DNA from: a virus | Length of the DNA: 64,000 bases | Strand: one strand, 5' to 3' | Virus record (IMG/VR): IMGVR_UViG_3300036818_000070 | Coordinates: 1 to 64,000 of that record | Shown here: positions 1-64,000 of the stretch, piece after piece | Layout of the letters: the number at the start of each line of letters is the position of its first letter | Numbering within the stretch: position 1 is the first letter of the stretch | Notes under the pieces: generated by a model | What the model saw: the letters and a program-made list of their open reading frames with translations, nothing else | Told to the model about the DNA's origin: nothing | The model's database searches: none | Position numbers and translations under genes: made by a program

Positions 1-38
1 CGCGACCGCGGACGCGGGTTCAATTCCCGCCGTCTCCA
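1..38 (+). ncRNA. ssrA: 3' end of a tmRNA (ssrA)-like gene, partial
   Basis: Only the 3' end is inside the window. Bases 14-18 (GCGGG) and 26-30 (CCCGC) form a T stem around the loop TTCAATT (19-25), preceded by GGAC and followed by a 7-base acceptor strand CGTCTCC and A38. GGAC-GCGGG-TTCAAYT-CCCGC is the typical 3' end of tmRNA, and the CGTCTCCA acceptor is also found in tmRNAs; a tRNA 3' half cannot be fully excluded. No CCA is encoded. It is either the host ssrA 3' end at a prophage junction or a phage-carried tmRNA; the 5' part lies upstream of the window. Confidence 0.6.
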
Positions 39-71
39 CTCAGTAACGACGCCCCGCAAGAGGGCGAATCA

Positions 72-106
72 CCCCGCCAGCCCTAGTGAAATAGGGCGAA
101 ACGGGG
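72..106. other. Nested inverted repeats
   Basis: GCCCTA (80-85) pairs with TAGGGC (92-97), and outside it CCCCG (72-76) can pair with CGGGG (102-106). The stretch is non-coding and follows the tmRNA-like end directly. It may be a terminator-like or structured element; there is no T tract. Confidence 0.4.
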
Positions 107-150
107 CGAAGACTTCCGAAGCCGGGAACCCCGGAAACACTGGGGATTGG

Positions 151-184
151 GCAGCTTGCTACCGAAGTGCCGGTAGCAAGCTGC
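151..184. terminator. 14-bp perfect hairpin and CTACCGG direct repeats
   Basis: Bases 151-164 are the reverse complement of 171-184, with a 6-base loop. The sequence CTGCTACCGG is then repeated in tandem at 181-190 and 191-200, and its core CTACCG also sits in the left arm of the hairpin. No T tract follows, so it may be a protein-binding cluster (for example integrase arm sites) rather than an intrinsic terminator. Confidence 0.4.
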
Positions 185-205
185 TACCGGCTGCTACCGG
201 CTGGT

Positions 206-227
206 CAACTATTCGGCCGAATAGTTG
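206..227. promoter_or_regulatory. 22-bp perfect palindrome
   Basis: Bases 206-216 are the exact reverse complement of 217-227 with no spacer. A spacer-less palindrome of this length fits a dimeric DNA-binding protein site better than an RNA hairpin. It lies in the non-coding leader between the tmRNA-like end and the first gene. Confidence 0.5.
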
Positions 228-255
228 GCACCCCCCCGATTCCGGTCAAGTTGTC

Positions 256-489
256 TTGCCCCCCCACCTGGCGCGCGAGGGTTTGCCCGTTCCTGATACG
301 CGGGCCAACGGCGCAGACGCCCCCGACTCGCTGGCACGCGGTCGGGTAGCGGCCCGTGCTCTTGCGCGTAGCGCGCCCGGCCGCTCCGTTGCCGAGCGCT
401 TCCTTGACGCGCTCGTGTTTGGCGACGGGCGGCCGGGCGACCCCCCTGACGAGGCCGTCGAGCGCGCACGAGAGGCGGCGTGCTGGTGA
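256..489 (+). CDS. Possible small Ala/Arg-rich protein
   Basis: An open frame of 77 codons from a TTG. Its stop (487-489) overlaps a GTG start of the next gene in the GTGA style used throughout this genome, which is the main argument for it being real. The N-terminal half is compositionally arbitrary and there is no clear ribosome site, so it may be non-coding. Confidence 0.25.
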   Translation: MPPHLAREGLPVPDTRANGADAPDSLARGRVAARALARSAPGRSVAERFLDALVFGDGRPGDPPDEAVERAREAACW

Positions 490-1046
490 GCCGGTTCAGC
501 GACGAGTACGAGGAGGACGCCTGGTACGCCAACGCGGGGGCGCTCTGGCAGGCGAACCTGCGCCGGGCGCTTGTGGGTCGGCGTGGCCAGCGCGCGCTCA
601 GGGAGCTGCGCGAGGCGCTGCTGGCGCTGCCCGAGAAGCGGCTGATCGCCGGGGCGCTGTGCACCGTCGGCGCCCGCACTCGACCCGAGCCGGACTACGG
701 CGAGTTCGGCCTGAAGTGGTACCGCAAGGGGCTGGAAGAGACGCTTGACACCGAAGGCGAGGGCGTCTGCGCGATCGGCGCCTACCTCTGGCATCGCAAG
801 GTCAAGTCCGGCGTGGACCCCGAGCGGGCGTTCGAGGAGCTGCCGATGCTGCTCGGCTCGGAGGGTGGTGGCGATTACGAGACAGCACAGGCGGGCGCAG
901 ACGCGGGCCTGACCTTCACTCTCGCCTGGGGGCTTGCCTACCGCAACGACGCGCTGCTCGAAGCGGCCACGCCGGAGGAGCGCTACGAGTCGTTCCTCGC
1001 ATGGATTGACGACCAGCTCATCGAGCCGGAGGTAGCTGTCAAGTGA
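486..1046 (+). CDS. Conserved-looking hypothetical protein
   Basis: 186 residues from GTG 486 (a second GTG at 480 is possible). Start 486 is preferred because it overlaps the upstream stop as GTGA. The N-terminal 60 residues are helical and rich in Arg/Leu/Glu, including the segment ALPEKRLIAGALC, followed by an acidic, Gly-containing middle and a helical C-terminus. There are no membrane segments or cysteine clusters. The family is not assignable by eye. It is the first convincing gene to the right of the tmRNA-like end. Confidence 0.65.
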   Translation: MSRFSDEYEEDAWYANAGALWQANLRRALVGRRGQRALRELREALLALPEKRLIAGALCTVGARTRPEPDYGEFGLKWYRKGLEETLDTEGEGVCAIGAYLWHRKVKSGVDPERAFEELPMLLGSEGGGDYETAQAGADAGLTFTLAWGLAYRNDALLEAATPEERYESFLAWIDDQLIEPEVAVK

Positions 1047-1188
1047 CTTGCAGCCAGCAAGGGGACGCGCTGCGTCTCGTCAACGCAACAGAGGAGGAAG
1101 TGAGCCACCGTTCTACGGCGGCCCGTCTGAGGCTGGACGGGCGAGGCAAGGTAAGAAGTCGCCGAAGCCGCAGGGCGCGGTCAACACT

Positions 1189-1602
1189 ATGTGGAGCCTA
1201 CTCAGAGTGTCGGTGGCACTCGCCGCAGCCAGCTTCTCGCTGGGGCACGCGGCACACAAGCCGCATCACCACCCAAAGCCAATCGACCCTATGGCCCAGC
1301 TCGCGGCCAAGCACGGCTGGGGGGCCGCGCAGGTTCGATACGAGTGGGACGTGCTCTGGCGCGAGTCCCGCTCGACGTCCGGTCATCTCAACTTGTGGGC
1401 CACGAACGGTCACTGCTGGGGCTCGGGCCAGCTCAGCGACGTTGGCAGCGCTTACGGGGCGACTGCCGTCTATCGCTACTACGGGGGCAACTACGCAACC
1501 GTCCGTGGCCAGGAAACCGCTGACCTCAACTACATCGTGCGCCACGGCTACGGCACACCAGAACACGCATGGGAGCACGAGCTGGCGTACGGCTGGTACT
1601 AG
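1189..1602 (+). CDS. Secreted lysozyme-fold / Rpf-APF-like wall hydrolase
   Basis: 137 residues from ATG 1189. Residues 1-20 form a signal peptide (hydrophobic run ending near AHA), followed by a His/Lys/Pro linker and a compact domain. The domain contains W-x-x-L-W-R-E-S with a Glu in the position of the lysozyme-like catalytic acid, then an NGH...GSGQL segment. The C-terminus, AWEHELAYGWY, resembles the AWxHxQAYGWY ending of aggregation-promoting-factor and transglycosylase-like secreted proteins. The probable role is peptidoglycan cleavage outside the membrane. It lies far from the lysis cassette at 38-43 kb and close to the tmRNA-like end, so it could instead be a lysogenic-conversion gene. 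Confidence 0.6.
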   Translation: MWSLLRVSVALAAASFSLGHAAHKPHHHPKPIDPMAQLAAKHGWGAAQVRYEWDVLWRESRSTSGHLNLWATNGHCWGSGQLSDVGSAYGATAVYRYYGGNYATVRGQETADLNYIVRHGYGTPEHAWEHELAYGWY

Positions 1603-1671
1603 AGATCACGATGATGCCCGGCGCGCTGAGTGTGGAGCGAGCAGCGCGCCGGGCCGCGAGAGGGGAAACAC

Positions 1672-1926
1672 ATGAAGCCAGTCCACTTCGACGGCGAGAC
1701 TGACGTCTTCCACGTCATCCAGCACGGCGAGATCGTGCCCGACACCGAGCTGCCACTGGCCATCGTGGACAGTGCGGACCACGGCAAGACGATGACCAGC
1801 GTCTGGATGCTGGACGACGCCGAGCGCGAGGCCGTCGCGAACGGCGCCAACATCGAGCTGCGCACCTACGGCCCAGCGACCCCGCCGGTGTCACTGGCGG
1901 TCTCGACCCGCGAGGTCACGTCGTGA
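1672..1926 (+). CDS. Small hypothetical protein
   Basis: 84 residues from ATG 1672, chosen because AGAGGGGA lies 6 bases upstream; an in-frame start at 1630 has no ribosome site. It is an acidic, soluble, beta-rich protein with no recognised motif. Its stop overlaps the GTG of the next gene, so the two are translationally coupled. It heads a run of overlapping small genes leading to the RusA-like gene. Confidence 0.7.
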   Translation: MKPVHFDGETDVFHVIQHGEIVPDTELPLAIVDSADHGKTMTSVWMLDDAEREAVANGANIELRTYGPATPPVSLAVSTREVTS

Positions 1927-2264
1927 GCCGAGGCAAGCGCAAGCACCCGCACGCGCCATACAAGGCGCCGGAGTCCTTCGAGGAATACAACGCGCTCTAC
2001 CTCAAGAACACGGAGATCACGGGCTTCGGCTTCGACGTCACCCAGCACTTCCCATGCCCATGCTGCGCGGCGCCGGATTGGCTCGTCGTCAGGCTGCTCG
2101 ACTTCCAGCAGGACCACATCGCGACGTGCCGCGTCTGCAAGCGTACCGTCCAGCTTCAGTACGACAGTACGCCGGGCGGCTCCGAAATGCGGGCCATTCA
2201 GACCGGGGGAGATGACCTGCCCGGCTGGTTCCCAACCATTATTCCGCGAGGCGTGGCTCGATGA
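1923..2264 (+). CDS. Zinc-ribbon hypothetical protein
   Basis: 113 residues from GTG 1923. Around residues 45-49 there is CPCC and around 69-72 CRVC, a two-pair cysteine pattern that would bind one zinc. The N-terminus is basic (KRKHPH). The start overlaps the previous stop and the stop overlaps the next start. A nucleic-acid-binding accessory role is likely, but nothing shows a specific function. Confidence 0.7.
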   Translation: MSRGKRKHPHAPYKAPESFEEYNALYLKNTEITGFGFDVTQHFPCPCCAAPDWLVVRLLDFQQDHIATCRVCKRTVQLQYDSTPGGSEMRAIQTGGDDLPGWFPTIIPRGVAR

Positions 2265-2461
2265 TCTCAGGTGACTGGACGGAGCTGAAGCCCTACCGGG
2301 TCGAGTGGCGTGCGGACCTGATCTGCGGGTGGGTGCTCGCCAAGTCCTGTGACACCCACGACGAGGCGCGTGAGAAGATGAAGGAGCAGCACGAGCAGCA
2401 CGGCGGCCAGGTGCGCGTCGTGACCCAGCACGCCATCGACGCAACGGGGCTCGGAGCGTGA
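2261..2461 (+). CDS. Small hypothetical protein
   Basis: 66 residues from ATG 2261, overlapping the previous stop as ATGA and the RusA-like start by 4 bases. It contains a central helix rich in Glu, Lys and His and has no recognisable domain. The tight overlap on both sides supports its reality. Confidence 0.65.
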   Translation: MISGDWTELKPYRVEWRADLICGWVLAKSCDTHDEAREKMKEQHEQHGGQVRVVTQHAIDATGLGA

Positions 2462-2865
2462 CCGAGACCTACGAGATCACCGTGCATGAGGCGCCGCACT
2501 CCAATAACCGGGGTGGCGGCGGCTCGCGCAGCAACAAGTACGTGGCCGCCAAGGAAAAGAAGCGCTGGGAGGGCCTGTTCCTCGTGGAGTTCATGGTCGC
2601 CAAGGTACGCAAGGGCATGACGTTCTGCGCGGTCGAGATCGAGCTTCACTTCCCACGCCCCAACCACCGCGATGAGGAGAACTTTCGTCAGTCCGTAGTG
2701 AAGCCGCTCGCGGACGCGCTCCAGCAGGGCGGCTACCTGCCGGACGACACCAGCGCCGAATTCAAGGTGCGCGACCTCAAGCTGGTAGAGGGCGAGAAAC
2801 CGTGGCCGTACGGCCCGTTCGTGCGGGGCTACACGAAGATCAGACTGGAGGCGACCTACGCATGA
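2458..2865 (+). CDS. rusA: RusA-like Holliday junction resolvase
   Basis: 135 residues. The segment PRPNHRDEENF (about 72-82), followed by the helix KPLADALQQGG and DD, is the RusA signature: Pro-Asn-x-(R/K)-x-D, then a helix, then GG...DD, with the acidic residues binding the metal ions. RusA-family enzymes cut four-way DNA junctions and are carried by many phages to resolve recombination or packaging intermediates. The length matches the family (about 120-140). It sits among replication and recombination genes and shares the genome with a RuvB-like ATPase at 17.7 kb. GTG start, overlapping the previous stop. Confidence 0.85.
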   Translation: MTETYEITVHEAPHSNNRGGGGSRSNKYVAAKEKKRWEGLFLVEFMVAKVRKGMTFCAVEIELHFPRPNHRDEENFRQSVVKPLADALQQGGYLPDDTSAEFKVRDLKLVEGEKPWPYGPFVRGYTKIRLEATYA

Positions 2866-3032
2866 GCTTCTGGGCCTACGTGGGCGTCGGCGTCCTCGTC
2901 TTCTATGCAGTTCTGGCGCTGCTGATTATGACGGACCCCTGGCGTCATCGCCGCTTCATGCGGCGCGAGGAACGGCGCTTCAACGAGAACTTCGACACGG
3001 AGGTTGGGGAATGGCTGAAGCCGAGACAGTGA
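2862..3032 (+). CDS. Single-pass membrane protein, 56 aa
   Basis: ATG 2862 overlaps the RusA-like stop. Residues 4-24 form one hydrophobic helix (WAYVGVGVLVFYAVLALLIM), followed by a strongly basic stretch (RHRRFMRREERR) that would stay in the cytoplasm. No function can be assigned. Confidence 0.65.
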   Translation: MSFWAYVGVGVLVFYAVLALLIMTDPWRHRRFMRREERRFNENFDTEVGEWLKPRQ

Positions 3033-3211
3033 CCGGCGAGCGTCCACCGCTGACGCTGTCGCAGGACCAGATGCAGAACGCCTGCCCGACGGTTGGCCCG
3101 AAGACGCAGATGGCGATGATCGGCCGAGCGGTGTACGTCAAGCACGCGGGCGAGTGGCTACTGCTCGACGCCGACCGGCACGGCTACCCGCCACTGGGTC
3201 ATGGCTCGTGA
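3011..3211 (+). CDS. Small hypothetical protein
   Basis: 66 residues. ATG 3011 lies 20 bases inside the previous gene with AGGTTGGGGA upstream as the ribosome site. Soluble; no motif seen. It overlaps the next small gene by 11 bases in another frame. Confidence 0.6.
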   Translation: MAEAETVTGERPPLTLSQDQMQNACPTVGPKTQMAMIGRAVYVKHAGEWLLLDADRHGYPPLGHGS

Positions 3212-3374
3212 CGCCGAGCCACAGCCAAACGAGGAGGCCGACGCGGAGGACGTCCACAGCGGGCTCAACGGCTACGTCAACACCCAGCACCCGTCGCTCG
3301 GTGGCATCGACTGGCCCTTCACCATCTTCGACCTGATCGGCAAGGACGCCGACCGACGCTACGACGACCGATGA
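3201..3374 (+). CDS. Small acidic protein, 57 aa
   Basis: ATG 3201 to TGA 3374. The N-terminus is acidic (Asp/Glu-rich residues 4-17) and the C-terminus contains WPFTIFDLIGKD. The stop overlaps the ATG of the next gene (ATGA), fitting the coupled gene string. No domain was recognised. Confidence 0.55.
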   Translation: MARDAEPQPNEEADAEDVHSGLNGYVNTQHPSLGGIDWPFTIFDLIGKDADRRYDDR

Positions 3375-4036
3375 CAGCGATACCCACAGAATCAGTGACA
3401 CTTCAGGAGCTTGCACAGTTCATGCAGGACGGCGCGTGGCTGGACCTCGGCACCGAGGACGGCGTGCTTGAGCGCGTGCGCATCACGGAGATCAGAGTGC
3501 GCCCACGCGGCGACGACCTCATGCTCCGGCAGGAGTGGGTGATCGCCGACCAGCGGCTTCATCGCGAAATCGAGATCGACGCCGAGTCGGTGTGGCGCGC
3601 TAAGCCGACCAGACTGGACATCTTCGAGGTCAGGTCGCCATACAAGGCGCGCGATGGCGTCGCCAAACCCGACGCGGCGTTCGGGGCAATCACCACGGCT
3701 ATCGCCATGCACGAAGGGTTCGATATCCAGCAGCTCACCGGGATGGCCCCAGTCGGCGAGTTCGAGTTCGGCAGACTTATCGCCTGTCGTCATGTCGGAA
3801 TCTTGCTTCAGTACGGCATGACAGCAGAGTCGATGACCGAGGCAAGCTTCCGCTTCGGCTACAGCTCGCCACAGCCGTACTACACGGCCAGGGAGAAGCT
3901 CGAAAAGAACGACGGCGGCATCGCGACACTGCTACGTAAGTGCGTGCAGACCTGTGCCCATCAGCTCGGCGGCGTACCGTGTAAGCCACTGCTCGATCGA
4001 GACTTCCCTGAGCTTGCCGGAGTGCTCGGCGGATGA
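3371..4036 (+). CDS. Protein with DnaA domain IV-like C-terminus
   Basis: 221 residues. The C-terminal 90 residues read like the DNA-binding domain of DnaA: an opening helix (ITTAIAMHEGFDIQQLTG), then RLIACRHVGILLQYGMT and FRFGYSSPQPYYTAREKL. These align by eye with the DnaA pattern R-x-x-A-M-Y-L-x-R-x-L-T ... FGGRDHSTV ... K. There is no Walker A motif, so the AAA+ part is missing. The N-terminal 110 residues are beta-rich and unassigned. A role in binding an origin or DnaA boxes is inferred from the fold and from the replication neighbourhood. Confidence 0.55.
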   Translation: MTAIPTESVTLQELAQFMQDGAWLDLGTEDGVLERVRITEIRVRPRGDDLMLRQEWVIADQRLHREIEIDAESVWRAKPTRLDIFEVRSPYKARDGVAKPDAAFGAITTAIAMHEGFDIQQLTGMAPVGEFEFGRLIACRHVGILLQYGMTAESMTEASFRFGYSSPQPYYTAREKLEKNDGGIATLLRKCVQTCAHQLGGVPCKPLLDRDFPELAGVLGG

Positions 4037-4227
4037 TTCCCGACACACCACAGCAGGAGTGGGTGGAGTGCACCGTCAAGGACGGCCACAAGCAGCTCGG
4101 TTACTGGCGCAGGCACCCGCGCAGCCAGCGCATCATCTGCGTGAAGTGTCACCCGCCAGCGACACGCGAGCTAACCACCGTGAAGCGGCTCGATGCCATC
4201 GCTAGGGCCGCTGGAGCGCGACGATGA
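4033..4227 (+). CDS. Small basic zinc-binding-like protein
   Basis: 64 residues, ATGA overlap on both sides. A single pair CVKC followed by H sits near the middle and the rest is basic. It may bind DNA, RNA or zinc; no family was recognised. Confidence 0.6.
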   Translation: MIPDTPQQEWVECTVKDGHKQLGYWRRHPRSQRIICVKCHPPATRELTTVKRLDAIARAAGARR

Positions 4228-4367
4228 GTAAGCGCCGGAAGGTCAGTCCCTACAAGGTCGCCTGCCCGCGCTGTGGCGCCGGGCGCGGCGAGCGCTGTCG
4301 CCGGAAGGTCAACGTCCCGCACGCCGCGCGAGGGGTCGCTGCGAACGGGAAGTGGAGGCGCTGGTGA
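4224..4367 (+). CDS. Zinc-finger microprotein, 47 aa
   Basis: ATG 4224 to TGA 4367. The core CPRCGAGRGERC...PH..R matches the short phage zinc finger of the form CPxCGAxxGxxC-(n)-H-x-x-R. The same pattern recurs in the 59-aa gene at 32381. Its stop overlaps the GTG of the nuclease gene, and GGAGG for that gene lies within its last codons. Confidence 0.65.
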   Translation: MSKRRKVSPYKVACPRCGAGRGERCRRKVNVPHAARGVAANGKWRRW

Positions 4368-5581
4368 AACTCCCCAACGACAGCATTGGCATCTCGGACA
4401 TCAACGAGTACCGCGACTGCCCGCAGAGCTTTGTGTTCGGCATGCGTCGCCACGTCGAGCTGCCAGAGCGGCTCCAGCTAGAGCCTGGCGAGCGCGACGA
4501 GGCGCCGGAGTCGGTCGCGGCATCCACCGTCTACGGCTCGGCCATCCACGAGGCCATCAGCCACGTCGAGACCGGGCATACTCACGAGGTCGCGATCGAC
4601 CTGGCGCTCCAGGTCTACGGCACATGGCTGACACCCGACGACGTCCAGCTCCTGCGGGAAGACCTGGACACCTACGAGCTGCGGCATCCGCGGGACGCCG
4701 AGCTGGTGGCCTGCGAGCGCGACATGCGTGTGCCGCTGTTCGTTGACGATGACGGTACGCAGATCTACTACAGGTTCAAGCTGGACGTACTGTTCCGGCT
4801 AAAGGCGCACCCCGACGTCTACATCCACCGTGACTACAAGTCCTCGGCGCATCGCAAGACGTCGGTCGAGGTTCATAAGGACCCGCAGATGTGGTCGTAC
4901 AACTGGGCCATCCACGAACTGTGGCCGGAGTGCCGACAACTGTTCCAGGAATACGACCAACTCAAGTTCGGCGTCGAGCGCACATCGAAGAACGATCAGC
5001 AGCGGGCGCAGATCAAGCAGTGGCTGATCGACAACGTCAAGATCATCTTGCGCGACGAGACCTTCAAGCCGAAGATCAACGAATGGTGCCGATGGTGCCC
5101 GCTCGTGGTCACCTGCCGGGAGACGCACCGCGCCACCGAATTCTGGCGCGGCAGGCTTGCCCTCACGGCCCCCATGACCAAGGAGGGCGCCAAGGTGAAG
5201 GTCGCCCTACTGGACGAGGGGCTGGAGCTGGAGCGGCTGATACGCGACGAGCTGCCGCGGATGCAGCAGGCCCGCAAGCACATCGAGCACGTCGAGAAGC
5301 TGCTGAAGTCCGTCATCGAGGGGATGAGCCTGGAGGAGCGCGAGCGCGTCGGCTGGCGGATCAGCGAGCGCCGGTCCAAGACCATCCCGCCGGAGGCTCT
5401 CCGCGAGCTGCACAGCATGCTCGGTGACAGCTTCTATCACTTGGTCTCGATGTCGATGAAGCGGCTCGAAGATTTCGTAGGCGCGCCGAAGAAAGGGGAG
5501 CCGGTTCCGGCTGAACTCCAGTTGGCGCGAGACATGGCATTGGAGGACACCACCAGTTCGACCCTGGTTGCCGCAAACTGA
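4364..5581 (+). CDS. PD-(D/E)XK nuclease, Cas4/RecB-like
   Basis: 405 residues from GTG 4364, chosen because GGAGG (4354-4358) lies 5 bases upstream and the start overlaps the previous stop as GTGA. The nuclease core is visible: His in GSAIHEAI (about 62), Asp in RFKLDVLF (about 141) and DYKSS (about 157-161). One cysteine near residue 19 (YRDCPQ) and three more near 242-251 (CRWCPLVVTC) form the four-cysteine arrangement that binds an iron-sulfur cluster in Cas4/AddB enzymes. The remaining C-terminus is a helical extension. It probably processes DNA ends in phage recombination; no cas1/cas2 or CRISPR is nearby. Confidence 0.8.
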   Translation: MKLPNDSIGISDINEYRDCPQSFVFGMRRHVELPERLQLEPGERDEAPESVAASTVYGSAIHEAISHVETGHTHEVAIDLALQVYGTWLTPDDVQLLREDLDTYELRHPRDAELVACERDMRVPLFVDDDGTQIYYRFKLDVLFRLKAHPDVYIHRDYKSSAHRKTSVEVHKDPQMWSYNWAIHELWPECRQLFQEYDQLKFGVERTSKNDQQRAQIKQWLIDNVKIILRDETFKPKINEWCRWCPLVVTCRETHRATEFWRGRLALTAPMTKEGAKVKVALLDEGLELERLIRDELPRMQQARKHIEHVEKLLKSVIEGMSLEERERVGWRISERRSKTIPPEALRELHSMLGDSFYHLVSMSMKRLEDFVGAPKKGEPVPAELQLARDMALEDTTSSTLVAAN

Positions 5582-5883
5582 GAGAAAAAGACGGACTGTT
5601 CCGCCGCGTGGCTGGTTACAGTTCGTCTACAAAGAGCAACAGCCCCACTGACGACCCGGAGTCTGGCGGACGAAGGTCGGAGCGAGGCCGTTGCAGGGAT
5701 GATGTGCGGTTCCGAGGAACCCGAGACCCACTAGGGGTGATTCGGGTTTCTTCGGGGCCGAACGCTGTTGAGAGTAGCAAGCGGTCGGACGGAACCGCAA
5801 CTGGCCTGGCGGACAGTTGCAAAAGGGATGATGAAAGTGACGAATAGCGGGGAAACTGTGCGCGCTCCGTTCGGGGCGCGGCG
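5582..5883. other. Intergenic region before the initiator gene
   Basis: About 300 bases with no convincing gene. It holds one plus-strand copy of the start-associated repeat (GGAGTCTGGC, 5658-5667), two copies of GGGATGATG (each close behind GTTGCA) about 130 bases apart, and a terminator-like hairpin. GCGGTTCC and GGAACCGC form a distant inverted pair. Its position next to the replication initiator candidate makes it a possible origin or control region. Confidence 0.45.
5718..5752 (+). terminator. Terminator-like hairpin
   Basis: AACCCGA (5718-5724) pairs with TCGGGTT (5742-5748), with an inner ACCC/GGGT pairing, followed by TTTCTTC. It would end transcription from the nuclease operon before the next gene. 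Confidence 0.5.
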
Positions 5884-6837
5884 ATGAGTATTGAGGCTCT
5901 GTGTTGGGCCTGGAAGCAGGAGCTGCCCAGCGCGGGTCGCAAGCTCGTTCTCGTCGCCCTCGCCGACGCAGCCCACGAGGACGGCGAATGCTGGCCGAGC
6001 TACAAGACCCTCGCCAAGAAGACGGGACTGGCAGCCGCCACGGTGCGCGGCTACGTGACCGACCTCGGTGACGCTGGACTGTTGAAGAAGGAGGCGCGAG
6101 AGCGGTCTGACGGCTCCCAGACGAGCAATCGCTACTGGCTCCAGATCGAGGGTGCGGACGGGTCGGCAGGCCCTGGCGACGCGCAGCGTAGTGCGGACGG
6201 GGCCGCGGCCGTGGGTGCGGACGGGTCAGCACCCCACTACGTTGAACCCAAAGCTGAACCAACAACTAAACCCAACGGGCAGGAGTCGCTGCTACCGAGC
6301 GATGTCCCGCCCCCCAAGACGAGCCCCGTCGCCGAGATCTGGGCGCACTACCAGACGGTCGTCCCCAATGCCCAGCGACGCGTGCTGGACGGTCGGCGCA
6401 GGCGCATCATCGAGAAGGCGTTGAAGGTGCGCACCGTCGAGGACTGCATCGGGGCGATCACCGGCCTCTCACGGTCGGACTTCCATCGAGGCCAGAACGA
6501 TCGGCGAAAGGCGTACCTGGACATCGAATACGCGCTCGGGCTCCAGTCGGAATCGCCAGACAAGCGCATTGATGACTGGCTGGAGAAGCTCGGGCAGCGC
6601 GGCTCGGCGCACGATGCCGTGCAGGCGCGGCTCGCCGACATCCCGCAGGACCGCAAGCACATCGTCAGCACTGACATTCAGCGTGTCAAGGCCCGCTTCT
6701 CTCGGCCGCAGCACGAGCCCACTGTCCGCATGGGGCGAGAGGCAGAGGCAGCGCTGCGCGAGTACCCAGGCATCGAGGTCATCGAGAACGAGGACGGCTC
6801 GTTCGCAGGCTGGAGGCTAGTCAATGACCCAATGTAA
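5884..6837 (+). CDS. Winged-helix replication initiator-like protein
   Basis: 317 residues. Residues 1-85 form a winged helix with the typical pattern: KLVLVALADAAHEDGECWPS, then TLAKKTGL, a recognition helix with ATVRGYVTDL, and DAGLL. This is the N-terminal domain of many phage and plasmid replication initiators/replisome organisers. A variable Ala/Pro linker (about 90-150) is followed by a helical C-terminus. It lies two genes upstream of DnaB, the usual order for an initiator or helicase loader. No ATPase motif is present. Confidence 0.65.
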   Translation: MSIEALCWAWKQELPSAGRKLVLVALADAAHEDGECWPSYKTLAKKTGLAAATVRGYVTDLGDAGLLKKEARERSDGSQTSNRYWLQIEGADGSAGPGDAQRSADGAAAVGADGSAPHYVEPKAEPTTKPNGQESLLPSDVPPPKTSPVAEIWAHYQTVVPNAQRRVLDGRRRRIIEKALKVRTVEDCIGAITGLSRSDFHRGQNDRRKAYLDIEYALGLQSESPDKRIDDWLEKLGQRGSAHDAVQARLADIPQDRKHIVSTDIQRVKARFSRPQHEPTVRMGREAEAALREYPGIEVIENEDGSFAGWRLVNDPM

Positions 6838-7195
6838 ATCGCGGCGTAAGTGGAAGCCGAAGTGGATTGGCAAACGGTTTAGCCCACGCAAGTACGAGCA
6901 CCATCACGAGCTGCACACCTACGAGGAGGCTCTTGTCCTCCGCGTCATCGCGGAGCGTGGCGGCTACGGCGACCCGCCACAGTGGTGCCGCGACGAGCCC
7001 GAGCGCTGGAACCGCAAGCAACTCGACATGACGTTCGAGCGACTCCGGCGCAAGGGGCTCGTGACCTTCCACGGCCGTCGGATCAGCCGCAACCGTTTCG
7101 AGGTCCGGGTCCACCGGATCAGCCGCAACCGTTTCGAGGTCCGGGTCCACTATGACTACCGCCTGTTGCGCGTCGGCGCGAGGGAGGACGCGTGA
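6824..7195 (+). CDS. Small basic winged-helix-like protein with internal duplication
   Basis: 123 residues, overlapping both neighbours. The N-terminus is very basic and the middle (EEALVLRVIAERGG ... LDMTFERLRRKGLVTF) resembles a winged helix. A 36-bp in-frame tandem duplication makes the 12-residue segment RISRNRFEVRVH occur twice near the C-terminus, lengthening the beta wing. It sits between the initiator candidate and DnaB, so it may be an accessory DNA-binding factor. Confidence 0.6.
   Translation: MTQCKSRRKWKPKWIGKRFSPRKYEHHHELHTYEEALVLRVIAERGGYGDPPQWCRDEPERWNRKQLDMTFERLRRKGLVTFHGRRISRNRFEVRVHRISRNRFEVRVHYDYRLLRVGAREDA
7079..7150 (+). repeat. Perfect 2 x 36-bp tandem repeat
   Basis: Bases 7079-7114 and 7115-7150 are identical. 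The repeat keeps the frame of the surrounding gene and looks recent, since no base has diverged. Confidence 0.95.
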
Positions 7196-8610
7196 GCGAC
7201 ATGCTTCCGGTCGCCGCTGGCGGCAGCATGCTGGTGGCGCCGACGAACACGGCTGCCGAATGGTCCGTGCTCGCGCACATGCTCTATGACCAGGCGTTGA
7301 TCGGCGAGGTTGTTGGGGTGCCGCTGGAGACGGGCGACTTCAGTCAGCCTGACACCCGGCTGATCTACGGCGCAACGATCGGCCGCTACTACGCCAACGA
7401 GTCTGTGGACCCGTTGATCGTCGGCGAGCTGGTGCGCGAGGAGCTGGCCAGCTACTGGGGCGCGGACCCATCGAGCGTGGCGCAGCTCCTGCGCAGGCGC
7501 GCCGCCGACGCGCGGGTCTCGGGCACGGTGCTGGAGCACGCCGCTATCGTCAAGCGGCTCTCGACGTCGCGCAAGCTGCTTGAGGCGTGTGTGCATGCGA
7601 TCGGCGCGATCAACAGCGGCGAGCTGACACCAGAAGAGATCGGCGACAAGCTCTCCGGCGAGGCGCTCCAGGTCACGGCCGGGATGGTGAAGCGCACTGA
7701 GATCAGGGACTGGATGACGGTCGGCCGCGACTACGTGCTCCAGCTTCAGCGCGTCATCCAGGCCAAGCAGCAGGGGCTAGAGATCGGCGTCTACACCGGA
7801 CTCCCGTTCATTGATGACTGGACGACCGGCATCGGTCCGGGCGAGCTGTGCTTCCTGGCGGGCGACCCCGGTGGCGGCAAGACGGCGTTGGCGTGGTGCG
7901 CCGGGATGGGCTTCGCCTATCGACAGGCGCGTCGGCCGACCGACCAGCAGGTCGGAACACTCGTGCTGTCGATGGAGATGAACGACTACAGCTCGACAGC
8001 GCGACTGGTGTCCAACATCACCGGCATCGACGGGACGGTGCTACGCGAGGGTGCGATCACCCAGGAGATGTACCGCTCGATTCTCAGCGAATGGAAAAAC
8101 CGCGAGAACCTGCCGATCTACTTCAACTTCTCGCCGAACTTCCGGCTGTCACAGATGCGAGCCCTCATCGCCGAGGCGATCAGGCGAGCGAACGTCGGCT
8201 TCATCATCATCGACCACTTCAAGATGATCGACACGGATCGGCACTACCAGAACTCGAACCAGGAGGACGAGGCCAAGGTCCGTTTCATCAAGGAGAACAT
8301 TGCGCGAGAGCTGAACGTCGCTGTCATGTGTATCGCGCACACAGTGAAGGTGGGACGTGGACAGGGCGGCGAGTCACCGCGCCCACGTCTCAGCGACCTT
8401 CGAGGCTCTGGCCAGATAGCGGCATTCGCCGACTTCGTGGCTATGGCCTGGAACCCGAACGCCTACACGTCGGACGACGCTCGGGATCTACTGGACGCAC
8501 CAAGTGATGACGGGGCGCGAGAACTGCTCTGGGTCAAGAACCGCTTTGGCACACCGTCGTCGGCGCCCTACAAGTTCGACGCCCCACGTATGCGCGTGAC
8601 AGCGCACTAA
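7192..8610 (+). CDS. dnaB: Replicative DNA helicase, DnaB family
   Basis: 472 residues, normal for DnaB. An N-terminal helical domain (about 15-110) is followed by a linker and the RecA-like motor: Walker A AGDPGGGKTA (223-232), the SMEM segment (motif H1a), Walker B VGFIIIDHF (about 340), and the arginine/DNA-loop region RPRLSDLRGSGQIAAFAD followed by KNRFG. It unwinds DNA ahead of the replication fork as a hexamer. GTG start overlapping the previous stop. No primase is recognised in the window, so the phage may use the host primase or encode one elsewhere. Confidence 0.95.
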   Translation: MSDMLPVAAGGSMLVAPTNTAAEWSVLAHMLYDQALIGEVVGVPLETGDFSQPDTRLIYGATIGRYYANESVDPLIVGELVREELASYWGADPSSVAQLLRRRAADARVSGTVLEHAAIVKRLSTSRKLLEACVHAIGAINSGELTPEEIGDKLSGEALQVTAGMVKRTEIRDWMTVGRDYVLQLQRVIQAKQQGLEIGVYTGLPFIDDWTTGIGPGELCFLAGDPGGGKTALAWCAGMGFAYRQARRPTDQQVGTLVLSMEMNDYSSTARLVSNITGIDGTVLREGAITQEMYRSILSEWKNRENLPIYFNFSPNFRLSQMRALIAEAIRRANVGFIIIDHFKMIDTDRHYQNSNQEDEAKVRFIKENIARELNVAVMCIAHTVKVGRGQGGESPRPRLSDLRGSGQIAAFADFVAMAWNPNAYTSDDARDLLDAPSDDGARELLWVKNRFGTPSSAPYKFDAPRMRVTAH

Positions 8611-8627
8611 AGCAACGAGAGGACAGC

Positions 8628-9581
8628 ATGGCAGACCCAACTGAAGACCCATTTGCGGGCGGCGTCGAGATCAGCGACGGTTCAGACCCGTTCGCAGGCG
8701 ACGAGTTCGCAGGCTTCGAGGACATCAACAAGCCGGTCGCGGCAGAGCCCGAGGCGGCAGTCGCCGACGCGGCGGCCGACGACCTGCCAAGCGCTGACGC
8801 TCCAGCAGCGGAGACAACCGCCGATCTTCCGGTGGTCGATAAGGAGGGCAACGCAGTAGACCCGGCGCTGGCTGCGGAGCGCGAGGCGAAGCTCGCCGAG
8901 ACGGCCAAGTTGACCCCGGAGGAGGCGGCCAAGCAGTCGATGGACAACCTCCGCGAGATGCGCGAAGCGGAGGAGCAGCAGGCCCGCCTGCGCGAGGTCG
9001 CCCAGCGCGAGGCTGCCGAGACCGTCCAGCAGGCGACAGCAGCGGCAGCGGCCGAGCTGGCGGCATCACTACGGCCAGATAGCCCGCAGGACGAGGGCTA
9101 TCCGACAGGGGACGCACCCGCAGCCATGGAACCTACACCCCCGGCGTCGGACTCGGGTGGGGAGAGTGGCTCGGCTACTGAACCCGCTCCGCCAGCGCCG
9201 AAGCCGACCGCAAAGGTCGGCGAGCCTGCGCCCGAGCCTGAGCCGGAAGACGCGCCGCCGCCGGAGGAGAAGAAGGACAAGAACGACAAGGTCACGATGC
9301 GGCGCTATTACATCATGCGCGTCGCGGGGCCAGGCAAGTTCGAGCAGGTGTTCTGGTACGAGCTTGACGGCAAGATGGTGAGCAAGGGCACGCCTGGCTG
9401 CAAGCGCCAGACCGTGTGCCTGTCGCGCGGCGCCGAGGGGGCGCTCAAGGTCGGCTTCGCCGCACTCGGCGCGCCACAGGACGGCGTGAAGCTCGTCGCT
9501 GTCGCGGCGCTGCACTTCCAGCCGAAGACCATTCGTCCCGCTCCGGTGGTGCCACAGCGGGTGCGGCTGGAGATCAGCTAG
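8628..9581 (+). CDS. Long disordered acidic protein with C-terminal domain
   Basis: 317 residues. Residues 1-220 are Ala/Glu/Pro/Asp-rich and disordered, with two DPFAG motifs near the N-terminus and a coiled-coil-prone stretch around 90-145. Residues 225-317 form a compact beta-rich domain of unknown family (MRRYYIMRVAGPGKFEQVFWYEL...). It follows dnaB by 17 bases with GAGAGGA upstream of the ATG. Its place suggests a replication accessory protein; nothing in the sequence proves it. Confidence 0.65.
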   Translation: MADPTEDPFAGGVEISDGSDPFAGDEFAGFEDINKPVAAEPEAAVADAAADDLPSADAPAAETTADLPVVDKEGNAVDPALAAEREAKLAETAKLTPEEAAKQSMDNLREMREAEEQQARLREVAQREAAETVQQATAAAAAELAASLRPDSPQDEGYPTGDAPAAMEPTPPASDSGGESGSATEPAPPAPKPTAKVGEPAPEPEPEDAPPPEEKKDKNDKVTMRRYYIMRVAGPGKFEQVFWYELDGKMVSKGTPGCKRQTVCLSRGAEGALKVGFAALGAPQDGVKLVAVAALHFQPKTIRPAPVVPQRVRLEIS

Positions 9582-9670
9582 CCCTACTCGGGAGTGGCGC
9601 GCGGTCCTTGCGCGCACCGCGCGCCGCGTGTGCGGACCTTACGAATGGACTCAAGTCGGCTGGAGAGCTA

Positions 9671-10174
9671 ATGACGGACGAGCAGGGAGCACAACAACAG
9701 CAGAAAAAGCCAGCGTCGAAAGATATGACGCTGCGTATCCAGGCTTGCCGCCAGGTTTACGCGGGCGTCAATCCGCGTGGGGATCGCTACACCATCTTCG
9801 AGGTCGATGCCGTCACGCAAAGCGGCGTCGAGATCAGGGAGCCGGACGGCACCAGCGCGAAGCTGCGCGCGTTCGAGCCATTGCCGGTGGGGCAGCTCGT
9901 GGAGGTGACAGTGTCGGTCTTCCATTCTGAGCGCCACGGCAAGAGCTACACGCTGTCGCGGCGCGGGCACGGCGGCGGCCCGACGACATCTGAACAGGTG
10001 GCGAACCTGGCCGAGAAGGTCAAGGAGCTTGAGGGCAAGGTGGGCAGCTTGACGAACGTGGTGCGCGGGCTCCTCGACGCCCAGCAGCACGCGCCCACCG
10101 ATGCTCAGCTCGAAGCCGCCACCCAGTCGGTGACGTTCGAGGACGCGCCACCGAGCGACGGGCTGAACTGGTGA
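9671..10174 (+). CDS. Putative OB-like beta protein with coiled coil
   Basis: 167 residues from ATG 9671 (GGAGAG 5 bases upstream). Residues 20-95 are predicted strands (YTIFEVDAV, VEIREPDG, QLVEVTVSVF, KSYTLSRRG), an arrangement compatible with an OB fold. A heptad-like segment with VANLAEKVKELEGKV follows. A single-stranded-DNA-binding role would suit the neighbourhood but is only a guess. Confidence 0.5.
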   Translation: MTDEQGAQQQQKKPASKDMTLRIQACRQVYAGVNPRGDRYTIFEVDAVTQSGVEIREPDGTSAKLRAFEPLPVGQLVEVTVSVFHSERHGKSYTLSRRGHGGGPTTSEQVANLAEKVKELEGKVGSLTNVVRGLLDAQQHAPTDAQLEAATQSVTFEDAPPSDGLNW

Positions 10175-10196
10175 CTTTCGAGCAGATTGGAGTTTC

Positions 10197-10787
10197 GTGG
10201 TTGTGGTAAGTTCCGACACAATGGCGTCTGGCGGACGGCTTACGGTTGATGTGTCGGTGACACTCGCCTCCTTCGAGGGGCTCATCTTCCGCACGTCGCA
10301 GATGTACGCGGCACAGGTCAAGAAGGACCCGGACGACCTCGCGCAGGAGCTGCGCATCAAGACGTGGAAGGCTCTTGGTCGCTATAGCCCGGCGCGCTCG
10401 AAGATGCCCGTGGAGCGGTACGTGTTCATGGTCATCACCAACAAGATCAAGGACTACAAACGCGATGCAGCTCGCGCCGCCCAGCGGCCGACAGTGCTCT
10501 ACATCGAGGACATGCGCCAGGCCAATCCAGGCCAGGGTGACGAGCGCCCGACGCAGGAGCGCTTCGATGGACTGTTCAACCACATCGAGCGGGACGTCGT
10601 GTACTCCGGCGTCGATAATCGCTACCAGCTACCGCCAACTGTGACGGAGCCTGAGCGCAAGGTGCTCATGCTGCTAGTTGCGGGCTGCACACGACCCGAG
10701 ATAGTTGCACTGCTTGGCGTCAGACGCAGCAGCGTGGATGGTGCGGTGCGTGCGCTCAGGGAGAAGCTGGAGCCACTGCGGTCCTAG
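10197..10787 (+). CDS. Phage sigma-70-like (ECF-type) RNA polymerase sigma factor
   Basis: 196 residues from GTG 10197 (GGAG 4 bases upstream; ATG 10221 is an alternative). Region 2 is visible at about 38-100: DPDDLAQELRIKTWKALGRYSPARSK, then FMVITNKIKDYKR, matching the core-binding and -10-binding helices of sigma factors. Region 4 is at about 150-195: TEPERKVLMLLVAGCTRPEIVALLGV, then RRSSVDGAVRALREKL, a helix-turn-helix. Regions 1 and 3 are absent, as in ECF factors. It would redirect host RNA polymerase, plausibly to the repeated CCCGGCGTAGATTAGG element before late genes. It is the last gene of the rightward replication block and converges with the leftward block. Confidence 0.75.
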   Translation: MVVVSSDTMASGGRLTVDVSVTLASFEGLIFRTSQMYAAQVKKDPDDLAQELRIKTWKALGRYSPARSKMPVERYVFMVITNKIKDYKRDAARAAQRPTVLYIEDMRQANPGQGDERPTQERFDGLFNHIERDVVYSGVDNRYQLPPTVTEPERKVLMLLVAGCTRPEIVALLGVRRSSVDGAVRALREKLEPLRS

Positions 10788-11155
10788 CGGAAGAACTTCG
10801 TGTGCACGCGCTCACCGTCTCCGGTGATCTCCTGCTGGATCAGGCCGTCCTCAAACAGGAACTGGAGCGTCGTGCCGACACGCTTGCGTGCGTGACGGTG
10901 CGAGATCGTGAAGGCGGTGTCCGGCGGCAGCCCGTTCATCGCCAGGTAGATGGCCGACGCTGAGCGCGGCTCGTCCGTGACGGCGGCCAGCACGGTCTCG
11001 CGACTGATCTCGACAGCGTGCTGGTGGTCGGGACGATCGCAGCAGCTCGGCGGGCACACAACCCAGCCGACGCGCTTGCCCCCCTCGTCGGCGTCACAAC
11101 CACAGTCGTCGCCGATGGCGGCGGCGAACTCCTCGAACGAGTCGAAGTGGATCAC
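10784..11155 (-). CDS. Cys-rich N-terminus plus winged-helix-like protein
   Basis: 123 residues, start overlapping the integrase stop as ATGA. Cysteines CGC and CPPSCC in the first 40 residues may bind zinc. The second half (ETVLAAVTDEPRSASAIYLAMN ... GTTLQFLFEDGLIQQE) reads as a winged helix. Coupling to the integrase suggests a regulatory or directionality role, but no excisionase signature was identified. Confidence 0.55.
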   Translation of the reverse strand: MIHFDSFEEFAAAIGDDCGCDADEGGKRVGWVVCPPSCCDRPDHQHAVEISRETVLAAVTDEPRSASAIYLAMNGLPPDTAFTISHRHARKRVGTTLQFLFEDGLIQQEITGDGERVHTKFFR

Positions 11156-12177
11156 GCTACCGCCCCGAGCCCAAGCCGACTGTTGAACTGCTCCTCGGCA
11201 TCGAGCACGGCCTGCTCGACGTCCTGCTCGGCGATCTTCGCGTAGGCGAGGGTCTGTTCGATGCTGGCGTGGCCCATCATCACGCGCAGTTTCTCAATCG
11301 GCATGCCTGCGCGCAACCACTCGGTCGCCGCGGTGTGCCGGAGTCGGTGCCATTCCCATTCGCCGTCGAGCGGCTGGAGCGCGCGGGCGAACGCCGCGAG
11401 CGTCTGCGGCGCGATCTGCGCGGCCTTGTTGCCGTTCATGTTCAGCATCAGCCAGGGCCGGTCATGCTCGACGCCGATGATGTAGCGGAAGTCGAGCCAC
11501 TCACCGATCGCGCGGCGCGCGTGCGACGTGAACGGCACCGTGCGGTTGACCTCGGCGCCCGGCCCCTGCTTCGCGGTGCGCACGACGACGTGAGCGTTGT
11601 CGGGGTGGATGCTGTCGAGCTGAATGTGGACGATCTCAGTGCGCCGAAGTCCCAGCTCGACGGCGAGCGCGATCTGCGCCTCAAGCTGTAGGCGTTTGGC
11701 CTGGCGCCGGAGCGCGTGCCGGAGGTAGGGGACCTTGCCCTTGGTGAACAGTCGCATCTCGTGCGAGTAGCGCCCGTAGTGTGGGGCCATCGGGTAGCGC
11801 TGGGCGACCGCGATTCGCAGTGCGGCCACTTCGGCTGGCTTGTACGGCTTCGGCGCGCTCCGCGCGGCGCTTCCGCGGGGATTACGGACCAACTGTCGTT
11901 GGCCGGTGACGGTCATCACGTCGGCGCTCTCGGCCCACCGAAGGAATGAGCGAATCAGGCCAGCATGGAAACGGCCGGTGTTCGGGTGCAGGCCGTCGGC
12001 CAACTCGGCACCGATGAATCCATTGACCTCGGCGGCAGTCAGCTCGGTGAAGGGATGGTCGAGGCTGGCGGCGAGCTTGCGTAGCAGGGAGAACTGTGCG
12101 CGCCGCCGTGCGTCGCTGACGCTGTTCAGTTCGAGGTACTCGCGCTCAAAGCGCTGGAGAAGAGTGTCGAGGTCCAT
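11152..12177 (-). CDS. int: Tyrosine-family integrase/recombinase
   Basis: 341 residues, standard for phage integrases. The N-terminal core-binding domain (about 1-110) is followed by the catalytic domain with all expected residues: Arg in LGLRRTEI (about 178), Lys in TAKQGP (203), HRLRH (277-281, supplying His and the second Arg), His in MGHAS (303), and Tyr in TLAYAKI (312). It integrates or excises the element by cutting and rejoining DNA through the tyrosine. It shows that the element is, or descends from, a temperate phage. No attP is obvious next to it; the tmRNA-like end at 1-38 is a candidate attachment site 11 kb away. Confidence 0.95.
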   Translation of the reverse strand: MDLDTLLQRFEREYLELNSVSDARRRAQFSLLRKLAASLDHPFTELTAAEVNGFIGAELADGLHPNTGRFHAGLIRSFLRWAESADVMTVTGQRQLVRNPRGSAARSAPKPYKPAEVAALRIAVAQRYPMAPHYGRYSHEMRLFTKGKVPYLRHALRRQAKRLQLEAQIALAVELGLRRTEIVHIQLDSIHPDNAHVVVRTAKQGPGAEVNRTVPFTSHARRAIGEWLDFRYIIGVEHDRPWLMLNMNGNKAAQIAPQTLAAFARALQPLDGEWEWHRLRHTAATEWLRAGMPIEKLRVMMGHASIEQTLAYAKIAEQDVEQAVLDAEEQFNSRLGLGAVA

Positions 12178-12229
12178 AGTGAAGCTCCGTCAGTTTTTCG
12201 GTTGCGAGGGGTTATTCGCTCGCGGAGTG

Positions 12230-12271
12230 AAAAAGCACGGACGGCCGCATAACCCAGCCAGCCGCCCGTGC
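12230..12271 (-). terminator. Intrinsic terminator on the minus strand
   Basis: GCACGGACGGC (12235-12245) pairs with GCCGCCCGTGC (12261-12271) with one mismatch. On the minus strand the stem is followed directly by a run of Ts (12231-12234 and neighbours). It separates the upstream leftward genes from the integrase. Confidence 0.6.
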
Positions 12272-12277
12272 AGAGTT

Positions 12278-12364
12278 CTACCAGCGCCGCGGCGTTCCGC
12301 TGAGCACGAGCCCAATGAGGAACGCCAGTAGCGCGATGATCGCGATGATCGCCCAGAGAGGCAT
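12278..12364 (-). CDS. 28-aa membrane microprotein
   Basis: ATG (12364-12362) to TAG (12278). Almost the whole product is one hydrophobic helix (LWAIIAIIALLAFLIGLVL) ending in a basic tail PRRW. The start-associated repeat GGAGTCTGGC abuts the ATG with no spacer, and a terminator follows, so this tiny gene has the full signals of its neighbours. Function unknown; small phage membrane peptides include holin and superinfection-exclusion factors. Confidence 0.6.
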   Translation of the reverse strand: MPLWAIIAIIALLAFLIGLVLSGTPRRW

Positions 12365-12423
12365 GCCAGACTCCTGTCCCGGTTGGGGATGGTTCGTCTG
12401 GCACTACCCCGCACGGCGATCAC

Positions 12424-12996
12424 CTACGCGGCCGGTTCCTGGGCGGCCGTCGCGTCCGGCTTGGCGGCAGCGGGCTTCGCCGCGCTCTTGCTGGCGGCCT
12501 TGCGTCGAGCGCTTGCGCGCTTCGCGGGCGCCTTCGGCGCGGGCGTCAGCGCCGGGCGCCGGAATAGCTCCTCAGCCTTGTCCAGCGACTTCAGCTCGTC
12601 CTGGTGGCGCTTGTTGACGGCCGTCGAGTGCTCCCTGGCGCCGACCAGTGCGCGCTCGGCGTCCAGCACGGACTTCTCGGCCGCCTTCAGCTCGTGCTCG
12701 ATGACTTCCTTGCGGGCGCGGATCGCCTGGAGCGGGGTGGCGATCCGCACCTGCTGCTCGGGTACTAGGACGGGCTTCGGCGTTCCGGTGTTGCGCGAGC
12801 GGCTGTTGCGTGAACGGCTGACCGTCCGCGGCTTACTGCCGACCTTGTGACCGTTGTTCCGCATGCGGCGGATGTGCTGGTACACGGCGTTCTCGGTGAT
12901 GCCGAGCGCCGTGGCAATCTCACCGGGCGTCTTGTTGTCGTCCAGTAGCGCCTTGATCTCCTGCTGGCGCTCTGTCAGTTCAGCGGTTGCTGACAT
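12424..12996 (-). CDS. Helix-turn-helix protein with H1-like basic tail
   Basis: 190 residues from ATG 12996 (GAGGAGGA upstream on the minus strand). Residues 5-45 form a helix-turn-helix of the sigma-region-4/LuxR style: LTERQQEIKALLDDNKTPGE, then IATALGITENAVYQHIRRMR. The middle is a coiled-coil-like helix. The last 40 residues are Ala/Lys/Pro-rich (APKAPAKRASARRKAASKS), like histone-H1-type or nucleoid-protein tails. It is probably a DNA-binding regulator; it is the best candidate for a lifestyle regulator near the integrase, but no repressor family is identifiable. Confidence 0.6.
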   Translation of the reverse strand: MSATAELTERQQEIKALLDDNKTPGEIATALGITENAVYQHIRRMRNNGHKVGSKPRTVSRSRNSRSRNTGTPKPVLVPEQQVRIATPLQAIRARKEVIEHELKAAEKSVLDAERALVGAREHSTAVNKRHQDELKSLDKAEELFRRPALTPAPKAPAKRASARRKAASKSAAKPAAAKPDATAAQEPAA

Positions 12997-13056
12997 GTGC
13001 TGGTCCTCCTCGTTGGTTTGATGTTGCACACTACTACAGGGAAGCGGCGCTGGGGG

Positions 13057-13182
13057 TTATTCCGCGAGCGCCTCCTCGGCCTGCTTTACGGTCAGACCGT
13101 AGTTGTCCACTAGCGCCGACACCTGCTCGGCATGTGGGTACTCAAGCTGCCGCAGGAACTGGATCGCCAGCGTCATTGGCAT
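13057..13182 (-). CDS. Small hypothetical protein, 41 aa
   Basis: ATG 13182 to TAA 13057, with GGAGGT 8 bases upstream of the start on the minus strand. It contains two short helices and no motif. It overlaps the end of the next upstream gene by 41 bases. Confidence 0.5.
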   Translation of the reverse strand: MPMTLAIQFLRQLEYPHAEQVSALVDNYGLTVKQAEEALAE

Positions 13183-13561
13183 GGGCTTCTACCTCCTCTC
13201 GGGCAGCGGCAGCGGCTTCTTCGGCCGCCAGGTGGACGCGCAACGCTTCACGCTCGGCCTTCTCGAACTTGAGCGCGGCGTCGGCAAGCTGGTAACTGAA
13301 GGGCTCCAGGACTTGGAGCTGGGTGCGTGCTCCGAACTGTGCGGTGACAGCTTCGGACTGTGGCTCACGCGGGATCATCCACGACCCCGAGCGGCGATGC
13401 ACGTAGATGGGCTCGCTGCCACTGACCGTTACCTGCGCCTGCAAGTAACCCTCACGATGACGGCCGAACCGCAAGATCTGGAACTGCTGTGCCGCGCGGT
13501 CCCAGCGCAGCGCTTCATTGACCGCCCGGTTGACCTCCGAGACGGCTCGACTTGTACTCAT
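13142..13561 (-). CDS. Hypothetical protein with C-terminal Ala/Glu helix
   Basis: 139 residues from ATG 13561, chosen because the start-associated repeat (13564-13573) ends 2 bases upstream. The first 85 residues are beta-rich; the last 50 form a long charged helix (YQLADAALKFEKAEREALRVH...EEAAAAAREE). Family unknown. Confidence 0.6.
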   Translation of the reverse strand: MSTSRAVSEVNRAVNEALRWDRAAQQFQILRFGRHREGYLQAQVTVSGSEPIYVHRRSGSWMIPREPQSEAVTAQFGARTQLQVLEPFSYQLADAALKFEKAEREALRVHLAAEEAAAAAREEVEAHANDAGDPVPAAA

Positions 13562-13739
13562 TCGCCAGACTCCCTTGTTCGATGTTGATGCCGTTCGTGG
13601 ACTCGCCACACCCCCGGCATCGAGGGCAATGAATGCGCAGGCTCGGCTCCCCGATCGTGCCGAGCCCACAACACCTTGGACAGACGACGATCGCCACTCC
13701 GGCGAGCGCGCGACGAAGCAGTAGCTCGCCGCGCGTCAT
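13515..13739 (-). CDS. DnaJ-type cysteine-rich zinc protein
   Basis: 74 residues. CPRCCGLGTIG and CPRCRGCGES reproduce the CxxCxGxG-type knuckles of the DnaJ zinc domain, with two pairs bridged by about 15 residues. The N-terminus overlaps the next gene upstream. Such single-domain proteins are frequent in phages and probably bind RNA, DNA or a partner protein. Confidence 0.55.
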   Translation of the reverse strand: MTRGELLLRRALAGVAIVVCPRCCGLGTIGEPSLRIHCPRCRGCGESTNGINIEQGSLANEYKSSRLGGQPGGQ

Positions 13740-13945
13740 CGCAGAATCACGACCCAGACCAGAAACGCGCCGATCGCGGCGCAGCAGATCTCCTTGCCCT
13801 CCTTCTTGACCTTCGCGTCCGAGCGTGTCGCCAGGACGACGCCGAGCACAAGCCCGATGAACGGGATCACGAGTGCGGTTACCCAGCCCGCGACGATGAG
13901 GCCCTTGTCCGACCGCTCCTGCTCAGTTGTGACGCTGCTCTCCAT
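13736..13945 (-). CDS. Two-helix membrane protein
   Basis: 69 residues from ATG 13945 (GGAGGG upstream). Hydrophobic helices lie at about 16-39 (LIVAGWVTALVIPFIGLVLG) and 53-68, separated by a basic loop KVKKEGKE. Topology is compatible with a holin-like or exclusion protein, but it is far from the lysis cassette. Confidence 0.6.
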   Translation of the reverse strand: MESSVTTEQERSDKGLIVAGWVTALVIPFIGLVLGVVLATRSDAKVKKEGKEICCAAIGAFLVWVVILR

Positions 13946-14420
13946 GAGAACCCTCCGTGGTAGTGGCTGACGTCCCTGTATCGGCACCCCCGCGCCGACC
14001 CCATAACTCTCGCCGCTCGGCTCGACGTACGAGCTTTCCGATCGTCCGTTGCGCTTCCGCGCCGGGCTCCGTGACCTCGGCGATGCCGTGGGCTGCGGCC
14101 TCGGCACCCGATGACCACAGCGGGATGGGCGAGACGTAGTCGAGCGCCTTCTCGACCTCCTCACCGGCAAGTAGGCCGGACATCGCTGCCATGCGCAGCC
14201 CCAGCGACTGGTCCATGTCGTGACAACCGACCCAACCGGCGCACAGGTGACCGTTTTGCTGGTGACAGAAGAATGCTGCCGGAGGCTGAGCGAATGTCTC
14301 GCGATCGAACGGCGGCAGCTTGGCGTACTCGCTGGCATGCCAGACGCCGCTGGGAACATCACGACGGTATGGACATGACGCACACGGATACGGCGCCGGT
14401 CCCTTCACCGCATCGCTCAT
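13923..14420 (-). CDS. DUF6283-type cysteine protein
   Basis: 165 residues from ATG 14420. The segment PCASCPYRRDVPSGVWHASEY, then FFCHQQNGHLCAGWVGCH, matches the conserved pattern I associate with DUF6283 phage proteins: a CxxCPYR start, a W/Y-rich middle and a second Cys/His cluster. This probably binds zinc. Function is not established. Its start overlaps the stop of the following upstream gene. Confidence 0.6.
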   Translation of the reverse strand: MSDAVKGPAPYPCASCPYRRDVPSGVWHASEYAKLPPFDRETFAQPPAAFFCHQQNGHLCAGWVGCHDMDQSLGLRMAAMSGLLAGEEVEKALDYVSPIPLWSSGAEAAAHGIAEVTEPGAEAQRTIGKLVRRAERRELWGRRGGADTGTSATTTEGSHGEQRHN

Positions 14421-15034
14421 GGCGCCGTCCTGTTCGGGTCGTATGTGCGCGTCAGCACCGGGTAGTTGTCGAGCAGTCCGATCTCGTCGGGATGCCACCT
14501 GCCGCGCAGGTCGGCCAGCTCAGCCGGGAGCCGCTCCAAGATCACGCCGCCATCGGTGAGTTCCGCGTGCGCGACGACATACTCGGCGGTAAAGGTGACG
14601 CCGTAGTAGGCCCAGTGGGGATAGTCGAGCACCGGCAGCTCGGGTACGCCTGGTGTGCCGATGCCGGGGCTGTAGCGTGTCTCAACGACGCCGTCGTCGG
14701 GCCCGATACACCATGCGTGCAGCCACGGCGTGCCGCGCCCGAGCGTGCAATAGCCCTGACAGTACGTGAGAGATGGATCGGAGATCGCCGCCACGGAGGC
14801 ATTCTCGAAGCACTGACCCTCCGGGCTGAAGAACTGCTGATAGCCGTCCGGCGTCGGGCGACCCACCCGCAGCTTGCCGTGCTTCAGCACAAGGTCGGCG
14901 CTGCCGCGATAGAGCGGCGGGACCTGCGCTGACGCTGGCCTCCACAGCTCACGCTGCAACTCAAGATCACGCGTAAGCGCCTGTCCGGCGCGATCTTCCG
15001 GCGTGCCAAGGTCGAGGCCACCGAGGAAGCTCAT
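14417..15034 (-). CDS. Conserved phage hypothetical with Cys/His active-site-like motifs
   Basis: 205 residues. It contains CFENASVAAI, YCQGYCTLGRGTPWLHAWCIG and a later YYGVTF. The Cys near the first block and HAW in the second recall the order of catalytic Cys and His in papain/transglutaminase-like folds, and the same block arrangement occurs in many phage proteins of unknown function. Enzymatic activity is only inferred. Confidence 0.5.
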   Translation of the reverse strand: MSFLGGLDLGTPEDRAGQALTRDLELQRELWRPASAQVPPLYRGSADLVLKHGKLRVGRPTPDGYQQFFSPEGQCFENASVAAISDPSLTYCQGYCTLGRGTPWLHAWCIGPDDGVVETRYSPGIGTPGVPELPVLDYPHWAYYGVTFTAEYVVAHAELTDGGVILERLPAELADLRGRWHPDEIGLLDNYPVLTRTYDPNRTAP

Positions 15035-15603
15035 TGTTCCGCATCAATTCCGCGGGGAGCGTTCAGCTCCTCGCTCTCGACGTCGAGCGCACGGTCGCTA
15101 TCGGGGGACGTTGATTGATAGACCGGGCCGGTCGAGATTCCCGCCTGCCACGGACGCTGCCGCGCTTTCGACAGCCGGTCGGGGTCGTAACCGAGGCCGA
15201 CCGCAAGGTTCATCATGTCGCCCTGCTCGCCGACCATCCGCTCGCGGTAGCCGACCTCCAGTTGAATGCCAGCGCCCACCACCCAGAGGTGGGTCTGGTT
15301 GGCTGAGTCCACCAGACGACTCTCGGCCGGGAACAGCTCGATCGCCTCGCGCTCGGCGCCAGCGACCTCATTCTTGATCGCCTGCTTGTGGCGCCAGTCA
15401 TAGACCGGCTCGCGGTCAAGCCGTTTGATGGACAGGTGCAGCGGCCCGTTGCGAGGGCTCTGCCGTGCGCCCTCGATATAGCGCACGAAAACCTCGTACT
15501 CGTCATTGCGCCAGACCTCATCGACACGCTCCCGGCTGTCAAGGACACTGAGATGCTCAGGCACCTCATAGGCTTGTAGTGGTTGCCAGACTCCTGTTGT
15601 CAT
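15031..15603 (-). CDS. DUF7694-type phage protein
   Basis: 190 residues. The core LHLSIKRLDREPVYDWRH, then IKNEV, then ELFPAESRLVDSANQTHLWV is a strongly conserved phage block that I associate with DUF7694. Function unknown. The start-associated repeat GGAGTCTGGC lies inside the first codons (15585-15594, codons 4-7) instead of upstream, which is unlike its neighbours. Confidence 0.6.
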   Translation of the reverse strand: MTTGVWQPLQAYEVPEHLSVLDSRERVDEVWRNDEYEVFVRYIEGARQSPRNGPLHLSIKRLDREPVYDWRHKQAIKNEVAGAEREAIELFPAESRLVDSANQTHLWVVGAGIQLEVGYRERMVGEQGDMMNLAVGLGYDPDRLSKARQRPWQAGISTGPVYQSTSPDSDRALDVESEELNAPRGIDAEQ

Positions 15604-15609
15604 GTGACG

Positions 15610-16230
15610 CTATTTCCATCCCTTCGACCAGTTGTATTGCGCAATGCCCTGCACGATGGCCCAGCAGCACCAGAGGTACTGCCAGTCCCACTCGTTGAAG
15701 TCGAAGTCCCAGGGCTCGTAGATTTGAATGTTGCCGTGCTTGAAGTCGCGGAGACGCTCAATGGCCTCGTGTGCCGAGTCGGGCGCCCCCCAGCTAAATA
15801 CCTGATCTTCGAGCGCCTGATGCAGCGAGCCAGCCTCGTCCGGCTCGTACTCTGACTGCTGCATGTACCACTCCAGCACGCGCGGCTTGAATCGGTCACG
15901 GCTATAGCGGCGGGTGCCGTCTCGCTCATCCGGGTTGACGAGCTTGCCGCTCCAGTAGTCGGGACTGATGCGGACCTCGCCACTGCTGAACCAGTTGAAC
16001 ATGTCCCACGTGCGAGCGAAGGTGTACGCGCCACAGTCGCCGCTGATCGCGAGATGGCCCGGCCATGTCACAAGGTCATAGCCGTAGGCCCACGCGCCTA
16101 GCTCTGAAAAGCGCAGGTGGCGGTAGACACCGTGGTCATGGAGCACGCGCATGCGGTGGTTGGCCGTCTCCTGCTCGAAGCGCTCCTGGATGTGCGCCTC
16201 TTGCCCAAGGTCGGTAGTCAACATCGGCAT
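15610..16230 (-). CDS. Conserved phage hypothetical, aromatic-rich
   Basis: 206 residues. The pattern HRMRVLHDHGVYRHLRF, then YGYDLVTWPGHLAISGDCG, then a W/D-rich tail resembles a widely distributed phage protein of unknown function. The C-terminus is unusually rich in Trp (DFDFNEWDWQYLWCCW). Soluble; no catalytic motif can be named. Confidence 0.55.
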   Translation of the reverse strand: MPMLTTDLGQEAHIQERFEQETANHRMRVLHDHGVYRHLRFSELGAWAYGYDLVTWPGHLAISGDCGAYTFARTWDMFNWFSSGEVRISPDYWSGKLVNPDERDGTRRYSRDRFKPRVLEWYMQQSEYEPDEAGSLHQALEDQVFSWGAPDSAHEAIERLRDFKHGNIQIYEPWDFDFNEWDWQYLWCCWAIVQGIAQYNWSKGWK

Positions 16231-16241
16231 AAGCTCAGCTC

Positions 16242-16895
16242 CTAGTACGGACAGTTGCCGAGCAGGTCCTCGGCCTCCTGCATCGCAGAGTCCAGAAGGT
16301 CGGCGTTCTCAGCCTCCACGCGGGCGGTCTCGTCGCGCTCGTGGTCGGACCGGCGGCCCTCTAGGTCCTCCTCTAGCTCGGCGAGCTGGTCCTCGTCAAG
16401 CTCGGCCGAGTTGTCAACGCCGAACAGGTCCAGGCATAGCTCCGCGCGCTCGCCGCCCTCATCGAAGTCCTCGGGCTCGATCTCCTCCTCGGGCGAGAAG
16501 GACTCAAGCTCGGACTGCCAGCTCTCCAGTTCGTCGGCGCGCTCGGCGTTCTCGCCTTGGCCACCGAACGACTCGGCGGCCTCGCGGTACTCCTCAACGA
16601 CGGAGCTGACGCTCTCTGCGACCCGCTCGACGGCTTCCCGCACCTGCTCCACCATCTTGGCCTGCCCGATATCGTCCTCGGCCGCCTCGATCTCTGCGTA
16701 GACCTCGGACATCTTGCCCTGGGTCAGCTCTGAGCGCTTCGGGTAGTGGTCAGAGCACCGGAAGTGCGCGCCGCCGTAGCGGAACTCCCAGGTGAAGTAC
16801 TTCTCGCCGGGCTGGATGACATGGCCACAGCCGGACGCACCACAGCGGCGCTCTCGGCCAGCCTTGTTCTTGGTGTGGGTATGAACGCGGGGCAT
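16242..16895 (-). CDS. Zinc-ribbon plus acidic coiled-coil protein
   Basis: 217 residues from ATG 16895, with the start-associated repeat 2 bases upstream (16898-16907). The N-terminal 60 residues hold CGASGCGHVIQPGEKYFTW, then RCSDH, a zinc-ribbon arrangement followed by KRSELTQ. The remaining 150 residues are Glu/Asp-rich and helical, probably a coiled coil. Confidence 0.6.
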   Translation of the reverse strand: MPRVHTHTKNKAGRERRCGASGCGHVIQPGEKYFTWEFRYGGAHFRCSDHYPKRSELTQGKMSEVYAEIEAAEDDIGQAKMVEQVREAVERVAESVSSVVEEYREAAESFGGQGENAERADELESWQSELESFSPEEEIEPEDFDEGGERAELCLDLFGVDNSAELDEDQLAELEEDLEGRRSDHERDETARVEAENADLLDSAMQEAEDLLGNCPY

Positions 16896-16922
16896 TCGCC
16901 AGACTCCTCGTTGCTTCGGTGG

Positions 16923-17240
16923 TTAGGTAAGTTCGATCGGCTCCGGGGCGCCCTCGCGGTTCGCCCAGAAGTCGTCCTGCGCGCGTCGCACGGCCGCCAG
17001 CGCGGCCCTCAGCGATATGTCGTAGGTCTTGGCCATGCGCTTCGCGCTGCGTCGCGCCAGCCGGTCACGGTCGCCACGCTGGATCAGCGCATGACACGGC
17101 GGACACGCCGCCCAACCGCCAGCGCTACCCCAGTCGGGGATCTCCGATGGTGTCTTGATGATGAAGTCGCGCGCCGGGTATGCGTAGCGCACGTCCGGCG
17201 ACGAGCAGAAGTCACACTCTCCGTTCGGGTCCTTCTTCAT
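16923..17240 (-). CDS. Zinc-finger hypothetical protein
   Basis: 105 residues from ATG 17240, which overlaps the stop of the upstream gene as ATGA and has GGAGGG in front. CDFCSS and CPPCHALIQRGDRDRL form two Cys pairs of an HNH-like or treble-clef finger, followed by a basic helix. No HNH histidine pair is evident, so nuclease activity is not claimed. Confidence 0.6.
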   Translation of the reverse strand: MKKDPNGECDFCSSPDVRYAYPARDFIIKTPSEIPDWGSAGGWAACPPCHALIQRGDRDRLARRSAKRMAKTYDISLRAALAAVRRAQDDFWANREGAPEPIELT

Positions 17241-17704
17241 GCCGCAACCCTCCGGTTCGCCCACGGGTCAGGCTCCGGACGACGCCGACCACCCTCCCCG
17301 TCGTCCTGACTAGGCGGCCAACTCTGCGCGCTGTCCGCCTTCACGTACCAGACCCACACACCGGTCCAGCCCTCAATCGGCGTGGACGCTCCCGTCTCCT
17401 CGTCCACGACGTAGACGATGCTGCGACGAATGCCGAGTAGCTCGAAGCCATAGTCGGTGGGCACGACGACCACACGTTCGTGCGCGTGGATGTCGTTAGG
17501 CTTGACGAACCGTGCGTAGTGACCGCGATAGCGACGTTCGTAGGTGACGCAGCCAGCCTGCATCCAGCGGTGATCTGGCCCGTGGTCGGTCCTGTCGGCC
17601 AGGTGCTTGCCTTGGCGGTGCGTCGCGGCCAGGTAGTGACGCTGGAACCGTGAGAGTGACGCCCACCACTCGGGTGTGGCGCCGGGGCCGTAGGTGATCT
17701 TCAT
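17237..17704 (-). CDS. Hypothetical protein, basic/aromatic
   Basis: 155 residues from ATG 17704, overlapping the RuvB-like stop as ATGA. The N-terminus is basic and His-rich; the second half is beta-rich. The ATGA overlaps tie it to the RuvB-like gene. No family was recognised. Confidence 0.6.
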   Translation of the reverse strand: MKITYGPGATPEWWASLSRFQRHYLAATHRQGKHLADRTDHGPDHRWMQAGCVTYERRYRGHYARFVKPNDIHAHERVVVVPTDYGFELLGIRRSIVYVVDEETGASTPIEGWTGVWVWYVKADSAQSWPPSQDDGEGGRRRPEPDPWANRRVAA

Positions 17705-18873
17705 TGAGCCAGCTCCAGTGCTCGTGTGATTCCGTCTTCGGTGAGTTGGCGACCGCCGTGCGTGACACACACGAGGCCCTCGCCGATAAGGTAGGGCTCG
17801 ACAAACAGCGAGACAGCCTTGGTGTCGCGCGAGTGGCCGAGCGCGGTGGCGATCGTGTTGACCGACGCCTGGTAGACGACCTCGCCGCGGCCCTTGGTTC
17901 GGCGCGAGCCGAGGAGCGTCGTAAGCATGCGCTGCATGTCGATCGTCAAGCCGTCCCACGTGCAGCCGTTCAGGTCGAAGACGACCTCGTCGGCCACGTG
18001 AGCGTCGAGTATCGCGCCGGGCGCCATGATGTCCTGCGCATTGCGCACGAACGTGTTGAGCTGGCGCGGGATGCGACGCGATGCACGGCCGAGCCGGATG
18101 GCGGCGACGTCGGTGATCGTTAGGCCGAGCGCGTGAGCGTTGGCTATGGCCATGTCGCGCATGTCCTCCCACGTGTAGGGGTCGAGCACTAGCCGCAGCG
18201 GGAAGCGGTTCAGGAACGCCTCGGGCAGCAGGCCCTCGTCGGTGGTGGCGCCGACGAACGTGACAGCAGGGAAGGGCAACATGTGACCCTCAACCGGTAG
18301 TCGGCGGTCCTCCATGATGTGGTAGAAGTCCTCCGGATCGGCAGCTTGCGAGACGCCGCGTCGATCTCCACTGACTTGCTGGTGGATCTCGTCCACGATG
18401 ACGACGTCGCCGTCCTTGAGCTGGCGCTGCATCTGGCGCAGCACGGCGTGCGTGACTGGTGCCTTGACTTGGTACACCGTGCGGCCGAGTTCGTGTGCGG
18501 CGACCTGAGCGATCGTCGTCTTGCCGGTGCCAGACGCGCCAGTGACCATTGTGTGACTGAGTGGACGGCCGGACGCCTGAACGTTGGCGACAATGCGCGC
18601 CATCAACGTCTTCAGACGGTGCTGCCCGATCATCTGGTCGAACGTCGCCGGACGCAGCCGGTTGGCTGAGCGGTCATCGAACTCCAGCGGGCGCAGCTCG
18701 ACGTGCTCGTCGCCATTGCGCAGATTGGCAGCGGCGCGCTGGTAGGCGGCGTGATAGGCGATCTCGCCGTAGCCGGTTGGCAGCGGCACGGCCGGTTGGC
18801 AGCGGCGCGCTTCGCGGATCGCGTGAGCCGCTGCGTGGTGCCCTGCGTGCTCAGCTACTGACTCGTGGGACAT
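17701..18873 (-). CDS. RuvB-like AAA+ branch-migration ATPase
   Basis: 390 residues. A N-terminal extension of about 70 residues precedes RPATFDQMIGQHRLKTLMARI (the RuvB entry motif RPxxxxxxIGQ). Walker A GASGTGKTT lies at 112-120, Walker B VVIVDEIHQQ at 157-166, a MED...LPVEG segment follows, then sensor 1 FVGATTDEGLL and the RFPLRLVLDPY arginine region. A C-terminal lid contains RRIPRQLNTFVRNAQD. RuvB pumps DNA through Holliday junctions. No RuvA or RuvC is seen, but a RusA-like resolvase is at 2.5 kb. The branch-migration role is inferred from this similarity. Confidence 0.75.
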   Translation of the reverse strand: MSHESVAEHAGHHAAAHAIREARRCQPAVPLPTGYGEIAYHAAYQRAAANLRNGDEHVELRPLEFDDRSANRLRPATFDQMIGQHRLKTLMARIVANVQASGRPLSHTMVTGASGTGKTTIAQVAAHELGRTVYQVKAPVTHAVLRQMQRQLKDGDVVIVDEIHQQVSGDRRGVSQAADPEDFYHIMEDRRLPVEGHMLPFPAVTFVGATTDEGLLPEAFLNRFPLRLVLDPYTWEDMRDMAIANAHALGLTITDVAAIRLGRASRRIPRQLNTFVRNAQDIMAPGAILDAHVADEVVFDLNGCTWDGLTIDMQRMLTTLLGSRRTKGRGEVVYQASVNTIATALGHSRDTKAVSLFVEPYLIGEGLVCVTHGGRQLTEDGITRALELAQ

Positions 18874-18935
18874 GGCGCCTCACTCAGGAATGGATGGGGT
18901 AGAAGTGTAGCATCGTGCGACAGAAGATGGGACTG

Positions 18936-19919
18936 CTAAACGCCCAGCAGTTGGCGGAGTTGAGCGTTCAGCACGTCCAGGTGAGCGGTCACGTCGTCCT
19001 GCTCCTCGCGGAGCGCTTCGGCGTACTGCGCAGCGCGCCGCTTGAGCTGCTCAAGGCGGCGGAAGTGGTGCTGGCGAACGTTGTCACGAACGCCGCGCTT
19101 GCGGTCCTCGCGCAACAGGTCGCGAACCTCGCCGATCTCCTCCTCGATGTCGGCGAGACTGTTGGCCACGTGCTGGCGACGGATCATGTCACGCTCGGTC
19201 GCCCCGTCGGCCATCGGCACCGAGTACAGACCGGCGCTGGCGTGGTCGGGGTACATCTCCGACAGGAAGTCGGCGAGCGATGCGACCTGATCGGCGTAAC
19301 GGGCAAGCACGAAGTACACACCGCCAGCCTTGCCGCGCATGTTCTCGCCGCTCAGCCCGACCTTGCCCGCCTGCTCGTCGTCGTCGTTCTTGAGGTAGTC
19401 GCGGACGAGCGAGCGCACTTTAGCGCCAGTGATCGCCTTGACATTGGCCTCGAACCGCTCCTGGATCGACTCCATGATCGGCAGGACGTCCTTGCGCGGG
19501 ATCTCGCCGAGGGCGTCGAAGTCGGTGTCACGACGCTCGGGGTGGTACTTGACTCGCAGCGCCTTGGGGTAGCTGACGAGCTGCTCGTCGGCGTCCTTGA
19601 CGACGCGGCTGAGCTGGTAGACGATGTAGCCGTCGTTGGTGGGGATGTCGCGGACGTCCGTTTCCATCACCGTGCCGTCGGGTAGCGCGATGCGGCCCTC
19701 CTCGCCACGCACGGCGCGACGGAAAGCGTTGACCTCGCCCGGCGCCTTCGGCAGCGGCTTGGGGTCGAGCCCCGAGAGCTGCCAGACTCGGCGCAGCTTG
19801 CGCACCGAGACGTCCACGTCTGGCACCGAGTACCAAACGATGTAGCCGAGCGGCGTTACGCCACTGTCGGCGCTGATCGCGACCATCTGGCGCGGATCAG
19901 TCAGTGTGGTGGGAGTCAT
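18936..19919 (-). CDS. Conserved hypothetical of the MoxR-VWA block (DUF6744-like?)
   Basis: 327 residues. Residues 20-85 (YIVWYSVPDVDVSVRKLRRVW, then LPKAPGEVNAFRRAVR) are followed by a beta-rich middle and a long coiled-coil C-terminus. It recalls DUF6744-type phage proteins, but this is from memory and uncertain. It lies between the VWA gene and the RuvB-like gene on the same strand with small gaps. A structural or adaptor role with the AAA+/VWA pair is an inference from position. Confidence 0.5.
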   Translation of the reverse strand: MTPTTLTDPRQMVAISADSGVTPLGYIVWYSVPDVDVSVRKLRRVWQLSGLDPKPLPKAPGEVNAFRRAVRGEEGRIALPDGTVMETDVRDIPTNDGYIVYQLSRVVKDADEQLVSYPKALRVKYHPERRDTDFDALGEIPRKDVLPIMESIQERFEANVKAITGAKVRSLVRDYLKNDDDEQAGKVGLSGENMRGKAGGVYFVLARYADQVASLADFLSEMYPDHASAGLYSVPMADGATERDMIRRQHVANSLADIEEEIGEVRDLLREDRKRGVRDNVRQHHFRRLEQLKRRAAQYAEALREEQDDVTAHLDVLNAQLRQLLGV

Positions 19920-19984
19920 CAGCGGTTAGCTCCTGTTACGGATGAATGGAAGTTGCAGCGTAACAGCCGCTGCGGTCGATCTGG

Positions 19985-21676
19985 TCAGGTGATGTGGGTG
20001 GCCAGCTCGGCGGTTGCCTGGCTGGGGTCCTGTAGCTCGAAGTCGTGCACTGGCACGACCGCCGAGCAGTAGTCGGCTAGGTACTTGAAGGGGCCGTTAC
20101 CGATCGCGATGCCGAACAGTCGCACGCCCATCTCTATGAGCTGGTCGCGCAGCCGCTTGTCCTCGGGACCGAAGCTGGCCTCGCCGTCGCCGATCATCAC
20201 AAGATCGGCCTTACGGAAGTCGGCAGCGTCCTCCATGATCTTCACGGCGCCAGCGACACCTTGGATTGGTGATGTGCCGCCGCCGAAGAAGTGCGACGCC
20301 ATGTCAACGATCTCCTGCGCGCCGAGCGCCTTCTTCGCGGGCATGACCCACGCCTCGACCTGTCGGGCGTCAGCGAACTCCACGCAAGCGAAGTCACGCT
20401 TCTCCAGCCGCGCGATGTGAAGAAGACACATGGCCACTGCGCGAGCCCAGATGTTGCGCTCGCCGTTCATTGAGTAGCTGCCGTCCACGACGACCACAAT
20501 CGGGCCGCGTCCGGCATGCTCCTCGCCGACGGTGGCGAAGCACAGCAGCTCCTGGCTGGCGTAGCGGACAAGAAAGTCGTCCTCGGTGTCCTCGTCGGCC
20601 AGCAGCGCCAGCTCAGCTGGCAGCACGCGCTGAAGGTTGTCGCCGAACTCAACGTCAACGATCTCGTCGTTGCCGCCGACGACTCGCTTGGACCGCTGGA
20701 AGCGGATGTCACGGTCAAGCCGACCGAAGCGCTCAGCCATCGCTCGGAGCTGCGGGTTGTTCGCCCACATCTCAGCGATCGTCAGCGCCTGCTCGGGCGA
20801 CTCGTACGTCGGCTCTCCGGCGCCGAAGCCAGCACCGAAGCTCGGGATGCCAGCGGCGCCGCTTGCGGCCTCGCCAGCCGCAGCAGCAGCAGCCTGGATC
20901 GCCTGCATCGCAGCCGCCGACATCGGCGTCTGGCTTGCGGCAGCGCCGAGCGCCGCCTGCTGTGCTGCGCGTCGCTCCTGCACCGCTGCGCCGATCTGCT
21001 GCTTGAGCACGTCGGGGACAGGCAGTCCCTGCTGGTGCAGGTCTTTGGCTTGCTGGCGCATGAAGTCGAGCTGGTCGCTTGCGTCCTGCGCCTGCTGCGC
21101 GTGCTGCTGATACTCCTCGGCCTCGCGCATCTGCTGCTCAAGCTCGTCGCCGAGCACTTGCTTCAGTGCGTTGACGGCGGCCATTGTCGCGATAGCTGCC
21201 GTGGTCGGATTGTCGCGCGTGATGTTGCGCGCCTGCGCGTGATCGTCGGTGGTCATCAGCTTCGGCATGACACGCTTGTGCAGTTCGACGCCCGGATCAA
21301 CGGGCTCGACCAGCTCGGGCATGTCATGCGTGTGATAGCTGTAGAACACGTCGCGCGTCAGCTTGTCCCAGACGCTATAGGTGGGCGCGTTCTCTCGTGC
21401 CTCGCGAGCGGCCTTCATCGCCTGCTGATAGGCGACGAACTCGTCGGGCGACGCTGTGGTCATGTCGATCGGGTCAGGGTCCGGGACATCTGGCGTGACC
21501 ACTGGAGCGTCCTCGATCGCGATGCGACGAAACCTGGGGGAGTCGTCGGTGTAGTTGTCGAACTCCATCGAGTCGATCGAATCGTGGGTCACCACGCTAT
21601 CGGGCAACTTCAGTCGCGACGTACCGATCTTGCGACCGCCGCGACCAAGAAAGTCGGTCAGTGAAATGATCGGCAC
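19985..21676 (-). CDS. VWA-domain protein (ViaA/CoxE-like)
   Basis: 563 residues. Residues 1-390 hold an acidic region, a helical stretch with Ala/Gln-rich coiled coil (about 150-270) and the segment FGRLDRDIRFQRSKR. The VWA domain is C-terminal: MIDAS DGSYS at 398-402, GGGTSP later and IGDGEASF for the remaining metal ligands. This is the layout of ViaA and CoxE partners of MoxR ATPases, in which the VWA domain presents a metal-dependent binding surface to client proteins. The MoxR-like gene lies 200 bases upstream on the same strand. Confidence 0.8.
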   Translation of the reverse strand: MPIISLTDFLGRGGRKIGTSRLKLPDSVVTHDSIDSMEFDNYTDDSPRFRRIAIEDAPVVTPDVPDPDPIDMTTASPDEFVAYQQAMKAAREARENAPTYSVWDKLTRDVFYSYHTHDMPELVEPVDPGVELHKRVMPKLMTTDDHAQARNITRDNPTTAAIATMAAVNALKQVLGDELEQQMREAEEYQQHAQQAQDASDQLDFMRQQAKDLHQQGLPVPDVLKQQIGAAVQERRAAQQAALGAAASQTPMSAAAMQAIQAAAAAAGEAASGAAGIPSFGAGFGAGEPTYESPEQALTIAEMWANNPQLRAMAERFGRLDRDIRFQRSKRVVGGNDEIVDVEFGDNLQRVLPAELALLADEDTEDDFLVRYASQELLCFATVGEEHAGRGPIVVVVDGSYSMNGERNIWARAVAMCLLHIARLEKRDFACVEFADARQVEAWVMPAKKALGAQEIVDMASHFFGGGTSPIQGVAGAVKIMEDAADFRKADLVMIGDGEASFGPEDKRLRDQLIEMGVRLFGIAIGNGPFKYLADYCSAVVPVHDFELQDPSQATAELATHIT

Positions 21677-21679
21677 GGG

Positions 21680-21880
21680 TCAGTCCTCGCTATAGGGTTG
21701 TAGGGGTTGGCGGTCGATGTAATGGCGCCAGGCGTCCTGCGCGCCGCGATTGAATGGCGTGGCACTCATGCTGCGCAGGTGCTGTTCGAGCCCGTGCCTG
21801 GCGACGGCGAGCGACGGTTGCTCGTGCGCGAGCCACTCGCACTGCGCGTCGTAGCCACGCGCGTATTCGTCGCGTGCCAT
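21680..21880 (-). CDS. 66-aa protein between MoxR and VWA genes
   Basis: ATG 21880 with GAGGAC upstream on the minus strand; it ends 4 bases before the VWA start. Charged and helical, with many His, Arg and Gln residues; no motif. Its fixed place between two partner genes suggests a small accessory of that system. Confidence 0.6.
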   Translation of the reverse strand: MARDEYARGYDAQCEWLAHEQPSLAVARHGLEQHLRSMSATPFNRGAQDAWRHYIDRQPLQPYSED

Positions 21881-21885
21881 GCGTC

Positions 21886-23106
21886 TCAGTCCTCGTCGTC
21901 GTCCGCGCCGGAGAGCTGTTGCTGCGCCCACTCGTCAATGCGCTTGATCTCGGACGCGACCTCTTCGAGCATCGTGACGTCCTGGCCCTGGTCTTTGCCG
22001 GTGCGGATCTGCGAGTTGACCTCCTTGCCCAGCGTTCGTGCCTGGCGGATCAGCTTGAAGCCTTCGCCGAGCAGGTCGCCGGTCGCAGTGTCGTCGCCCT
22101 GGGCCACGACCAACTTCGGGCGCAGCTCCTCCATCTGGGCGAGAATCGGTTCGAGTGCCTCGCGCGCACGCTCAGCCTTGCGGGTGAACACGCTGGCGAA
22201 CTCCAGCACGACCTCGCGGGCGCTGTCGGCGTCGTCGGGGTGGTTCCAGGCCATGTGCTGGCACGGCAGGAAGTCATCGGCCACAACATCGTCGCGCCCG
22301 TGCATCCATGCGTGAGCCTTGACGACCTTCCACATCTGACCAATGCGGCGCTGTGATGGCGGATGACCGGCCTCGGTCCACTTCTGCTGCGCGTCCACCA
22401 TGATCTGGCGGCACGCGTCGTTGACCGTGACCTTGTGGATCTCGGTACGGATCGCCTTGATCTCGTCCAGCGTCAGCGGCTCAAGGTTCGATGTGTCCAG
22501 CCCGTTGAGCTGGAAGTCGAGCTGAAGATCGGTGACAGCACGCCGACCCTCTGGCGTGCGCACTTCGCGCACGAACTTGGTGATGCCGATACGGTCACGG
22601 AACGCCTGCAAGTCCTCGCGGTCCGGTAGTTCGTTGCTCGACATGAAGATCGTCAGGAGCTGCGAGCAGTCGAGCACCGTGCCGCCGGTCTTCAGCACAC
22701 GGTTCGCGAGCAGGTCGAGCAGCGGGTTGAGCATCGGCGGCGACGCCTTGAAGATCTCGTCCGCGTAGCCGAAGTTCGCCGACGGCAGGTAGCCATCGGT
22801 CAATCGCGCGATCTGACCAGCCTTCATCGCCATGATGTCGCGCGGACCGAGCACCTCGTCGGCACTCTGGTCCTTCGCGAAAAGGTGCGAGAACAGCTTC
22901 ATGTCGGTCAGGCAGTGATCGACCAGACCTTCGATCATCCACGTCTTGCCGGTGCCAGGAGGGCCGAGGAAGAGCGTGTCAACGCCCGAGACGAGCGCGA
23001 CCATTGCCAGGTCGATGTCCTCGTTGCGCTCGACGTTGTGAGCCTTGAGCCAGCCCGTGATTTCGTTGAATCGGGTGAGCATGGGGGATGCAGCGGTTGT
23101 GGCCAT
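21886..23106 (-). CDS. MoxR/RavA-type AAA+ ATPase
   Basis: 406 residues. Walker A GPPGTGKT at 48-55; then HLFAKDQSADEVLGPRDI; GYLPSANFGYADEIFKASPPMLNPLL with Walker B near 112-117; sensor 1 SSNELP near 155; then a lid and a C-terminal coiled coil. This order, including LPSA...DEIFK and SNELP, is characteristic of RavA-like MoxR proteins, which act as chaperone-like unfoldases together with VWA partners. It heads the leftward MoxR-VWA block and carries the start-associated repeat 4 bases upstream (23111-23120). Confidence 0.88.
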   Translation of the reverse strand: MATTAASPMLTRFNEITGWLKAHNVERNEDIDLAMVALVSGVDTLFLGPPGTGKTWMIEGLVDHCLTDMKLFSHLFAKDQSADEVLGPRDIMAMKAGQIARLTDGYLPSANFGYADEIFKASPPMLNPLLDLLANRVLKTGGTVLDCSQLLTIFMSSNELPDREDLQAFRDRIGITKFVREVRTPEGRRAVTDLQLDFQLNGLDTSNLEPLTLDEIKAIRTEIHKVTVNDACRQIMVDAQQKWTEAGHPPSQRRIGQMWKVVKAHAWMHGRDDVVADDFLPCQHMAWNHPDDADSAREVVLEFASVFTRKAERAREALEPILAQMEELRPKLVVAQGDDTATGDLLGEGFKLIRQARTLGKEVNSQIRTGKDQGQDVTMLEEVASEIKRIDEWAQQQLSGADDDED

Positions 23107-23131
23107 TGTCGCCAGACTCCAGTTCGTTTGT

Positions 23132-23153
23132 TGTAGTGTAGCGCTACGCTACA
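23132..23153 (-). promoter_or_regulatory. Imperfect palindrome and possible promoter before the MoxR gene
   Basis: TGTAG-T-GTAGC (23132-23142) faces GCTAC-G-CTACA (23143-23153), matching at 10 of 11 positions. On the minus strand it contains TACACT, a plausible -10 hexamer, about 30 bases ahead of the MoxR start. A TACACT within GCTACACT also lies upstream of the RuvB-like gene near 18907. This suggests an operator-promoter overlap. Confidence 0.4.
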
Positions 23154-23859
23154 GCCGGATGGATGTTTCGTGTGACTGTGCGAGGGAGCCGACTGTCACA
23201 ACGTCGGCGCAGGCCCAGTGAAACGCCTCGGCCTGCTCGCGTTCGATCAGCGTGCGCTGCCAGTTAGCGGATGACAGCCCCTCGTGGCGCACGCCGCCGA
23301 TGTCCTCCGACCACACGTCGCCGATGAAGCCCCAGCACGAATCGAGCGTGCCTCCGTCCTCGTCTTTGACCACGTAGCCGTAGACCTCGCCGTTGTACCA
23401 GTGCGCGAACTCCTCGGCGTTCGCTTCGACATAGCTGCGAGCCATCGCCGGGTCGCCGGAGAATTGACCGAGCAGCTCGTCGGCCGTGAACATCCACGCC
23501 AGGTTCGCGCGCTCGGCATCGTCGGTCACGTCGAGCGACGCGGTACCCGAACCGTGGTTGTTCGACGCCCAGTCGAGCAGCACGACAAGTTCGACGTCGT
23601 GGTCGGCGCCGAGCGCCTGTTCGAGTGTGCGCGCCTGCCAGTCTTCGCGCTCGAAGTCATCGCTGACGTCTATCTCAAGCTCCGGCTCGGCGATCTCCTC
23701 GAAACCGTCCGGCACGTGGCCGTTATAGCTGTGATCGCCCCAGCCGACGCGCTTGCCGACCTCGTCGCGCTCGACTAGCGGGTTGTCCATGCCGCCCTCG
23801 TCGTAGTACAGCTCGACCGTGAGCCCTGCGTGCTCGAAGGTGTCGATGGGCTCCATCAC
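23149..23859 (-). CDS. Acidic conserved phage hypothetical
   Basis: 236 residues, pI clearly acidic. The segment EEFAHWYNGEVYGYVVKDEDG, followed by SCWGFIGD, resembles a recurrent phage block of unknown function. Two adjacent ATG codons open the frame, overlapping the previous stop. Confidence 0.55.
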   Translation of the reverse strand: MMEPIDTFEHAGLTVELYYDEGGMDNPLVERDEVGKRVGWGDHSYNGHVPDGFEEIAEPELEIDVSDDFEREDWQARTLEQALGADHDVELVVLLDWASNNHGSGTASLDVTDDAERANLAWMFTADELLGQFSGDPAMARSYVEANAEEFAHWYNGEVYGYVVKDEDGGTLDSCWGFIGDVWSEDIGGVRHEGLSSANWQRTLIEREQAEAFHWACADVVTVGSLAQSHETSIRL

Positions 23860-24191
23860 TCGTCCTCCGGATCATCGGCAAACTCCAGCACCGTGCGGAA
23901 GTTCGCGTAGTCATCGTCGCTGCCCTCGCGAAAATGCCGGAAGACTCCGTAGTGGTTGCCCGGTTCGTCAACAGCCGGGTCGCCGGTCAGGCCGAGATAG
24001 ACGAACACGTTGCTCAGCGGCTGGTCGTAATCGTCGTCCTCGCTGGACGGATTGAAGTACAGGTACGCGGGCGTCTCAACACTCGGGTGCGTGCAGATGT
24101 AGCCCGCGCGGCCACGTTGGTCGATGTATGGGGTATAGGTGGTCCCGTGCTCGTCGGTAGTGGCGCGAGACGGAAAGCGCGTGATCTTCAT
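23856..24191 (-). CDS. Hypothetical protein
   Basis: 111 residues; ATG 24191 has the start-associated repeat (24196-24205) 4 bases upstream. Acidic C-terminus; central segment VFVYLGLTGDPAVDEP. No family was recognised. Confidence 0.6.
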   Translation of the reverse strand: MKITRFPSRATTDEHGTTYTPYIDQRGRAGYICTHPSVETPAYLYFNPSSEDDDYDQPLSNVFVYLGLTGDPAVDEPGNHYGVFRHFREGSDDDYANFRTVLEFADDPEDE

Positions 24192-24215
24192 TAGTGCCAG
24201 ACTCCAGTTCGCTTG

Positions 24216-24380
24216 TTAGATCGGTTCGACGTCGCGGAAGACGGTCCAGTTGGTCAGCCAATCGCGGCCGGTCATTACCCACACGGCGCGCACATCGTCA
24301 ACGCGTTCGATGTCCTCGACCTCGGCCTCGTAGGTGAGTTCGACCACCGACACGACGCGCTCGGTGATGCGGACCTTCAC
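24216..24380 (-). CDS. Small hypothetical protein, 54 aa
   Basis: GTG 24380 overlaps the stop of the upstream gene as GTGA; TAA at 24216. Mixed strands and helix rich in Val, Glu, Asp and Trp. Accepted on overlap and coding-like composition. Confidence 0.5.
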   Translation of the reverse strand: MKVRITERVVSVVELTYEAEVEDIERVDDVRAVWVMTGRDWLTNWTVFRDVEPI

Positions 24381-24643
24381 GACGTCACCAGTCCGTCGAT
24401 GTAGTCCTTGGCGCTCCTAACGGCTTGGTGCCAATGGGCAACCTCGTCCCGAGCAAGCGCGAGATCATGCGCGCCGGAGTTGGGTTCGTAGATCGACCAC
24501 TCCCACACCTTGACCAGCACGGACGATCGGGTCATCACGAGGCGGGTCTCGATCAGGTGGCCGCGATACTCGCCAGTCAGGTAAGTCGGCGAGCCGGTCG
24601 CGGACGGTTCGGCCATGCGCCACTCGATGTCGTGGGCGAGCAC
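24377..24643 (-). CDS. Hypothetical protein, 88 aa
   Basis: GTG 24643 is chosen because GGGGTGG lies 5 bases upstream on the minus strand; ATG within codon 10 is an alternative. Trp-rich centre (VKVWEWSIYEP). No recognised domain. Confidence 0.5.
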   Translation of the reverse strand: MLAHDIEWRMAEPSATGSPTYLTGEYRGHLIETRLVMTRSSVLVKVWEWSIYEPNSGAHDLALARDEVAHWHQAVRSAKDYIDGLVTS

Positions 24644-24645
24644 CG

Positions 24646-25113
24646 CTACCACCCCGAGCGCGTGAGTTCGCGGCCGTCGCGGTGGATGAGTCGCCGACCG
24701 CCGTTGCTCGGGCTGCCGACGTAGTGCACGTCCGGTTCGCGGTCGGGTAGGTCGCACATCACGCGGAGTTGGTCGCGTTCGATCATGCGCAGCTCAATCG
24801 CGAAGTCGATCGGTCGTGACTCTCGCGCAACCCACTCGCCGCCGATGCGGCGCATGTGCCGATGAATGGCGCCGTTCGCTTGCGCGAGCGCCAGCGCGCC
24901 GCTGACGCCGCTCTGGTGCTGCGTGGTGGTCATCGAGAACTTGTGCAGCGTCTGACGGAACACCACGAGCCGCGAGCCGACGAGCTGTCGGTGGCAGATC
25001 GGCTCCTCGTAGCTGTAGAGCGCCAGACCGTGGGGCGCGTAGCGGATCGACAGGCTGTTCGCATGGCCGTGCTCGCCAGCGATAAATGCCTCGATCACGT
25101 CGTCGTTCGTCAT
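24646..25113 (-). CDS. Hypothetical protein, 155 aa
   Basis: ATG 25113 with the start-associated repeat (25120-25129) 6 bases upstream. The middle resembles a beta sheet with basic loops; an Arg-rich C-terminus follows. Function unknown. Confidence 0.55.
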   Translation of the reverse strand: MTNDDVIEAFIAGEHGHANSLSIRYAPHGLALYSYEEPICHRQLVGSRLVVFRQTLHKFSMTTTQHQSGVSGALALAQANGAIHRHMRRIGGEWVARESRPIDFAIELRMIERDQLRVMCDLPDREPDVHYVGSPSNGGRRLIHRDGRELTRSGW

Positions 25114-25129
25114 TGGGTCGCCAGACTCC

Positions 25130-25417
25130 TTAGTCGATGAGGGATTCGCCACAGTGCCCGCAATACGCGCCGTCTTCTTCGGCGTTACAGGCCAAGATGA
25201 CCTTCGGGAAGCCGCCCGAATCGAAGCTCTGTTCGTCGTCGCGGTCGATGCCGAATGCCTGCGCAATCTCGCCGAGATTCGCCTCGACGTTCATGCCGAT
25301 GGCAGTCGCCCAACCGTCGAAGCGCTGGCCAGGTCCCGTCGGCAGCGCCTCGATCACACAGAACGGGCAGTGGACGTCGGCTTGGTAGATGTAGCCAACG
25401 ATCGTGTCGCTTCGCAT
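25130..25417 (-). CDS. Zinc-ribbon hypothetical protein
   Basis: 95 residues; ATG 25417 with the start-associated repeat (25423-25432) 5 bases upstream. CPFC near residue 17 and CGHC near the C-terminus form a split zinc ribbon around an acidic middle. The opening VGYIYQADVHCPFCVIEAL is reminiscent of a common small phage protein. Confidence 0.6.
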   Translation of the reverse strand: MRSDTIVGYIYQADVHCPFCVIEALPTGPGQRFDGWATAIGMNVEANLGEIAQAFGIDRDDEQSFDSGGFPKVILACNAEEDGAYCGHCGESLID

Positions 25418-25450
25418 GGGTCGCCAGACTCCTGTTCGTAGGTGTGACAG

Positions 25451-25876
25451 TTACAGGCGGTAGTAGTAACTGTCGCCGTCGTACTCGATCAACGTGTAAT
25501 CGGTCGCCAGTTCGTTGGCTGCACGCTCCCAGTCGATACAGTGGAGTGGCCAGCCTGCCTGTGGGTCGATCGCGCCGATGTCCTCCGCCAGCTCGCGGGC
25601 GTAGTCTTGGAAGCCGCTTTCGGGGATCAGCGTCACCCCGTAGTTGTCCGCCGCCCACTCAAGGTCGTCGGGTCCCACATCGACGTTGGCGGTCAGTTCG
25701 CGGGCCAGCTCGACATACTTCTCAACCTGCTCGGCTTGCTCTGGCTGCGCCAGGAAGCGCTCCGTGGCATCGCTCAGTTCGCCCAAAGACATACCTTCGG
25801 TGTTGGGCACATTGCCCGACATCTCTTGGACGAGTTCGCGCCACTCGCTGGCGAGTTCGCGTAGGTCGAGCATCAC
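25451..25876 (-). CDS. Acidic ArdA-like phage protein
   Basis: 141 residues, strongly acidic. The C-terminal part LIPESGFQDYARELAEDIGA, then WPLHCIDWERAANELATDY, resembles the DNA-mimicking ArdA antirestriction fold and a common phage relative of it. True ArdA proteins are somewhat longer with a second acidic lobe, so an anti-restriction role is only suggested. Confidence 0.45.
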   Translation of the reverse strand: MMLDLRELASEWRELVQEMSGNVPNTEGMSLGELSDATERFLAQPEQAEQVEKYVELARELTANVDVGPDDLEWAADNYGVTLIPESGFQDYARELAEDIGAIDPQAGWPLHCIDWERAANELATDYTLIEYDGDSYYYRL

Positions 25877-26220
25877 AGTTCGCCTCCGTCGGCGACGGTC
25901 GCCCAGTGGTCGTACTCAGCGCGCGCGGAGATGAACACGTCGCGTGCCTCCTGTTCGGAGTCACACTCCTGCAAGGTAACGAAGCCCTGCGAATCGGTGC
26001 GGACAATCCAGCGTCCGAGGAGCGTGAAGAAGCCGGTAGGCGCTTCCGTCTCGCCTGCGGCGGCGTCGATCTCGCCATGCAGCTCCAGCTCGCAGATCGC
26101 CTCCGCGAGCGCCGGATCGCTACAGCGCTCAAACCGCCCCGGCATGCCGTCAGCGGCACGTTCGAGGCCATGCTGCTCGGCCATGCTAAGCACGGCGTCG
26201 CGCGTGAGTTCGCTGCTCAT
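25873..26220 (-). CDS. Hypothetical protein, 115 aa
   Basis: ATG 26220 with the start-associated repeat (26224-26233) 3 bases upstream. It is the first gene of the main leftward string. Its segment GFFTLLGRWIVRTDSQGFVTL reads as two beta strands and the C-terminus is a helix. Function unknown. Confidence 0.55.
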   Translation of the reverse strand: MSSELTRDAVLSMAEQHGLERAADGMPGRFERCSDPALAEAICELELHGEIDAAAGETEAPTGFFTLLGRWIVRTDSQGFVTLQECDSEQEARDVFISARAEYDHWATVADGGEL

Positions 26221-26233
26221 AGTCGCCAGACTC

Positions 26234-26636
26234 CTTGTAAGTGTTCGCTGCATCATGTCACGGCTCGGCGCGGAATGCCACGCACTCCGCCCGTCTAAAA
26301 GTCGCCAACGAGCGGAGGCACGTGAACCGTGGTCCACGGGCCTCGCTCGCTACCTGCTGCTCTGTTCGTGGTCGGCGGTGAAGCGTTCACACAGAACCGG
26401 GCAACTCTCGACTGATCGCGCCCTAGTGCGGACGTCTAATTGCGAGACTGTGTGCGTTCGCTCCGGTGCCTATTTGGCCCGGTAGATAGCTCGCGGGCGC
26501 CAACGCAGTCTGTTCGCTGCGCTCGCGTCCGCGTGGCTACGCAAGTTCACTGCTGTTCGCTCTGTTCGTCGTGCGCGAGGCGCACACGAGCGAGCCCGGC
26601 CGCGCGAGCCCCCGTGGGCACTCGCGCGGCGCTTGG
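26234..26636. other. Non-coding region with hairpins
   Basis: About 400 bases without a supported gene, between the head of the main leftward block and an isolated leftward gene. It contains a terminator-like stem at its right end and a weaker structure GAGGC...CCGTGG-T-CCACGG...GCCTC near 26312-26343. TGTTCG is repeated several times. The promoter of the leftward block probably lies here, but no clear -35/-10 pair could be picked. Confidence 0.4.
26599..26630 (-). terminator. 10-bp GC-rich hairpin after a leftward gene
   Basis: GCCGCGCGAG (26599-26608) pairs exactly with CTCGCGCGGC (26621-26630). It begins 7 bases beyond the stop of the 26637-26924 gene. There is no T tract. Confidence 0.5.
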
Positions 26637-26924
26637 CTAGGCAGTGAGCGCGTCAAGCTCGGCGCGTGTGATGACGCCCGCCGCGATAGCAGCGCCGACG
26701 GCCGCGAGCGGTAGCGCGGTCTGCGTGCTGCCGTCTTGGACGAGCAGCACGGCCGTGCCGTTCTTCGCGTGCGCGCCGCGCGTGACGTACGCGGCATCGC
26801 TGACGGCCGGGACGAGCGCGCGCGTCGCGTCGCTCGCGGCCGTATACATCGGCGCGCGTCGCGCGCTTGTGCGGAAGTCCGCGAGAAGGTCGAGCGCGGG
26901 CGCGTCAACGGTTTTGGTTGCCAT
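26637..26924 (-). CDS. Small Ala-rich hypothetical protein
   Basis: 95 residues from ATG 26924 (AGGAGC upstream on the minus strand). Ala/Thr/Arg-rich with a C-terminal helix; monocistronic with a hairpin after it. Its codon use is even more GCG/CGC-biased than the neighbouring block, matching the 27.2-28.6 kb genes. Confidence 0.55.
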   Translation of the reverse strand: MATKTVDAPALDLLADFRTSARRAPMYTAASDATRALVPAVSDAAYVTRGAHAKNGTAVLLVQDGSTQTALPLAAVGAAIAAGVITRAELDALTA

Positions 26925-27156
26925 GCGTGTAGCTCCTAGTCTGCGCCACACGTGGCGCGTAGTTTCTGACTCTGCTTAGTCCATGCCGCACGCCTCCAAA
27001 TTTGTTACAGACAGTTTCCCGTCTGGCGGTAACACTTTGAGCGGTAAGCGGCATGGAATAGGTACAGGGCAACTACAGTTGCGCCGTACTCTGCTACAGT
27101 GGAACGCAGCGGCCACATACGAGCCGCAAGTAACCACTAGACAGGAGCGCGCCACT

Positions 27157-28221
27157 ATGGCCCGTAAGTCAGCAATCAGAATCTCTAACGCCGAGATTGC
27201 AGCCGTTGAGTATGCGAAAGCAGCGCGGCGCGATCAGTTGGCCGCTGAAAACGGAAAGCAGGGGATAGACCTACTGCACCGAATCGCGGCCGAGGATCGG
27301 CGCGAGCGACTTGGCCTTATGGCTGAGCGTGACCTTTTGAAGCGCGCAGCGGATGCCGCACGGCTGGAATTGCGCGGCGCGTCATTTTCGCCCGACGATA
27401 GGCAGGATGTAGCCGCGCAGATTGTTGCCGACGTACTGGAGATGATCGGCGGAGGCATGCCGCGCCACGATGATCGGCGCGTCAGTCTGACGGCGCTGTG
27501 TGACCGCGCGAAGACTTTGCGCCGAAGCATTGAGCGCCAGCGCGCCCGCGATGACATCTCGGCGCAGGATGACGCGAACCGCTATGCGACTAGCGCCGCC
27601 GCGCTTGGGATTGATACCGACGAAACGCCCGCCGAGCGCGCCGCGCTGCTGGCGGCCGAATCTGCGGATGCCGCCGCGCACGCTGCCAGCGCGCTCTGTC
27701 GGATGCTCCGGCTAGCGGCCGAGCCCGATAGCGCGGTCTGGTGTCACTTCTATGTGCTGGCGCGCGGCAAGTCGCCCGAGGATTGCGCCGCCGAGCGCGC
27801 CGTCAGTTGGGGCGCGTGGCGCGTGCGGATGTCTCGCGGCGCGAAGCTCATCCGCGCCGCCTACAGCGCGACCGAGCTAGTGCGTCGTCTCACGCTGGGC
27901 GCACAGTGGAGCGCGACAGGCGAACTCATCTACGTGCGCGAGGATCGCAGCGCCGAGGCTGGCAGCCGTACCCGGATGCTTGCCGACGTCAGCAGCGCGG
28001 AACACTGGCGCGACTATCAACCGACAGACTCGCCGATCACGGAGCGCGAGCTACCGAAGTCGGAGCGCGTCCACCATGTGACCGCACGCAAGCGGCGCGG
28101 CAGTGAGGCCGAGCAGGCGCAGCAGCGCGCCGACTCACTGCGGAGGATCGGCGCGCATTACGCCCGTGAGTCTCGACGCGAACGCTCAGTGGCGCGAACG
28201 TCAGCACTCAAAGCAGCCTAA
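27157..28221 (+). CDS. Divergent sigma-like DNA-binding protein
   Basis: 354 residues from ATG 27157 (CAGGAG upstream); an earlier in-frame start at 26983 is unlikely. The part from about 115 to 170 (SFSPDDRQDVAAQIVADVLE, then KTLRRSIERQRARDD) has the rhythm of sigma region 2. The segment GKSPEDCAAERAVSWGAWRV, then RMSRGAKLIR (about 268-300), aligns by eye with region 4: EEIAxxLxxSxGTVxxRxxRGxxxLR. This suggests a second, divergent sigma-type regulator, or a helix-turn-helix protein unrelated to sigma. Ala/Arg-rich throughout. It is the only large gene of this accessory island. Confidence 0.45.
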   Translation: MARKSAIRISNAEIAAVEYAKAARRDQLAAENGKQGIDLLHRIAAEDRRERLGLMAERDLLKRAADAARLELRGASFSPDDRQDVAAQIVADVLEMIGGGMPRHDDRRVSLTALCDRAKTLRRSIERQRARDDISAQDDANRYATSAAALGIDTDETPAERAALLAAESADAAAHAASALCRMLRLAAEPDSAVWCHFYVLARGKSPEDCAAERAVSWGAWRVRMSRGAKLIRAAYSATELVRRLTLGAQWSATGELIYVREDRSAEAGSRTRMLADVSSAEHWRDYQPTDSPITERELPKSERVHHVTARKRRGSEAEQAQQRADSLRRIGAHYARESRRERSVARTSALKAA

Positions 28222-28350
28222 CCCCACACGGTAGGCGAGCCGCTCAGTCGAACATGCGTCCAGGACGCTAACGGCTGAGCGGCAGTTTGCCGATAATGAT
28301 TGAACAGAGCGCGCCACACTGGCCCGCCACGATCACCGGAGGATGCCACT

Positions 28351-28641
28351 ATGGCCACCACCACGCAGACAATCGAGCAGCTGAGCGCACTGGCCGAGTC
28401 AGCCGAGGCACGCGCCGCAATTTTTGCCGAGGATCACGGCACCCACAGCGCCGACGCAAGGGCAGAACGCGCAGTAGCCAGAACGTACAGGCAGCGCGCG
28501 GCCGAGCTAGCCACGTTGCGCCAGCGCGCCGAGGCACGCGAGCGGCTGCACTGCCTGCCCACGCAGGGCGCGGCGCTCGCGGATAGGATCGCCACACGCA
28601 GCCGCGCGCTGGCGGCATGGGACCGGATCGGCTACCGCTAG
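28351..28641 (+). CDS. Small helical hypothetical protein
   Basis: 96 residues from ATG 28351, with GGAGG 8 bases upstream. Ala/Arg/Glu-rich coiled-coil type. The sequence before it (28304-28326) is a degraded copy of the start region of the preceding gene (AGCGCGCCACxxTGGCCCG), suggesting a local duplication. Confidence 0.55.
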   Translation: MATTTQTIEQLSALAESAEARAAIFAEDHGTHSADARAERAVARTYRQRAAELATLRQRAEARERLHCLPTQGAALADRIATRSRALAAWDRIGYR

Positions 28642-29627
28642 CCCACAGGATCGGACACGGCCCACGCTGCCCGCCAGCGCGCCGCACACGCGGCCACAGC
28701 GGGCAGCGCAACCGCCAGCCCACCACCCACCGGAGCCCGACTCCCACGCTTCCCCAGCAGGCAGTTACAGCCCAAGGCGAGCGCGGTCGGGACGCGCGCA
28801 CCGTTGCGTCAAGCAAGCCAGCCCGAAAACCGGGCGCCTCACCCCGATGATTGGGTCACACTCCACTACGGAGTGTGACCTAGCCCCCGTTCCGCCAGGG
28901 CGAACGTGCGTTCGGCCAAATCGCCTCACCACACCCGCACTCACACCAGCCCCCTTTTGGCGCTTTGTGGGGAACTCTTACCGGGTAGCGAGAGACTGTG
29001 CATAAATCTCCTGAAACTGTTGCCGACCCGCCTATGCCGCTGCTACCCTCTCGCCAACTGTGCGTGGCAGGTGGACTGGACCGTGGCGTGCGATGCGACC
29101 AGGCATCGAGGAAGCGGTCGGCCAAAATCCGGCGCACTGTGTATTGGTGGGGGCTGCACGGGCTCGCGATCCCTCTGCATGGACGCGATCCGATGGCTGT
29201 AGGTGCGCGCGGAGCTGGCAGGGATGTCCGGCCCGCGTGCGCTGATCCGACGGCGAAGGCAACAGTGAACCGGGGCCAGATGGAACTGATCCGGCGGAGA
29301 TAGAGGCGGAGTCGCTGGGGGGTGTGCTCGTGGCGTGGGACGTCTCGCTCCACACGTAGATCGAACACCTACGGGCGCACCCCCCAGCGGACGCCGGAGG
29401 AGGGCGTCGCCTCGATCCGGCTCACTGGGCCGTCGTCCCCCGGCCGGGGGCACAGATACTAGCCACGGCGAGTCGAACTCACGTTCGGTCGCCGGGGAGT
29501 GCTCACAAGACGACACCCATGTCGGTTACCCGGTGTGGTAGTGTGCCACACGTCTTGGCGGACGACTAGCGGAGTCTGGCTACCCCTGTGGGAGTTCGCC
29601 GTGTTCACGCGAACCCCAGGAGGGGAG
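28642..29627. other. About 1 kb without a supported gene
   Basis: No frame here has both a ribosome site and protein-like composition. Visible structure: a perfect 11-bp-stem hairpin (28854-28880), a 14-bp palindrome (29437-29450), a weak promoter-like pair TTGCCG-18-TACCCT (29020-29049), an inverted repeat GTGTGG...CCACAC (29532-29550), and a plus-strand copy of the start-associated repeat (29571-29580). It could hold a regulatory region, an origin or a degraded gene. Confidence 0.45.
28854..28880. terminator. Perfect 11-bp hairpin
   Basis: GGTCACACTCC (28854-28864) and GGAGTGTGACC (28870-28880) flank the loop ACTAC. No T tract follows on either strand, so an operator is equally possible. 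Confidence 0.45.
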
Positions 29628-29975
29628 ATGGACCCATTCAAGTACCGCGACAGTGACGGCGACGAGCTGACACTGGTCGCCACCAGCGGCTTCGCGGAGG
29701 TCGTCGTCAACGGCGCGACCGTGCACCTGGCCGTCGCCGACGCCGAAGGCGCCGCAGACTGGCTCGGCAGCTTCGCGATCCAGCACGCGCCCACCGATCC
29801 CAACGCGGAGCCCACTCTCGCCCGGCGCGTCGTTGACGCGTTCAAGCGCTACGACACCGCGCTCGGGTCGGCGGCAGCCCACGGCGGTGACCGCGCGATC
29901 GTCGGCGACGAGCTACGCGCTCTCTCGCTGCTCATCAGCGAGCTAGACACGAGGCTCGGTGAGATCGGTGCCTGA
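29628..29975 (+). CDS. Hypothetical protein, 115 aa
   Basis: ATG 29628 with AGGAGGGGAG in front. Beta-rich first half (FKYRDSDGDELTLVATSG) and helical C-terminus. It opens a string of overlapping rightward genes to 33.8 kb. Family unknown. Confidence 0.6.
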   Translation: MDPFKYRDSDGDELTLVATSGFAEVVVNGATVHLAVADAEGAADWLGSFAIQHAPTDPNAEPTLARRVVDAFKRYDTALGSAAAHGGDRAIVGDELRALSLLISELDTRLGEIGA

Positions 29976-30528
29976 TCCCGCCACGTGGTACTGCAAGATC
30001 GGCGAGGTTCCGCGCGACAAGCTCCCGGAGGACTCCGACGAGCCGATGCGCGATGCCGTCGCCGCTGCCTACGAGGAGATGACGGGCGACGAACCTGTGT
30101 TCCTGTTTTCCGGCTGGGGTGCGGAGCTGACCGACGAGGAGCGCGCCGTGGTCGAGAACCGCGACCCCGGCCTCGCGGAGATCCCCGACTCCGTCACGCA
30201 GGCCGACGGCATCTACGTCATGGCCACCCGCTCGGGCGCGATGTGGCTGGAGACGTGGGAGGGCCAGGTTCGGACGGCGCTCAGCAGCGACGAGCTTACG
30301 CACGAACTGTCGCCGACCACCTACGCATTCGGCCCGTTCATCCCGGTGCCGAGTCCGCTGGACACGCTCGACGTCTACACGCGCTTCATCGAGGAGGTCG
30401 ATGCGCTCACGATCAACGCCGAGGACTCGGCGGTCTCTGTCGTCGGCGACCTGACGCGTGCAGTCAAGCGCGCGCAGCTCGTGCACGAGGGCAAGCTGGA
30501 CCCGGTCGCGCTGCGGGGTGGTGAGTGA
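29959..30528 (+). CDS. Hypothetical protein, 189 aa
   Basis: GTG 29959 is preceded by ACGAGG; GTG 29968 is an alternative nearer the previous stop. Acidic and soluble; FLFSGWGAELTDEERA and YAFGPFIPVPSPLDTLDV lie in the middle. No domain was recognised. Confidence 0.55.
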   Translation: MRSVPDPATWYCKIGEVPRDKLPEDSDEPMRDAVAAAYEEMTGDEPVFLFSGWGAELTDEERAVVENRDPGLAEIPDSVTQADGIYVMATRSGAMWLETWEGQVRTALSSDELTHELSPTTYAFGPFIPVPSPLDTLDVYTRFIEEVDALTINAEDSAVSVVGDLTRAVKRAQLVHEGKLDPVALRGGE

Positions 30529-30812
30529 TGGCGGTCAACCTCACACACGCAGAGCGCGAGGTGCTCAAGAAGTACGTCGAGCTATCCAAGGAGGACCCCG
30601 AGGGCTCGTGGAACCCGTACTTCATCGACGTCGCGCAGGCAGCCGGTGGCGACGCTGACCTTGCCTACTCGATCTGCAAGCGCCTCAAGAAGGCGATGCT
30701 GCTCGAACACCACGGCGCCGCCGGGCGGTCACTCGCTGCATCGCCCGGTTACTGGCCGACTGAGGCTGGCGAGAAGCTGATCGCCGACCTGGAGGGCGAC
30801 GATGCCCAATAG
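30528..30812 (+). CDS. Winged-helix-like small protein
   Basis: 94 residues from ATG 30528 (a GTG codon directly before is possible). HAEREVLKKYVELS, then DLAYSICKRLKKAMLLEH reads as the helix pair and wing start of a MarR-like domain. It might be a small regulator; the family is not certain. Confidence 0.5.
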   Translation: MAVNLTHAEREVLKKYVELSKEDPEGSWNPYFIDVAQAAGGDADLAYSICKRLKKAMLLEHHGAAGRSLAASPGYWPTEAGEKLIADLEGDDAQ

Positions 30813-31038
30813 CGCAATCGGCCACAGCCACAACCAGAAACCGGGCGAGTCTCCGTGGGACCTCACGATCACTCGCACCGTGACCGTCAAGAGCCCAAGT
30901 GGGCGACCGTCGCTGGAGCTAGAAGCCAAAGGCGACGACGTGATGGTCACTGTCCTGCCGCGCAACGGCAGCAAGCGCGAGCCGGTGAAGCTCGTCACCC
31001 TCCGACAGGCCATCGACGCACTCGGCGGTGACAGATGA
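30802..31038 (+). CDS. Small hypothetical protein
   Basis: 78 residues, overlapping both neighbours. Alternating strands (WDLTITRTVTVK, LELEAKGDDVMVTVL) suggest a small beta sheet. Function unknown. Confidence 0.55.
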   Translation: MPNSAIGHSHNQKPGESPWDLTITRTVTVKSPSGRPSLELEAKGDDVMVTVLPRNGSKREPVKLVTLRQAIDALGGDR

Positions 31039-31289
31039 TGGTCGATGTCGGCATGCGGGACGGCCGCACCACGTTCCGCTTCAAGTCGCGCGCCACGGCG
31101 ATCGAGATGATGCAGCGCGACCCGCTGACTATGGATGAGTCGATGACGCGGGAGGCGTGGGTGCGCTGGCATCCGGAGTCGCCGTTCATCCCGGTGCGCA
31201 TGTGCCACTTCTCGAAGAACAGCATCTCCTACGTCGTACAGGTGCCACCGGAGCAGGCGCAGGCGTTCCTGGGCGGTGATGGACAGTGA
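31035..31289 (+). CDS. Small hypothetical protein
   Basis: 84 residues, opening with two ATG codons overlapping the previous stop. Soluble, no motif. Coupled to the next gene by overlap. Confidence 0.5.
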   Translation: MMVDVGMRDGRTTFRFKSRATAIEMMQRDPLTMDESMTREAWVRWHPESPFIPVRMCHFSKNSISYVVQVPPEQAQAFLGGDGQ

Positions 31290-31687
31290 GTCGCGAGATG
31301 GAGTACTCCGACGAGGACCGCGACACGCTGCTCCTCAAGGACAGCTCGGACGACCGCGAGCGTGGGGCAGTGATCTTCGCGATCAACCACACGCAGGCGG
31401 TCCACGTCCGCACCGAGGGCGTCGCCGCGATCCACCGGTGGCTCACCGGCTGGCTCTATGGGCGGGGCGTGCTGCCCAAGCCGCCGGACTCATATGAGCC
31501 GGAGGCGATGGACCTGCTCGACACGATCCGCGAGTACGCCGACAGCGATCATGGGTTCACTCCACCAGGGGCGTTCCTCAGATGGCGCAAGGTGCTCGAC
31601 GCAGCGGAGGCGTTGCGGCACGCGATGCTTACGGCTCAACTCAAGCCAGCCACTACGTTCGATGAGGAGGGCCACCACGATGCCTGA
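31286..31687 (+). CDS. Hypothetical protein, 133 aa
   Basis: GTG start overlapping the previous stop. The first half (VIFAINHTQAVHVRTEGV) is beta-like and the second half is helical. Overlaps the MazG-like gene by 8 bases. Confidence 0.55.
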   Translation: MSREMEYSDEDRDTLLLKDSSDDRERGAVIFAINHTQAVHVRTEGVAAIHRWLTGWLYGRGVLPKPPDSYEPEAMDLLDTIREYADSDHGFTPPGAFLRWRKVLDAAEALRHAMLTAQLKPATTFDEEGHHDA

Positions 31688-32381
31688 GTTGCGCAAGCTG
31701 TTCGTCACCCGAACCAGACTCGGCGAGCTGGGCGTCTCGGACGAGAACGGCCGCCAGGTCCTCCACGAGGTGGGGGGCGTCCAAATCGCCAGCACCGTCG
31801 AGGGCGGCGCTGTCGTCGGTCCGCTCATGGAATGGGCCGAGCCCGAGGTCGTGCCCGACGCCATGAGTGCGTTGCTGTACGAGGTGTGCGCCGAGACCGA
31901 GCGCCAGGACAACGCACACGGCGCCTTCAGTGGCACGCGCGTGGGCGTGTCACGTCTCGCGCTCGCCGTGCTCCAGGACGAGATAGACGAGGCACATGAC
32001 TGGTGGCGCGCGGAGAAGGGCGGCGCCAGCGGTGGCCCCGACTGGGAGCAGACGCGCCGGGAGGTCATCCAGGTCGCGGCCGTAGCGTTGCGCGCGCTGC
32101 GGGACGTGTTCCACGAGGACGCGCCGACGCGGCCGGACGACACCCGCTCCAGTGGGCTCACCAAGGCCCGGCAGCTTCTCGGCGAGGCTGAGGCGATCTG
32201 TGTCGATCACCAGGACGAGCACAATGACGGTACGGGTGGATACGACATCGTGCTCAACATGGGCAGCTCGGGTGACCACTGTGTCGCCGAGAGTCTCGAC
32301 CGGGAGGGCGCGCTCGGCATCGCCCATGCGCTCGACGCCGCGATCGGCGGTGGCGTTTACCTCGACGGGGAGCGTCAGTAA
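31680..32381 (+). CDS. MazG-like all-alpha NTP pyrophosphohydrolase-type protein
   Basis: 233 residues from ATG 31680 (GAGGAGG upstream). The middle (LLYEVCAETERQDNAHGAFS, then SRLALAVLQDEIDEAHDWW, then RREVIQVAAVALRALRD) has the helix order and acidic EIDEA motif of MazG-like proteins, which hydrolyse NTPs to NMPs. Some of the usual metal-binding Glu/Asp positions cannot be matched with certainty. A C-terminal 80-residue beta domain is unassigned. Confidence 0.5.
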   Translation: MPELRKLFVTRTRLGELGVSDENGRQVLHEVGGVQIASTVEGGAVVGPLMEWAEPEVVPDAMSALLYEVCAETERQDNAHGAFSGTRVGVSRLALAVLQDEIDEAHDWWRAEKGGASGGPDWEQTRREVIQVAAVALRALRDVFHEDAPTRPDDTRSSGLTKARQLLGEAEAICVDHQDEHNDGTGGYDIVLNMGSSGDHCVAESLDREGALGIAHALDAAIGGGVYLDGERQ

Positions 32382-32560
32382 TGGTGGTCCTGGCTGGCGA
32401 CTACGGCGTTCCGTGCCCAAGAGTCGGATGCGATGCGCGCAAGGGCGAGCGGTGCCTGGACATCCGGGCGAAAAGGTCCGGCGTAGAGCTTCCCAACTGG
32501 GAAGCGCACCCCGAGCGACACAAGCTGGCGATCAGGGAGGCGCATACGGATGGACGGTAG
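32381..32560 (+). CDS. Zinc-finger microprotein, 59 aa
   Basis: ATG 32381 shares one base with the previous TAA. CPRVGCDARKGERC, then a His and Arg downstream (EAHPERHKLA) repeat the CPxCGAxxGxxC...H..R pattern of the 47-aa gene at 4224. Confidence 0.6.
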   Translation: MVVLAGDYGVPCPRVGCDARKGERCLDIRAKRSGVELPNWEAHPERHKLAIREAHTDGR

Positions 32561-32762
32561 TTCGGTCATAACAGAGGTGCGGCTGCTCCCGAGTCGGGGC
32601 GATGCGTTCGCTCGCTGGCTCAAGGAACAGCGCGACAACCAGAACCGCAACGTGGAACTGGGGCGCCAGCGCTGGGCCGCGATCGACGGCCTGCTCGACA
32701 CCTACCGGCTGCATGCCGACACCGGCACGCCGCTAGACCAGGAGGCATGCGAAGGTGGCTGA
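32550..32762 (+). CDS. Small helical hypothetical protein
   Basis: 70 residues; ATG 32550 lies within the previous gene, with AGGGAGG as its ribosome site. Charged, Arg/Asn/Gln-rich. Function unknown. Confidence 0.55.
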   Translation: MDGSSVITEVRLLPSRGDAFARWLKEQRDNQNRNVELGRQRWAAIDGLLDTYRLHADTGTPLDQEACEGG

Positions 32763-33186
32763 CGTTGTGGTCACAGTGCCGAAGGCGCTCTGGTCAGAGT
32801 GGCTCGGCGAGGGCGACCTCGCGTACAGCGAGCATCTCCCAGAGGGACCGTATGGAGCAGTAGTACTCAACCCCCCGAGGCCGTGGGAGGGGTTCAACGA
32901 GTACGGCTTCAACGTCGGCCATCGCCGTCCGGCGATCGAGCGCGGCGAGCGCCTCTACATCGTCAGCCACGGTCGGCTGCGGGGGTACTCGCCCGTGGTG
33001 GGCGTCGAGCAAACGTTGCGGTTCGGTGGCCGCAACCACGGCAACTGGGCGATCGTCCGGCGCGGAGATGCGGTAGCCGTCACTGTGCCGTGGGAGATGA
33101 GGGGGTTCCAGGGCTACCACTATAGGACGTGGGCTTACAACGATGAGGTCCCGTTTCCCAACTGGCGCACAGAGGGCGTCATCTGA
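32755..33186 (+). CDS. Hypothetical, PUA/ASCH-like fold possible
   Basis: 143 residues from GTG 32755. AIERGERLYIVSHGRLRGY, then SPVVGVE, then WAIVRRGDAVAVTVPWEMRGFQGYHYR is an all-beta arrangement in which the GxLxGx...G motif recalls PUA-like nucleotide-binding domains. The assignment is weak. Confidence 0.5.
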   Translation: MADVVVTVPKALWSEWLGEGDLAYSEHLPEGPYGAVVLNPPRPWEGFNEYGFNVGHRRPAIERGERLYIVSHGRLRGYSPVVGVEQTLRFGGRNHGNWAIVRRGDAVAVTVPWEMRGFQGYHYRTWAYNDEVPFPNWRTEGVI

Positions 33187-33473
33187 TGGCACGCAGGGCC
33201 GACGTACTGCTGGACGAGCTGGTGCTGGCGGAGGCACAGCGCATCACATGGTTCGGTGTGTTGGTCGCGTTCGGCGGATGGTTCCGGCCATTCCAGATCC
33301 GCCACTTTCACGAGGACACGACCGCCGAGGTCAAAGCACTGACACTCGATCAGATCGACTACAGGCTGCGCAAACTGGCGGCGCGCGGCGAGCTAGAGAA
33401 GAAGCCAGGCGAGAAGCTGTACCGCATACCACCAAGGGATGATCCACATGACATTGACACTGACGCCAACTGA
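33186..33473 (+). CDS. Winged-helix-like protein
   Basis: 95 residues, ATG overlapping the previous stop. LTLDQIDYRLRKLAARGELEKKPG is the recognition helix and wing pattern of a small winged helix. Possible transcription regulator. Confidence 0.5.
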   Translation: MARRADVLLDELVLAEAQRITWFGVLVAFGGWFRPFQIRHFHEDTTAEVKALTLDQIDYRLRKLAARGELEKKPGEKLYRIPPRDDPHDIDTDAN

Positions 33474-33798
33474 GACGATGCGAGTCGGTATCGACACGGC
33501 GCGCAACGTGATCGACAACCTCGGCCCCGAGGGCGGCGTGTGGGCGATCACGACGTCGATGGCCCACTACCCGGAGCCGTCCGACGCACTGCTCATGGTT
33601 TGGCTCGCGCACGAGGTGGACGGCCTACGTGACGAGCACTTCGAGAACCTGCCGAACAACTGGCCCGACCGCTGCGTGAAGATGGCGCAGGCGCTCGGCC
33701 ACCTGGACGCCGACGGCCGCGCGACCGTGAAGGGCGTGGAGGCGGTGACCGCGTTTATCGACGCGACGCACCCCGCCGAAGGGACCAACGACAGTTAG
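33448..33798 (+). CDS. Hypothetical protein, 116 aa
   Basis: ATG 33448 with AAGGGA upstream (an ATG at 33439 is also in frame). Mostly helical. It is the last gene before a promoter-RNA-terminator unit. Confidence 0.55.
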   Translation: MTLTLTPTETMRVGIDTARNVIDNLGPEGGVWAITTSMAHYPEPSDALLMVWLAHEVDGLRDEHFENLPNNWPDRCVKMAQALGHLDADGRATVKGVEAVTAFIDATHPAEGTNDS

Positions 33799-33802
33799 CC
33801 GG

Positions 33803-33831
33803 TTGCAGCATCCACCGCCCCACGCTAAGAT
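33803..33831 (+). promoter_or_regulatory. Host-type promoter
   Basis: TTGCAG (33803-33808), a 17-base spacer, then TAAGAT (33826-33831). Predicted start near 33837, directly ahead of the small-RNA candidate. Confidence 0.55.
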
Positions 33832-33836
33832 CGCTA

Positions 33837-33930
33837 GGGGTAGCAACCAGGCTCAACTGGGTACGTCTCTCTCCGACGGCTCCTTGCGATACGGGGAAAC
33901 GGCCGCTCTTACCAGGGCGGCCGTTTCTTT
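33837..33930 (+). ncRNA. Small RNA candidate, about 94 nt
   Basis: The interval is bounded by a good -35/-10 pair upstream and an intrinsic terminator at its end, and has no open frame with a start and ribosome site. A small internal stem CCAG/CTGG (33847-33860) is present. It would give a stable transcript of about 94 nt. The target is unknown. The alternative is a short leader or attenuator for late transcription. Confidence 0.5.
33897..33930 (+). terminator. Intrinsic terminator
   Basis: AAACGGCCGC (33897-33906) pairs exactly with GCGGCCGTTT (33917-33926), followed by CTTT. It ends the upstream transcripts just before the late-type promoter element. Confidence 0.75.
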
Positions 33931-33931
33931 G

Positions 33932-33947
33932 CCCGGCGTAGATTAGG
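33932..33947 (+). promoter_or_regulatory. Late-type promoter element, copy 1
   Basis: Exact copy of CCCGGCGTAGATTAGG, containing the -10-like TAGATT. It lies 36 bases before the ATG of the 33983 gene and directly after a terminator, the classic place for a promoter. Confidence 0.6.
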
Positions 33948-33982
33948 TGGGCTAAGCACCCTCTTCGCTGCAAAGGAGCCCC

Positions 33983-34558
33983 ATGACCGTCAACATCGCT
34001 CGCTTCGAGGAGTCCAGCGAGATCGTCCTCGACAGCGAGACCATTGCCGCCGAGGTCAATGTCACCTTGTCGTACGCGAGCGTGATGCGCGTCGGCGCAC
34101 TCGTGGCAGTACACATCGAAGGCTCATACGTTGGGCCGACCGTCGCGCAGTTGTCCGCCGCGCTATCCACCGGGGGCGGCGCGATCACCGAGCTGCCGGT
34201 TGACGAGCTTGAGGCAGCGGTCGCCGCCGGAAGCTACGTGACCACCGACGGCGTCCATACCCAGACCTGGGTGACGACCGGAGCCGCCAAGAGCGCCACC
34301 GAGATTCCGGTGACCTCCCAGACGCCGACCTTCGACTTCCCGGTGGGACAGGACGTTGTGAGCGCGGCCGAGGCTGAGTTCGCCACCGCCCAGCTCCCCG
34401 CCGCATTCGCGCCCGGCGCGACGGTGACCCCGGTCTTCAGCGGCGACCTGACGGCGGTCAGCATCGACGCGGACGGAGTGCTGCACGTCACGCCGAATGC
34501 GACGGCTGGAGCCTTCGTCATCGACGCGACCTACGCCGCCGGGGTGGCCACACCCTGA
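33983..34558 (+). CDS. Monocistronic beta-rich protein, putative virion component
   Basis: 191 residues; AAAGGAGCCCC precedes the ATG. Thr/Val/Ala-rich with many beta strands and an Ig-like C-terminal segment (GDLTAVSIDADGVLHVT). It has its own late-type promoter upstream and a terminator downstream, indicating a highly expressed single-gene unit such as a decoration or fibre protein. No family was recognised and no signal peptide is present. Confidence 0.6.
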   Translation: MTVNIARFEESSEIVLDSETIAAEVNVTLSYASVMRVGALVAVHIEGSYVGPTVAQLSAALSTGGGAITELPVDELEAAVAAGSYVTTDGVHTQTWVTTGAAKSATEIPVTSQTPTFDFPVGQDVVSAAEAEFATAQLPAAFAPGATVTPVFSGDLTAVSIDADGVLHVTPNATAGAFVIDATYAAGVATP

Positions 34559-34600
34559 CGGCGGGTCTTCCGTAACTTCCTCCCGGTTCCAGGAAGCGAG

Positions 34601-34639
34601 AAAGGCGGTGCGTTCTCAGCGGTGCGCATCGCCTTTTTT
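34601..34639 (+). terminator. Intrinsic terminator
   Basis: AAAGGCG-GT-GCG (34601-34612) pairs with CGC-AT-CGCCTTT, followed by a T6 run (34633-34638 region). Confidence 0.75.
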
Positions 34640-34644
34640 CGTAC

Positions 34645-34673
34645 TTGAAACTCTCCGCGTACCTGTGTACGTT
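34645..34673 (+). promoter_or_regulatory. Host-type promoter
   Basis: TTGAAA (34645-34650), a 17-base spacer, then TACGTT (34668-34673). It follows the terminator and precedes the 34718 gene by 44 bases, giving a leader with GGGATGATG. Confidence 0.65.
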
Positions 34674-34717
34674 CGTCACAGGGATGATGTGACCGGCCGA
34701 CAGGAGGCCAGGGAGAA

Positions 34718-35041
34718 GTGACGGACGAGAAGCGGGCCGCTGGCGGCGCCCCGCAAGTAACAACGAAGCACGCTCAGGCCGACGCGGCGATCACACTGCT
34801 GCGCGACGCCGCGAAGCTGGTGAAGGTGACTGGCGACGAGGCGGCCTATGCCAAGGAGCGCATTGTCGAGCTGACCGATGAGATCGGCGATCTGCGCGGC
34901 GACCTTGATAAGGCGCACGGCGAACTCGGCGACCTGCGGGAGATGCGCAAGCAGCACGAACGCATCACAGACGGCATCCAGGACCTTCGGCGAGGCATCA
35001 TCGACCTCGATGAGCTGGTGAAGATGGCGGCCATCGGATGA
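34718..35041 (+). CDS. Coiled-coil protein
   Basis: 107 residues from GTG 34718 (AGGGAGAA upstream). Residues 45-100 are heptad-like (ERIVELTDEIGDLRGDLDKA, then HGELGDLREM). First gene after the 34.65 kb promoter. Function unknown. Confidence 0.55.
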   Translation: MTDEKRAAGGAPQVTTKHAQADAAITLLRDAAKLVKVTGDEAAYAKERIVELTDEIGDLRGDLDKAHGELGDLREMRKQHERITDGIQDLRRGIIDLDELVKMAAIG

Positions 35042-35361
35042 CACTCGACACGCACGACGCCGAGGAGCTGGCGATGCTTCTCCTCGCGCGCAAGTGGAAG
35101 GCTGGGGAACTGGGCAAAGTGCATCCCAGTATCGGCCGAATCTTCAACCGCAGCCTGCTGCTGGCGGGCGAGGAAGCGGTCCCGTTCGCTCGTGCGACCG
35201 ACGAATCAGCCCCCAGCGTACCTGAGCTGATTCTTCGTGAGCATATGTGTGCACAAACGGTGCAGATCGACCCCAAGATGGTCGCCGAGCGAGCGGTGAT
35301 AACCCCAGAACGGTCAAGGCGGCTGCAAAACGAGCAGGTGTGTGCATATGACAGCGGGTGA
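35038..35361 (+). CDS. Helical hypothetical protein
   Basis: 107 residues, ATGA overlap with the previous stop. Contains a long N-terminal helix and IGRIFNRSLLLAGEE. No family was recognised; a DNA-binding role is possible. Confidence 0.5.
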   Translation: MTLDTHDAEELAMLLLARKWKAGELGKVHPSIGRIFNRSLLLAGEEAVPFARATDESAPSVPELILREHMCAQTVQIDPKMVAERAVITPERSRRLQNEQVCAYDSG

Positions 35362-35590
35362 CCACGAGGAAGCCCGCGCGCTGCTCATGGACGCGCGCCA
35401 CAAGCGGGGCGCACAGGTGATCGCGGAAACCAATGCGCGCGAGGCCACCATTCGGTTCATGGATTCCGCGCTCTTGGCGCTCTGGGGCTGGGACACGATC
35501 GGTAGGGAGCTGAACATCACGGCGACAGCCGCCCGTCGCTACTACAACCGCAACCGCCGACTGATGCGCCCCGGCGCTGCCATCGGCTGA
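35348..35590 (+). CDS. Helix-turn-helix small protein
   Basis: 80 residues from ATG 35348 (GTG 35342 possible). DTIGRELNITATAARRYYNRNRR is a helix-turn-helix recognition unit with a basic end. A small regulator is plausible. Confidence 0.55.
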   Translation: MTAGDHEEARALLMDARHKRGAQVIAETNAREATIRFMDSALLALWGWDTIGRELNITATAARRYYNRNRRLMRPGAAIG

Positions 35591-35603
35591 ATAGGAGGGG
35601 ACA

Positions 35604-36017
35604 GTGCACGACCACGACGCCGGAGTGAAGGCGACGGTAAACCGCATCAGTGCGGGAGCACACCACTATGTGGCGATCACGCGCAAGCGCATCGCCGAGG
35701 CGTTGGATGACCTCGACGCCGGAGAGTTCTGTGACGCGCTCAACAGCCTTCAGGAAGCCTGCCGCAGCGTGGGGCCGCTCGCTCACGCACAGTCGAACAT
35801 CGGCGTCGCTGGAGGGTCTGATCTCGTACGTGTCGGCGACCTCGCCGTTGGCATGGAACTGACCAACGTTGGTGAGATCACCGAGGTCGAGCAGATCGAG
35901 TGCGATGACCCCGACTGTGCCGGTCATGTCGTCGTTCGCGTCGGTGGACGCGAAATGACCCTGGACCCGGACCTGGAGGCGTTCGTTGTCGCGGCCGAGG
36001 AAGCGCCTCCGGAGTGA
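35604..36017 (+). CDS. Hypothetical protein, 137 aa
   Basis: GTG 35604 with GGAGGGGA upstream. A helical N-terminal half is followed by a beta half (MELTNVGEITEVEQIECDD, then CAGHVVVRVGG). One CxxxxxC pair might bind metal. Confidence 0.55.
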   Translation: MHDHDAGVKATVNRISAGAHHYVAITRKRIAEALDDLDAGEFCDALNSLQEACRSVGPLAHAQSNIGVAGGSDLVRVGDLAVGMELTNVGEITEVEQIECDDPDCAGHVVVRVGGREMTLDPDLEAFVVAAEEAPPE

Positions 36018-36421
36018 GCGCGCGCGCCGAGGCCCTGCTGGCCCGCGCGCTCGCCGCCGAGGAGGAGGTCGAGCGACTGGGGGGCGAGATGGAGAAGTTC
36101 CGCCGGGTGCTCGGCAACGTGATGGAGGGGGACCCTCACACCGCCGTGCAGGCTTTGGCGTATATCAAACGGTGTGAGACGGCCGAGGAACTGGTCAGGG
36201 ACGCCCTACAGATCATGGAGACGTGGGACACGGCCGAGTCCAGAGAGCGGCGCAGCGTCTGGCGGACGCGTGCCCACGCCGCGGTGAGCGCGATGCAAGT
36301 CGCCGATCGTGACGCCGAGGGCACGCTGCCGGACGAGAGCGAGTTCTGGCAGTCGGCGGCGGTACCGAGCATCAGACAGAGCCTTGGGCAAATCTCGCGC
36401 GACAGAAAGAGGCGACAGTGA
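36014..36421 (+). CDS. Helical hypothetical protein
   Basis: 135 residues, GTGA overlap with the previous stop. Coiled-coil-like N-terminus (ARAEALLARALAAEEEVERL). Function unknown. Confidence 0.5.
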   Translation: MSARAEALLARALAAEEEVERLGGEMEKFRRVLGNVMEGDPHTAVQALAYIKRCETAEELVRDALQIMETWDTAESRERRSVWRTRAHAAVSAMQVADRDAEGTLPDESEFWQSAAVPSIRQSLGQISRDRKRRQ

Positions 36422-36690
36422 ACGCCGAGGCGGACGAGGTCAGCTACACCCAGTACCGCAACGCCTGCGCCGCGCTCGCGCGCATCGGCGAGCACCTTCA
36501 GACCGCTGACCCCGATGAGGCCGCCGAGCACTATTTGCCCGAGATGACACATCAGGTTGCGCTCATCTTCAGCTTCGTCGGCTCCAACATGACAGCGCGA
36601 CACGTCCCGCGCTACGCGCAAACTGTCGCTGAGTTGGAGGCCGCGAAGGACGGTACCCTTCCAACCAAACACCAATCGCAGGAGGAGTAA
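36418..36690 (+). CDS. Small helical hypothetical protein
   Basis: 90 residues, GTG start overlapping the previous stop. All-helical, acidic. Function unknown. Confidence 0.5.
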   Translation: MNAEADEVSYTQYRNACAALARIGEHLQTADPDEAAEHYLPEMTHQVALIFSFVGSNMTARHVPRYAQTVAELEAAKDGTLPTKHQSQEE

Positions 36691-36693
36691 GCG

Positions 36694-37275
36694 ATGGAAG
36701 CATCAGAGGCCGGGCTCACGCCCGAGCAGGAGAACGCACAGTCCACCGATGAGCTGGCCGCAGCCGAGCAGGAAGTGGCAGCGACCGAAGAGACGATCGC
36801 GACCGAAGAGGCGGCGACCGCAGGCGACGAGGGTCCGGCGCCGACCGACGGCGGCAGCGCGACCGACGGCGGCAGCGCGGACGGGGGAACCGACGGCGGC
36901 ACGACCACCGACGGTGGCGGCACGCAGGCGACCGGCGATACCTCGGGTGGCGATGGTTCCGATTCGGACGGCGCCGACGGCGGCAGCGGCTCGGACGGCG
37001 GCAGCGGCTCGGACGGCGGCGATGGCAGCTCCACCGAGGGTCAGGCCCCCGTCGCGACGGAGCGCGACAAGATCATCGTCGGCGACAGCGGCATGTTCGA
37101 GCAGCAGCCGATGAACCCGGACAACGACGCCGACAAGGTCCACCGCACCTCGGCGCCAGCCGCCGAGATGCAGAGCGGCGTGCCACTGGCCGAGGACCGC
37201 GCCGCTGGCGTGGAGCCCGGCCAGCCGAGCGGAAAGACTCCGCCGCAGGGACCGCCCGCCGAGCCGACGGCCTGA
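36694..37275 (+). CDS. Disordered Gly/Ser/Asp/Thr-rich protein
   Basis: 193 residues. The middle (about 45-120) is low complexity built on DGGS and SDGG units; the ends are acidic. No fold is expected. Such proteins may be virion surface linkers or scaffolding, but no function is shown. GGAGGAG precedes the ATG. Confidence 0.55.
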   Translation: MEASEAGLTPEQENAQSTDELAAAEQEVAATEETIATEEAATAGDEGPAPTDGGSATDGGSADGGTDGGTTTDGGGTQATGDTSGGDGSDSDGADGGSGSDGGSGSDGGDGSSTEGQAPVATERDKIIVGDSGMFEQQPMNPDNDADKVHRTSAPAAEMQSGVPLAEDRAAGVEPGQPSGKTPPQGPPAEPTA

Positions 37276-37403
37276 TGCCGTTCGGACCCTACATCTCGGC
37301 CGTGTTCACGTTGCCGACGACGACGACGACGAAGGTGGGCGGCCGTAGGCGCGACAAGCGCAAGGCCCGCGCCGCGCGCGGCGCACGACGGCGCAATCGC
37401 TAG
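37275..37403 (+). CDS. 42-aa protein with basic tail
   Basis: ATG 37275 overlaps the previous TGA. A short hydrophobic/Thr-rich start (PYISAVFTLPTTTTT) is followed by a run of Arg/Lys residues. The basic tail suggests nucleic-acid binding. Confidence 0.5.
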   Translation: MPFGPYISAVFTLPTTTTTKVGGRRRDKRKARAARGARRRNR

Positions 37404-37426
37404 TCGCGATTCGTTGCACGTTGCGG

Positions 37427-37452
37427 GGAAGGCGTCCCTTGGGGCGCCTTCC
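37427..37452 (+). terminator. Terminator-like hairpin
   Basis: GGAAGGCG (37427-37434) pairs with CGCCTTCC (37445-37452); an inner CCC/GGG extends it. No T tract. Confidence 0.5.
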
Positions 37453-37467
37453 GTCGTTCCGGCGCTG

Positions 37468-37473
37468 TAGCAT
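37468..37473 (+). promoter_or_regulatory. -10 element, TAGCAT
   Basis: TAGCAT lies 8 bases before the ATG of the 37482 gene, which has no ribosome site, suggesting a near-leaderless transcript. The surrounding GCTGTAGCATGCC resembles GCTGTACGATGCC before the 39725 gene. Confidence 0.4.
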
Positions 37474-37481
37474 GCCGCCAC

Positions 37482-37751
37482 ATGGCTGACCTGGCGGACG
37501 GCTCGGGCGCGGAGGACGCGCGCCTGAAGGAGAAAACGACCGATGCGTGGCATCGGGAACTCGACGGCGGGCGCATCGAAGTGATGTGCAAGGCCCCCGG
37601 CTACCGGATTCGCGTGACGGCTCCGGCGGAGGAGGCTTGGCAGGCCGTCGAGATGTTCGAGCGCTGGACCGGGCTCATTGTTCGCTCAGATCGCCGACCG
37701 CGGCGCACGCCTAGCGTGCCCGCCGGACAGCTATCAATGACCGAACTGTAG
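37482..37751 (+). CDS. Small hypothetical protein
   Basis: 89 residues. Beta-rich core (IEVMCKAPGYRIRVTAPAEE). No ribosome site; a -10-like TAGCAT just upstream fits a near-leaderless start. Confidence 0.55.
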   Translation: MADLADGSGAEDARLKEKTTDAWHRELDGGRIEVMCKAPGYRIRVTAPAEEAWQAVEMFERWTGLIVRSDRRPRRTPSVPAGQLSMTEL

Positions 37752-37761
37752 GTGGGCCGTA

Positions 37762-37998
37762 ATGAGTGAATCGACGTGCCAGGCGTGTGGCGCGAACATC
37801 GACATCGCGACCGTTGTCGGGACGGAGGAGCGCGTCGCCCTGGAGAAGTACACTGACGCCAGCACTGATGCTCCGCGATACCGCATCGTGGGTGTCAACC
37901 CGCTGCGAGTCGAGAGGGTGCCGGATTCGGCGCCGGGCGACTTCTACCCTGACCACAACTTCGACTGCAAGGACTCAAATGCCGGGCGAACGTTCTGA
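37762..37998 (+). CDS. Small zinc-ribbon-like protein
   Basis: 78 residues with CQACG at the N-terminus and a single later Cys (FDCKD). It may bind zinc with His residues nearby. Function unknown. Confidence 0.5.
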   Translation: MSESTCQACGANIDIATVVGTEERVALEKYTDASTDAPRYRIVGVNPLRVERVPDSAPGDFYPDHNFDCKDSNAGRTF

Positions 37999-38203
37999 GG
38001 CTGACCGCGTGCGGCTGCGCCTACGGGAACTCGGCCAACAGCGAGTGCAGCACGCTGCCGCTGGCGAGGAGCTTGCAGACGAGATCAAGAAGACGGTCAG
38101 GGAAGCTCAAAGCAGCAGCGTGCCTCTCGCTGAGGTTGCGCGCCTGCTCGGGCTCGATCGCTCGACGCTCTATCGGACCTATCTCGATGGCGGGGAAGGC
38201 TAG
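37979..38203 (+). CDS. Helix-turn-helix protein
   Basis: 74 residues from ATG 37979. The C-terminus SVPLAEVARLLGLDRSTLYR is a textbook resolvase/excisionase-type helix-turn-helix. A regulator or directionality factor is possible; no catalytic domain is present. Confidence 0.6.
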   Translation: MPGERSEADRVRLRLRELGQQRVQHAAAGEELADEIKKTVREAQSSSVPLAEVARLLGLDRSTLYRTYLDGGEG

Positions 38204-38549
38204 CCTTGCGCGCCCAGCCCGCACAGAGTACGAGACCCTAACCAAGCACGACGCGCTCGGGCGGCCGGTGCTGACCCGAGTCTCGCCGTTTAGCTTCATG
38301 CAGGTGCTCGTCCGGGGCGGCCTGGCGCTCAACGAGGTCCCAGATAACCACTGGGCTAAAGAGTTCATCGACGGCGGCGACTGCGCGCGCGTCAAATGTG
38401 CGTGTGGCTGCGAGCCGGTGGTCCATATCGCGGCGATGCCGACCAAGTGTGAGTGTGGACGCTGGTTCTTCTTCGACGCAACTGGCGTTTACTCGATGTG
38501 CAAGCCTGGGCAGCGGGCCGACGCGCCGGAGGAGCCCGCCCCGGCGTAG
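38187..38549 (+). CDS. Zinc-ribbon hypothetical protein
   Basis: 120 residues from ATG 38187. CACGC and KCECGRWFFF plus a later Cys form a zinc ribbon in the C-terminal half. Its stop codon lies inside a late-type promoter element. Confidence 0.5.
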   Translation: MAGKASLARPARTEYETLTKHDALGRPVLTRVSPFSFMQVLVRGGLALNEVPDNHWAKEFIDGGDCARVKCACGCEPVVHIAAMPTKCECGRWFFFDATGVYSMCKPGQRADAPEEPAPA

Positions 38550-38555
38550 ATTAGG
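38540..38555 (+). promoter_or_regulatory. Late-type promoter element, copy 2
   Basis: Exact CCCGGCGTAGATTAGG. It overlaps the stop of the preceding gene and precedes a 26-aa open frame and the lysis-region membrane genes. Confidence 0.6.
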
Positions 38556-38587
38556 AGCCGTGACGGTTGCAGGAGGGACTCAAAACC

Positions 38588-38668
38588 GTGCTAGGACAGG
38601 TCATTGGTGAAACCACTCAGCCCAGCGAACTCGTTGTCGCTCAACAGCCTCAGAGCAGGCCGGGATGA
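38588..38668 (+). CDS. 26-aa leader-like peptide
   Basis: GTG 38588 follows AGGAGG by about 12 bases; the stop overlaps the ATG of the membrane protein gene (ATGA). Located 33 bases after the late-type element, it may couple translation of the lysis cassette. No membrane segment. Confidence 0.4.
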   Translation: MLGQVIGETTQPSELVVAQQPQSRPG

Positions 38669-38958
38669 ACCGTCATCTGCCGCCGTTCCTTCTGCAACTG
38701 TTGGGTATCGCGATCTGCATAGCGAGTGTGGTCTACTACTTCGCGACACTGAACGTCAGCCTGTATATCACCGGGCTGGGGTTCAGTTTGGCCACGCTGG
38801 GGACGGTGCAGAGGTTGTTCTCGGCGGTCTACGACGAGGTAGCAGGGAACGCGACCGACTGGGAGAAGCCATCAGAGCACTCCCGGTACTCGTTGCCGCA
38901 GCAAGAAGTGCTTCCAGAAGGAGACGACGGGTCATGGGACGGGGGCGAGCTGCCTTGA
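38665..38958 (+). CDS. Two-helix membrane protein, holin candidate
   Basis: 97 residues. Hydrophobic helices at about 8-27 (FLLQLLGIAICIASVVYYF) and 32-50 (LYITGLGFSLATLGTV), followed by a soluble acidic tail. The position shortly after a late-type promoter and before the endolysin fits a holin or antiholin. Confidence 0.55.
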   Translation: MNRHLPPFLLQLLGIAICIASVVYYFATLNVSLYITGLGFSLATLGTVQRLFSAVYDEVAGNATDWEKPSEHSRYSLPQQEVLPEGDDGSWDGGELP

Positions 38959-39152
38959 AGCTTCGCGCCGTGATTCTCGCCGCGCTGCTTGCCGTGCTGG
39001 TCCTGCTACTGCTGTCCTCCATCGCTGCGCACAGTCCGCTGGCGCTGTTCGCCTTCACAGTGGCCGCTGTGCTCGTGATCGGGTTGGAGCTGCATGACTC
39101 TGCGCGGTGCATCCAGCGAGCGAGAAGGCGTCACCATCATGTCCGACGCTGA
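38934..39152 (+). CDS. Two-helix membrane protein
   Basis: 72 residues from ATG 38934 (AAGGAGA upstream). A basic N-terminus precedes helices at about 10-31 (Leu/Ala/Val-rich) and 36-52, with a basic His/Arg tail. Small, with two membrane spans; another holin candidate. Confidence 0.55.
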   Translation: MGRGRAALKLRAVILAALLAVLVLLLLSSIAAHSPLALFAFTVAAVLVIGLELHDSARCIQRARRRHHHVRR

Positions 39153-39690
39153 GCGTCGCCAGAACGAGCGCCGCTGGGTCGATCGACCCGGCGAAAGCGC
39201 CCAGCTTCGTGCCACGGTCGCGCAGCACATCCAGGACCTGCGCGAAGCCGGAGACGATGACCTCGCGGCGCTGATCGAGGCGGTCGCGGTCGAGTACCGC
39301 TACTACGCGAAGCGCAATTGGGCGAAGGTGCGACAGATCGGGACCAAGGCTAGCCGCTTCATGATCGCGGCCGGGGTCGTCCTGTGCTTCTACATCGCAT
39401 TCGAGGCCGGTCTCGCCGTCGAGGAGCTGCACTTGTCACACCAGACACGTCACACGCAGCAGCAGATTCAGCAGAGTCGCTACGCCAATGCGGTCGATTC
39501 ATGCCGAACAGACGACACCCGCAACGCGGACTTCGTCAAGTTGCTTCAGCACTACACGACGCCCGCCCAGCGGCAGGCCAAGAACTACACCGAGGTCTTG
39601 CTGTTCGTGGACGCGCTGGTGCCAGTCCACGGCAATTGCGTCGCCTTTGCGCGCGGCCAGGTGGCGCTACCCGCCGGTCCACGCAACTGA
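39094..39690 (+). CDS. Single-pass membrane protein of the lysis region
   Basis: 198 residues from ATG 39094 (GGAGC 4 bases upstream); ATG 39139 is an alternative. One hydrophobic helix near 90-107 (FMIAAGVVLCFYIAFEAGLA) separates a charged N-terminal half from an outer helical half with two cysteines. Topology resembles a spanin-like or holin-accessory protein, but the function is open. Confidence 0.55.
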   Translation: MTLRGASSEREGVTIMSDAERRQNERRWVDRPGESAQLRATVAQHIQDLREAGDDDLAALIEAVAVEYRYYAKRNWAKVRQIGTKASRFMIAAGVVLCFYIAFEAGLAVEELHLSHQTRHTQQQIQQSRYANAVDSCRTDDTRNADFVKLLQHYTTPAQRQAKNYTEVLLFVDALVPVHGNCVAFARGQVALPAGPRN

Positions 39691-39710
39691 AGTCCGTCTG
39701 TAGGCTGCTG

Positions 39711-39716
39711 TACGAT
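39711..39716 (+). promoter_or_regulatory. -10 element, TACGAT
   Basis: TACGAT lies 8 bases before the ATG of the 39725 gene, and CTGAAG lies 18 bases further upstream. Same geometry as the element at 37468. Confidence 0.4.
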
Positions 39717-39724
39717 GCCACAGC

Positions 39725-40099
39725 ATGGCCCCCTTGACGACCGACCGACTGGCCGAAGCGTTGCAGCTCGCCCGCGACTTGCTCGACCAGGACTCGGCGC
39801 ACTACGAGCGCGGCCGGTTCGGCTTCGAGCTGGCCGCGGGCTGGCGGCTGGCGATTTCCCCGGACGATGCGGAAAGGCTTCGCGTCGAGGTTGTTTCCGG
39901 GGCGCAGACCTGCGGTACGATGTGGACCCGCGCGACCGATCATGAGCGACTGGCGGAGCTTGTGACGACTGCGCGAGATGAGGCACTAGCCCTCGAAAGG
40001 GATGATGATGCGGAAGGCACCTTGGTATCTGTGGGTCATCGTCGCCTGCGCGGCGGTCTGCTTGAGCCTATTCGGGCTCGGGCTCGCGGACGTCGGTAG
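39725..40099 (+). CDS. Hypothetical protein, 124 aa
   Basis: ATG 39725 lacks a ribosome site but has a -10-like element just upstream. Helical N-terminus, then strands (FGFELAAGWRLAIS). Its last 98 bases overlap the endolysin start in another frame, so the true end product may be read together with that region. Function unknown. Confidence 0.5.
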   Translation: MAPLTTDRLAEALQLARDLLDQDSAHYERGRFGFELAAGWRLAISPDDAERLRVEVVSGAQTCGTMWTRATDHERLAELVTTARDEALALERDDDAEGTLVSVGHRRLRGGLLEPIRARARGRR

Positions 40100-41180
40100 C
40101 ACCACCACCACCGTCACGAGGACGGTTACAACACCGTCGCGAACATCCACGACGGCGGCAGCGCAGCTCAAGGCACAAGCCGTGGCGCCGTGCGGCGCGA
40201 ACGACAAGGGCTCGATGGGCGGTTGTGCGCCGAGGACATTTTCCGGCGCGATCACGCAGCCCGCTGGCGTCCTGTTCTGTGACCGCAGCAACAACAACAC
40301 GCTTCAGTCAGGCGCCGCCCTCAAGGCCGAGGGCTGCCACGGGTTGATAGCCAAGGCGAACCAGGGCTCCTGGGACGACCCGACGACGGCCTCGTGGATA
40401 AACAACGCGCGGTCGGTCGGGCTCGCTGTCGGCGTCTACGACTTCGATGCCGACTACACGGTCGCGGAGGCGAAGGTGTTCGCTTCCGCCGCGCGTGCCG
40501 TCGCCATCACGCCGACGGCACGTAACACCTTCCTGCTCATTCTCGACGTCGAGTGGGGCTCGTTCAACTACACCGGCCTCAAGGCGCAGATCCACTACCT
40601 CGTGGGGCTCGGCTACCGGGTCGGCATCTACACGGGGGAGTGGTACTGGACGCCGCACGCTGGCGACATCTGGCCGACGAACACCTACGGCTGGCTCTCT
40701 GGCTACCCGGTCGCAGTGACGATCACCGGCATGCCGACGAACCTCTATGTCATGCACCAATACACCAGCTCGCCGCTCGACCAGTCGGTGTACTTCGGGT
40801 CCCTGGCGCAGTTCGAGGCGTTCGTGAACAACGCCCCCGTCCCGGTCAAGACGACCACCGCGACGACGGCGACCAAGACCTCGACCACGCCGACGAAGAG
40901 GCGCAACCCCAAGGTCAAGCCGAAGCCCACAATGCGCCTGGCCATCGTCGTTGGACGCTACCCGCACAAATCTGAGGTGCGCGTCCGGGCGGGATACGAC
41001 CGCCGGGGACTCGGCGACGGCTGGTGGGAATACGTACCGAACCGGAGCGCCGCCAAGGGGGCAACTCTCGTTGGCCGGTACGGGCGCAAATCGCAAGTGC
41101 CGGTCCGACGCGGTTCCACGCGCCGGGGACTCGGCGATGGCTGGTGGGAATACGTCAAGACCAAGGAGACGACGAAGTGA
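40002..41180 (+). CDS. GH25-type endolysin with signal anchor and C-terminal repeats
   Basis: 392 residues; three in-frame ATG codons at 40002, 40005 and 40008, with AAAGG in front. Residues 8-30 are a hydrophobic signal or anchor helix, followed by a Thr-rich linker. The catalytic part (about 85-280) has FCDRSNNN in the place of the usual D-x-S-x-x-Q start, KANQG, and LDVEWGSF (about 180) with the catalytic acid, ending in HQYTSSPLDQ, as in GH25 lysozymes. After a second Thr/Lys/Pro linker come two 40-residue repeats ending DGWWEYV, probably wall-binding. It cuts the glycan chain of peptidoglycan; the N-terminal anchor suggests export independent of a holin pore. Confidence 0.75.
   Translation: MMMRKAPWYLWVIVACAAVCLSLFGLGLADVGSTTTTVTRTVTTPSRTSTTAAAQLKAQAVAPCGANDKGSMGGCAPRTFSGAITQPAGVLFCDRSNNNTLQSGAALKAEGCHGLIAKANQGSWDDPTTASWINNARSVGLAVGVYDFDADYTVAEAKVFASAARAVAITPTARNTFLLILDVEWGSFNYTGLKAQIHYLVGLGYRVGIYTGEWYWTPHAGDIWPTNTYGWLSGYPVAVTITGMPTNLYVMHQYTSSPLDQSVYFGSLAQFEAFVNNAPVPVKTTTATTATKTSTTPTKRRNPKVKPKPTMRLAIVVGRYPHKSEVRVRAGYDRRGLGDGWWEYVPNRSAAKGATLVGRYGRKSQVPVRRGSTRRGLGDGWWEYVKTKETTK
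41001..41155 (+). repeat. 120-bp-period repeat in the endolysin C-terminus
   Basis: Bases 41001-41035 and 41121-41155 differ at one position. They encode the repeated RRGLGDGWWEYV ends of two 40-residue modules. Confidence 0.9.
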
Positions 41181-42097
41181 GCGCCACCCAGGAACATCCC
41201 CATTTCGCGCGGATGAGGTACGAGGCCGAGCATCAGGGCCACTTCTTCGCCACGCAGCAGCACGCCGACCTCATCAAGCTCGTGCGCGCCGTCAACGCAC
41301 CCAGGCGCGTGCTCACGGCCGAGGAGCATCAGGTCCACCAGCCGAAGCTCGACCTGCGCAGCTACCTCGTTGGCGACAACGAGGCGCCCGCCTCCATCTC
41401 GCGCGTGCTGCCACCGTTCGGGGACGCGTGGCTGAACGACACGCTCGGCGACTGCGGGGAGGCGATGGCTCTCAACGGCATCCAGACCTTCCACTCGGCC
41501 GCTGGTACGGCGATTCCGCCCTTCGCCAACGCGGACGCCGAAACCCTCTATGAGCAGGTCGGGGGTTACGACCCGACCGCCCCGCTCGTGGACGGGCAGA
41601 ACCCCACCGACCAGGGCACCGACAACAACGTGCTCGTGGCGAAGTGGAAGAACCCAGGCGTGTCGTGCAAGGCCGACGGCAGCCGCCACCAGATCGCCGC
41701 CTCGCTGTTCATCGACCCAGCCGACACCAACCTGACCAAGCTGGCCATCTGGGAGTTCGTCGTCAACTTCCGTGCCTACGCGTTGCCGATCACGGCCGAG
41801 ACGCAGCAGGGCCAGTGGAGCGTCGAGGGCGACGGCCAGACCGGCGACTCAGCGCCCGGCTCATACGGCTACCACGACATCGCCCAGCAGGAATATGACG
41901 CGGCGGCCATACACATCAAGACGTGGGGCCTGCCGTGGCTGGTGGACTGGGACTTCGACACGACGTACGAGGTCCAGGGCTTCGTGGTCGTGACACGGGA
42001 GCAGCTCAGCCTGAAGGGCGTGAGCCCCGCGGGCGTTGACTGGACCGCGCTCAACGCGGACATCGCAAAGCTGCCCTCCAGCAATAGCAGCAACTAA
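41177..42097 (+). CDS. Papain/C39-like cysteine peptidase-fold protein
   Basis: 306 residues from GTG 41177, overlapping the endolysin stop (GTGA) with AAGGAG upstream. NDTLGDCGEAMALNGIQ places a Cys at the head of a helix, as in papain-fold enzymes. Later, SYGYHDIAQQEYD, then IKTWGLPWLVDWDF supplies a His and the TWG motif typical of C1/C39 peptidases (GxHA...W-G). It follows the endolysin directly, so it may cleave wall peptides or act as an accessory lysin. No signal peptide is visible. Confidence 0.55.
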   Translation: MSATQEHPHFARMRYEAEHQGHFFATQQHADLIKLVRAVNAPRRVLTAEEHQVHQPKLDLRSYLVGDNEAPASISRVLPPFGDAWLNDTLGDCGEAMALNGIQTFHSAAGTAIPPFANADAETLYEQVGGYDPTAPLVDGQNPTDQGTDNNVLVAKWKNPGVSCKADGSRHQIAASLFIDPADTNLTKLAIWEFVVNFRAYALPITAETQQGQWSVEGDGQTGDSAPGSYGYHDIAQQEYDAAAIHIKTWGLPWLVDWDFDTTYEVQGFVVVTREQLSLKGVSPAGVDWTALNADIAKLPSSNSSN

Positions 42098-42134
42098 AAA
42101 CCGTCCTCGCAAGGACAAAGGAGTCAGGAGTCAC

Positions 42135-42707
42135 ATGGACGTCAAGTCTGAGGTCGCGACGGTGGAAGCAGCCGTCAAGCCGACCTTCACTCAAGTAGAG
42201 AAGTTCGTTGCGGCGTTCTCGCCGCTCATCGCCGTGCTCGTCGGCTATGTCGCCACGCTGGTCGCCAAGGACTTCCCTGGCGTCAGCATCAACCAGGACG
42301 AGCTGATCTGGGTGTTTATCGTGGCGTTCGCCGGAGTGGTGCTGCTCGTCATCCGCTGGCTGGAGGCGAAGCACAGGGCGATCTTGTCCGACATTCAGAC
42401 CGCCGCGCTGGCGCCAGTGCATTTCGCGGAGGGAATACTCGGCGATGTCACGTCGCCATTGACCGAGGCCGCTGTGGTCTCGCTCATCAAGAAGGAGCTG
42501 GAGTCACATTCCAGCGAGATCGACGCGATCATCACCGACCTGGAGAAGCAGCTCCCTACCCAGGTCGTGCAGGTGCTTCAGAACCTGCTGAAGGACGTCA
42601 ATCTCGGCGATCTGCTCAGCGGCAAGGTGAACCTCGGAGACCTCCTGGCTGCCAAGATTACCCCGGCACCGGTCGCCCCGGTTGCTGCACCCGTCACCCA
42701 GTCGTAA
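42135..42707 (+). CDS. Membrane protein with tail repeats, holin candidate
   Basis: 190 residues; GGAGTCAGGAG precedes ATG 42135. Helices at about 28-48 (FSPLIAVLVGYVATLVAKDF) and 60-77 (IWVFIVAFAGVVLLVIRW) are followed by a long soluble C-terminus with a NLGDLL repeat and a Pro/Val/Ala-rich end. Two spans plus a charged tail and the place after the lysins fit a holin. Confidence 0.6.
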   Translation: MDVKSEVATVEAAVKPTFTQVEKFVAAFSPLIAVLVGYVATLVAKDFPGVSINQDELIWVFIVAFAGVVLLVIRWLEAKHRAILSDIQTAALAPVHFAEGILGDVTSPLTEAAVVSLIKKELESHSSEIDAIITDLEKQLPTQVVQVLQNLLKDVNLGDLLSGKVNLGDLLAAKITPAPVAPVAAPVTQS

Positions 42708-42712
42708 GGGGC

Positions 42713-43126
42713 ATGGCGCCCGGTATTCGCACGGAGTGGCACTTGGCTGAGCTAGTGACAACCGGAGACCCGTTCGAGGGCACCGCCTACTCGGGCGTCG
42801 AGATTCGTCTCGACGGCTCGGTGGCGGAGCTGTCGATCAACCTCCAGCGCCTGCTCGACCAGGAGGAGGGCCTGTTCAAGTTCGGGCTCACGTGCGACCT
42901 GAAAGACGCTGGGCAGGACTGCCGCTCCTGCCCGATGGCCACGGTCAACCCAGACGAGCGTCGGTCGGCGCTGTGTCGTCTCGGGAAGGACCAGTGCGCC
43001 CTGTCGGAGCGCATCGAGACGGTGCACGCTCCGCTGCAAGAGATCGGTGAACACGTCGGCGTGTTCATGGAGATGGGCCAGCTCGACGGCGAGTACGCCG
43101 AGCTGCTGGAGGCGGTGGGGCTCTGA
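42713..43126 (+). CDS. Cys-containing hypothetical protein
   Basis: 137 residues. CDLKDAGQDCRSCPMAT plus a later CRLGKDQC form a four- to five-cysteine cluster, probably zinc or iron-sulfur. The rest is acidic and helical. It sits at the boundary between lysis and packaging genes. Confidence 0.55.
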   Translation: MAPGIRTEWHLAELVTTGDPFEGTAYSGVEIRLDGSVAELSINLQRLLDQEEGLFKFGLTCDLKDAGQDCRSCPMATVNPDERRSALCRLGKDQCALSERIETVHAPLQEIGEHVGVFMEMGQLDGEYAELLEAVGL

Positions 43127-43296
43127 TGGACCCCATAGAGCAGCCCACCGCCACGGCTCCGCGTCCCGGCGGCCTGCCGCCATCCCCGGCTGCCCAGCGA
43201 GATCTCGCGCTGGCGCGACTCTTCACCGCGCTGGCTTCGCTGGCCAGCAAGGTGGAGAAGCTCGTTGATCGAGAGCTAACGGATGCTGGTCGCTGA
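43126..43296 (+). CDS. Small helical protein, 56 aa
   Basis: ATG 43126 overlaps the previous TGA. Pro-rich start, then one amphipathic helix (LALARLFTALASLASKVEKL). Function unknown. Confidence 0.5.
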   Translation: MDPIEQPTATAPRPGGLPPSPAAQRDLALARLFTALASLASKVEKLVDRELTDAGR

Positions 43297-43810
43297 GCGC
43301 GATCAGATCGAGGCGCTCGACTCCGGCGCTCTGTTCTCACCCTGCCGCCGCTACAGGTACCTCCTGTGGCGGCGGTGGGACGAGAGCTTGCCGACGATGG
43401 CGCTCATCGGCCTCAACCCGTCAACTGCCGACGAGCAGAAGGACGACCCCACCATCCGGCGCTGCATCGGCTACGCCAGGGACTGGGGCTTCGGCGCGCT
43501 GCACATGCTGAACATCTTCGCATGGCGCTCGACAATGCCGAGCGTGCTGAGACAGCAGGGAGGCGCAGCGGTGGGGCCGCGCAACAACGAGTACATCGCC
43601 GAGGTCGTGGGCAACGCCCACACCACGGTCTGCGCCCGGGGGACGCACGGAGCGCTTCGTGGGCGCAGCGTGGAAGTACGGAAGCTCCTCGCTTCCCTTG
43701 GGGTAGTGCCGGTGGTTCTGAAGCTGACGAAGGACGGCTACCCCAGCCATCCGCTGTACCTGCCTAAGAACCTGACGCCGGTCGCATGGCCGTACCCTCG
43801 TGGCCTCTGA
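43283..43810 (+). CDS. DUF1643 protein
   Basis: 175 residues. CRRYRYLLWRRWD, then IGLNPSTADEQKDDPTIRRC, then FAWRST and GYPSHPLYLP are the conserved blocks of DUF1643, a widespread bacterial and phage family of unknown biochemical role. Length fits the family. Confidence 0.8.
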   Translation: MLVAERDQIEALDSGALFSPCRRYRYLLWRRWDESLPTMALIGLNPSTADEQKDDPTIRRCIGYARDWGFGALHMLNIFAWRSTMPSVLRQQGGAAVGPRNNEYIAEVVGNAHTTVCARGTHGALRGRSVEVRKLLASLGVVPVVLKLTKDGYPSHPLYLPKNLTPVAWPYPRGL

Positions 43811-44243
43811 GCGCCAGCCACGCCATCAGGTGACGACCCGCTATCTCCGCGTGCCAGCGGAAGACTGGGCGGCCGTGCGCCAGGGCATCAAGACCGAGTT
43901 CCGCACGCGACCCCGCGAGGGCGTGCTCACCAAATGTAACGTGCCAACTCCAGTCGTGGCGTACGCGACACGGCGGGTCGCCGGGGCGACGCCGACCGCG
44001 CTCATGGTGCTGGAAGAGCGCCGCTACGAGCCACTGTTCTATCTGGCCGATGATGCCGACGGATTGGCGCGCGAAGGCTTCCCGACCTATGACCACTTTC
44101 GTCGCTACTGGCGCAAGCGAACGGGTGACAGCTACAGGCCGACGGCGCGGGTGTACGTCTGGCGCGTCCGGCCGTGGCGTGCCGGTGATGGCCACGCCTT
44201 CGGCGCCTCGCTGCTCCACGAACTCTACGGGGAGCATCTATGA
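43800..44243 (+). CDS. ASCH-like phage protein
   Basis: 147 residues. VTTRYLRVPAEDWAAVRQGI at the start, then LMVLEERRYEPLFYLADDAD, then REGFPTYDHFRRYWRKR form the arrangement of ASCH/PUA-like proteins (EGF...F...W). It may bind RNA or a nucleotide. The last bases overlap the HNH gene. Confidence 0.5.
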   Translation: MASERQPRHQVTTRYLRVPAEDWAAVRQGIKTEFRTRPREGVLTKCNVPTPVVAYATRRVAGATPTALMVLEERRYEPLFYLADDADGLAREGFPTYDHFRRYWRKRTGDSYRPTARVYVWRVRPWRAGDGHAFGASLLHELYGEHL

Positions 44244-44644
44244 CCGGCGTGCCGATCATCAGCAACCCGCAGAGCTTCTGGGAAGAGGCCCGATACCAGG
44301 CCGTCTGCGCCGTCTGTGAACGCGCTGGGCCATTCCACGCCCACCATGTGGTGTCCAAGAGCTGGCTGACGCAACGCGGGCTCCCTGAGTACGACACGCG
44401 CAACGCGCTTCGGCTTTGCTGCCACGACCCCAACAACTGTCACTTCAACTTCGAGTGGGGTGGCGTGGGCAAGGTCCAGGTGCTCGTCAGGCATCTCGTG
44501 CAGCTCAACCTCTGCTACGTGTTCGAGACGATGGGCGCGGGTCCCGGAATCGAGTTTCTGCGGCGCGAGTACCTGTACGAGGAGGGCACTGACGTGCGTT
44601 GGGAGCAGCACCTCACCAGCCGGTGCCCGTGGTGTCAGTCATGA
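44240..44644 (+). CDS. HNH endonuclease
   Basis: 134 residues. CAVC, then FHAHHVVSKSWL, then YDTRNALRLCCHDPNNCHFNFEWGG give Cys pairs, the catalytic HH, the Asn and the distal His of a zinc-HNH nuclease. Phages often place such a gene beside the terminase, where it nicks DNA during packaging. A further CPWC lies at the C-terminus. Confidence 0.8.
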   Translation: MTGVPIISNPQSFWEEARYQAVCAVCERAGPFHAHHVVSKSWLTQRGLPEYDTRNALRLCCHDPNNCHFNFEWGGVGKVQVLVRHLVQLNLCYVFETMGAGPGIEFLRREYLYEEGTDVRWEQHLTSRCPWCQS

Positions 44645-45297
44645 CCCAGATCGTGGACTACGCCGTCGAGCTGCCCGCTGGGGGCGTCCTGCACCTTCAG
44701 TCACCGGACGAGGTCGAGCTGTGGGAGACCTCACTCAAGCGGTACCGCGAGGAGTACCCGACGCTCATCAAGATGAACGATCTCATTACGCTGGGCAACC
44801 TGCTCCAGCAGCAGGTGGTGATCTTCAGGTGTCAGACCAACATCAACGGTATGGTGCCCGAGCTGGACGCGCAGAACGTGCCGACCGGCCGCTACCAGCG
44901 CCAGCAGATGACCGGCGCGGACCTGTCGGCCTATCAGCGAGCACTCACGGAGGCCGCCAAGGAGATGCGCAGCCTGGAGAAGTCGCTGGGCATTGACAAG
45001 GCGACGCGCGAGTCTGGGGGCGCTCACACCGTGGACAGCTACATCGCGACGCTCAAGCGCGCCGCTCATGCTCGCGGCATCCACATCGCAAAGCGCACAC
45101 TGGCCTACGAAGCGTTCGTGAACGACCTGCGCTGGCGCGTGCGCATGCTCTACCACTCTGACGCCGAGGACCGCGCCTACCACAACATCACACCGCGCAG
45201 CGTGCTCGACTTCGTCAATGATGAGCTGGTGAAGCTGGAGGACGTGGACAAGACGTTTGCGCATGAGAAGGGTCGCCTGTTCGTGGGCCAGCTATGA
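44641..45297 (+). CDS. Terminase small subunit candidate
   Basis: 218 residues from ATG 44641, overlapping the HNH stop. A mostly helical protein with YREEYPTLIKMNDLITLGNL and a long middle helix. Its identity rests on position, between the HNH gene and TerL, and on size; no diagnostic DNA-binding motif is clear. Confidence 0.4.
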   Translation: MTQIVDYAVELPAGGVLHLQSPDEVELWETSLKRYREEYPTLIKMNDLITLGNLLQQQVVIFRCQTNINGMVPELDAQNVPTGRYQRQQMTGADLSAYQRALTEAAKEMRSLEKSLGIDKATRESGGAHTVDSYIATLKRAAHARGIHIAKRTLAYEAFVNDLRWRVRMLYHSDAEDRAYHNITPRSVLDFVNDELVKLEDVDKTFAHEKGRLFVGQL

Positions 45298-45503
45298 GCC
45301 TCATCGCAGAGCTGTGCCGCGTCTTCAACGCCAGGCCGGAGGCGATCGGCTGCGCAATGCGCCACCGCCAGATCACCGTGGACGGCTACGTGATGCGTCC
45401 TGAGTACGACCGGCGCTGGTCGGAGCGACAGCTTCGCGGTCGCATGGCCGCGCTGAACTTCAACAAGGGCGGGACGAAACGGGAGGCGAGGCTTTATGGC
45501 TGA
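45294..45503 (+). CDS. Small S4-like basic protein
   Basis: 69 residues, ATGA overlap. ARPEAIGCAMRHRQITVDGY resembles the S4 RNA-binding loop (A..AI..G.V.VNG). Basic C-terminus. Function unknown. Confidence 0.5.
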   Translation: MSLIAELCRVFNARPEAIGCAMRHRQITVDGYVMRPEYDRRWSERQLRGRMAALNFNKGGTKREARLYG

Positions 45504-45981
45504 ACACAAGTCGAATGGTAATGACGTTCTGGGCGCGCAGATCATGGTCACGCCGGAGCGCGTGTGTTGCGCCGCCCACCTAGAGCCGCTGCGCTGGAAG
45601 TGGCCGGATGGCTTCGCAACCTTCTCGCTGGCGATGCTGCAACCGGCGCTCGCCTCGGACGGCCTCCAGCGTGCGGTGCGAGCCCTCGTGAGGCGGCCCG
45701 GCGGCAAGTTGCCAGTGGAGATGGTCAATCAGGTCTTCGAGAAGCGCCCGATGTGCTTCTACCTGACGCGCGATGAGCTGCGAGACGCGCTCGTGGAGAG
45801 CGGTGTCACTCGCAAGCAGCGCTGCGACGTGTGCGGTCACATCGAGCGTGGGGCACCGTGTCGCGTCAAGATGGCGCCCGGTTCGGCTGCGGAGTTCGCA
45901 GAGCAGACACTGTGCGTCAACTGCTGGCTGGATGCCGGGGAGCTGGCCCACCGAGAGTGGGACGCCCGTGGCCGCGGGTGA
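45496..45981 (+). CDS. Zinc-ribbon hypothetical protein
   Basis: 161 residues. The C-terminal part CDVCGHIERGAPCRVKM, then CVNCW forms a four-cysteine zinc ribbon; the N-terminus also has VCCAAH. It overlaps the terminase start by 14 bases. Confidence 0.55.
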   Translation: MAEHKSNGNDVLGAQIMVTPERVCCAAHLEPLRWKWPDGFATFSLAMLQPALASDGLQRAVRALVRRPGGKLPVEMVNQVFEKRPMCFYLTRDELRDALVESGVTRKQRCDVCGHIERGAPCRVKMAPGSAAEFAEQTLCVNCWLDAGELAHREWDARGRG

Positions 45982-47716
45982 GCTAGGAGTCATCGACGGC
46001 GCGCAGGAGATGCGCGCACTGGAAGGCTCGTGGCTATTCGATGAGGACGACTGGGCTCTGATCGCGCAGCTCCAGGACCCGATCTACATGGCCGAGCTGC
46101 TGTGGCAGGACCCGAAGAACAACGAGTACTCGGGCACCTATCACGTGCGCGATTACCAGTACCCGATGTTCCGGCCGACGACCAACTATGAGGGCTACCC
46201 GTGCGCCCGCGACGTCGGGAAGTCGGAGTCGATCAAGGCGAAGGCTGGCACGCACCCGTTCAAGCGAATGGGCGAGGACATGCTCATCACCGCGCCGGAG
46301 CTAATCCATCTTGAGGGCGTCACGCAGCAGGTCGAGCAGCGCCTCAGCGACACGCGGCTGACCAGCGACTTCCTGAAGAAGGAGAACGGCAAGACGGGCT
46401 TCACGCACAAGCCATTCCAGGTGGACTTCGCCGACGGCACGCGCATCGTCGGCCGCATACCAAAGCTCAACGGCACGGGCGTGAAAGGCCAGCACGTTCC
46501 CGACCTGCTCGTGGACGAGGGCCAGGACTACCCCGAGAACGGCTGGATTGAGGTCTTCCCGACCGTCATCAAGGACCACAAGGACGCCGACGGCAACTAC
46601 GACTTCACGTTCCACTTCTACGGCGTGCACAGCGGCGCTGGCGGCGGCCAGTTCGCGCAGCTATCAACCTCCGGTGCGTACAAGGTGACAGCGATCACGG
46701 CGCTGATGAAGCCCGGTTGGAACAAGCAGGAGAAGGAGGCCGCCAAGGCGATGTACGGCGGCTCCAACACTCCCGACTACCGGCGCAACATTCTCGGAGA
46801 GCGTGGCGCCAAGCTGTCACAGTTCTTCAGCACCGCGCGACTCATGGCCTGCATGGACCAGGACAAAGAGTCGCACTACAACACCGCGATCTTCAAGGAA
46901 CAGGAGTTCGAGGCCGAGCAGCTCGACACACTCATCGGGGCGGACGGCGACGTCGGCGACTTGCTCGACCTGCCGGAAGATCTCGGTCAGCAGGTCTTCT
47001 GCGGCATGGACGTCGGGCTCGTCACCGACCCGACTGTCATCACCGTGTGGGCGATCATGCGCCACGAAAGAAAGGCGCGGCTCGCGCTCGTCCGGATGAT
47101 TCACCTCTGGCGGTTCACCGAGAAGCAGATCAGGCAGGTCACGTACCGCATCGGACGCCAGTACGGACTGACGCTACGCAGCTTCGGGCAAGACATCACC
47201 GGCCTCGGCCTGCCGCTCTACCAGTCGATGGAAGCCGACGAGCAATGCCCGAAGCATCTCCGCGAGGTGTCACGCGGCTACGTCTTCAACGCCAAGGTTC
47301 CCGTCTCGGTTGACCCCAACTATGTCAGCGAGCAGGGCCAACAGATGGTCGATCAGTACGGGCATATCGTGCAGGTGGTCCGTGACAAGTGGACAGGCCA
47401 GGAGCGGCTCGTGGCGTTCATGTCGATGATCGAGGCCAGCACACGCTACCTCCGCAGCTTCGTGGATGAGACCTTCCTGCTGCTGCCGTTCCACGACAAG
47501 CTCATCCGTGACTTCCAGGGCGAAACAGAGCAGCGCGTTCGGGCGATGGCCGGGGTGCGCAAGAAGCCCAACGCGTTCCACATGCTCGACTCCGCGCGCG
47601 TCATGGCGATGGCCTACAAAGCGGGGGAGATGGAGGAGCAGGTTTACGCGCGCAAGGCCGGTCCGGTGATGGACAAGGCCGTGGACTTCAACATGGACGC
47701 GGTGGCGCTCGGATGA
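45968..47716 (+). CDS. terL: Terminase large subunit
   Basis: 582 residues from GTG 45968. ATPase: the P-loop-like ARDVGKSE near residues 80-86 (an atypical Walker A) and Walker B LLVDEGQD near 178-185. Nuclease: Asp in GMDVGLVTDPT (about 347), QDITGLGLP (about 408) and MLDSARVMAMAY (about 540), the three-acid RNase H-like pattern of large terminases. It pumps DNA into the prohead and cuts it. The length is typical. Coupled by overlap to the genes on both sides. Confidence 0.88.
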   Translation: MAAGELGVIDGAQEMRALEGSWLFDEDDWALIAQLQDPIYMAELLWQDPKNNEYSGTYHVRDYQYPMFRPTTNYEGYPCARDVGKSESIKAKAGTHPFKRMGEDMLITAPELIHLEGVTQQVEQRLSDTRLTSDFLKKENGKTGFTHKPFQVDFADGTRIVGRIPKLNGTGVKGQHVPDLLVDEGQDYPENGWIEVFPTVIKDHKDADGNYDFTFHFYGVHSGAGGGQFAQLSTSGAYKVTAITALMKPGWNKQEKEAAKAMYGGSNTPDYRRNILGERGAKLSQFFSTARLMACMDQDKESHYNTAIFKEQEFEAEQLDTLIGADGDVGDLLDLPEDLGQQVFCGMDVGLVTDPTVITVWAIMRHERKARLALVRMIHLWRFTEKQIRQVTYRIGRQYGLTLRSFGQDITGLGLPLYQSMEADEQCPKHLREVSRGYVFNAKVPVSVDPNYVSEQGQQMVDQYGHIVQVVRDKWTGQERLVAFMSMIEASTRYLRSFVDETFLLLPFHDKLIRDFQGETEQRVRAMAGVRKKPNAFHMLDSARVMAMAYKAGEMEEQVYARKAGPVMDKAVDFNMDAVALG

Positions 47717-47910
47717 GTAAGATTCGGCGTACGCAGTCGGCCGACAGGTCCCGGCGCCACGTTCCAACCTACACGCCGTCGCTGGCGAGCGGCCCGAAGC
47801 CCCGAGGTCATAGGCCGAGCATTGCGATTCGGATGGCACCGCTTGAGGGGCGGGTGCGGAAGGCGGAGGGGTTCGACTCCCCGCGTGGCGCCGGGGTCCG
47901 CCGTGGCTAA
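47713..47910 (+). CDS. Small basic protein
   Basis: 65 residues, ATGA overlap with the terminase stop. Arg/Lys/Pro-rich, with no fold evident. The DNA of its last third looks T-arm-like but no full tRNA can be folded. Confidence 0.5.
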   Translation: MSKIRRTQSADRSRRHVPTYTPSLASGPKPRGHRPSIAIRMAPLEGRVRKAEGFDSPRGAGVRRG

Positions 47911-48325
47911 GACCTTCGAGGAACTCCAGGACGTGCTCCACCGAGCGCTGCCGATGCGGCCCCCGAAGTTCGAGCCGGGCACGTCCGGCCGCGAGAAGGT
48001 GTCGGCGATCGAGGACTACCTGCTGGAGTCCGCCTACATCCACGCCGAGCTGGAGGAGGCGCTGCATTGGCTCACGGCGCTCGTGGAGCACTTCAAGGAG
48101 CAGATCGACGCGATGCAGGGCTGGGAGGTTGGGCTGCCCAGCAAGCCGCGAGACAAGATCACCCGGCAGGACGTGCTTACGGCCAAACGGAAGCTGAACC
48201 CAACGCCGTTCGAGATCGGTGGCGATGCGCGCCGCACCCGCGACTCGGTGCTGCGCCAGATCGCTCGATTCGAGTACGACACGACTGTGATTTCGAGGGC
48301 ATACTCGGTGATCTCCGGTGCCTGA
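47903..48325 (+). CDS. Helical hypothetical protein
   Basis: 140 residues from GTG 47903. All-helical (KTFEELQDVLHRAL, then ALHWLTALVEHFKEQIDA). The place between terminase and portal suggests packaging or head assembly, without direct proof. Confidence 0.5.
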   Translation: MAKTFEELQDVLHRALPMRPPKFEPGTSGREKVSAIEDYLLESAYIHAELEEALHWLTALVEHFKEQIDAMQGWEVGLPSKPRDKITRQDVLTAKRKLNPTPFEIGGDARRTRDSVLRQIARFEYDTTVISRAYSVISGA

Positions 48326-48800
48326 GATACCCCTCCGCGCGAGGGATGGTTCGGTACGTGCGACGGTGACCGTCGATGACGCCGACTACGTCGAGCTGAG
48401 CAGGTACTCGTGGTGTCTGCGCGTCGGGACCACCGGCATCCGGTACGCCCAGCGCATGACGCCCCGCGACAGTGAAGGTCGGCAGACGACCGTCCTCATG
48501 CACCGTCAGGTCATGGGCTTCCCGGAGGCGAAGGTTGACCACATCAACGGCGACGGCCTAGACAACCGCCGCGAGAACCTGCGCGCAGCGTCCGACAGCC
48601 TCAACGGCTGGAACCGGCGGGGCGCCGACAGGGACAACGCCACGGGGTGCCGGGGAGTCACCAGGGCTCGGGGGCGGTTCCGCGCCCACGCGACGGTCAA
48701 GGGGCGCTATCACCACCTCGGTATCTACGACACGGCGGAGAAAGCGGCGCAGGTTGCGGCCGATTTCAGGGCCACGGTGCCCGATTTGGCGCTCTTATGA
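48318..48800 (+). CDS. HNH homing endonuclease with AP2-like domain
   Basis: 160 residues, GTG start. VDHINGDGLDNRRENLRAAS, a linker with N-A-T-G-C-R-G-V and RFRAHATVKGRYHHLGIYDT, then a short helix. The first block is the HNH motif of free-standing homing enzymes (HxNGxxxDNRxxNLR). The second is the AP2-type DNA-binding unit that often follows it. It is likely a mobile gene inserted between terminase and portal, carrying no intron or intein here. Confidence 0.85.
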   Translation: MPEIPLRARDGSVRATVTVDDADYVELSRYSWCLRVGTTGIRYAQRMTPRDSEGRQTTVLMHRQVMGFPEAKVDHINGDGLDNRRENLRAASDSLNGWNRRGADRDNATGCRGVTRARGRFRAHATVKGRYHHLGIYDTAEKAAQVAADFRATVPDLALL

Positions 48801-48826
48801 CCCGATTTCAGGCAGCTAGTAGGCGT

Positions 48827-48842
48827 CCCGGCGTAGATTAGG
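48827..48842 (+). promoter_or_regulatory. Late-type promoter element, copy 3 (leaderless)
   Basis: Exact CCCGGCGTAGATTAGG. The TAGATT core ends 6 bases before ATG 48846, so transcription would start at or next to the start codon. Confidence 0.65.
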
Positions 48843-48845
48843 CGC

Positions 48846-49097
48846 ATGGCACTCTTCACGCTGACCGAGCGCATCAACCTGTTGAACTCCCACCGTGGAG
48901 GGTTCGACCAGTACCAGATCGCCGCCATTCTCGGCGTCGACCTCGCCGACGTCGAAGGCGTGCTGAGCGACGCCGACTTCACGCCGACGGCGCCGCCGAC
49001 GCCGAGCCTCAACGTGAGCGGCATCCCGACGGCCGACCCGCACGTCGAGGGTGACGTCTGGTCCAACGACGGCGTGCTCACCGTAAGCGCGGGGTAA
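48846..49097 (+). CDS. Small protein sharing an N-terminal module with the 56391 gene
   Basis: 83 residues; no ribosome site, but a late-type element immediately upstream. Residues 6-38 (TERINLLNSHRGGFDQYQIA, then AILGVDLADVEGVL) match residues 5-37 of the 56391 product (NERAITLYNQSGGFDIQQVA, then AILGVDAADV) and look like a helix-turn-helix. A Pro/Thr linker and a short beta tail follow. Perhaps a virion-associated or head-assembly factor. Confidence 0.6.
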   Translation: MALFTLTERINLLNSHRGGFDQYQIAAILGVDLADVEGVLSDADFTPTAPPTPSLNVSGIPTADPHVEGDVWSNDGVLTVSAG

Positions 49098-49101
49098 CCC
49101 G

Positions 49102-51660
49102 TTGGAGCCGTCCTTTCCGGCGGTCGCGCAGCCGCCGATGCGAAGCGAGCACCCGGTGGCGGGCGCCTCGGTGGTTATTGACAATCGCACGGACCTGCCG
49201 GACTCGCAGATTCGCGAGGTCGTGCGCGATCAGTGGACGGAGATCGCGGGGCTCCAGATGGGGCACCCGAACAACTTCCAGCTCTACGCAAATAACCAGG
49301 GCTCGATGCTGGCGCGCACACCGTTCCGCACGCCGTCGAGCGTCATAGATGAGATCAGGCTGGCGCGCAGCGTCGCCGACACCGATGATGACATCGGCGC
49401 GATCATCGGACAGATGAACGCCATCGCGTTCGGCGACGGACTTGTCAACCAGCATCGTGACGAGAAGACGCTGGAGTTCTTCAACCAGATCACGAAGCCG
49501 ACCGGCATGGACCTCCCGAGTGTCATGGAGGAGATGTATCGCGAGCTGCTGATCTCCTCCTCGGTCACAACGCTCACGGTCTTCAGTCGGAAGCGCATGC
49601 AGTACTGGCCACTGAAGAGTGACACCCCGATACAGGCACAGCTCCAGGTCCCGAACGTCGCCGTGCTCCCGGCCGAGAACCTTCGCGTCATCACCAACGA
49701 CATCATGCACTCCGGGCAGCTCGCCTACTTCGTTGAGGACCCGAGCCTGCGGAACTGGCTGAACGAGTACCTGGACGAGAACACCAAGGCGTCACGCAAG
49801 GCGTACATGGCGATGCAGGAGCCTGTGGTGGCCGCGCTGTTCACCGGCAAGTATCGCGTGCCGATGAACGACGGTGACATCACCTCGCGCGGGCAGACGC
49901 TCTACACACTGAACCAGGCGATGGTGAAGCGCACCACGATGCCGAAGGGTACGCAGCCGTACCCGCGCCCTCTGTTGACACGCAACTTCGCGCTCCTCGA
50001 AGCCAAGCGCCTGCTCAACATCATGGACTATGCGCTGCTTCAAGGTGGCACCAACTACATCGTTGTGGCCAAGAAGGGCTCGGACAATCTCCCGGCGCAG
50101 CAGGCCGAGGTTGACAATCTGGTCGAGCAGGTGCGTCACGCGTCACGTTCAGGCGTGCTCGTCGGCGACCACCGAGTGGACATCGAGATCATCACGCCGA
50201 CACTCACCGAGCTGCTGAACCCGAACAAGCGCAAGCTCATCGGACGCAAGCTGAAGATGGGCCTCATGCGCCAGTCCGAAGAGGTCCCCGGTGACACGGG
50301 GCCACAGGGCTCGATCAACGAGATGGAGCTGACCTCGCGCGTCATCGCCAGCGACCGCCGCAAACTGATCTCACACGCCCAGGCGACCTTCTTCGATGAC
50401 ACCGCGACGCGCAATCGCAGCGTGTTCCCGATGGGCGCGCCGCACATCTGGGCACCGAAGATCATTCTGACCAACGTCCAGCAGTTCTGGCAGATGGTCC
50501 TCAACGCCCGCGACCGCGGCGACATTCCCCGCCGCTGGGTGGTCGAGTCTCTCGGCTACAACTTCGACGCTGCCGTTGCCGAGCGCCAGCGTGAGATCGC
50601 CAATGGGGTCGATGAGATTCTCACCCCCGCGGCTGTGCCGTTCTCCAATCCCGGCGAGCCACAGGACAACGGTCCCGGACGGCCGCCCGGCACGAGCCCG
50701 AACAACGGCAGCAGCAGAGACCTGCCAGGTCAGGGCCGTGATGCTGCCGCGCCGACTCGTGTCATCCATCGCAACGCGGGGGAGACCGTGACGGCGTTCG
50801 TGGAGAACAACGAGGTCCACTACGTCGGCGAGCTGACCCGCAGGGTGCTGGAGCAGTATGGCGAGACGGCCGACTACAACGGCTACGTCGTGCAGGCCGA
50901 ACGAGACGCGATCGACTGGAACCAGACCGTCCGCTCCGGCAGCTCCGTCATCGTGCCGGTCAACCCCAACCAGCGCTGCCAGGAGTTCGCCAGCGTGAAG
51001 CTGGAGGAGGGGTTGCGCATGATCGTCGGACGCCGACTCGGCGACGGCGCGATGGTTGCCCGAGCGCTGCGCTTCCAGGAGCCGCGCTTCGATCTCAAGC
51101 GCGCCAGCGAGTACGCCATCCGCTGGGGCTTCATGGTCGCGCCGATGGTCGAGACCGCCGCGTCGAGCGCGCCGACCTGCACCAACTGCGGACTGCGACT
51201 GGACGACTACCCGACTAACCCGGTGTGTCCGTCCTGCGGCGCCGACAACACGCAGGGCGGCCCGGCCGTCGGCGAGTCATCAACCGGCGGCGTCGGGCCG
51301 TCATTGGACGACACGGCGGCCACCGACGACCTCGACCAGCGCGTCAGGACGCTTGCTGCGGAGGTCCAGCGACTGACCGTGCTACTCACCGGCAGCAGCC
51401 ACGCGCCGAGCGAGTGGATCAGCGACGCGAAGTGGCCGTACGAGAAGCGCGAGCTGGCGGTCCGTGCCGGTGACGCGCTGCCGGGCGGCCGCTTCCCGAT
51501 CATCGACCAGGAGGACGCCGACTTCGCTGCCGGTCACGCCGACCAGAGCACCATCCCGCGCGAGCAGGTCGTCTCCCACGTCATCGCAATGGTCAAGCGG
51601 CACGGACTGGAGATGCCGAAGGTCCTGGACGATGACATCAACCCACCAGACCGACAGTGA
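49102..51660 (+). CDS. Portal protein with C-terminal zinc ribbon
   Basis: 852 residues from TTG/ATG region 49102. The body (1-500) has the mixed helix and strand pattern and the long stem-like helices of SPP1/HK97-type portals; it follows the terminase and precedes the protease. It is longer than usual: residues 693-712 hold CTNCG...CPSCG, a zinc ribbon. The last 75 residues (LPGGRFPIIDQEDADFAAGH) repeat a domain also found as the next separate gene. It forms the DNA-entry ring of the head. Confidence 0.7.
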   Translation: MEPSFPAVAQPPMRSEHPVAGASVVIDNRTDLPDSQIREVVRDQWTEIAGLQMGHPNNFQLYANNQGSMLARTPFRTPSSVIDEIRLARSVADTDDDIGAIIGQMNAIAFGDGLVNQHRDEKTLEFFNQITKPTGMDLPSVMEEMYRELLISSSVTTLTVFSRKRMQYWPLKSDTPIQAQLQVPNVAVLPAENLRVITNDIMHSGQLAYFVEDPSLRNWLNEYLDENTKASRKAYMAMQEPVVAALFTGKYRVPMNDGDITSRGQTLYTLNQAMVKRTTMPKGTQPYPRPLLTRNFALLEAKRLLNIMDYALLQGGTNYIVVAKKGSDNLPAQQAEVDNLVEQVRHASRSGVLVGDHRVDIEIITPTLTELLNPNKRKLIGRKLKMGLMRQSEEVPGDTGPQGSINEMELTSRVIASDRRKLISHAQATFFDDTATRNRSVFPMGAPHIWAPKIILTNVQQFWQMVLNARDRGDIPRRWVVESLGYNFDAAVAERQREIANGVDEILTPAAVPFSNPGEPQDNGPGRPPGTSPNNGSSRDLPGQGRDAAAPTRVIHRNAGETVTAFVENNEVHYVGELTRRVLEQYGETADYNGYVVQAERDAIDWNQTVRSGSSVIVPVNPNQRCQEFASVKLEEGLRMIVGRRLGDGAMVARALRFQEPRFDLKRASEYAIRWGFMVAPMVETAASSAPTCTNCGLRLDDYPTNPVCPSCGADNTQGGPAVGESSTGGVGPSLDDTAATDDLDQRVRTLAAEVQRLTVLLTGSSHAPSEWISDAKWPYEKRELAVRAGDALPGGRFPIIDQEDADFAAGHADQSTIPREQVVSHVIAMVKRHGLEMPKVLDDDINPPDRQ

Positions 51661-51669
51661 GGTAGTCAC

Positions 51670-52008
51670 GTGAAGCCAACACACAGCAGGCGCCGCACGG
51701 ACGCCGACATCCAGAGCGAGCTAGCCTCCGTCTTGGAGCGCGACGGCAAGGAGCTGGCGCGGCTTGAGGAGGAGTACGCGGCGCGCTGGCCGCAGGCGAA
51801 ACGCCTCCAGGCCGTGAAGGAGGGCAACGCGATGCCCGGCGGCCACTTCCCGATCGAGACGCAGGAAGACCTGAACAGCGCCGCGCGGCTCGTGGGTCGC
51901 ACGAAGCTCTCGCGCTCGGCGGTGATGACGCACATCAAGAAGATGGCCAAGAAGCACAGCCTCTCGCTGCCCGCCTCGTGGGGCGGCGGCGCCCCAGCTA
52001 CGGCCTGA
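51670..52008 (+). CDS. Stand-alone copy of the portal C-terminal domain
   Basis: 112 residues, GTG start with GAGGTAG upstream. AMPGGHFPIETQEDLNSAARL, then SAVMTHIKKMAKKH aligns with the portal C-terminus ALPGGRFPIIDQEDADFAAG, then VVSHVIAMVKRH. The module seems to belong to head assembly and has been duplicated or split. Confidence 0.55.
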   Translation: MKPTHSRRRTDADIQSELASVLERDGKELARLEEEYAARWPQAKRLQAVKEGNAMPGGHFPIETQEDLNSAARLVGRTKLSRSAVMTHIKKMAKKHSLSLPASWGGGAPATA

Positions 52009-52015
52009 CGCTAGT

Positions 52016-52030
52016 CCCGGCGTAGATTAG
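52016..52030 (+). promoter_or_regulatory. Late-type promoter element, copy 4 (leaderless)
   Basis: CCCGGCGTAGATTAG, then T. The TAGATT core ends 7 bases before ATG 52036; the gene has no ribosome site. Confidence 0.65.
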
Positions 52031-52035
52031 TGTCG

Positions 52036-53343
52036 ATGACCGCAACGCTGCTGGGCAGGCCGCATACATTCGAGCGCGGCGACAGGGTGTATCTCACCAC
52101 GCCGATTCGGATTGTTACGCCCTCGCAGCAGGAGGTCGAGGAGTTCGCGTTCGCGTCCGCGGTCAAGACGAAGGCGCCCAACGAGAACATCGGCTGGCTT
52201 GAGGGCCGCTACGTCGAGGCTGGCAATGCCAACCTCAATGGCGCGATGTGGCTCTCGAACGAGCTGGCCGTGAAGGCGCTTACGCCGATGCTCATGCCGA
52301 TCACCGTGATGCACGACCCGCGCACTGCCGTTGGCACAATCGCCGACTGCAAGCTGCAAAGCGAGACGACGTCGCGCATTGACACGGTGCTGGCGGTCTG
52401 GCGGCATCGCTTCCCCGAGGTGTGGGAGGAGGCGGAAGCGAATGTCGCGGCGGGCACGATGATGCAGTCGATGGAGTGCTACGCGCCGTGGTACACGTGC
52501 GCCGACTGCAACCAGCAGTACATCAAGCTGCCGAACGGCGCCGAGCGCGCCTCGTGGTGTGACCACCTACGGGGCAACGGCAGTTCACCCGGACGGCGTA
52601 TATTAGGCGACGTCTGCTTCACCGGAACTGGATTGATCTTCGGAACTCGGGGAGGGGTCGGCGCCTACACAGAGGCGTATCTCGACCACTTCCATGATGA
52701 GGTCGCGGAGTACCACGAACGGTCACACGCTGAGAGCACGTACACGCCGAACCACAGGAGCACAAGTCAAATGGGTCTTGTCCAGATTGAAGAGTCGGAG
52801 CTGGCAACCCTCCGCCGCGAGCGTGACGAGGCTCGTGTGGAGGCCGACACTCTGAAGAACAGCAACCGCGACCTGACGACCAAGGCCGAGCAGGCCGAGG
52901 CCGCACAGAAGGTCGCGGAGACGGCCGCCGAGGCCGCACAGAAGGCGCAGAAGGACTCCGAGGAGAAGGCGCAGGCCGCCACCCTCAAGAGCACGCGCCT
53001 GGGCGCACTCGGCGACGGCTTCATGGCCAAGCTGGGCGAGACCTCCAAGACGGTTCTCGGCGAGCTGGCGGGCACCGCTTCCGATGAGGCGTGGGAGCAG
53101 GCGGTCGCCGAGCGCGAGGAGCTGGTCAAGGCCAAGCGCGACGCCAAGGCCGACGGCACGCCCGCGCCGAAGGACGAGGGCGCAAGCACCACGGCGAACG
53201 GCTTCCAGGACGAGGAGGTCGCGAGCTTCATGGGCCGCGTCACCGCGCCGGAGGCCAGCGCCACCAACAACGACGTCAATGGCTCGACGGCCGTGCGGTC
53301 ACTCGCTCGCTCGTTCGCCAAGCCGAAGAAGACCGCCGCCTAA
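52036..53343 (+). CDS. Head maturation protease fused to scaffold
   Basis: 435 residues from ATG 52036 (GTG 52030 also in frame). The N-terminal half contains MHDPRTAVGTI (His about 93) and GTMMQSMECY (Ser about 145), the His and Ser of HK97-type prohead proteases, and a zinc-like CADC...C cluster. The C-terminal half from about 245 is an Ala/Glu/Lys coiled coil with a disordered tail, as in scaffolding proteins. The same gene thus supplies protease and scaffold, and an internal start may supply scaffold alone. Confidence 0.75.
   Translation: MTATLLGRPHTFERGDRVYLTTPIRIVTPSQQEVEEFAFASAVKTKAPNENIGWLEGRYVEAGNANLNGAMWLSNELAVKALTPMLMPITVMHDPRTAVGTIADCKLQSETTSRIDTVLAVWRHRFPEVWEEAEANVAAGTMMQSMECYAPWYTCADCNQQYIKLPNGAERASWCDHLRGNGSSPGRRILGDVCFTGTGLIFGTRGGVGAYTEAYLDHFHDEVAEYHERSHAESTYTPNHRSTSQMGLVQIEESELATLRRERDEARVEADTLKNSNRDLTTKAEQAEAAQKVAETAAEAAQKAQKDSEEKAQAATLKSTRLGALGDGFMAKLGETSKTVLGELAGTASDEAWEQAVAEREELVKAKRDAKADGTPAPKDEGASTTANGFQDEEVASFMGRVTAPEASATNNDVNGSTAVRSLARSFAKPKKTAA
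52594..52607 (+). promoter_or_regulatory. Internal late-type promoter variant
   Basis: CGGCGTATATTAGG, differing from the main element by one base (TATATT for TAGATT), inside the protease coding region and 164 bases before the internal ATG 52771. Confidence 0.45.
52771..53343 (+). CDS. Internal in-frame scaffold gene
   Basis: 190 residues from ATG 52771, in frame with the protease-scaffold gene. AGGAG lies 10 bases upstream, and a promoter-like element precedes it. The product begins MGLVQIEESELATLRRERDE and is the entire coiled-coil scaffold. The arrangement parallels lambda Nu3 within C. Confidence 0.55.
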   Translation: MGLVQIEESELATLRRERDEARVEADTLKNSNRDLTTKAEQAEAAQKVAETAAEAAQKAQKDSEEKAQAATLKSTRLGALGDGFMAKLGETSKTVLGELAGTASDEAWEQAVAEREELVKAKRDAKADGTPAPKDEGASTTANGFQDEEVASFMGRVTAPEASATNNDVNGSTAVRSLARSFAKPKKTAA

Positions 53344-53363
53344 CAGGCGCCAGGTCAAGGACC

Positions 53364-54041
53364 ACGAGAGCCCGAGAGGAGCCCTGAAAGCACATGCCCG
53401 AGGCATTGACTCAAGTTGGCGCGTACCCGCTTCTGGGTGTTGGCCAGCTCCCCAACGTTTCCGTCGCCTCCCCTGGCGAGGTCTGGTCGCGGAAGCGCGC
53501 AAACGGGGTCATCGTCCCCGGCTCGTGCGTGCGTCCCGTCGAGGTCAACGGTGTCGATATGGTGCAGCCGGTCACGGCCGATGACACCGTCGTCGCCACC
53601 GGCAGCGGCATCCGCATCGAGCAGCTCTCCGTTGCCATGCGTCAAATCATGGTGCCGGACATCAACCCCGGCTCGCAGTACAACCCGCAGCTCGGCCCGA
53701 ACGAGATCGTCAACCTGGCGATTGCGGACAACGACTATGTCCGCGAGTACAAGACGGGTGTCCTGCACCTGACGCTGGTGAAGCCGGACGCGGACTACGC
53801 GGTCGGCGACATCGTCGGCTGGGACCCCGGCGCCGCCCGCCCCACCGGCAAGGCGACGGGCACCGGGGCCTGGGCGCGGATGGCCGACGACGAGAGCGTC
53901 GTCGCCAACACCGGCATCTTCGAGGTCCACACCAAGCCGCGTTACTACGGCTCAAACAACGAGTGCGTCCTGACTGTCCGCTTCCTGCGGAGCAACCAGT
54001 AGCGGCCACCACCACCGAGACGACGAGAGCCCGAGAGGAGC
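53364..54041 (+). repeat. 19-bp leader repeated before two capsid genes
   Basis: ACGAGAGCCCGAGAGGAGC occurs exactly at 53364-53382 and 54023-54041, 11 bases before the starts of the 53394 and 54052 genes. It carries the ribosome site GAGAGGAG. A shorter relative (ACGAGAGGAG) precedes the 63175 gene. Confidence 0.85.
53394..54002 (+). CDS. Head decoration protein candidate
   Basis: 202 residues, beta-rich, rich in Val, Gly, Asp and Pro. Located between scaffold and major capsid protein, where tailed phages often encode a decoration or stabilisation protein. The same leader as the capsid gene suggests comparable expression. No family was confirmed. Confidence 0.55.
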   Translation: MPEALTQVGAYPLLGVGQLPNVSVASPGEVWSRKRANGVIVPGSCVRPVEVNGVDMVQPVTADDTVVATGSGIRIEQLSVAMRQIMVPDINPGSQYNPQLGPNEIVNLAIADNDYVREYKTGVLHLTLVKPDADYAVGDIVGWDPGAARPTGKATGTGAWARMADDESVVANTGIFEVHTKPRYYGSNNECVLTVRFLRSNQ

Positions 54042-54051
54042 TACAGACGAA

Positions 54052-54990
54052 ATGGATGCCCTGGTAGAGCGCGCTCTTGCAGAGGTTGCGGCGGCCACAG
54101 ACGAGGACCGCCGTGCCCTGCTGATGAGCGAGTCCAACGGGGCGCTGGGAGCTTACTTCCGGCGCCACCCGCAGGAGATGGAAGAGGTCGCGTTCGCGCT
54201 GTTCGATCAAGCGTGGGCCGACATGATGCAGGAGGACATTCTTCCGCGCATCATCGACGTCAAGACCGTCGGGCTCGGCGAGGTTGACTGGGTGGATGAG
54301 GACCTGCGCGGCATGCACGCGTACTTCCAGGGCAAGGGCGGCCAGATTCTGTCCGACCTGCTCCGCTACCAGCGCACCCAGATGCCGCGCGAGGAGATGG
54401 CCATCGCCATCGACCTTCACCGTGACGAGATCGAACTGGACTTCTGGGGCACGTTCCAGAAGCTTCAGGACCAGGCCAACGAGAAGGTTCGTCAGCTCCC
54501 GGTCCGCCAGCTCATCACCCTGCTCCAGCAGGGCATCACGGCTGGTACGACGTTCGCCGAGGTCCCCGCCTCCACGTTGACCGCAAACAACGTGGACCCC
54601 GTGATCGACTTCGTGTCACAGCGCTCGAAGGGCAACGTCACGCTGATCGGCGCGCGCAACGCCGTCCGCGTCCTGTCCAACATCGGTGTGCAGTTCGGCA
54701 TGAACGTCGCCGAGCGCATCTTCAACGCCGGACAGGTCGGCGTCTACAAGGGCTACCCGGTGGTCGAGGTCGAGAACTTCGAGGACTTCGGCGGCAATCT
54801 CGTCGTCCCGGTCAACGAGATCTGGGTCGTCGGCCAGAACGCGGGCCGTCTGACCTACTTCGGCGCGGACCCGAAGGTGCAGCAGCTCCCCCGTTCGGGC
54901 TTCTACGTCCGCTGGGAGAGCGCACGCGACGCGGGCATGCTGCTCTACGGCGTCGGCCGCGGGCGCATCGGGCGCATCGTCTTCTCCTAA
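54052..54990 (+). CDS. Major capsid protein, HK97 fold
   Basis: 312 residues. The order fits an HK97-type capsid: a helical N-terminal arm, a long spine-helix region (YQRTQMPREEMAIAIDLHRD), then the peripheral domain and the C-terminal strand set NEIWVVGQNAGRLTYFGADP. It follows scaffold and decoration genes and has a strong ribosome site in the shared leader. Length is typical. Confidence 0.75.
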   Translation: MDALVERALAEVAAATDEDRRALLMSESNGALGAYFRRHPQEMEEVAFALFDQAWADMMQEDILPRIIDVKTVGLGEVDWVDEDLRGMHAYFQGKGGQILSDLLRYQRTQMPREEMAIAIDLHRDEIELDFWGTFQKLQDQANEKVRQLPVRQLITLLQQGITAGTTFAEVPASTLTANNVDPVIDFVSQRSKGNVTLIGARNAVRVLSNIGVQFGMNVAERIFNAGQVGVYKGYPVVEVENFEDFGGNLVVPVNEIWVVGQNAGRLTYFGADPKVQQLPRSGFYVRWESARDAGMLLYGVGRGRIGRIVFS

Positions 54991-55036
54991 GACCTGACGA
55001 CAGACCGACCGTAGAACCAGAGAGGACTGACACCTA

Positions 55037-55432
55037 ATGAGCAGCGGAACTCCGCAGAACGTATGGGGCGTCAGCGCCGTCATCTCCATCGAGACGACAG
55101 ACGCGAGCGACGCCGCCACCGCCCTGACCACGGCCATCTCGGACATCAAGTCCGGGCTGACTTCGCTCGCAAACGGCACGGAGTTCTCGGTCCCCGAGAT
55201 CGACGGCTCGCCGCAGTTCGATGAGGCGGACGGCGCCAACGGCTCGTTCTCCCTCAGCGAATGCCAGCTCATCGTGGCCGCGGTCACCGAGGCGACCGCG
55301 CAGAGCGCGGCTGAGTCGGCACAGACCGCCATCAACACCGCCATCGAGTCGATCACGCCGACGGTCACCGTCACGCTGGAGCAGGAGACCGACGGGGCGC
55401 AGGGCGGCTTCGTCTTCGACCTCCTCCAGTAG
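55037..55432 (+). CDS. Small head-region protein
   Basis: 131 residues with GAGAGGA upstream. Ser/Thr/Ala-rich helices in the middle (SLSECQLIVAAVTEATAQSA) flanked by strands. It lies between the capsid gene and a strong hairpin, hence the same transcription unit. Function unknown. Confidence 0.5.
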   Translation: MSSGTPQNVWGVSAVISIETTDASDAATALTTAISDIKSGLTSLANGTEFSVPEIDGSPQFDEADGANGSFSLSECQLIVAAVTEATAQSAAESAQTAINTAIESITPTVTVTLEQETDGAQGGFVFDLLQ

Positions 55433-55454
55433 CTCACAAGACGCACAGCACACA

Positions 55455-55499
55455 ACTTCCCCCCGGCAGCGTTCCGTCACTTCTCTGCCGGGGGGAAGT
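55455..55499 (+). terminator. Perfect 14-bp hairpin after the capsid operon
   Basis: ACTTCCCCCCGGCA (55455-55468) and TGCCGGGGGGAAGT (55486-55499) pair completely. No T tract follows, so it may attenuate transcription or protect the capsid mRNA 3' end. Confidence 0.65.
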
Positions 55500-55534
55500 C
55501 CCTTGGTGAACACACCGCGAGAGGAGTAACGGAG

Positions 55535-56386
55535 ATGGACACAGCAGCAACACTGGCTATCGACAAGCTCGAATACCAGAACAACACGTCCGGCTGGATT
55601 GGCGTGGTCATTCTCGACCACGACGGCAAGCCGACCGGCGTCAATGTCGAGCCCGGTGGGACCATCTGGCTGTCCGAGCAGGAGGCCATTCTCACCGCCC
55701 GAGCGCCGCGACGCGCCGAGGACAACCCCTTTGAGGAGCGCGAGTACATCGTCATGAACGATGGTCGTCGCGAGCCGATGAAGATGCGTCCGCTTACGCT
55801 CGTGAGCGGCGACGCGCAGTCGGTCAAGCCCAACGACCGCTTCGTGCCCGGAGTCACGCAGGACGCCGAGGCGCGCGCTGAGATCGAGCGCGCGGCGCAC
55901 GACGGCTCACCGACCGCCATCCGCACCGACGCGCAAGTCCGCGCCGAAGCCGCCGTCACCGGCTCGACGCCCCAGCAGGGCGTGCCAGTACCACCCGCGC
56001 CGGTCATCCAGCCGGGCGCCCCCGAGGCCAGCGACGGCGAGACGGAGTACGAGGAGGGTCGCGAGAGCTGGACCGAGCCCGAGGCGCCCGGCCAGGTGCT
56101 CCAGGGAAGCCTCCAGGGCGACGACGGCGTCGAACCGGACCTGAGTGACCCGACCGAGTCAAAGCCCGGCGACGTCGTTCATCAGCAGCCCGCCGCAGTT
56201 GCGCAGACCGTGGGCGCGCAAGGCGCTCCCGAGGAGGAGCATGCGCAGCAGGTGGACCAGGGCATCGGCGAGGAGACCGGGGCCGCACGGCCCCCGGTCG
56301 GCGACCAGCCGGAGGGCGAGTACGCCATCCATGAAGAGGTCGGCACGCCGCTGAACGAGGACGACACCGAGGGCCTTATCGGCTGA
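55535..56386 (+). CDS. Virion-region protein with long disordered tail
   Basis: 283 residues; GAGAGGAG upstream. Residues 1-105 form a compact domain (GWIGVVILDHDGKPTGVNVE, then GGTIWLS); residues 110-283 are Glu/Pro/Gln/Gly-rich and disordered. Probably attached to the head; no function shown. Confidence 0.5.
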   Translation: MDTAATLAIDKLEYQNNTSGWIGVVILDHDGKPTGVNVEPGGTIWLSEQEAILTARAPRRAEDNPFEEREYIVMNDGRREPMKMRPLTLVSGDAQSVKPNDRFVPGVTQDAEARAEIERAAHDGSPTAIRTDAQVRAEAAVTGSTPQQGVPVPPAPVIQPGAPEASDGETEYEEGRESWTEPEAPGQVLQGSLQGDDGVEPDLSDPTESKPGDVVHQQPAAVAQTVGAQGAPEEEHAQQVDQGIGEETGAARPPVGDQPEGEYAIHEEVGTPLNEDDTEGLIG

Positions 56387-56390
56387 CGCT

Positions 56391-56768
56391 ATGCCGCCGA
56401 CGCTCAATGAGCGGGCCATCACTCTCTACAACCAGAGCGGCGGCTTCGACATTCAGCAGGTCGCCGCGATTCTGGGCGTCGATGCTGCCGACGTCGCGGA
56501 GGCGATCTACAACCCCGGCTATGAGATACCCGACCCCAACACTGGCGACAACGGTGGAGGGTCGGGTGCCGAGGTCCAGGTCTTCGAGTTCGAGGAGCCG
56601 TCGAGCGAGTGGGTCTGCCACCACAACCTCGGCAGGGACCCGCTCATCGCGGTGTATGACTTACAGGGCAACTTGCGTCCGTTCGTACCTGCGGAGCAGA
56701 GCGAGGACGACAACACCACAACGCTCACTCCGACTCCGCCCCTCGCGGGCAAGGTGGTAATCGCATGA
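56391..56768 (+). CDS. Virion fibre-like protein, shared N-terminal module
   Basis: 125 residues. The N-terminal 37 residues match those of the 48846 product. The C-terminus (WVCHHNLGRDPLIAVYDLQG) is the HNLG-type beta module also present near the end of the next gene, common in phage fibres and head-attached proteins. Confidence 0.55.
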   Translation: MPPTLNERAITLYNQSGGFDIQQVAAILGVDAADVAEAIYNPGYEIPDPNTGDNGGGSGAEVQVFEFEEPSSEWVCHHNLGRDPLIAVYDLQGNLRPFVPAEQSEDDNTTTLTPTPPLAGKVVIA

Positions 56769-57580
56769 CTCTCGCCGTAGACAGCAATCTCGATTTCCAG
56801 AGCGTCAACACGGCGGTCAATCTGCCGACGCCGATCAGCTCCGGCGACGCTGCGAACAAGGCGTACGTGGATGCGGTGGCACAGGGCATCATCTACAAGG
56901 AGGCGGTTGCCGCCGTCTCCACGACGAACGTCTCGGTCGCGTCGCCCGGTGCCATCGGCTCAGCCTCGACGGGGGACCGCGTACTGCTCGCGGGGCAGAC
57001 GACTGAAAGCGAGAACGGTCTCTGGACTTGGAACGGCGCGACGTCGGCGCTAACCAGGACGCCGGACTTCGACACTGGGTCTACCCAGGAGCCGGGAACC
57101 TCGGTGTTCGATGAGGGCACTGACACGTCCTGGACACTCATCAATACCGGCAATGTGACAGTGGACACGACCGATCAGTCGTGGACGCAGACGACAAGCG
57201 CCGGGTCGCTGACCTTCGATGCGCCGCTGACACAGAGCGGAAGCACCGTGAGCCTCAACGGCGGCGACCCGCTCGATGTCACCGACGGCGGCACGGGCGC
57301 CTCGACGCCCGCTGGCGCGCGCTCGAACCTCAACGCCACCGGGAAGTATGCGACGACGGTTGGTGACGCTTCCGCCACCTCGTTCACCATTACCCACAAC
57401 CTCGGCACTACGGACATCCAGGTATCCGTGTACGACATGGCGACGGGTGCTCAGGAGCTGGTTGGCGTCACGGTCGATACCGTGAACACCTGCACGGTTG
57501 GTGCATTCGGAAGCGCTCCGGCCGCCGCCACTGGCACGATCGGCTCGGGCACGGGTAAGCGGGTCGTTGTCATCGGATGA
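56765..57580 (+). CDS. Fibre-like virion protein
   Basis: 271 residues. GGTGASTPAGARSNL is the classic tail-fibre GGTGA motif, followed by an HNLGTTDIQVSVYDM module. The remainder is Thr/Ser/Gly-rich beta structure (ENGLWTWNG, TQSGSTVSLNGGDPL). It lies in the head region, so a head-attached fibre is as likely as a tail fibre. ATGA overlap on both sides. Confidence 0.6.
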   Translation: MTLAVDSNLDFQSVNTAVNLPTPISSGDAANKAYVDAVAQGIIYKEAVAAVSTTNVSVASPGAIGSASTGDRVLLAGQTTESENGLWTWNGATSALTRTPDFDTGSTQEPGTSVFDEGTDTSWTLINTGNVTVDTTDQSWTQTTSAGSLTFDAPLTQSGSTVSLNGGDPLDVTDGGTGASTPAGARSNLNATGKYATTVGDASATSFTITHNLGTTDIQVSVYDMATGAQELVGVTVDTVNTCTVGAFGSAPAAATGTIGSGTGKRVVVIG

Positions 57581-58428
57581 GCCTGCCGGTTGACACCCCG
57601 CTCGATCTCGGTCAGCTCGGGAGCAGCCCCTCAGCCCCGGCTTCGGGTCGCCTGCGCATATGGGCGGACTCGGATGGCTCCGTGTATGTCACGGACAGCT
57701 CGGGCACCACTACGCTCGTCGGCCCCGGCCTGACTGCGGCCGACGTCACTAACGCCGCCGACACCAGCTCGGACGACGTGCAGGAGTTCACGGGGTTCGT
57801 GGAGACGCCTGTGCTGATCTCCTCTGGATACGCGGGCGCGACCTATGGACTCGACGGCACCAACCGCTTCCTGGGGGCCACGAGTAGTGGGCCGCCGAGT
57901 GGCTACCCCATCTCGGGATGGCTGGAGGGCGACTGGTGCCTCGACCTGACGGGCGCGATATGGATGTGCACGACCGCCGGGAAGCCTGGCACCTGGACGA
58001 ACCTCACTAGCGCGGCGAACATTGGACTGGGCTCGGCCGCGATGATTCAGTCCTCCACAACGCAAGCGGTGACGGCAGCCACCTTCACGCCGATCACGAT
58101 GCCTTCGACCGTGTGGGACTACTCGTCCGGCGACGCGATGACCGCCACCGCCAGCCGGTTGACAGCCCCGGTGGCGGGTCTCTATCTCGCGACGGGCTGG
58201 ATTGAGTACCAGGAGGCCACTGAGGTCGCCCTTGAGGCGAACATACGCTGGAACGGAGCCACCTACGACCAGCCAGAAGAGGAGCCCGGAGTCTCGACAA
58301 GTCAAACGACCGGGCAGGCCACGGCCATGATGAAGCTAGCAGCCGGAGGGTATGCCGAGCTGGTGGGGTGGTCATCGGCGGCCGTAACCGTCCACTACGG
58401 GGCACTGCAAATGGCAAGAATCGGATGA
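57577..58428 (+). CDS. Fibre protein with C1q/TNF-like tip
   Basis: 283 residues. After Gly/Ser/Thr-rich beta segments, the last 110 residues (YLATGWIEYQEATEVALEAN, then TATAMM..LAAGGYAELVGW, then VTVHYGALQMARIG) have the strand rhythm of a trimeric C1q/TNF-like head, a common receptor-binding tip. It ends the fibre trio. Confidence 0.55.
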   Translation: MSLPVDTPLDLGQLGSSPSAPASGRLRIWADSDGSVYVTDSSGTTTLVGPGLTAADVTNAADTSSDDVQEFTGFVETPVLISSGYAGATYGLDGTNRFLGATSSGPPSGYPISGWLEGDWCLDLTGAIWMCTTAGKPGTWTNLTSAANIGLGSAAMIQSSTTQAVTAATFTPITMPSTVWDYSSGDAMTATASRLTAPVAGLYLATGWIEYQEATEVALEANIRWNGATYDQPEEEPGVSTSQTTGQATAMMKLAAGGYAELVGWSSAAVTVHYGALQMARIG

Positions 58429-58439
58429 GGCGGCTGTAG

Positions 58440-59363
58440 ATGATCGCGGCGACTATCGGCACGCAGTTCACGGCCTACACCGAAGAGGGTGTGACAGGGC
58501 TGGTCGGAACCATCGGAGTCACGCTCCAGGACGACCAGGGTAACGTCATCCAGGAGCGCACGACCGAGAACATCGCGGAGGTGGCGACCGGGTCCGGCAT
58601 CTACCAGTACACCGGCACTGCGCCGCTCAAGCCGGGGCCATATGTGGTGACGTGGGACACGGGTGGCGACCCGCCACAAACCTTCAACGAGATGATGCTC
58701 GCCACGCCAGCCGTCACCCACGGAGGCGAGATCGAGACCGTCGCCGACCTTACGGACCTCTTGGTGCTGGTGCCGTGGGCCAAACGCGCGTGCGAGGGGC
58801 CATACGGACCGCCCCCTGGACAGTCCACGCTGACCAATGATCTGCTGTATCCGATGGTCGCCGACGCCTGCTCCGAGATCATCTTGTACTCGGGGTCGCT
58901 GTTTGGCCACCAGCTTCATGTCAAGAGTCGTGACCCCACCGCGGGATTCCCGACGGGCTGGCGAACCGACAAGGTTCTCAACCAGTGGGAGGGCGCGGTC
59001 GTCATCTGTCAGGTTGCACTCGACTATCTGCGCTTCCTGTACCGCGACCTCAAGACCACCCTGTCCATCAAGAATGAGGGCACCGAGTATTCCTACTCGA
59101 TGTCACCGACCATCGTGGCGGCGTGGATCAAGCAGCTTCAGTCCGACCGCGACAAGGCCATCGACGGGCTCCGCGCGCACAACGTCGTGCTCGATCAGTA
59201 CGCCTCCAACATCCGGGTGCGCGACCCGGCAACTGTGGCGATCTTGGAGTGGTGGGACACCAACGAGTTTGACGGTGTCGGCTCGCTCGGAATGCCGGGC
59301 GGCCAGGAAGCGGCCGTCATTCCGTGGACCCCCGGCTGGTCTGGCCCAGGCTTCACGCCATGA
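58440..59363 (+). CDS. Head-tail connector candidate
   Basis: 307 residues. Residues 1-95 read as an Ig-like domain (TLQDDQGNVIQERTTENIAE); residues 100-300 are helical (LLYPMVADACSEIILYSGSL). Order after the head genes and before small completion genes fits a gp6-type adaptor. Identity is by position. Confidence 0.5.
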   Translation: MIAATIGTQFTAYTEEGVTGLVGTIGVTLQDDQGNVIQERTTENIAEVATGSGIYQYTGTAPLKPGPYVVTWDTGGDPPQTFNEMMLATPAVTHGGEIETVADLTDLLVLVPWAKRACEGPYGPPPGQSTLTNDLLYPMVADACSEIILYSGSLFGHQLHVKSRDPTAGFPTGWRTDKVLNQWEGAVVICQVALDYLRFLYRDLKTTLSIKNEGTEYSYSMSPTIVAAWIKQLQSDRDKAIDGLRAHNVVLDQYASNIRVRDPATVAILEWWDTNEFDGVGSLGMPGGQEAAVIPWTPGWSGPGFTP

Positions 59364-59809
59364 GCTTCACGATCGGCACCGGAGACGTCGCGGACTTCGT
59401 AGCGGCACAGGACTCGCTCCGCGCGCAACTCGGCGCCGAGGTTACGTTCGGCGTCCCAACCGACCCGCAGTGGCCCGAGGGCACGGCCATCAACGCCGAC
59501 ACCGGCGTGCCGTTCGACGCAACGGTAGTTCAGTCGAACGCCGAGTTCGACTACACGACGATCACCTGCCTGGTCATCGAAAAGCAGGGGTCGCCGCTAC
59601 GACCACAGGCGGATACCTACTTCAACCAGTCGGGCTTTCGCTCTGGCATGGACATCATCTTGGACGTGGCCACTGCCGACTACGAGGCCACCGTGGCCAA
59701 CGCGACGACGTTCACGGTCGATGGAGACGACTTCTCGGTCGAGGAAGCCAAGCCCTTCTCGATCGGCACGACCATCTATCGGTACATCGTCTACGGAGCC
59801 GCCAAGTGA
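59360..59809 (+). CDS. Head completion/neck protein candidate
   Basis: 149 residues, ATG overlapping the previous stop. Beta-rich, with no motif. Size and order suggest a neck or stopper protein. Confidence 0.5.
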   Translation: MSFTIGTGDVADFVAAQDSLRAQLGAEVTFGVPTDPQWPEGTAINADTGVPFDATVVQSNAEFDYTTITCLVIEKQGSPLRPQADTYFNQSGFRSGMDIILDVATADYEATVANATTFTVDGDDFSVEEAKPFSIGTTIYRYIVYGAAK

Positions 59810-60360
59810 GCACGAACACGCCCAACCTCCTGCGCGCCGAGTTGGTCGAAGCATCCGTGCGCCGCTGCCTCATCTCACTGCTGCCGAACTACGGCATGGT
59901 CATGCAGCAGGAGGGCTTCAGCGGCCCGGCGCCCAACGTCGTCTTCCGGGAAGCGTTCCCAACACCCGACGAGCGCGAAAGCGAGCTGACAGTAACCACC
60001 GTGTCCTTCGGCTTCAGTGTCGATGACGGCGGCGTCCCCGCCGAGCTGGGCACGACGCTGACGAAGTATGTCCACACGATCACGGCCTGGGTGTTCGCGC
60101 TTGAGCCGCGCTTCGGGCGCAAGGTCGCCTGGGCGATGCAGGCGGCGTCACGTATCGGCCCCGGTCCCTATGGGCTGCCGGACACCATCCCGTTACTGGA
60201 CTTCAACGCGGACCCAGACGACCCGCCGCAGATCGACATTCTTTGCACGCTCGGCTCCCAGGTAGCGCACCAGGGCAACAACAGCATCCGACCGTGGGAC
60301 AAGTACGTGTGGACGACGACGATCAACGTCCGCGACATCGCCGAGGTGGACGCTTCGTGA
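59806..60360 (+). CDS. Neck / tail-completion protein candidate
   Basis: 184 residues from GTG 59806 overlapping the previous stop. A helical start (LLRAELVEASVRRCLISLLP) and a beta-rich body. Position suits a tail terminator or minor connector. Confidence 0.5.
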   Translation: MSTNTPNLLRAELVEASVRRCLISLLPNYGMVMQQEGFSGPAPNVVFREAFPTPDERESELTVTTVSFGFSVDDGGVPAELGTTLTKYVHTITAWVFALEPRFGRKVAWAMQAASRIGPGPYGLPDTIPLLDFNADPDDPPQIDILCTLGSQVAHQGNNSIRPWDKYVWTTTINVRDIAEVDAS

Positions 60361-61064
60361 GCTTCACCGTCCCAGGCGGGAGAAGCGACTTCCACGAGTT
60401 CGCCTTCGTGTGCTACGGCAAGGACATCCCCGACGTCATACGCAACGCCGTGGACATCCAGGCGGTGGCCGAGAAGGTCGGCTACGCCACCTACGCCGAC
60501 CGGCTCGGGCGCGCGCTGGACACGCTCACGCGCGACATGGAGCACCTCGGCGAGCAGATGGCCGTCCTCGGCACCCTCACGCTACGACAGATCGAGCGCG
60601 CCACCCGCGTCAGGCCGGAGGCTCACCGCTCCGGTCACAAGAGCCTCAACGACTCCCTCTATGCACGTCCGCTCGCGATACCCGGCGGCATTGGCATCGC
60701 CGACTTCGTCGTGCTCGATCGCGATGTCCGCTGGTGGCCCACCAACGAGTTCGGTTCCAACGCACGCGTCGGCGGCCGACTGTTCGGAACATTCACAGGC
60801 GGCTCGGGCGACTCGCCACCGGACCCCTCACAGTTTCGCCAGCACGCCATGTTCGAGTCCGGCGACGGCCCCGACGCAGGGCTTGGCATCATCACGAACC
60901 CGATACCGGCCAGGCACTTCATCGAGGAGTCCGTCAAGGTCATCGACAAGGAGTGGCGAGCCAAGTACGACGCGGTCGTCGGCGCGTTCAACTCACAGCT
61001 AGACGACCTCCTCAAAGAGGTCGCGCGCCAGCTCAAGGCACAACGGGCCGGGGGCCTGCCGTGA
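60357..61064 (+). CDS. Head-tail joining/tail completion candidate
   Basis: 235 residues from GTG 60357. A long helical C-terminus (YDAVVGAFNSQLDDLLKEVA) and a Gly/Pro-rich middle. HK97-gp10-like size; family not confirmed. Confidence 0.45.
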   Translation: MSFTVPGGRSDFHEFAFVCYGKDIPDVIRNAVDIQAVAEKVGYATYADRLGRALDTLTRDMEHLGEQMAVLGTLTLRQIERATRVRPEAHRSGHKSLNDSLYARPLAIPGGIGIADFVVLDRDVRWWPTNEFGSNARVGGRLFGTFTGGSGDSPPDPSQFRQHAMFESGDGPDAGLGIITNPIPARHFIEESVKVIDKEWRAKYDAVVGAFNSQLDDLLKEVARQLKAQRAGGLP

Positions 61065-61408
61065 GCAGTCTTGCGCGCCAACGGCAGTCGGGTGGAAAGC
61101 GCCGAGCGGCGTATATTAGCCCCAACCCCAAGGGCGATAGGGGGGTGGACCTGGCGGCCACCCTCCACAGGCGGCGGAAGAACGCGATGATCTCGCTGCT
61201 CAGCGAGTTCGAGACCGAAATCCAGCCCCTGATCGCCGGGAACGAACAGGCAATCGAGCATTTCAAGAGGAGCTGTCGAGAGAAACTGAACGCGGTCACG
61301 TTCGAGGCCATTGAGCTGATGCAGCTCGGGCCTGGCGAGGAGCTGAACGAACTGGCGGTCGATCTCACAGCACGTCTTCAGTCCGGCGATAACGGAGGCA
61401 CCAAGTAA
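61061..61408 (+). CDS. Small basic/helical protein before the tail tube gene
   Basis: 115 residues from GTG 61061. Basic N-terminus, then helices (NAMISLLSEFETEIQPLIAG). A promoter-type element lies inside its first codons. It may be a tail completion or minor chaperone; function unknown. Confidence 0.5.
   Translation: MSSLARQRQSGGKRRAAYISPNPKGDRGVDLAATLHRRRKNAMISLLSEFETEIQPLIAGNEQAIEHFKRSCREKLNAVTFEAIELMQLGPGEELNELAVDLTARLQSGDNGGTK
61107..61119 (+). promoter_or_regulatory. Late-type promoter variant before the tail genes
   Basis: CGGCGTATATTAG, one base different from the main element, about 290 bases before the major tail protein start. Confidence 0.45.
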
Positions 61409-62695
61409 ATGAGCGGCATTCCCGCAGGAGCAATCGTCCACGTCGGCGGCAAGACGGTCCTCAATCGTCTCCAGAACGTTGGGCTCCAGGACCCCAAGGT
61501 CCCCACCCAGATCGTCTACGAGACGGGCAACAACCTGGCCGTCGGCAAGATTCTGACCGAAGCCGACTTCCGCTTCCAGATGACGTCGTGGGATGTCTCC
61601 ACCGACCTGATGGCGTTGCTGACCGGCGAGTCAGCGACAGCCCTTGGCGACCAGATCAGCGGCGCCGACGACGCGGGCACCGTCTACAAGTGGGAGGACG
61701 TCGGCGCCTTCAACCTGACGTCGCCGTGGAAGTCGAACACCGGCAGCCAGGGCGGCAACATCGAGGCGGGTGTCATCATCCCGAACCTCTACCCGACGGC
61801 ACTGTCTTATCGCCTCGGCGTCACCGATAACGCCGAGATGCAGGTCACGCTCGCGTCGGGCTCGTACTTCATGGCGGAGAAGATGCCGCTGGAGGAGTAC
61901 GCGACGGGCGACGGCACCACGGCCGCGTTCCAGACCGCCAACACGGCTGGCACCTACCGCATCGGCGGCGCGGGCTCGACCAACTACATGCACGTCTTCG
62001 GCGTCATGGTGGATGGCGTCCAGCAGATTCCGGGCATCGACTACACCGAGTCGGGCGGCGCGAATGCCGACGTGACAGACACGAAGGTGACGATCACCTT
62101 CGCCGTGATTCCCGGCGACGGCGCGATCGTCAAGTACTGCTACTTCAGCGATACCGCCGCCGCCATCCCGCAGGACGACAACCTGCCCGCCTCGGCAACA
62201 CTCCCGGCCGCCGTCCGTGGTCGCGACATCACCCTGCTGGTGGGCGACCCCCACGGCACGGGCGACGACGCGCCGCTGTCACTGTACGGCGTTCAGACGT
62301 TCGAGCTTCAAGCGAGCGTCTCGGGTTCCCTGCTGCGCCAGATGGGGACGCAGGACCCGATCGGCTTCGCCAACACCGGCATCGACACCACGGGCACCGT
62401 CACGATCGAGCCCGCCTCGATCGAGAAGCTGTTCCAGTTCATGTCGGCCTCGATGGGGATTGCCGAGTCGGAGGTGTACGGGTACATCAACCAGTTCACC
62501 TTCCCGCTCACTGCGGTCATCCACGAGCCGGGCGGCTCCGACATCATCAAGTCGATCTTCGTGCCCGACGCCTTCTTCCAGGCGCCCGGCGAGAACGCCC
62601 GCGTTCAGACGGTGACCCAGTACCCGATCAGCTTCGAGTCAATGACGGGCACCTTCCACGAGGTCAAGGGCGACCTGCCGACCGTCGGGGAGTAG
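61409..62695 (+). CDS. Major tail (tube) protein candidate
   Basis: 428 residues. Beta-sandwich-like composition (Thr, Gly, Ala, Val, Asp), with repeated strands and a segment VFGVMVDGVQQIPGIDY typical of tube or fibre additions. Long for a tube protein, so it may carry extra domains. Located between connector genes and a chaperone-like gene, the position of the tube gene. No ribosome-site anomaly. Confidence 0.6.
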   Translation: MSGIPAGAIVHVGGKTVLNRLQNVGLQDPKVPTQIVYETGNNLAVGKILTEADFRFQMTSWDVSTDLMALLTGESATALGDQISGADDAGTVYKWEDVGAFNLTSPWKSNTGSQGGNIEAGVIIPNLYPTALSYRLGVTDNAEMQVTLASGSYFMAEKMPLEEYATGDGTTAAFQTANTAGTYRIGGAGSTNYMHVFGVMVDGVQQIPGIDYTESGGANADVTDTKVTITFAVIPGDGAIVKYCYFSDTAAAIPQDDNLPASATLPAAVRGRDITLLVGDPHGTGDDAPLSLYGVQTFELQASVSGSLLRQMGTQDPIGFANTGIDTTGTVTIEPASIEKLFQFMSASMGIAESEVYGYINQFTFPLTAVIHEPGGSDIIKSIFVPDAFFQAPGENARVQTVTQYPISFESMTGTFHEVKGDLPTVGE

Positions 62696-62697
62696 TC

Positions 62698-63117
62698 GTG
62701 AGCGGTCAGGTCATCACACAGGCGGCGGCGGCCGTCGCTGCGCCACAGGCATCCGTATCGCTCCCGGAGGCCACCAGCACCCTCGTGCTCGCAGCCAACC
62801 CGGAGCGCGCCGAGGCCATCATCAGCGTTCCGGCGGGAGACACGATCTTCCTCGGGCTCGGCGAGGATGCTGTCGCGACCACCGGCATCGCAGTGGTCGG
62901 CGGCGGCGAGCCGTTCAGGACCACGAACTGGAAGGGCGACATCAACGCGATCTCGGCCACCGCGATCGACGTCGCCGTCACCGAGCTGGTCTACAACGCG
63001 GGCGACCCGGACAGCAACAACGAGCTGGACGAGGGTGCCAGCACGTTCGTCCCGGAGGGTCCGTCAGATGGCCACCCGTCCACGGACGTTCCGACGTTCA
63101 ACGTCTTCGGGCAATAG
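62698..63117 (+). CDS. Small beta-rich virion protein
   Basis: 139 residues from GTG 62698. Ala-rich start, then Ig-like strands (ATSTLVLAANPERAEAIISV). Perhaps an Ig-type decoration or tail-associated protein. Confidence 0.5.
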   Translation: MSGQVITQAAAAVAAPQASVSLPEATSTLVLAANPERAEAIISVPAGDTIFLGLGEDAVATTGIAVVGGGEPFRTTNWKGDINAISATAIDVAVTELVYNAGDPDSNNELDEGASTFVPEGPSDGHPSTDVPTFNVFGQ

Positions 63118-63174
63118 CGCCCAGCGGTAGTTCGGCAGTACGACCGGGGCGCGAGTCCCACGAGAGGAGTTCAC

Positions 63175-64000
63175 ATGGAAGGTTCGGTCGCCACCAAGGA
63201 AGCGCCGCCGGAGCCCGCAGCATCGTTCGACGGCAACGCTGAGGCTACGCGCACCACCGAGGAGCTGTTCCAGTGGTCAACCTACGTGCACGTCGGCACG
63301 GGTGCGGCTGGGTGCAAGCATGGCGAGGACGGCGGCTGCGTTGACCCCCGCCACTTCCACTGCTGGCTGACGATGCCCAACGTCTTCCAGCAGCGCGATA
63401 TCCAAGACAAGGCGCAGGCAGCCAAGGCGCGAAAGCGGCGCACGCTACACGACGAAGAGTCCGACGCGCGCATCGTCCTGGAGGAGCAGATCGAGGCATG
63501 GGGGTCCACCGAGGAGTCGATGCGGCTGTTGATCGACCGGCTCGCGGACCAGCGCGTGCGACCGGAGTGGATTGAGATTCGCCACCGGCTCGTGGACACT
63601 GATCGCTTCGAGCACATCGACGCCGATATCGAGGAGTTGACGCGGCTGATCGCGGTCCCGGAGGACGAGCGGGACGCCGACGAGTTCGCGCGGCTGGACG
63701 AGCACGTCAAGGCATTCCGCGACGAGTACGAGGGGGCCATCGCCACACAGGTCGGCTCCGAAGTCGCGCGTCTCACCGCGATGCCGAAGGCGGAGGTCCT
63801 CGACCTGGAGCGCGCCAACGTGATCGACTACACGTGCGGCGAGTCGTTCCTCAACACGATGTATACGTGGACCTACTACGCCTGCGCCCGCAAGCCCGTC
63901 GAAAATGGGTACCCAGAGGAGCGAGCGTTCCCAAGACCCGAGAGCCTCAAGGCGGCACCGCCCGAGGTCGTCGTGGCCCTCCGTGACGCCTACCGGGAGC
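63175..64000 (+). CDS. Tail assembly chaperone-like protein, cut by the window end
   Basis: Open from ATG 63175 to the right edge (at least 275 codons, no stop reached). CKHGEDGGCVDPRHFHCWLTMPN, then KAQAAKARKRRTLHDEESDAR and an acidic helical region recall phage tail-assembly chaperones encoded after the tube gene. A ribosome site (GAGAGGAG) precedes it. Frameshift sites that such genes often use lie beyond the window. Confidence 0.55.
   Translation, partial: MEGSVATKEAPPEPAASFDGNAEATRTTEELFQWSTYVHVGTGAAGCKHGEDGGCVDPRHFHCWLTMPNVFQQRDIQDKAQAAKARKRRTLHDEESDARIVLEEQIEAWGSTEESMRLLIDRLADQRVRPEWIEIRHRLVDTDRFEHIDADIEELTRLIAVPEDERDADEFARLDEHVKAFRDEYEGAIATQVGSEVARLTAMPKAEVLDLERANVIDYTCGESFLNTMYTWTYYACARKPVENGYPEERAFPRPESLKAAPPEVVVALRDAYRE

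What the first reader, a model, noticed from the sequence alone, without database searches (positions are those of the whole stretch)
12365..26233. A start-associated sequence, GGAGTCTGGC, precedes at least eight leftward genes
An identical 10-mer sits directly before start codons of unrelated genes (28-aa membrane peptide, zinc protein, MoxR ATPase and others). Eleven exact copies are found in total; about 0.1 would be expected by chance under even base composition. Its extension past GGAG argues for more than ribosome binding, like the start-associated sequences of cluster K mycobacteriophages but with another sequence.
Basis: partly seen in the sequence, partly recalled or inferred. Interest (0 to 1): 0.8.

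Follow-up and report, generated by a model that had tools for sequence, protein, structure and literature searches.

The report
Phage start-associated sequence in Solirubrobacterales prophage
A temperate virus of Solirubrobacterales soil bacteria puts the same ten letters, GGAGTCTGGC, in front of eight otherwise unrelated genes, as a standard "start reading here" signal, which adds another lineage to a little-understood phage feature known from a few other virus groups.

Summary
GGAGTCTGGC occurs 11 times in the window (0.29 expected) and a 12th time at 79782 of the 80,165-base record. Nine copies are leftward. Eight of these lie 0-6 nt before the ATG of unrelated leftward genes; the ninth lies just inside a gene. 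It is the most over-represented 10-mer of the genome. Leftward starts match it 10/10 or at most 7/10, and the flanks do not match, so all ten bases appear constrained and copied gene starts are excluded. All eight genes have an upstream gap of at least 16 nt; coupled genes lack it. Mycobacteriophage Anaya, run as a control, gives the same signature for its cluster K start-associated sequence. The record is a prophage in the tmRNA gene of a Solirubrobacterales host; host genomes hold the 10-mer only 0-4 times. Four distant relatives lack it: three keep CTGGAG before the MoxR gene, the fourth has its own start sequence, AATCGGAGGTT, four times before ATG. New member of a known kind.

The parts
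26225..26234 (-). GGAGTCTGGC, 4 nt before ATG of gene 25873-26220
25423..25432 (-). GGAGTCTGGC, 5 nt before ATG of gene 25130-25417
25120..25129 (-). GGAGTCTGGC, 6 nt before ATG of gene 24646-25113; directly follows the TAA of the upstream gene
24196..24205 (-). GGAGTCTGGC, 4 nt before ATG of gene 23856-24191, preceded by GCGAACT
23111..23120 (-). GGAGTCTGGC, 4 nt before ATG of the MoxR-type ATPase gene 21886-23106
   Evidence: (Pfam bpMoxR 5.7e-32)
23128..23150 (-). promoter/operator-like dyad TGTAGCGTAGCGCTACA with TACACT, just upstream of the MoxR copy; similar dyads precede MoxR, RuvB-like or HTH genes in relatives G001-G003
16898..16907 (-). GGAGTCTGGC, 2 nt before ATG of gene 16242-16895 (cysteine-rich N-terminus)
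15585..15594 (-). GGAGTCTGGC inside the first codons of gene 15031-15603 (ATGACAACAGGAGTCTGGC); not before a start
13564..13573 (-). GGAGTCTGGC, 2 nt before ATG of gene 13142-13558 (homologs in G002 and G003)
12365..12374 (-). GGAGTCTGGC directly abutting the ATG of gene 12278-12364 (28-aa membrane peptide); leader folds into a hairpin that covers SD and AUG
29571..29580 (+). GGAGTCTGGC in the leader of the rightward operon, downstream of dyad TGTGGTAGTGTGCCACA (29534); followed by a 22-codon GTG ORF (29588-29656) that overlaps the next gene's start
5658..5667 (+). GGAGTCTGGC in a 302-base intergenic stretch upstream of a strong hairpin; no start codon close by
1..40 (+). 3' end of the host tmRNA gene, att core GCCGTCTCCACT at 29-40 (other copy at record 79874-79885)
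10784..26924 (-). leftward block: integrase (11152-12177), HTH (12424-12996), RuvB-like (17701-18789), DUF6744 (18936-19919), VWA (19985-21676), MoxR (21886-23106) and small unknown genes

Best explanation
GGAGTCTGGC is a start-associated sequence acting at the RNA level in a temperate phage of Solirubrobacterales. Its GGAG is the Shine-Dalgarno element (shown by position, spacing and the host 16S tail). The fixed TCTGGC fills the spacer up to the AUG. It marks cistrons of the leftward non-structural operon that must start translation on their own, while neighbours with overlapping or abutting ends are translationally coupled. Inferred: all ten bases are kept because a sequence-specific factor reads them at the initiation site, most likely a phage-encoded RNA-binding protein, or the 30S subunit in some non-anti-SD contact, so that this set of genes is translated as one group.
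For: Top over-represented 10-mer of the whole record, 12 against 0.29 expected. Eight of nine leftward copies end 0-6 nt before an ATG, while such positions make up 0.56% of the window. Leftward starts match 10/10 or at most 7/10, with no 8-9/10 intermediates. 40-nt flanks are 28-30% identical against 27% for random pairs, so the motif is not hitch-hiking on copied DNA. All eight genes have upstream gaps of at least 16 nt and none of the 13 starts with smaller gaps has it. Leaders are A/C-rich and mostly no more structured than shuffles. Six Solirubrobacter genomes of 6.6-9.3 Mb hold 0-4 copies. The host 16S tail CACCUCCUUUCU pairs only with the (A)GGAG part. Anaya, the cluster K control, has the same anatomy. 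Relative G237 has an independent start sequence, AATCGGAGGTT, four times in 85 kb, all before ATG.
Against: No trans factor is identified. Relatives G001-G003 carry orthologous genes without TCTGGC, so the function is either lineage-specific or dispensable. Four of the 12 copies are not clearly at a start. Five leftward starts with gaps of at least 16 nt lack the motif. No expression data exist. Gene starts are my own calls, whose scoring gives a small bonus to GGAG upstream.
Confidence: 0.55

Rival explanations
1. A plain strong ribosome-binding site that spread as a ready-made cassette with newly acquired genes (recombination at gene boundaries), with no special reader.
For: Six of the eight motif genes have no homolog in the relatives, against 7 of 19 other leftward genes (Fisher p = 0.10). 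The motif is absent from relatives.
Against: Flanks show no shared DNA beyond the ten bases; old unselected copies would have drifted, and 8-9/10 versions are missing. Core genes such as MoxR carry it too. Other strong RBSs in the same operon have different spacers.
Confidence: 0.25
2. A DNA site for a phage repressor or anti-termination factor (stoperator-like) that sits in intergenic gaps because space is short.
For: Asymmetric, mostly one orientation along a leftward operon; the + copies at 5658 and 29571 are intergenic without a clear start; copy 29571 follows a dyad operator.
Against: Fixed register with the start codon (0-6 nt), includes the SD, absent from coupled starts. The phage group already has separate dyad elements that look like operators (TGTRG..CYACA, AACTNNAGTT). 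Published stoperators are not tied to start codons (PMC4351075).
Confidence: 0.13
3. The leader pairs with an internal part of 16S rRNA: AGGAGTCTGG is a perfect 10-nt antisense of CCAGACUCCU (h13/h14).
For: Of 205 distinct GGAGN5 words on the minus strand only GGAGTCTGG is complementary to host 16S.
Against: Post hoc match at about the 0.5% level. That rRNA is already base-paired (h13/h14, from general knowledge). The last C does not pair. The other start-associated sequences (cluster K, EF, G237) have only 6-7 nt of complementarity.
Confidence: 0.04
4. Chance or duplication of gene starts.
For: None beyond the small number of copies.
Against: 0 of 100 shuffles reach 11 copies; flanks are unrelated.
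Confidence: 0.01

Closest known systems
Start-associated sequence (SAS) of cluster K mycobacteriophages, GGGATAGGAGCCC (Pope et al. 2011, PMC3203893)
   Same: Highly conserved sequence in the RBS position of many unrelated non-structural genes, longer than the SD, mostly one orientation, 0-8 nt before ATG, at genes with an upstream gap, a few exceptions not at starts, host genome lacks it.
   Different: Other sequence; no GGG...CCC ends; the constant part lies only 3' of GGAG; 10 bp; 12 copies; not conserved among the relatives found; host is Solirubrobacterales.
SAS of Microbacterium cluster EF phages (AnnaSerena), GGGAAAGGACCCC (PMC7302621)
   Same: Ten near-identical motifs at the RBS position, each with an upstream extended element.
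   Different: Other sequence; every EF copy has the extended element, here only 23120 and 29571 have a clear upstream dyad.
ESAS of cluster K (17-bp inverted repeats with a SigA-like promoter; PMC3203893, PMC11373665)
   Same: A dyad with a promoter-like hexamer just upstream of the start-associated sequence at MoxR and at 29571.
   Different: Arms are TGTRGC/GCYACA and shorter; present in relatives that lack GGAGTCTGGC.
Stoperators of cluster A and 17-bp repeats of cluster O mycobacteriophages (PMC4351075)
   Same: Short dispersed repeats in phage genomes.
   Different: Not tied to start codons; GGAGTCTGGC is. The AACTNNAGTT element noticed here is nearer to that type.

Membership tests
phage start-associated sequence (SAS) | many near-identical copies directly before start codons of unrelated genes | tested here: met
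   8 of 12 copies 0-6 nt before ATG
phage start-associated sequence (SAS) | conservation extends beyond the Shine-Dalgarno pairing region | tested here: met
   TCTGGC invariant in 8/8 and unable to pair with the host anti-SD
phage start-associated sequence (SAS) | restricted to the non-structural part, mostly one orientation | tested here: met
   9 of 12 on the minus strand in 12.3-26.3 kb; none at structural-gene starts
phage start-associated sequence (SAS) | associated with genes that have an upstream intergenic gap | tested here: met
   all 8 have gaps of at least 16 nt; 0 of 13 starts with smaller gaps
phage start-associated sequence (SAS) | rare in the host genome | tested here: met
   0-4 copies in six Solirubrobacter genomes
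phage start-associated sequence (SAS) | conserved across related phages of the same cluster | tested here: inconclusive
   no exact copy in the four distant relatives G001-G003 and G237, which are too diverged to count as the same cluster; no close relative was available
cluster K / EF SAS (the specific families) | 13-bp GGGNNNNNNNCCC consensus | tested here: not met
   sequence is GGAGTCTGGC with variable flanks
extended SAS (ESAS) | inverted repeat with promoter upstream of about half of the copies | tested here: inconclusive
   clear dyads at 23132 and 29534 only; promoters not tested
stoperator (cluster A) | bound by the immunity repressor and silences transcription | not testable with these tools
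   needs a binding or expression assay

The most novel reading that the evidence does not exclude
Probability: 0.25. Interest if true: 0.75.

Novelty: new member of a known kind. Interest (0 to 1): 0.47.

Why it matters
The role of start-associated sequences has been open since 2011. In the papers found here they are described from cluster K mycobacteriophages and cluster EF Microbacterium phages. An example in a prophage of a different actinobacterial class, with a different sequence and with relatives that lack it or carry another one, suggests that such sequences arise and turn over repeatedly. The constant part here lies only 3' of the SD, which makes a simple reporter test of "more than ribosome binding" possible and narrows the search for a reader to genes that differ between these phages.

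Tried and rejected
Host RBS consensus: rejected, since host genomes hold 0-4 copies. Extended anti-SD pairing: rejected from the 16S tail. Internal 16S pairing: kept only as a weak rival. Duplicated gene starts: rejected. Common RNA fold of the leaders: none; only the 12374 leader is strongly folded. An attP-spanning gene started by the 79782 copy: the TTG ORF would span att (179 codons in the circle) but scores as non-coding in every frame and has no convincing homolog, so dropped. GAACTGGAGT as the start sequence of G001: most of its copies are in-gene occurrences, not at starts. Prophage relatives in bacterial genomes: none found. Phage records: no DNA match; terminase and capsid match only one mangrove-soil phage at 25-31%. 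Rfam: nothing.

Full report
WHAT WAS CHECKED. GGAGTCTGGC has 11 exact copies in the window; 100 dinucleotide shuffles average 0.29 (maximum 3). The window belongs to an 80,165-base virus record, whose remaining part holds one more copy at 79782; the reversed motif occurs 0 times. In a de novo count over the whole record it is the most over-represented 10-mer (12 against 0.29 expected). Nine copies are on the minus strand between 12365 and 26234. Eight of them end 0-6 nt before an ATG of a leftward gene. The ninth, 15585, lies within the first codons of gene 15031-15603.

ANATOMY. Leftward starts are split cleanly: they match the 10-mer 10/10 or at most 7/10. The 40 bases on either side are no more alike than random sequence, so the copies are not duplicated gene starts. 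All eight genes have an upstream gap of at least 16 nt. None of the 13 leftward starts with a smaller gap (mostly overlaps) carries the motif, while five starts with larger gaps do without it. The leaders are A/C-rich and mostly no more structured than shuffles. The exception is the 28-aa membrane peptide gene, where GCCAGAC pairs with GUCUGGC and hides the SD and AUG. The downstream genes are unrelated: MoxR-type ATPase, a cysteine-rich protein, a membrane peptide and unknowns.

WHERE IT IS. Bases 1-40 of the window are exactly the 3' end of the tmRNA gene of Solirubrobacterales. The core GCCGTCTCCACT recurs at 79874, followed by what appears to be host DNA. The record is therefore read as a prophage in ssrA, and the leftward block holds its integrase. 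Six Solirubrobacter genomes hold the 10-mer 0-4 times, so it is not a host RBS. The host 16S ends in CACCUCCUUUCU; only the (A)GGAG part can pair. AGGAGTCTGG is, however, a perfect antisense of an internal 16S stretch (h13/h14). Only 1 of 205 comparable words is, but the other start-associated sequences show nothing similar; I regard it as coincidence.

RELATIVES. Four distant relatives share genes of the leftward module: G001 (67.6 kb), G002 (82.4 kb; its two ends share sequence), G003 (63.6 kb) and G237 (85 kb). None has an exact copy. At the orthologous MoxR gene G002 and G003 read AACTGGAG and G001 CTGGAGG, without TCTGGC. G003 has one near-copy, GAACTGGAGTCTGAC before an ATG, but the ORF behind it is doubtful. 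G237 has its own repeated start sequence: AATCGGAGGTT four times, all leftward, all directly before ATG (VWA and DUF6744 genes by gene order and size, and two small genes), and ATCGGAGGTT occurs nowhere else in the five records. Start-associated sequences thus appear to arise in this group with different sequences. No closer relative was found in viral contigs, phage records or 232 genomes of the host order.

COMPARISON WITH THE KNOWN KIND. Cluster K mycobacteriophages carry GGGATAGGAGCCC and Microbacterium cluster EF phages GGGAAAGGACCCC in the same position. As a control, phage Anaya run through the same analysis gives 12 exact copies, an exact-or-absent split, one orientation, 2-8 nt before the start, at genes with an upstream gap. 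The present motif meets every positional criterion; it fails the sequence consensus of those clusters, and conservation within its own cluster could not be tested for want of close relatives. Upstream of the MoxR copy and of the + copy 29571 lies a dyad with promoter-like bases (TGTRGC...GCYACA). It recurs in front of MoxR, RuvB-like and HTH genes of the relatives, reminiscent of the extended element of cluster K, which contains a promoter and an inverted repeat.

MECHANISM. Shown: the SD is part of the motif; it is used only at starts with room for their own initiation site; and all ten bases are constant while their surroundings are not. Inferred: selection acts on the full 10-mer through something that reads it at the start site, more likely on RNA than DNA because of the fixed register with AUG.

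CAVEATS. Gene calls are from a simple codon-usage script of mine with a small RBS bonus; the eight starts are also supported by reading frame and, for two, by homologs. The relatives are distant. Four copies (5658, 15585, 29571, 79782) are not clearly start-associated.

Noticed in passing
window 1-40 and record 79874-79885 (L009): Prophage in the tmRNA (ssrA) gene of a Solirubrobacterales host; GCTACCG repeats beside both att ends look like integrase arm-type sites.
   Followed up: partly
window 48846 and 52036; L130 2979, 12386, 15351; L131 4230; L132 8411: Box GGCGTANATTA (and close variants) about 5-10 nt before start codons of structural-region genes in this phage and relatives; looks like a phage late promoter giving leaderless or near-leaderless mRNAs.
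   Followed up: no
window 4959, 5514, 27071; G001-G003 (L010, L178, L136, L180, L137, L138 and others): Dispersed palindrome AACTNNAGTT (often AACTGAAGTT), 7-9 copies in each of three relatives against about 0-0.2 in shuffles, in genes and between them; operator or stoperator candidate.
   Followed up: partly
window 23132, 29534; L136 10501, 14670; L138 8737, 13209; L178 6022; L010 17256: Dyad TGTRGCANNRTGCYACA upstream of MoxR, RuvB-like and other early genes; likely promoter/operator of the phage group.
   Followed up: partly
window 12278-12414 (-): 28-aa membrane peptide gene whose leader hairpin (GUGCCAGAC/GUCUGGCAU) covers SD and AUG; possible small toxin or holin-like peptide under translational control.
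   Followed up: partly
L131 134-2923 and L132 4866-7601: Terminase genes of two relatives are about 330-350 codons longer than the window's; intein-like insertions.
   Followed up: no
window 17701-23106 (-): Conserved module MoxR ATPase + VWA protein + DUF6744 + RuvB-like ATPase in this phage and its relatives; unusual for a temperate phage operon.
   Followed up: no
window 5582-5883: 302-base intergenic stretch with a strong hairpin (GAACCCGA...TTCGGGTTTC) downstream of the + copy 5658; possible small RNA or terminator.
   Followed up: partly

Follow-up and report, generated by a model that had tools for sequence, protein, structure and literature searches.

The late region of the 80-kb record G000, from an uncultured phage whose first 64,000 nucleotides (the window) were analysed here, raises the question of what a short repeated sequence is doing ahead of its virion genes and, in one instance, inside one. 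The first-pass annotation had proposed a phage-specific late promoter used by an alternative sigma factor, and the six copies on which it relied are all present: CCCGGCGTAGATTAGG occurs exactly at 33932, 38540 and 48827 and with one mismatch at 52016, and a second form, CGGCGTATATTAG, is found at 52594 and 61107. Comparison with relatives narrowed the conserved unit to the 9-bp CGTANATTA, in which 8 of 9 positions are fixed. This unit occurs six times on the virion-gene (+) strand of G000 and never on the - strand, compared with 0.076 and 0.078 chance copies, respectively, under a first-order Markov model. The sequence CCCGGCG, previously taken as the constant part, varies between relatives whereas CGTANATTA does not: CCCGG is seen in G000 alone, it is shortened to CGG in the nearest relatives, and only the last CG is constant across relatives.

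Five of the copies precede genes, as had been suggested for all six, and the copy at 52594 instead lies inside the open reading frame 52036-53343. The predicted late promoter cores preceding genes, all on the + strand, are CGTAGATTA at 33937..33945, 38545..38553, 48832..48840 and 52021..52029, and CGTATATTA at 61110..61118. The first stands ahead of 33983-34558 (191 aa), with an AAAGGAG ribosome site in the leader, and has a syntenic counterpart at 62893 in G001 ahead of the orthologue of that gene. A terminator-like hairpin and T-tract lie directly upstream of the 33937 site, and such pairing of terminator and promoter was found at 3/82 sites versus 0.7% in controls, i.e. it holds at 33937 and is not general. 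The second core precedes a block containing a GH25 lysozyme (40005-41180) and has AGGAGG in its leader. The third, also present in G001, G005, G010, G016, G018, G021, G026 and G029, is followed after 5 nt by ATG 48846 of a predicted leaderless 83-aa gene, itself followed by the probable portal (49138-51660, 840 aa, assigned by gene order). The fourth, whose position is kept in most relatives, lies 6 nt before ATG 52036 of the predicted leaderless protease-scaffold gene, and the fifth, syntenic in G001, G002, G005, G010, G016, G018, G021, G026 and G029, precedes 61145-61408 (87 aa) and a probable tail protein (61409-62695, 428 aa).

A 20-kb piece of the late region had no megablast match among phage records and the probable portal gene used as query found no close relatives, therefore capsid (the major capsid protein gene, 54052..54990, + strand) and terminase queries were used to collect relatives. 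Across 29 related records there were 123 copies of CGTANATTA on the virion-gene strand and none on the opposite strand, against a virion-strand expectation of 0.85 and a single copy of a reversed-pattern control. The terminase-based set, some of whose 36 related loci were drawn from contigs of the first (capsid) set, gave a strand ratio of 98:0, and a de novo word scan of this set returned CGTANATTA as the highest-ranked strand-biased word. No copies were found on either strand of 43 terminase-collected outgroup loci (564 kb), in which the same scan for an outgroup motif gave mostly codon-like words. Variants of CGTANATTA with a single mismatch showed no comparable excess, and the element is therefore close to all-or-none. 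Random placement in relatives, which would have spoken against a promoter, was not seen; the motif keeps to one strand and to syntenic positions and is restricted to the clade, in support of the original proposal of a phage-specific late promoter. A scan of the collection also yielded two further contigs, each with one copy of the 15-mer CCCGGCGTAGATTAG, which were set aside as probable chance occurrences; they differ in GC content, and the one read whole contained a single CGTANATTA in 29.7 kb.

Leaderless starts had also been proposed, on the grounds that an ATG with no Shine-Dalgarno sequence follows the end of TAGATT at a distance of 6 nt for the 48827 copy and 7 nt for the 52016 copy. Both observations are correct, and these are the leaderless-type sites of the window (2/6); the sites at 33937, 38545 and 61110 have leaders of approximately 25-40 nt, with a clear Shine-Dalgarno sequence in the first two. 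Overall, an ATG or GTG lies 5-8 nt 3' of the motif at 37/82 non-redundant sites versus 5.0% in the control, with 14, 15, 5 and 4 occurrences at gaps of 5, 6, 7 and 8 nt and none at 1-4 or 9 nt, a spacing that fits leaderless transcripts. At most of the remaining sites the leader is longer, and in many of these it includes a ribosome site. Leaderless actinobacterial genes carry a TANNNT Pribnow box approximately 12 nt before the start (PMC3160421), in agreement with the 5-nt gap here, which puts the start codon 12 nt downstream of the initial T of TANATT, and the 37/82 sites conform to this arrangement.

A candidate reader of the element is encoded by the phage itself, as an ECF-type sigma factor with regions 2 and 4 (10251..10787, + strand, 178 aa). 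Region 2 gave a Pfam match above the cut-off, a PDB profile matched across both domains, and Foldseek matches included M. tuberculosis SigE/SigH and CnrH; similarity in region 4 was weak. The factor is present in all 13 motif-bearing contigs longer than 60 kb, i.e. 8/8 genomes of the first set and 5/5 further contigs that were left out of the sigma profile, and at comparable score in 0/11 motif-free outgroup contigs, which favours the alternative sigma factor suggested at first pass. Searches for further contigs based on the sigma factor found no relatives, and the phages collection gave no match. This protein probably reads CGTANATTA, as judged from its distribution, although shared descent could explain their co-occurrence within one clade without a direct link. 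The absence of a -35 element noted earlier also holds in that there is no consensus across sites, where positions 15-16 nt upstream of the core just lean weakly towards A/T, and a search of each sub-clade for a distant -35 gave a hint in the G018/G019 group only, GAW at 15-17 nt on the 5' side of the core, which is too weak to claim as a -35. The lack of a clear -35 is unusual for an ECF sigma factor. Among the 13 genomes, there were no matches to the RNA polymerase beta subunit, for which positive controls were detected, or to single-subunit RNA polymerase in a search run without a positive control.

The alternative that fares best is that CGTANATTA is a true promoter read by a housekeeping or alternative sigma factor of the host, since TANNNT at approximately 12 nt is a normal leaderless signal in Actinobacteria (PMC3160421). 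The clade most likely comprises phages of Actinomycetota, a host assignment derived from a single binned contig, and in that 2.2-Mb Actinomycetota MAG the phage contig has three copies of CGTANATTA and the remainder has none. Host recognition is made unlikely by this distribution, by a consensus far stricter than TANNNT, in which eight positions are fixed and single-mismatch forms are nearly absent, and by the phage sigma factor on every motif-bearing contig longer than 60 kb.

Stoperators, as in mycobacteriophage L5, are asymmetric sites repeated in one orientation and bound by the immunity repressor. Silencing sites of this kind in a temperate phage would account for the asymmetry and orientation bias of the motif, and G000 carries both an integrase and a helix-turn-helix protein (12424-12996) that could serve as repressor. 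Such a role is nonetheless improbable given that start codons follow at a fixed distance of 5-8 nt and that TANATT resembles a -10 element; further, the early region of G000, where a repressor should act, has no copies, and the helix-turn-helix orthologue was not detected in 3/7 other first-set genomes longer than 60 kb, all of which have the sigma factor. A processing or translation signal in the transcribed CGUANAUUA would suit a motif that is found near starts and only on the coding strand, but is very unlikely given a bimodal start distance (5-8 or approximately 20-50 nt, and approximately 165 nt for the nested gene described below) and the absence of Rfam family matches in the window.

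The copy within a coding sequence suggests a further use of the promoter. The gene at 52036..53343 (+ strand, 435 aa) appears to fuse an N-terminal prohead-protease domain to a C-terminal charged, scaffold-like part; the three best Foldseek matches of the N-terminal domain are to the T4 gp21 protease (E 8e-3, model mean pLDDT 71), and the scaffold part had no family match. The predicted internal core, CGTATATTA at 52597..52605 (+ strand), is read as codons CGT ATA TTA, and a motif copy occupies the same place in 28/28 protease-scaffold loci. A sceptical reading, that this copy is kept only for an R-x-L in the conserved protein stretch RILGDVCFTGTGLIFG, is scarcely credible because CGT-NNN-TTA is retained in 28/28 loci despite usage of 10% for CGT and 0.5% of Leu codons for TTA, the middle residue is I, R or T, and synonymous changes occur in the adjoining T, G and L codons. 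An in-frame ATG or GTG with a Shine-Dalgarno sequence follows 150-183 nt past the internal motif in 28/28 loci, compared with any such start in 20% of control spans, and the 52594 copy therefore likely drives a nested scaffold gene, launching a separate scaffold message. In G000 this gene would be 52771..53343 (+ strand, 190 aa, roughly 20 kDa, beginning MGLVQIEESELA), with AGGAG 10 nt before ATG 52771; from its position, composition and gene order, we infer that its product is a scaffold. The first-pass annotation did not include a nested promoter ahead of a scaffold gene.

The preferred reading, held with high confidence on comparative sequence evidence, is that CGTANATTA is the late promoter of the clade, read by the phage ECF-type sigma factor to give leaderless or short-leader mRNAs and, from the internal copy, a scaffold mRNA. 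Lacking a -35 consensus, the element would serve as a -10-type sequence at approximately -14 to -6 relative to the transcript start, and would be used by host RNA polymerase carrying the phage sigma factor after early gene expression. The start codon would form the 5' end of the transcript at close to half of the sites; most others would give a short leader, in many cases containing a ribosome site. The internal site would give a shorter 3'-coterminal mRNA on which the internal Shine-Dalgarno sequence and ATG or GTG direct synthesis of scaffold alone, such that scaffold exceeds protease. To our knowledge, no transcription signal was known before in this group of uncultured phages; a consensus invariant at 8 of 9 positions would make their late transcription units predictable from sequence alone, and it pairs a phage ECF-type sigma factor with its likely target.

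The closest precedents are found in phiEco32 and T4, whose phage sigma factors use single-element promoters, given the strict short element ahead of virion genes, the lack of a conserved -35 and the encoded sigma-70-type factor found here. In phiEco32 and 7-11, a phage sigma factor directs host RNA polymerase to structural genes through one conserved 9-bp element upstream of them, TAATGTATA (PMC4331800). The present clade shares the single conserved 9-bp element and phage-encoded sigma factor, but differs from phiEco32 in its own consensus, its GC-rich and probably actinobacterial setting, the integrase, the leaderless starts and the promoter inside the protease gene. The T4 late promoter TATAAATA, which gp55 reads, likewise consists of a strict and short -10 element alone, spanning -13 to -6 (PMC1524935), and CGTANATTA would sit similarly at approximately -14 to -6. 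T4 also uses the gp45 sliding clamp and gp33; the clamp search here covered the DnaN C-terminal domain family (DnaN-type clamp) alone and gave no matches in 13 genomes. The sigma factor of the present phage has a region-4 domain, a further difference from T4. Literature on internal scaffold promoters or leaderless promoters of phages yielded nothing relevant in a search that covered only a minority of subscription journals.

In lambda C/Nu3, the scaffold is encoded by the 3' portion of the capsid protease gene, in the same reading frame, and is generally described as having an internal translation start; here an in-frame internal start is found in 28/28 loci, with the protease assigned by fold and the scaffold by the considerations above, but in contrast to lambda the internal ribosome site has, in addition, a predicted promoter upstream of it within the coding sequence. 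A relationship between the capsid-assembly machineries of herpesviruses and tailed phages is commonly assumed. In herpesvirus UL26/UL26.5, the promoter of an in-frame scaffold gene lies within protease-coding sequence, and the resulting transcripts are 3'-coterminal (PMC2949831); the predicted arrangement here likewise combines a protease-scaffold reading frame with a nested in-frame scaffold gene and an internal promoter. Transcription of UL26/UL26.5 is eukaryotic, whereas the signals here are a bacterial-type promoter and a Shine-Dalgarno sequence, and the likeness implies no homology of the DNA signal. It is probable that, clade-wide, the scaffold is made from a dedicated promoter that lies inside the protease gene and is read by the phage ECF-type sigma factor via an invariant 9-bp element, as a counterpart of UL26/UL26.5 in which the scaffold-to-protease ratio is set at transcription. 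Such a nested promoter would offer a simple way for these phages to produce scaffold in excess of protease although both are encoded in one fused reading frame, and would provide a bacterial-virus parallel to the protease/scaffold layout best described in herpesviruses.

The six motif copies proposed in the first-pass annotation are all present, with CGTANATTA, a 9-bp core, as their common unit. Across the whole virus record (G000; 80,165 bp, with the window covering positions 1-64,000), this core occurs six times on the plus strand and never on the minus strand, with chance expectations of 0.076 and 0.078, respectively, under a first-order Markov model. Capsid-protein searches yielded a first set of relatives, comprising 27 viral contigs plus one from an Actinomycetota genome bin, which together with G000 were oriented with the capsid gene on the plus strand before strands were counted. 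This set contained 123 plus-strand copies, against 0.85 expected by chance, and no minus-strand copies; a reversed-pattern control gave one match. Replacing any single fixed base left few copies with no comparable strand bias, indicating that the core is near all-or-none. It is also absent from the remainder of the 2.2-Mb genome bin holding one phage contig; the host phylum of the phage clade is presumably Actinomycetota.

Loci were additionally gathered with a terminase profile that included a distant phage. This gave 36 loci whose terminases are 41-69% identical to that of the window, some of them on contigs already known from the capsid search, and 43 loci at 30-35% identity. The core was present in 32 of the 36 closer loci, with 98 copies on the plus strand and none on the minus, and there were no copies in the 564 kb of the 43-locus group nor in 11 larger outgroup contigs scanned at full length. 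When all 9-letter words with a single free position were counted without guidance, CGTANATTA ranked first for strand-biased excess in the 36-locus group, and no comparable strand-biased word was seen in the 43-locus group.

Among 101 non-redundant sites, strong information beyond the core was limited to the preceding base, which is T (G in the window's own group), and a GG directly after. The few bases further upstream differ by sub-clade, being CGG near the window, CAGT in relatives G003 and G004, TT in G005 and ACGNNNGT in G018 and G019, so that the CCCGGCG originally regarded as constant is a local form rather than an invariant part. The reported lack of a -35 element holds at these 101 sites, none being visible at any fixed distance from the motif. 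Upstream of the copies at 52597 and 61110 lies the string CAACGGCAGT, which stands 3 nt before the core in the relative G002 (CCAACGGCAGTCGGCGTATATTA) and farther off in the window, as though an insertion separated the two.

The left part of G000 encodes an exonuclease, replication initiator, DnaB helicase, ECF-type sigma factor and integrase, and the right part a GH25 lysozyme, terminase, probable portal, protease-scaffold, capsid and tail genes. The early region holds no motif copies. Across relatives, copies fell at recurring places rather than at random, namely before the probable portal, before and within the protease, before a small gene preceding a 428-aa probable tail protein and, in several relatives, after the capsid gene. 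Of the 82 non-redundant sites that lie outside the protease gene, 37 are followed at 5-8 nt by an ATG or GTG that begins an ORF of 60 codons or more, compared with 5.0% at random nearby positions. Over all sites, gaps of 5, 6, 7 and 8 nt occurred 14, 15, 5 and 4 times, and no such start lay at 1-4 or 9 nt. A 5-nt gap puts the first T of TANATT 12 nt ahead of the start codon, the position at which bacterial leaderless promoters have TANNNT (PMC3160421). Transcripts probably start at these sites, and within the window the leaderless arrangement proposed for two copies, at 48832 and 52021, is borne out by their spacing. At many remaining sites the start is found 20-50 nt downstream, preceded by GGAGG-like sequence. 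Directly upstream of the 33937 promoter, a GC-rich hairpin followed by a T-rich tail (33897-33931) is placed as a terminator at the early/late boundary would be.

Searches of the 64-kb window found no tRNA genes and no Rfam matches, and its late stretch (40-60 kb) has no DNA-level resemblance to any phage record. On the minus strand, a MoxR-type AAA ATPase (RavA-like), a VWA protein (ViaA-like) and a DUF6744 protein form one block (18936-23106) that is kept in most relatives and looks like a chaperone-like module, unusual for phage. A RuvB-like Holliday-junction ATPase (17701-18873, minus strand; 45-69% identity) ranks among the best conserved clade genes outside the virion set. The terminase large subunits of G002 (L042:134-2923) and G018 (L097:6359-9109) carry inserts that are likely inteins, given their Hint or homing-endonuclease domains.

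Placement before virion or lysis genes did not hold for the copy at 52597, which lies within the ORF at 52036-53343. The three best structural matches of this ORF's N-terminal domain are to the T4 gp21 capsid protease (best E-value 8e-3), and His93 and Ser145 are invariant. Its last 190 residues are charged, with many A/E/K/Q and few aromatics, a composition that scaffolds often show, and their product is probably the scaffold. In all 28 protease-scaffold loci the motif is read as codons CGT-NNN-TTA. TTA accounts for 0.5% of leucine codons across these genomes (121 in 285,189 codons), the residue in the middle varies (Ile, Arg or Thr) and the conserved T, G and L neighbours switch codons freely, so the constraint acts on the DNA. 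An in-frame ATG (24 loci) or GTG (4 loci) with a Shine-Dalgarno sequence lies 150-183 nt downstream of the internal motif in 28 of 28 loci, several of which are closely related and thus represent fewer independent lineages; in the window it is the ATG at 52771 with AGGAG. Control spans contained any such start in 20% and ATG with AGGAG or GGAGG in 2.4%. The simplest reading is that the internal site gives a second, 3'-coterminal mRNA for the scaffold alone, resembling the nested scaffold mRNA of UL26.5 within UL26 in herpes simplex virus (PMC2949831). A GX15bay gene annotated as "portal" (MK557849, 25301-27283; L055) resembles the window's protease gene and is itself apparently interrupted by an intein-like insert, for which a Pfam search gave no confirming match.

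The alternative sigma factor that had been suggested now has a candidate, a sigma-70 protein of ECF architecture (10251-10787). Pfam region 2 scored above cut-off and TIGR02937 slightly under it, a PDB profile match spans both domains, and the structure model has confident region-2 and region-4 domains with Foldseek matches to M. tuberculosis SigE and SigH and to CnrH. Each of the eight first-set genomes longer than 60 kb has an orthologue, as do five additional motif-bearing contigs of more than 60 kb that lay outside the profile (E 1e-42 to 1e-51), and none at comparable score occurs in the 11 motif-free outgroup contigs. Several of these encode other sigma-70 proteins; G039, G041, G043, G044, G046 and G047 lack CGTANATTA and have different sigma-70 region-2 proteins, so sigma-promoter pairs of another kind may operate in sister phages. 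Searches for an RNA polymerase beta subunit and for a DnaN-type clamp were negative, as was one for a single-subunit polymerase that lacked a positive control. In G005, a CGTAAATTA site (position 53641; L050) lying roughly 0.5 kb ahead of the sigma gene may allow autoregulation in that phage. As sigma and motif lie within one clade, co-occurrence alone is no proof that this sigma reads the motif, although it is the probable reader. The phage sigma would then redirect host RNA polymerase to a single-element promoter, the same reading as for phiEco32, whose sigma retargets host polymerase to TAATGTATA (PMC4331800), and for T4, where a phage sigma serves the single element TATAAATA at -13 to -6 (PMC1524935).
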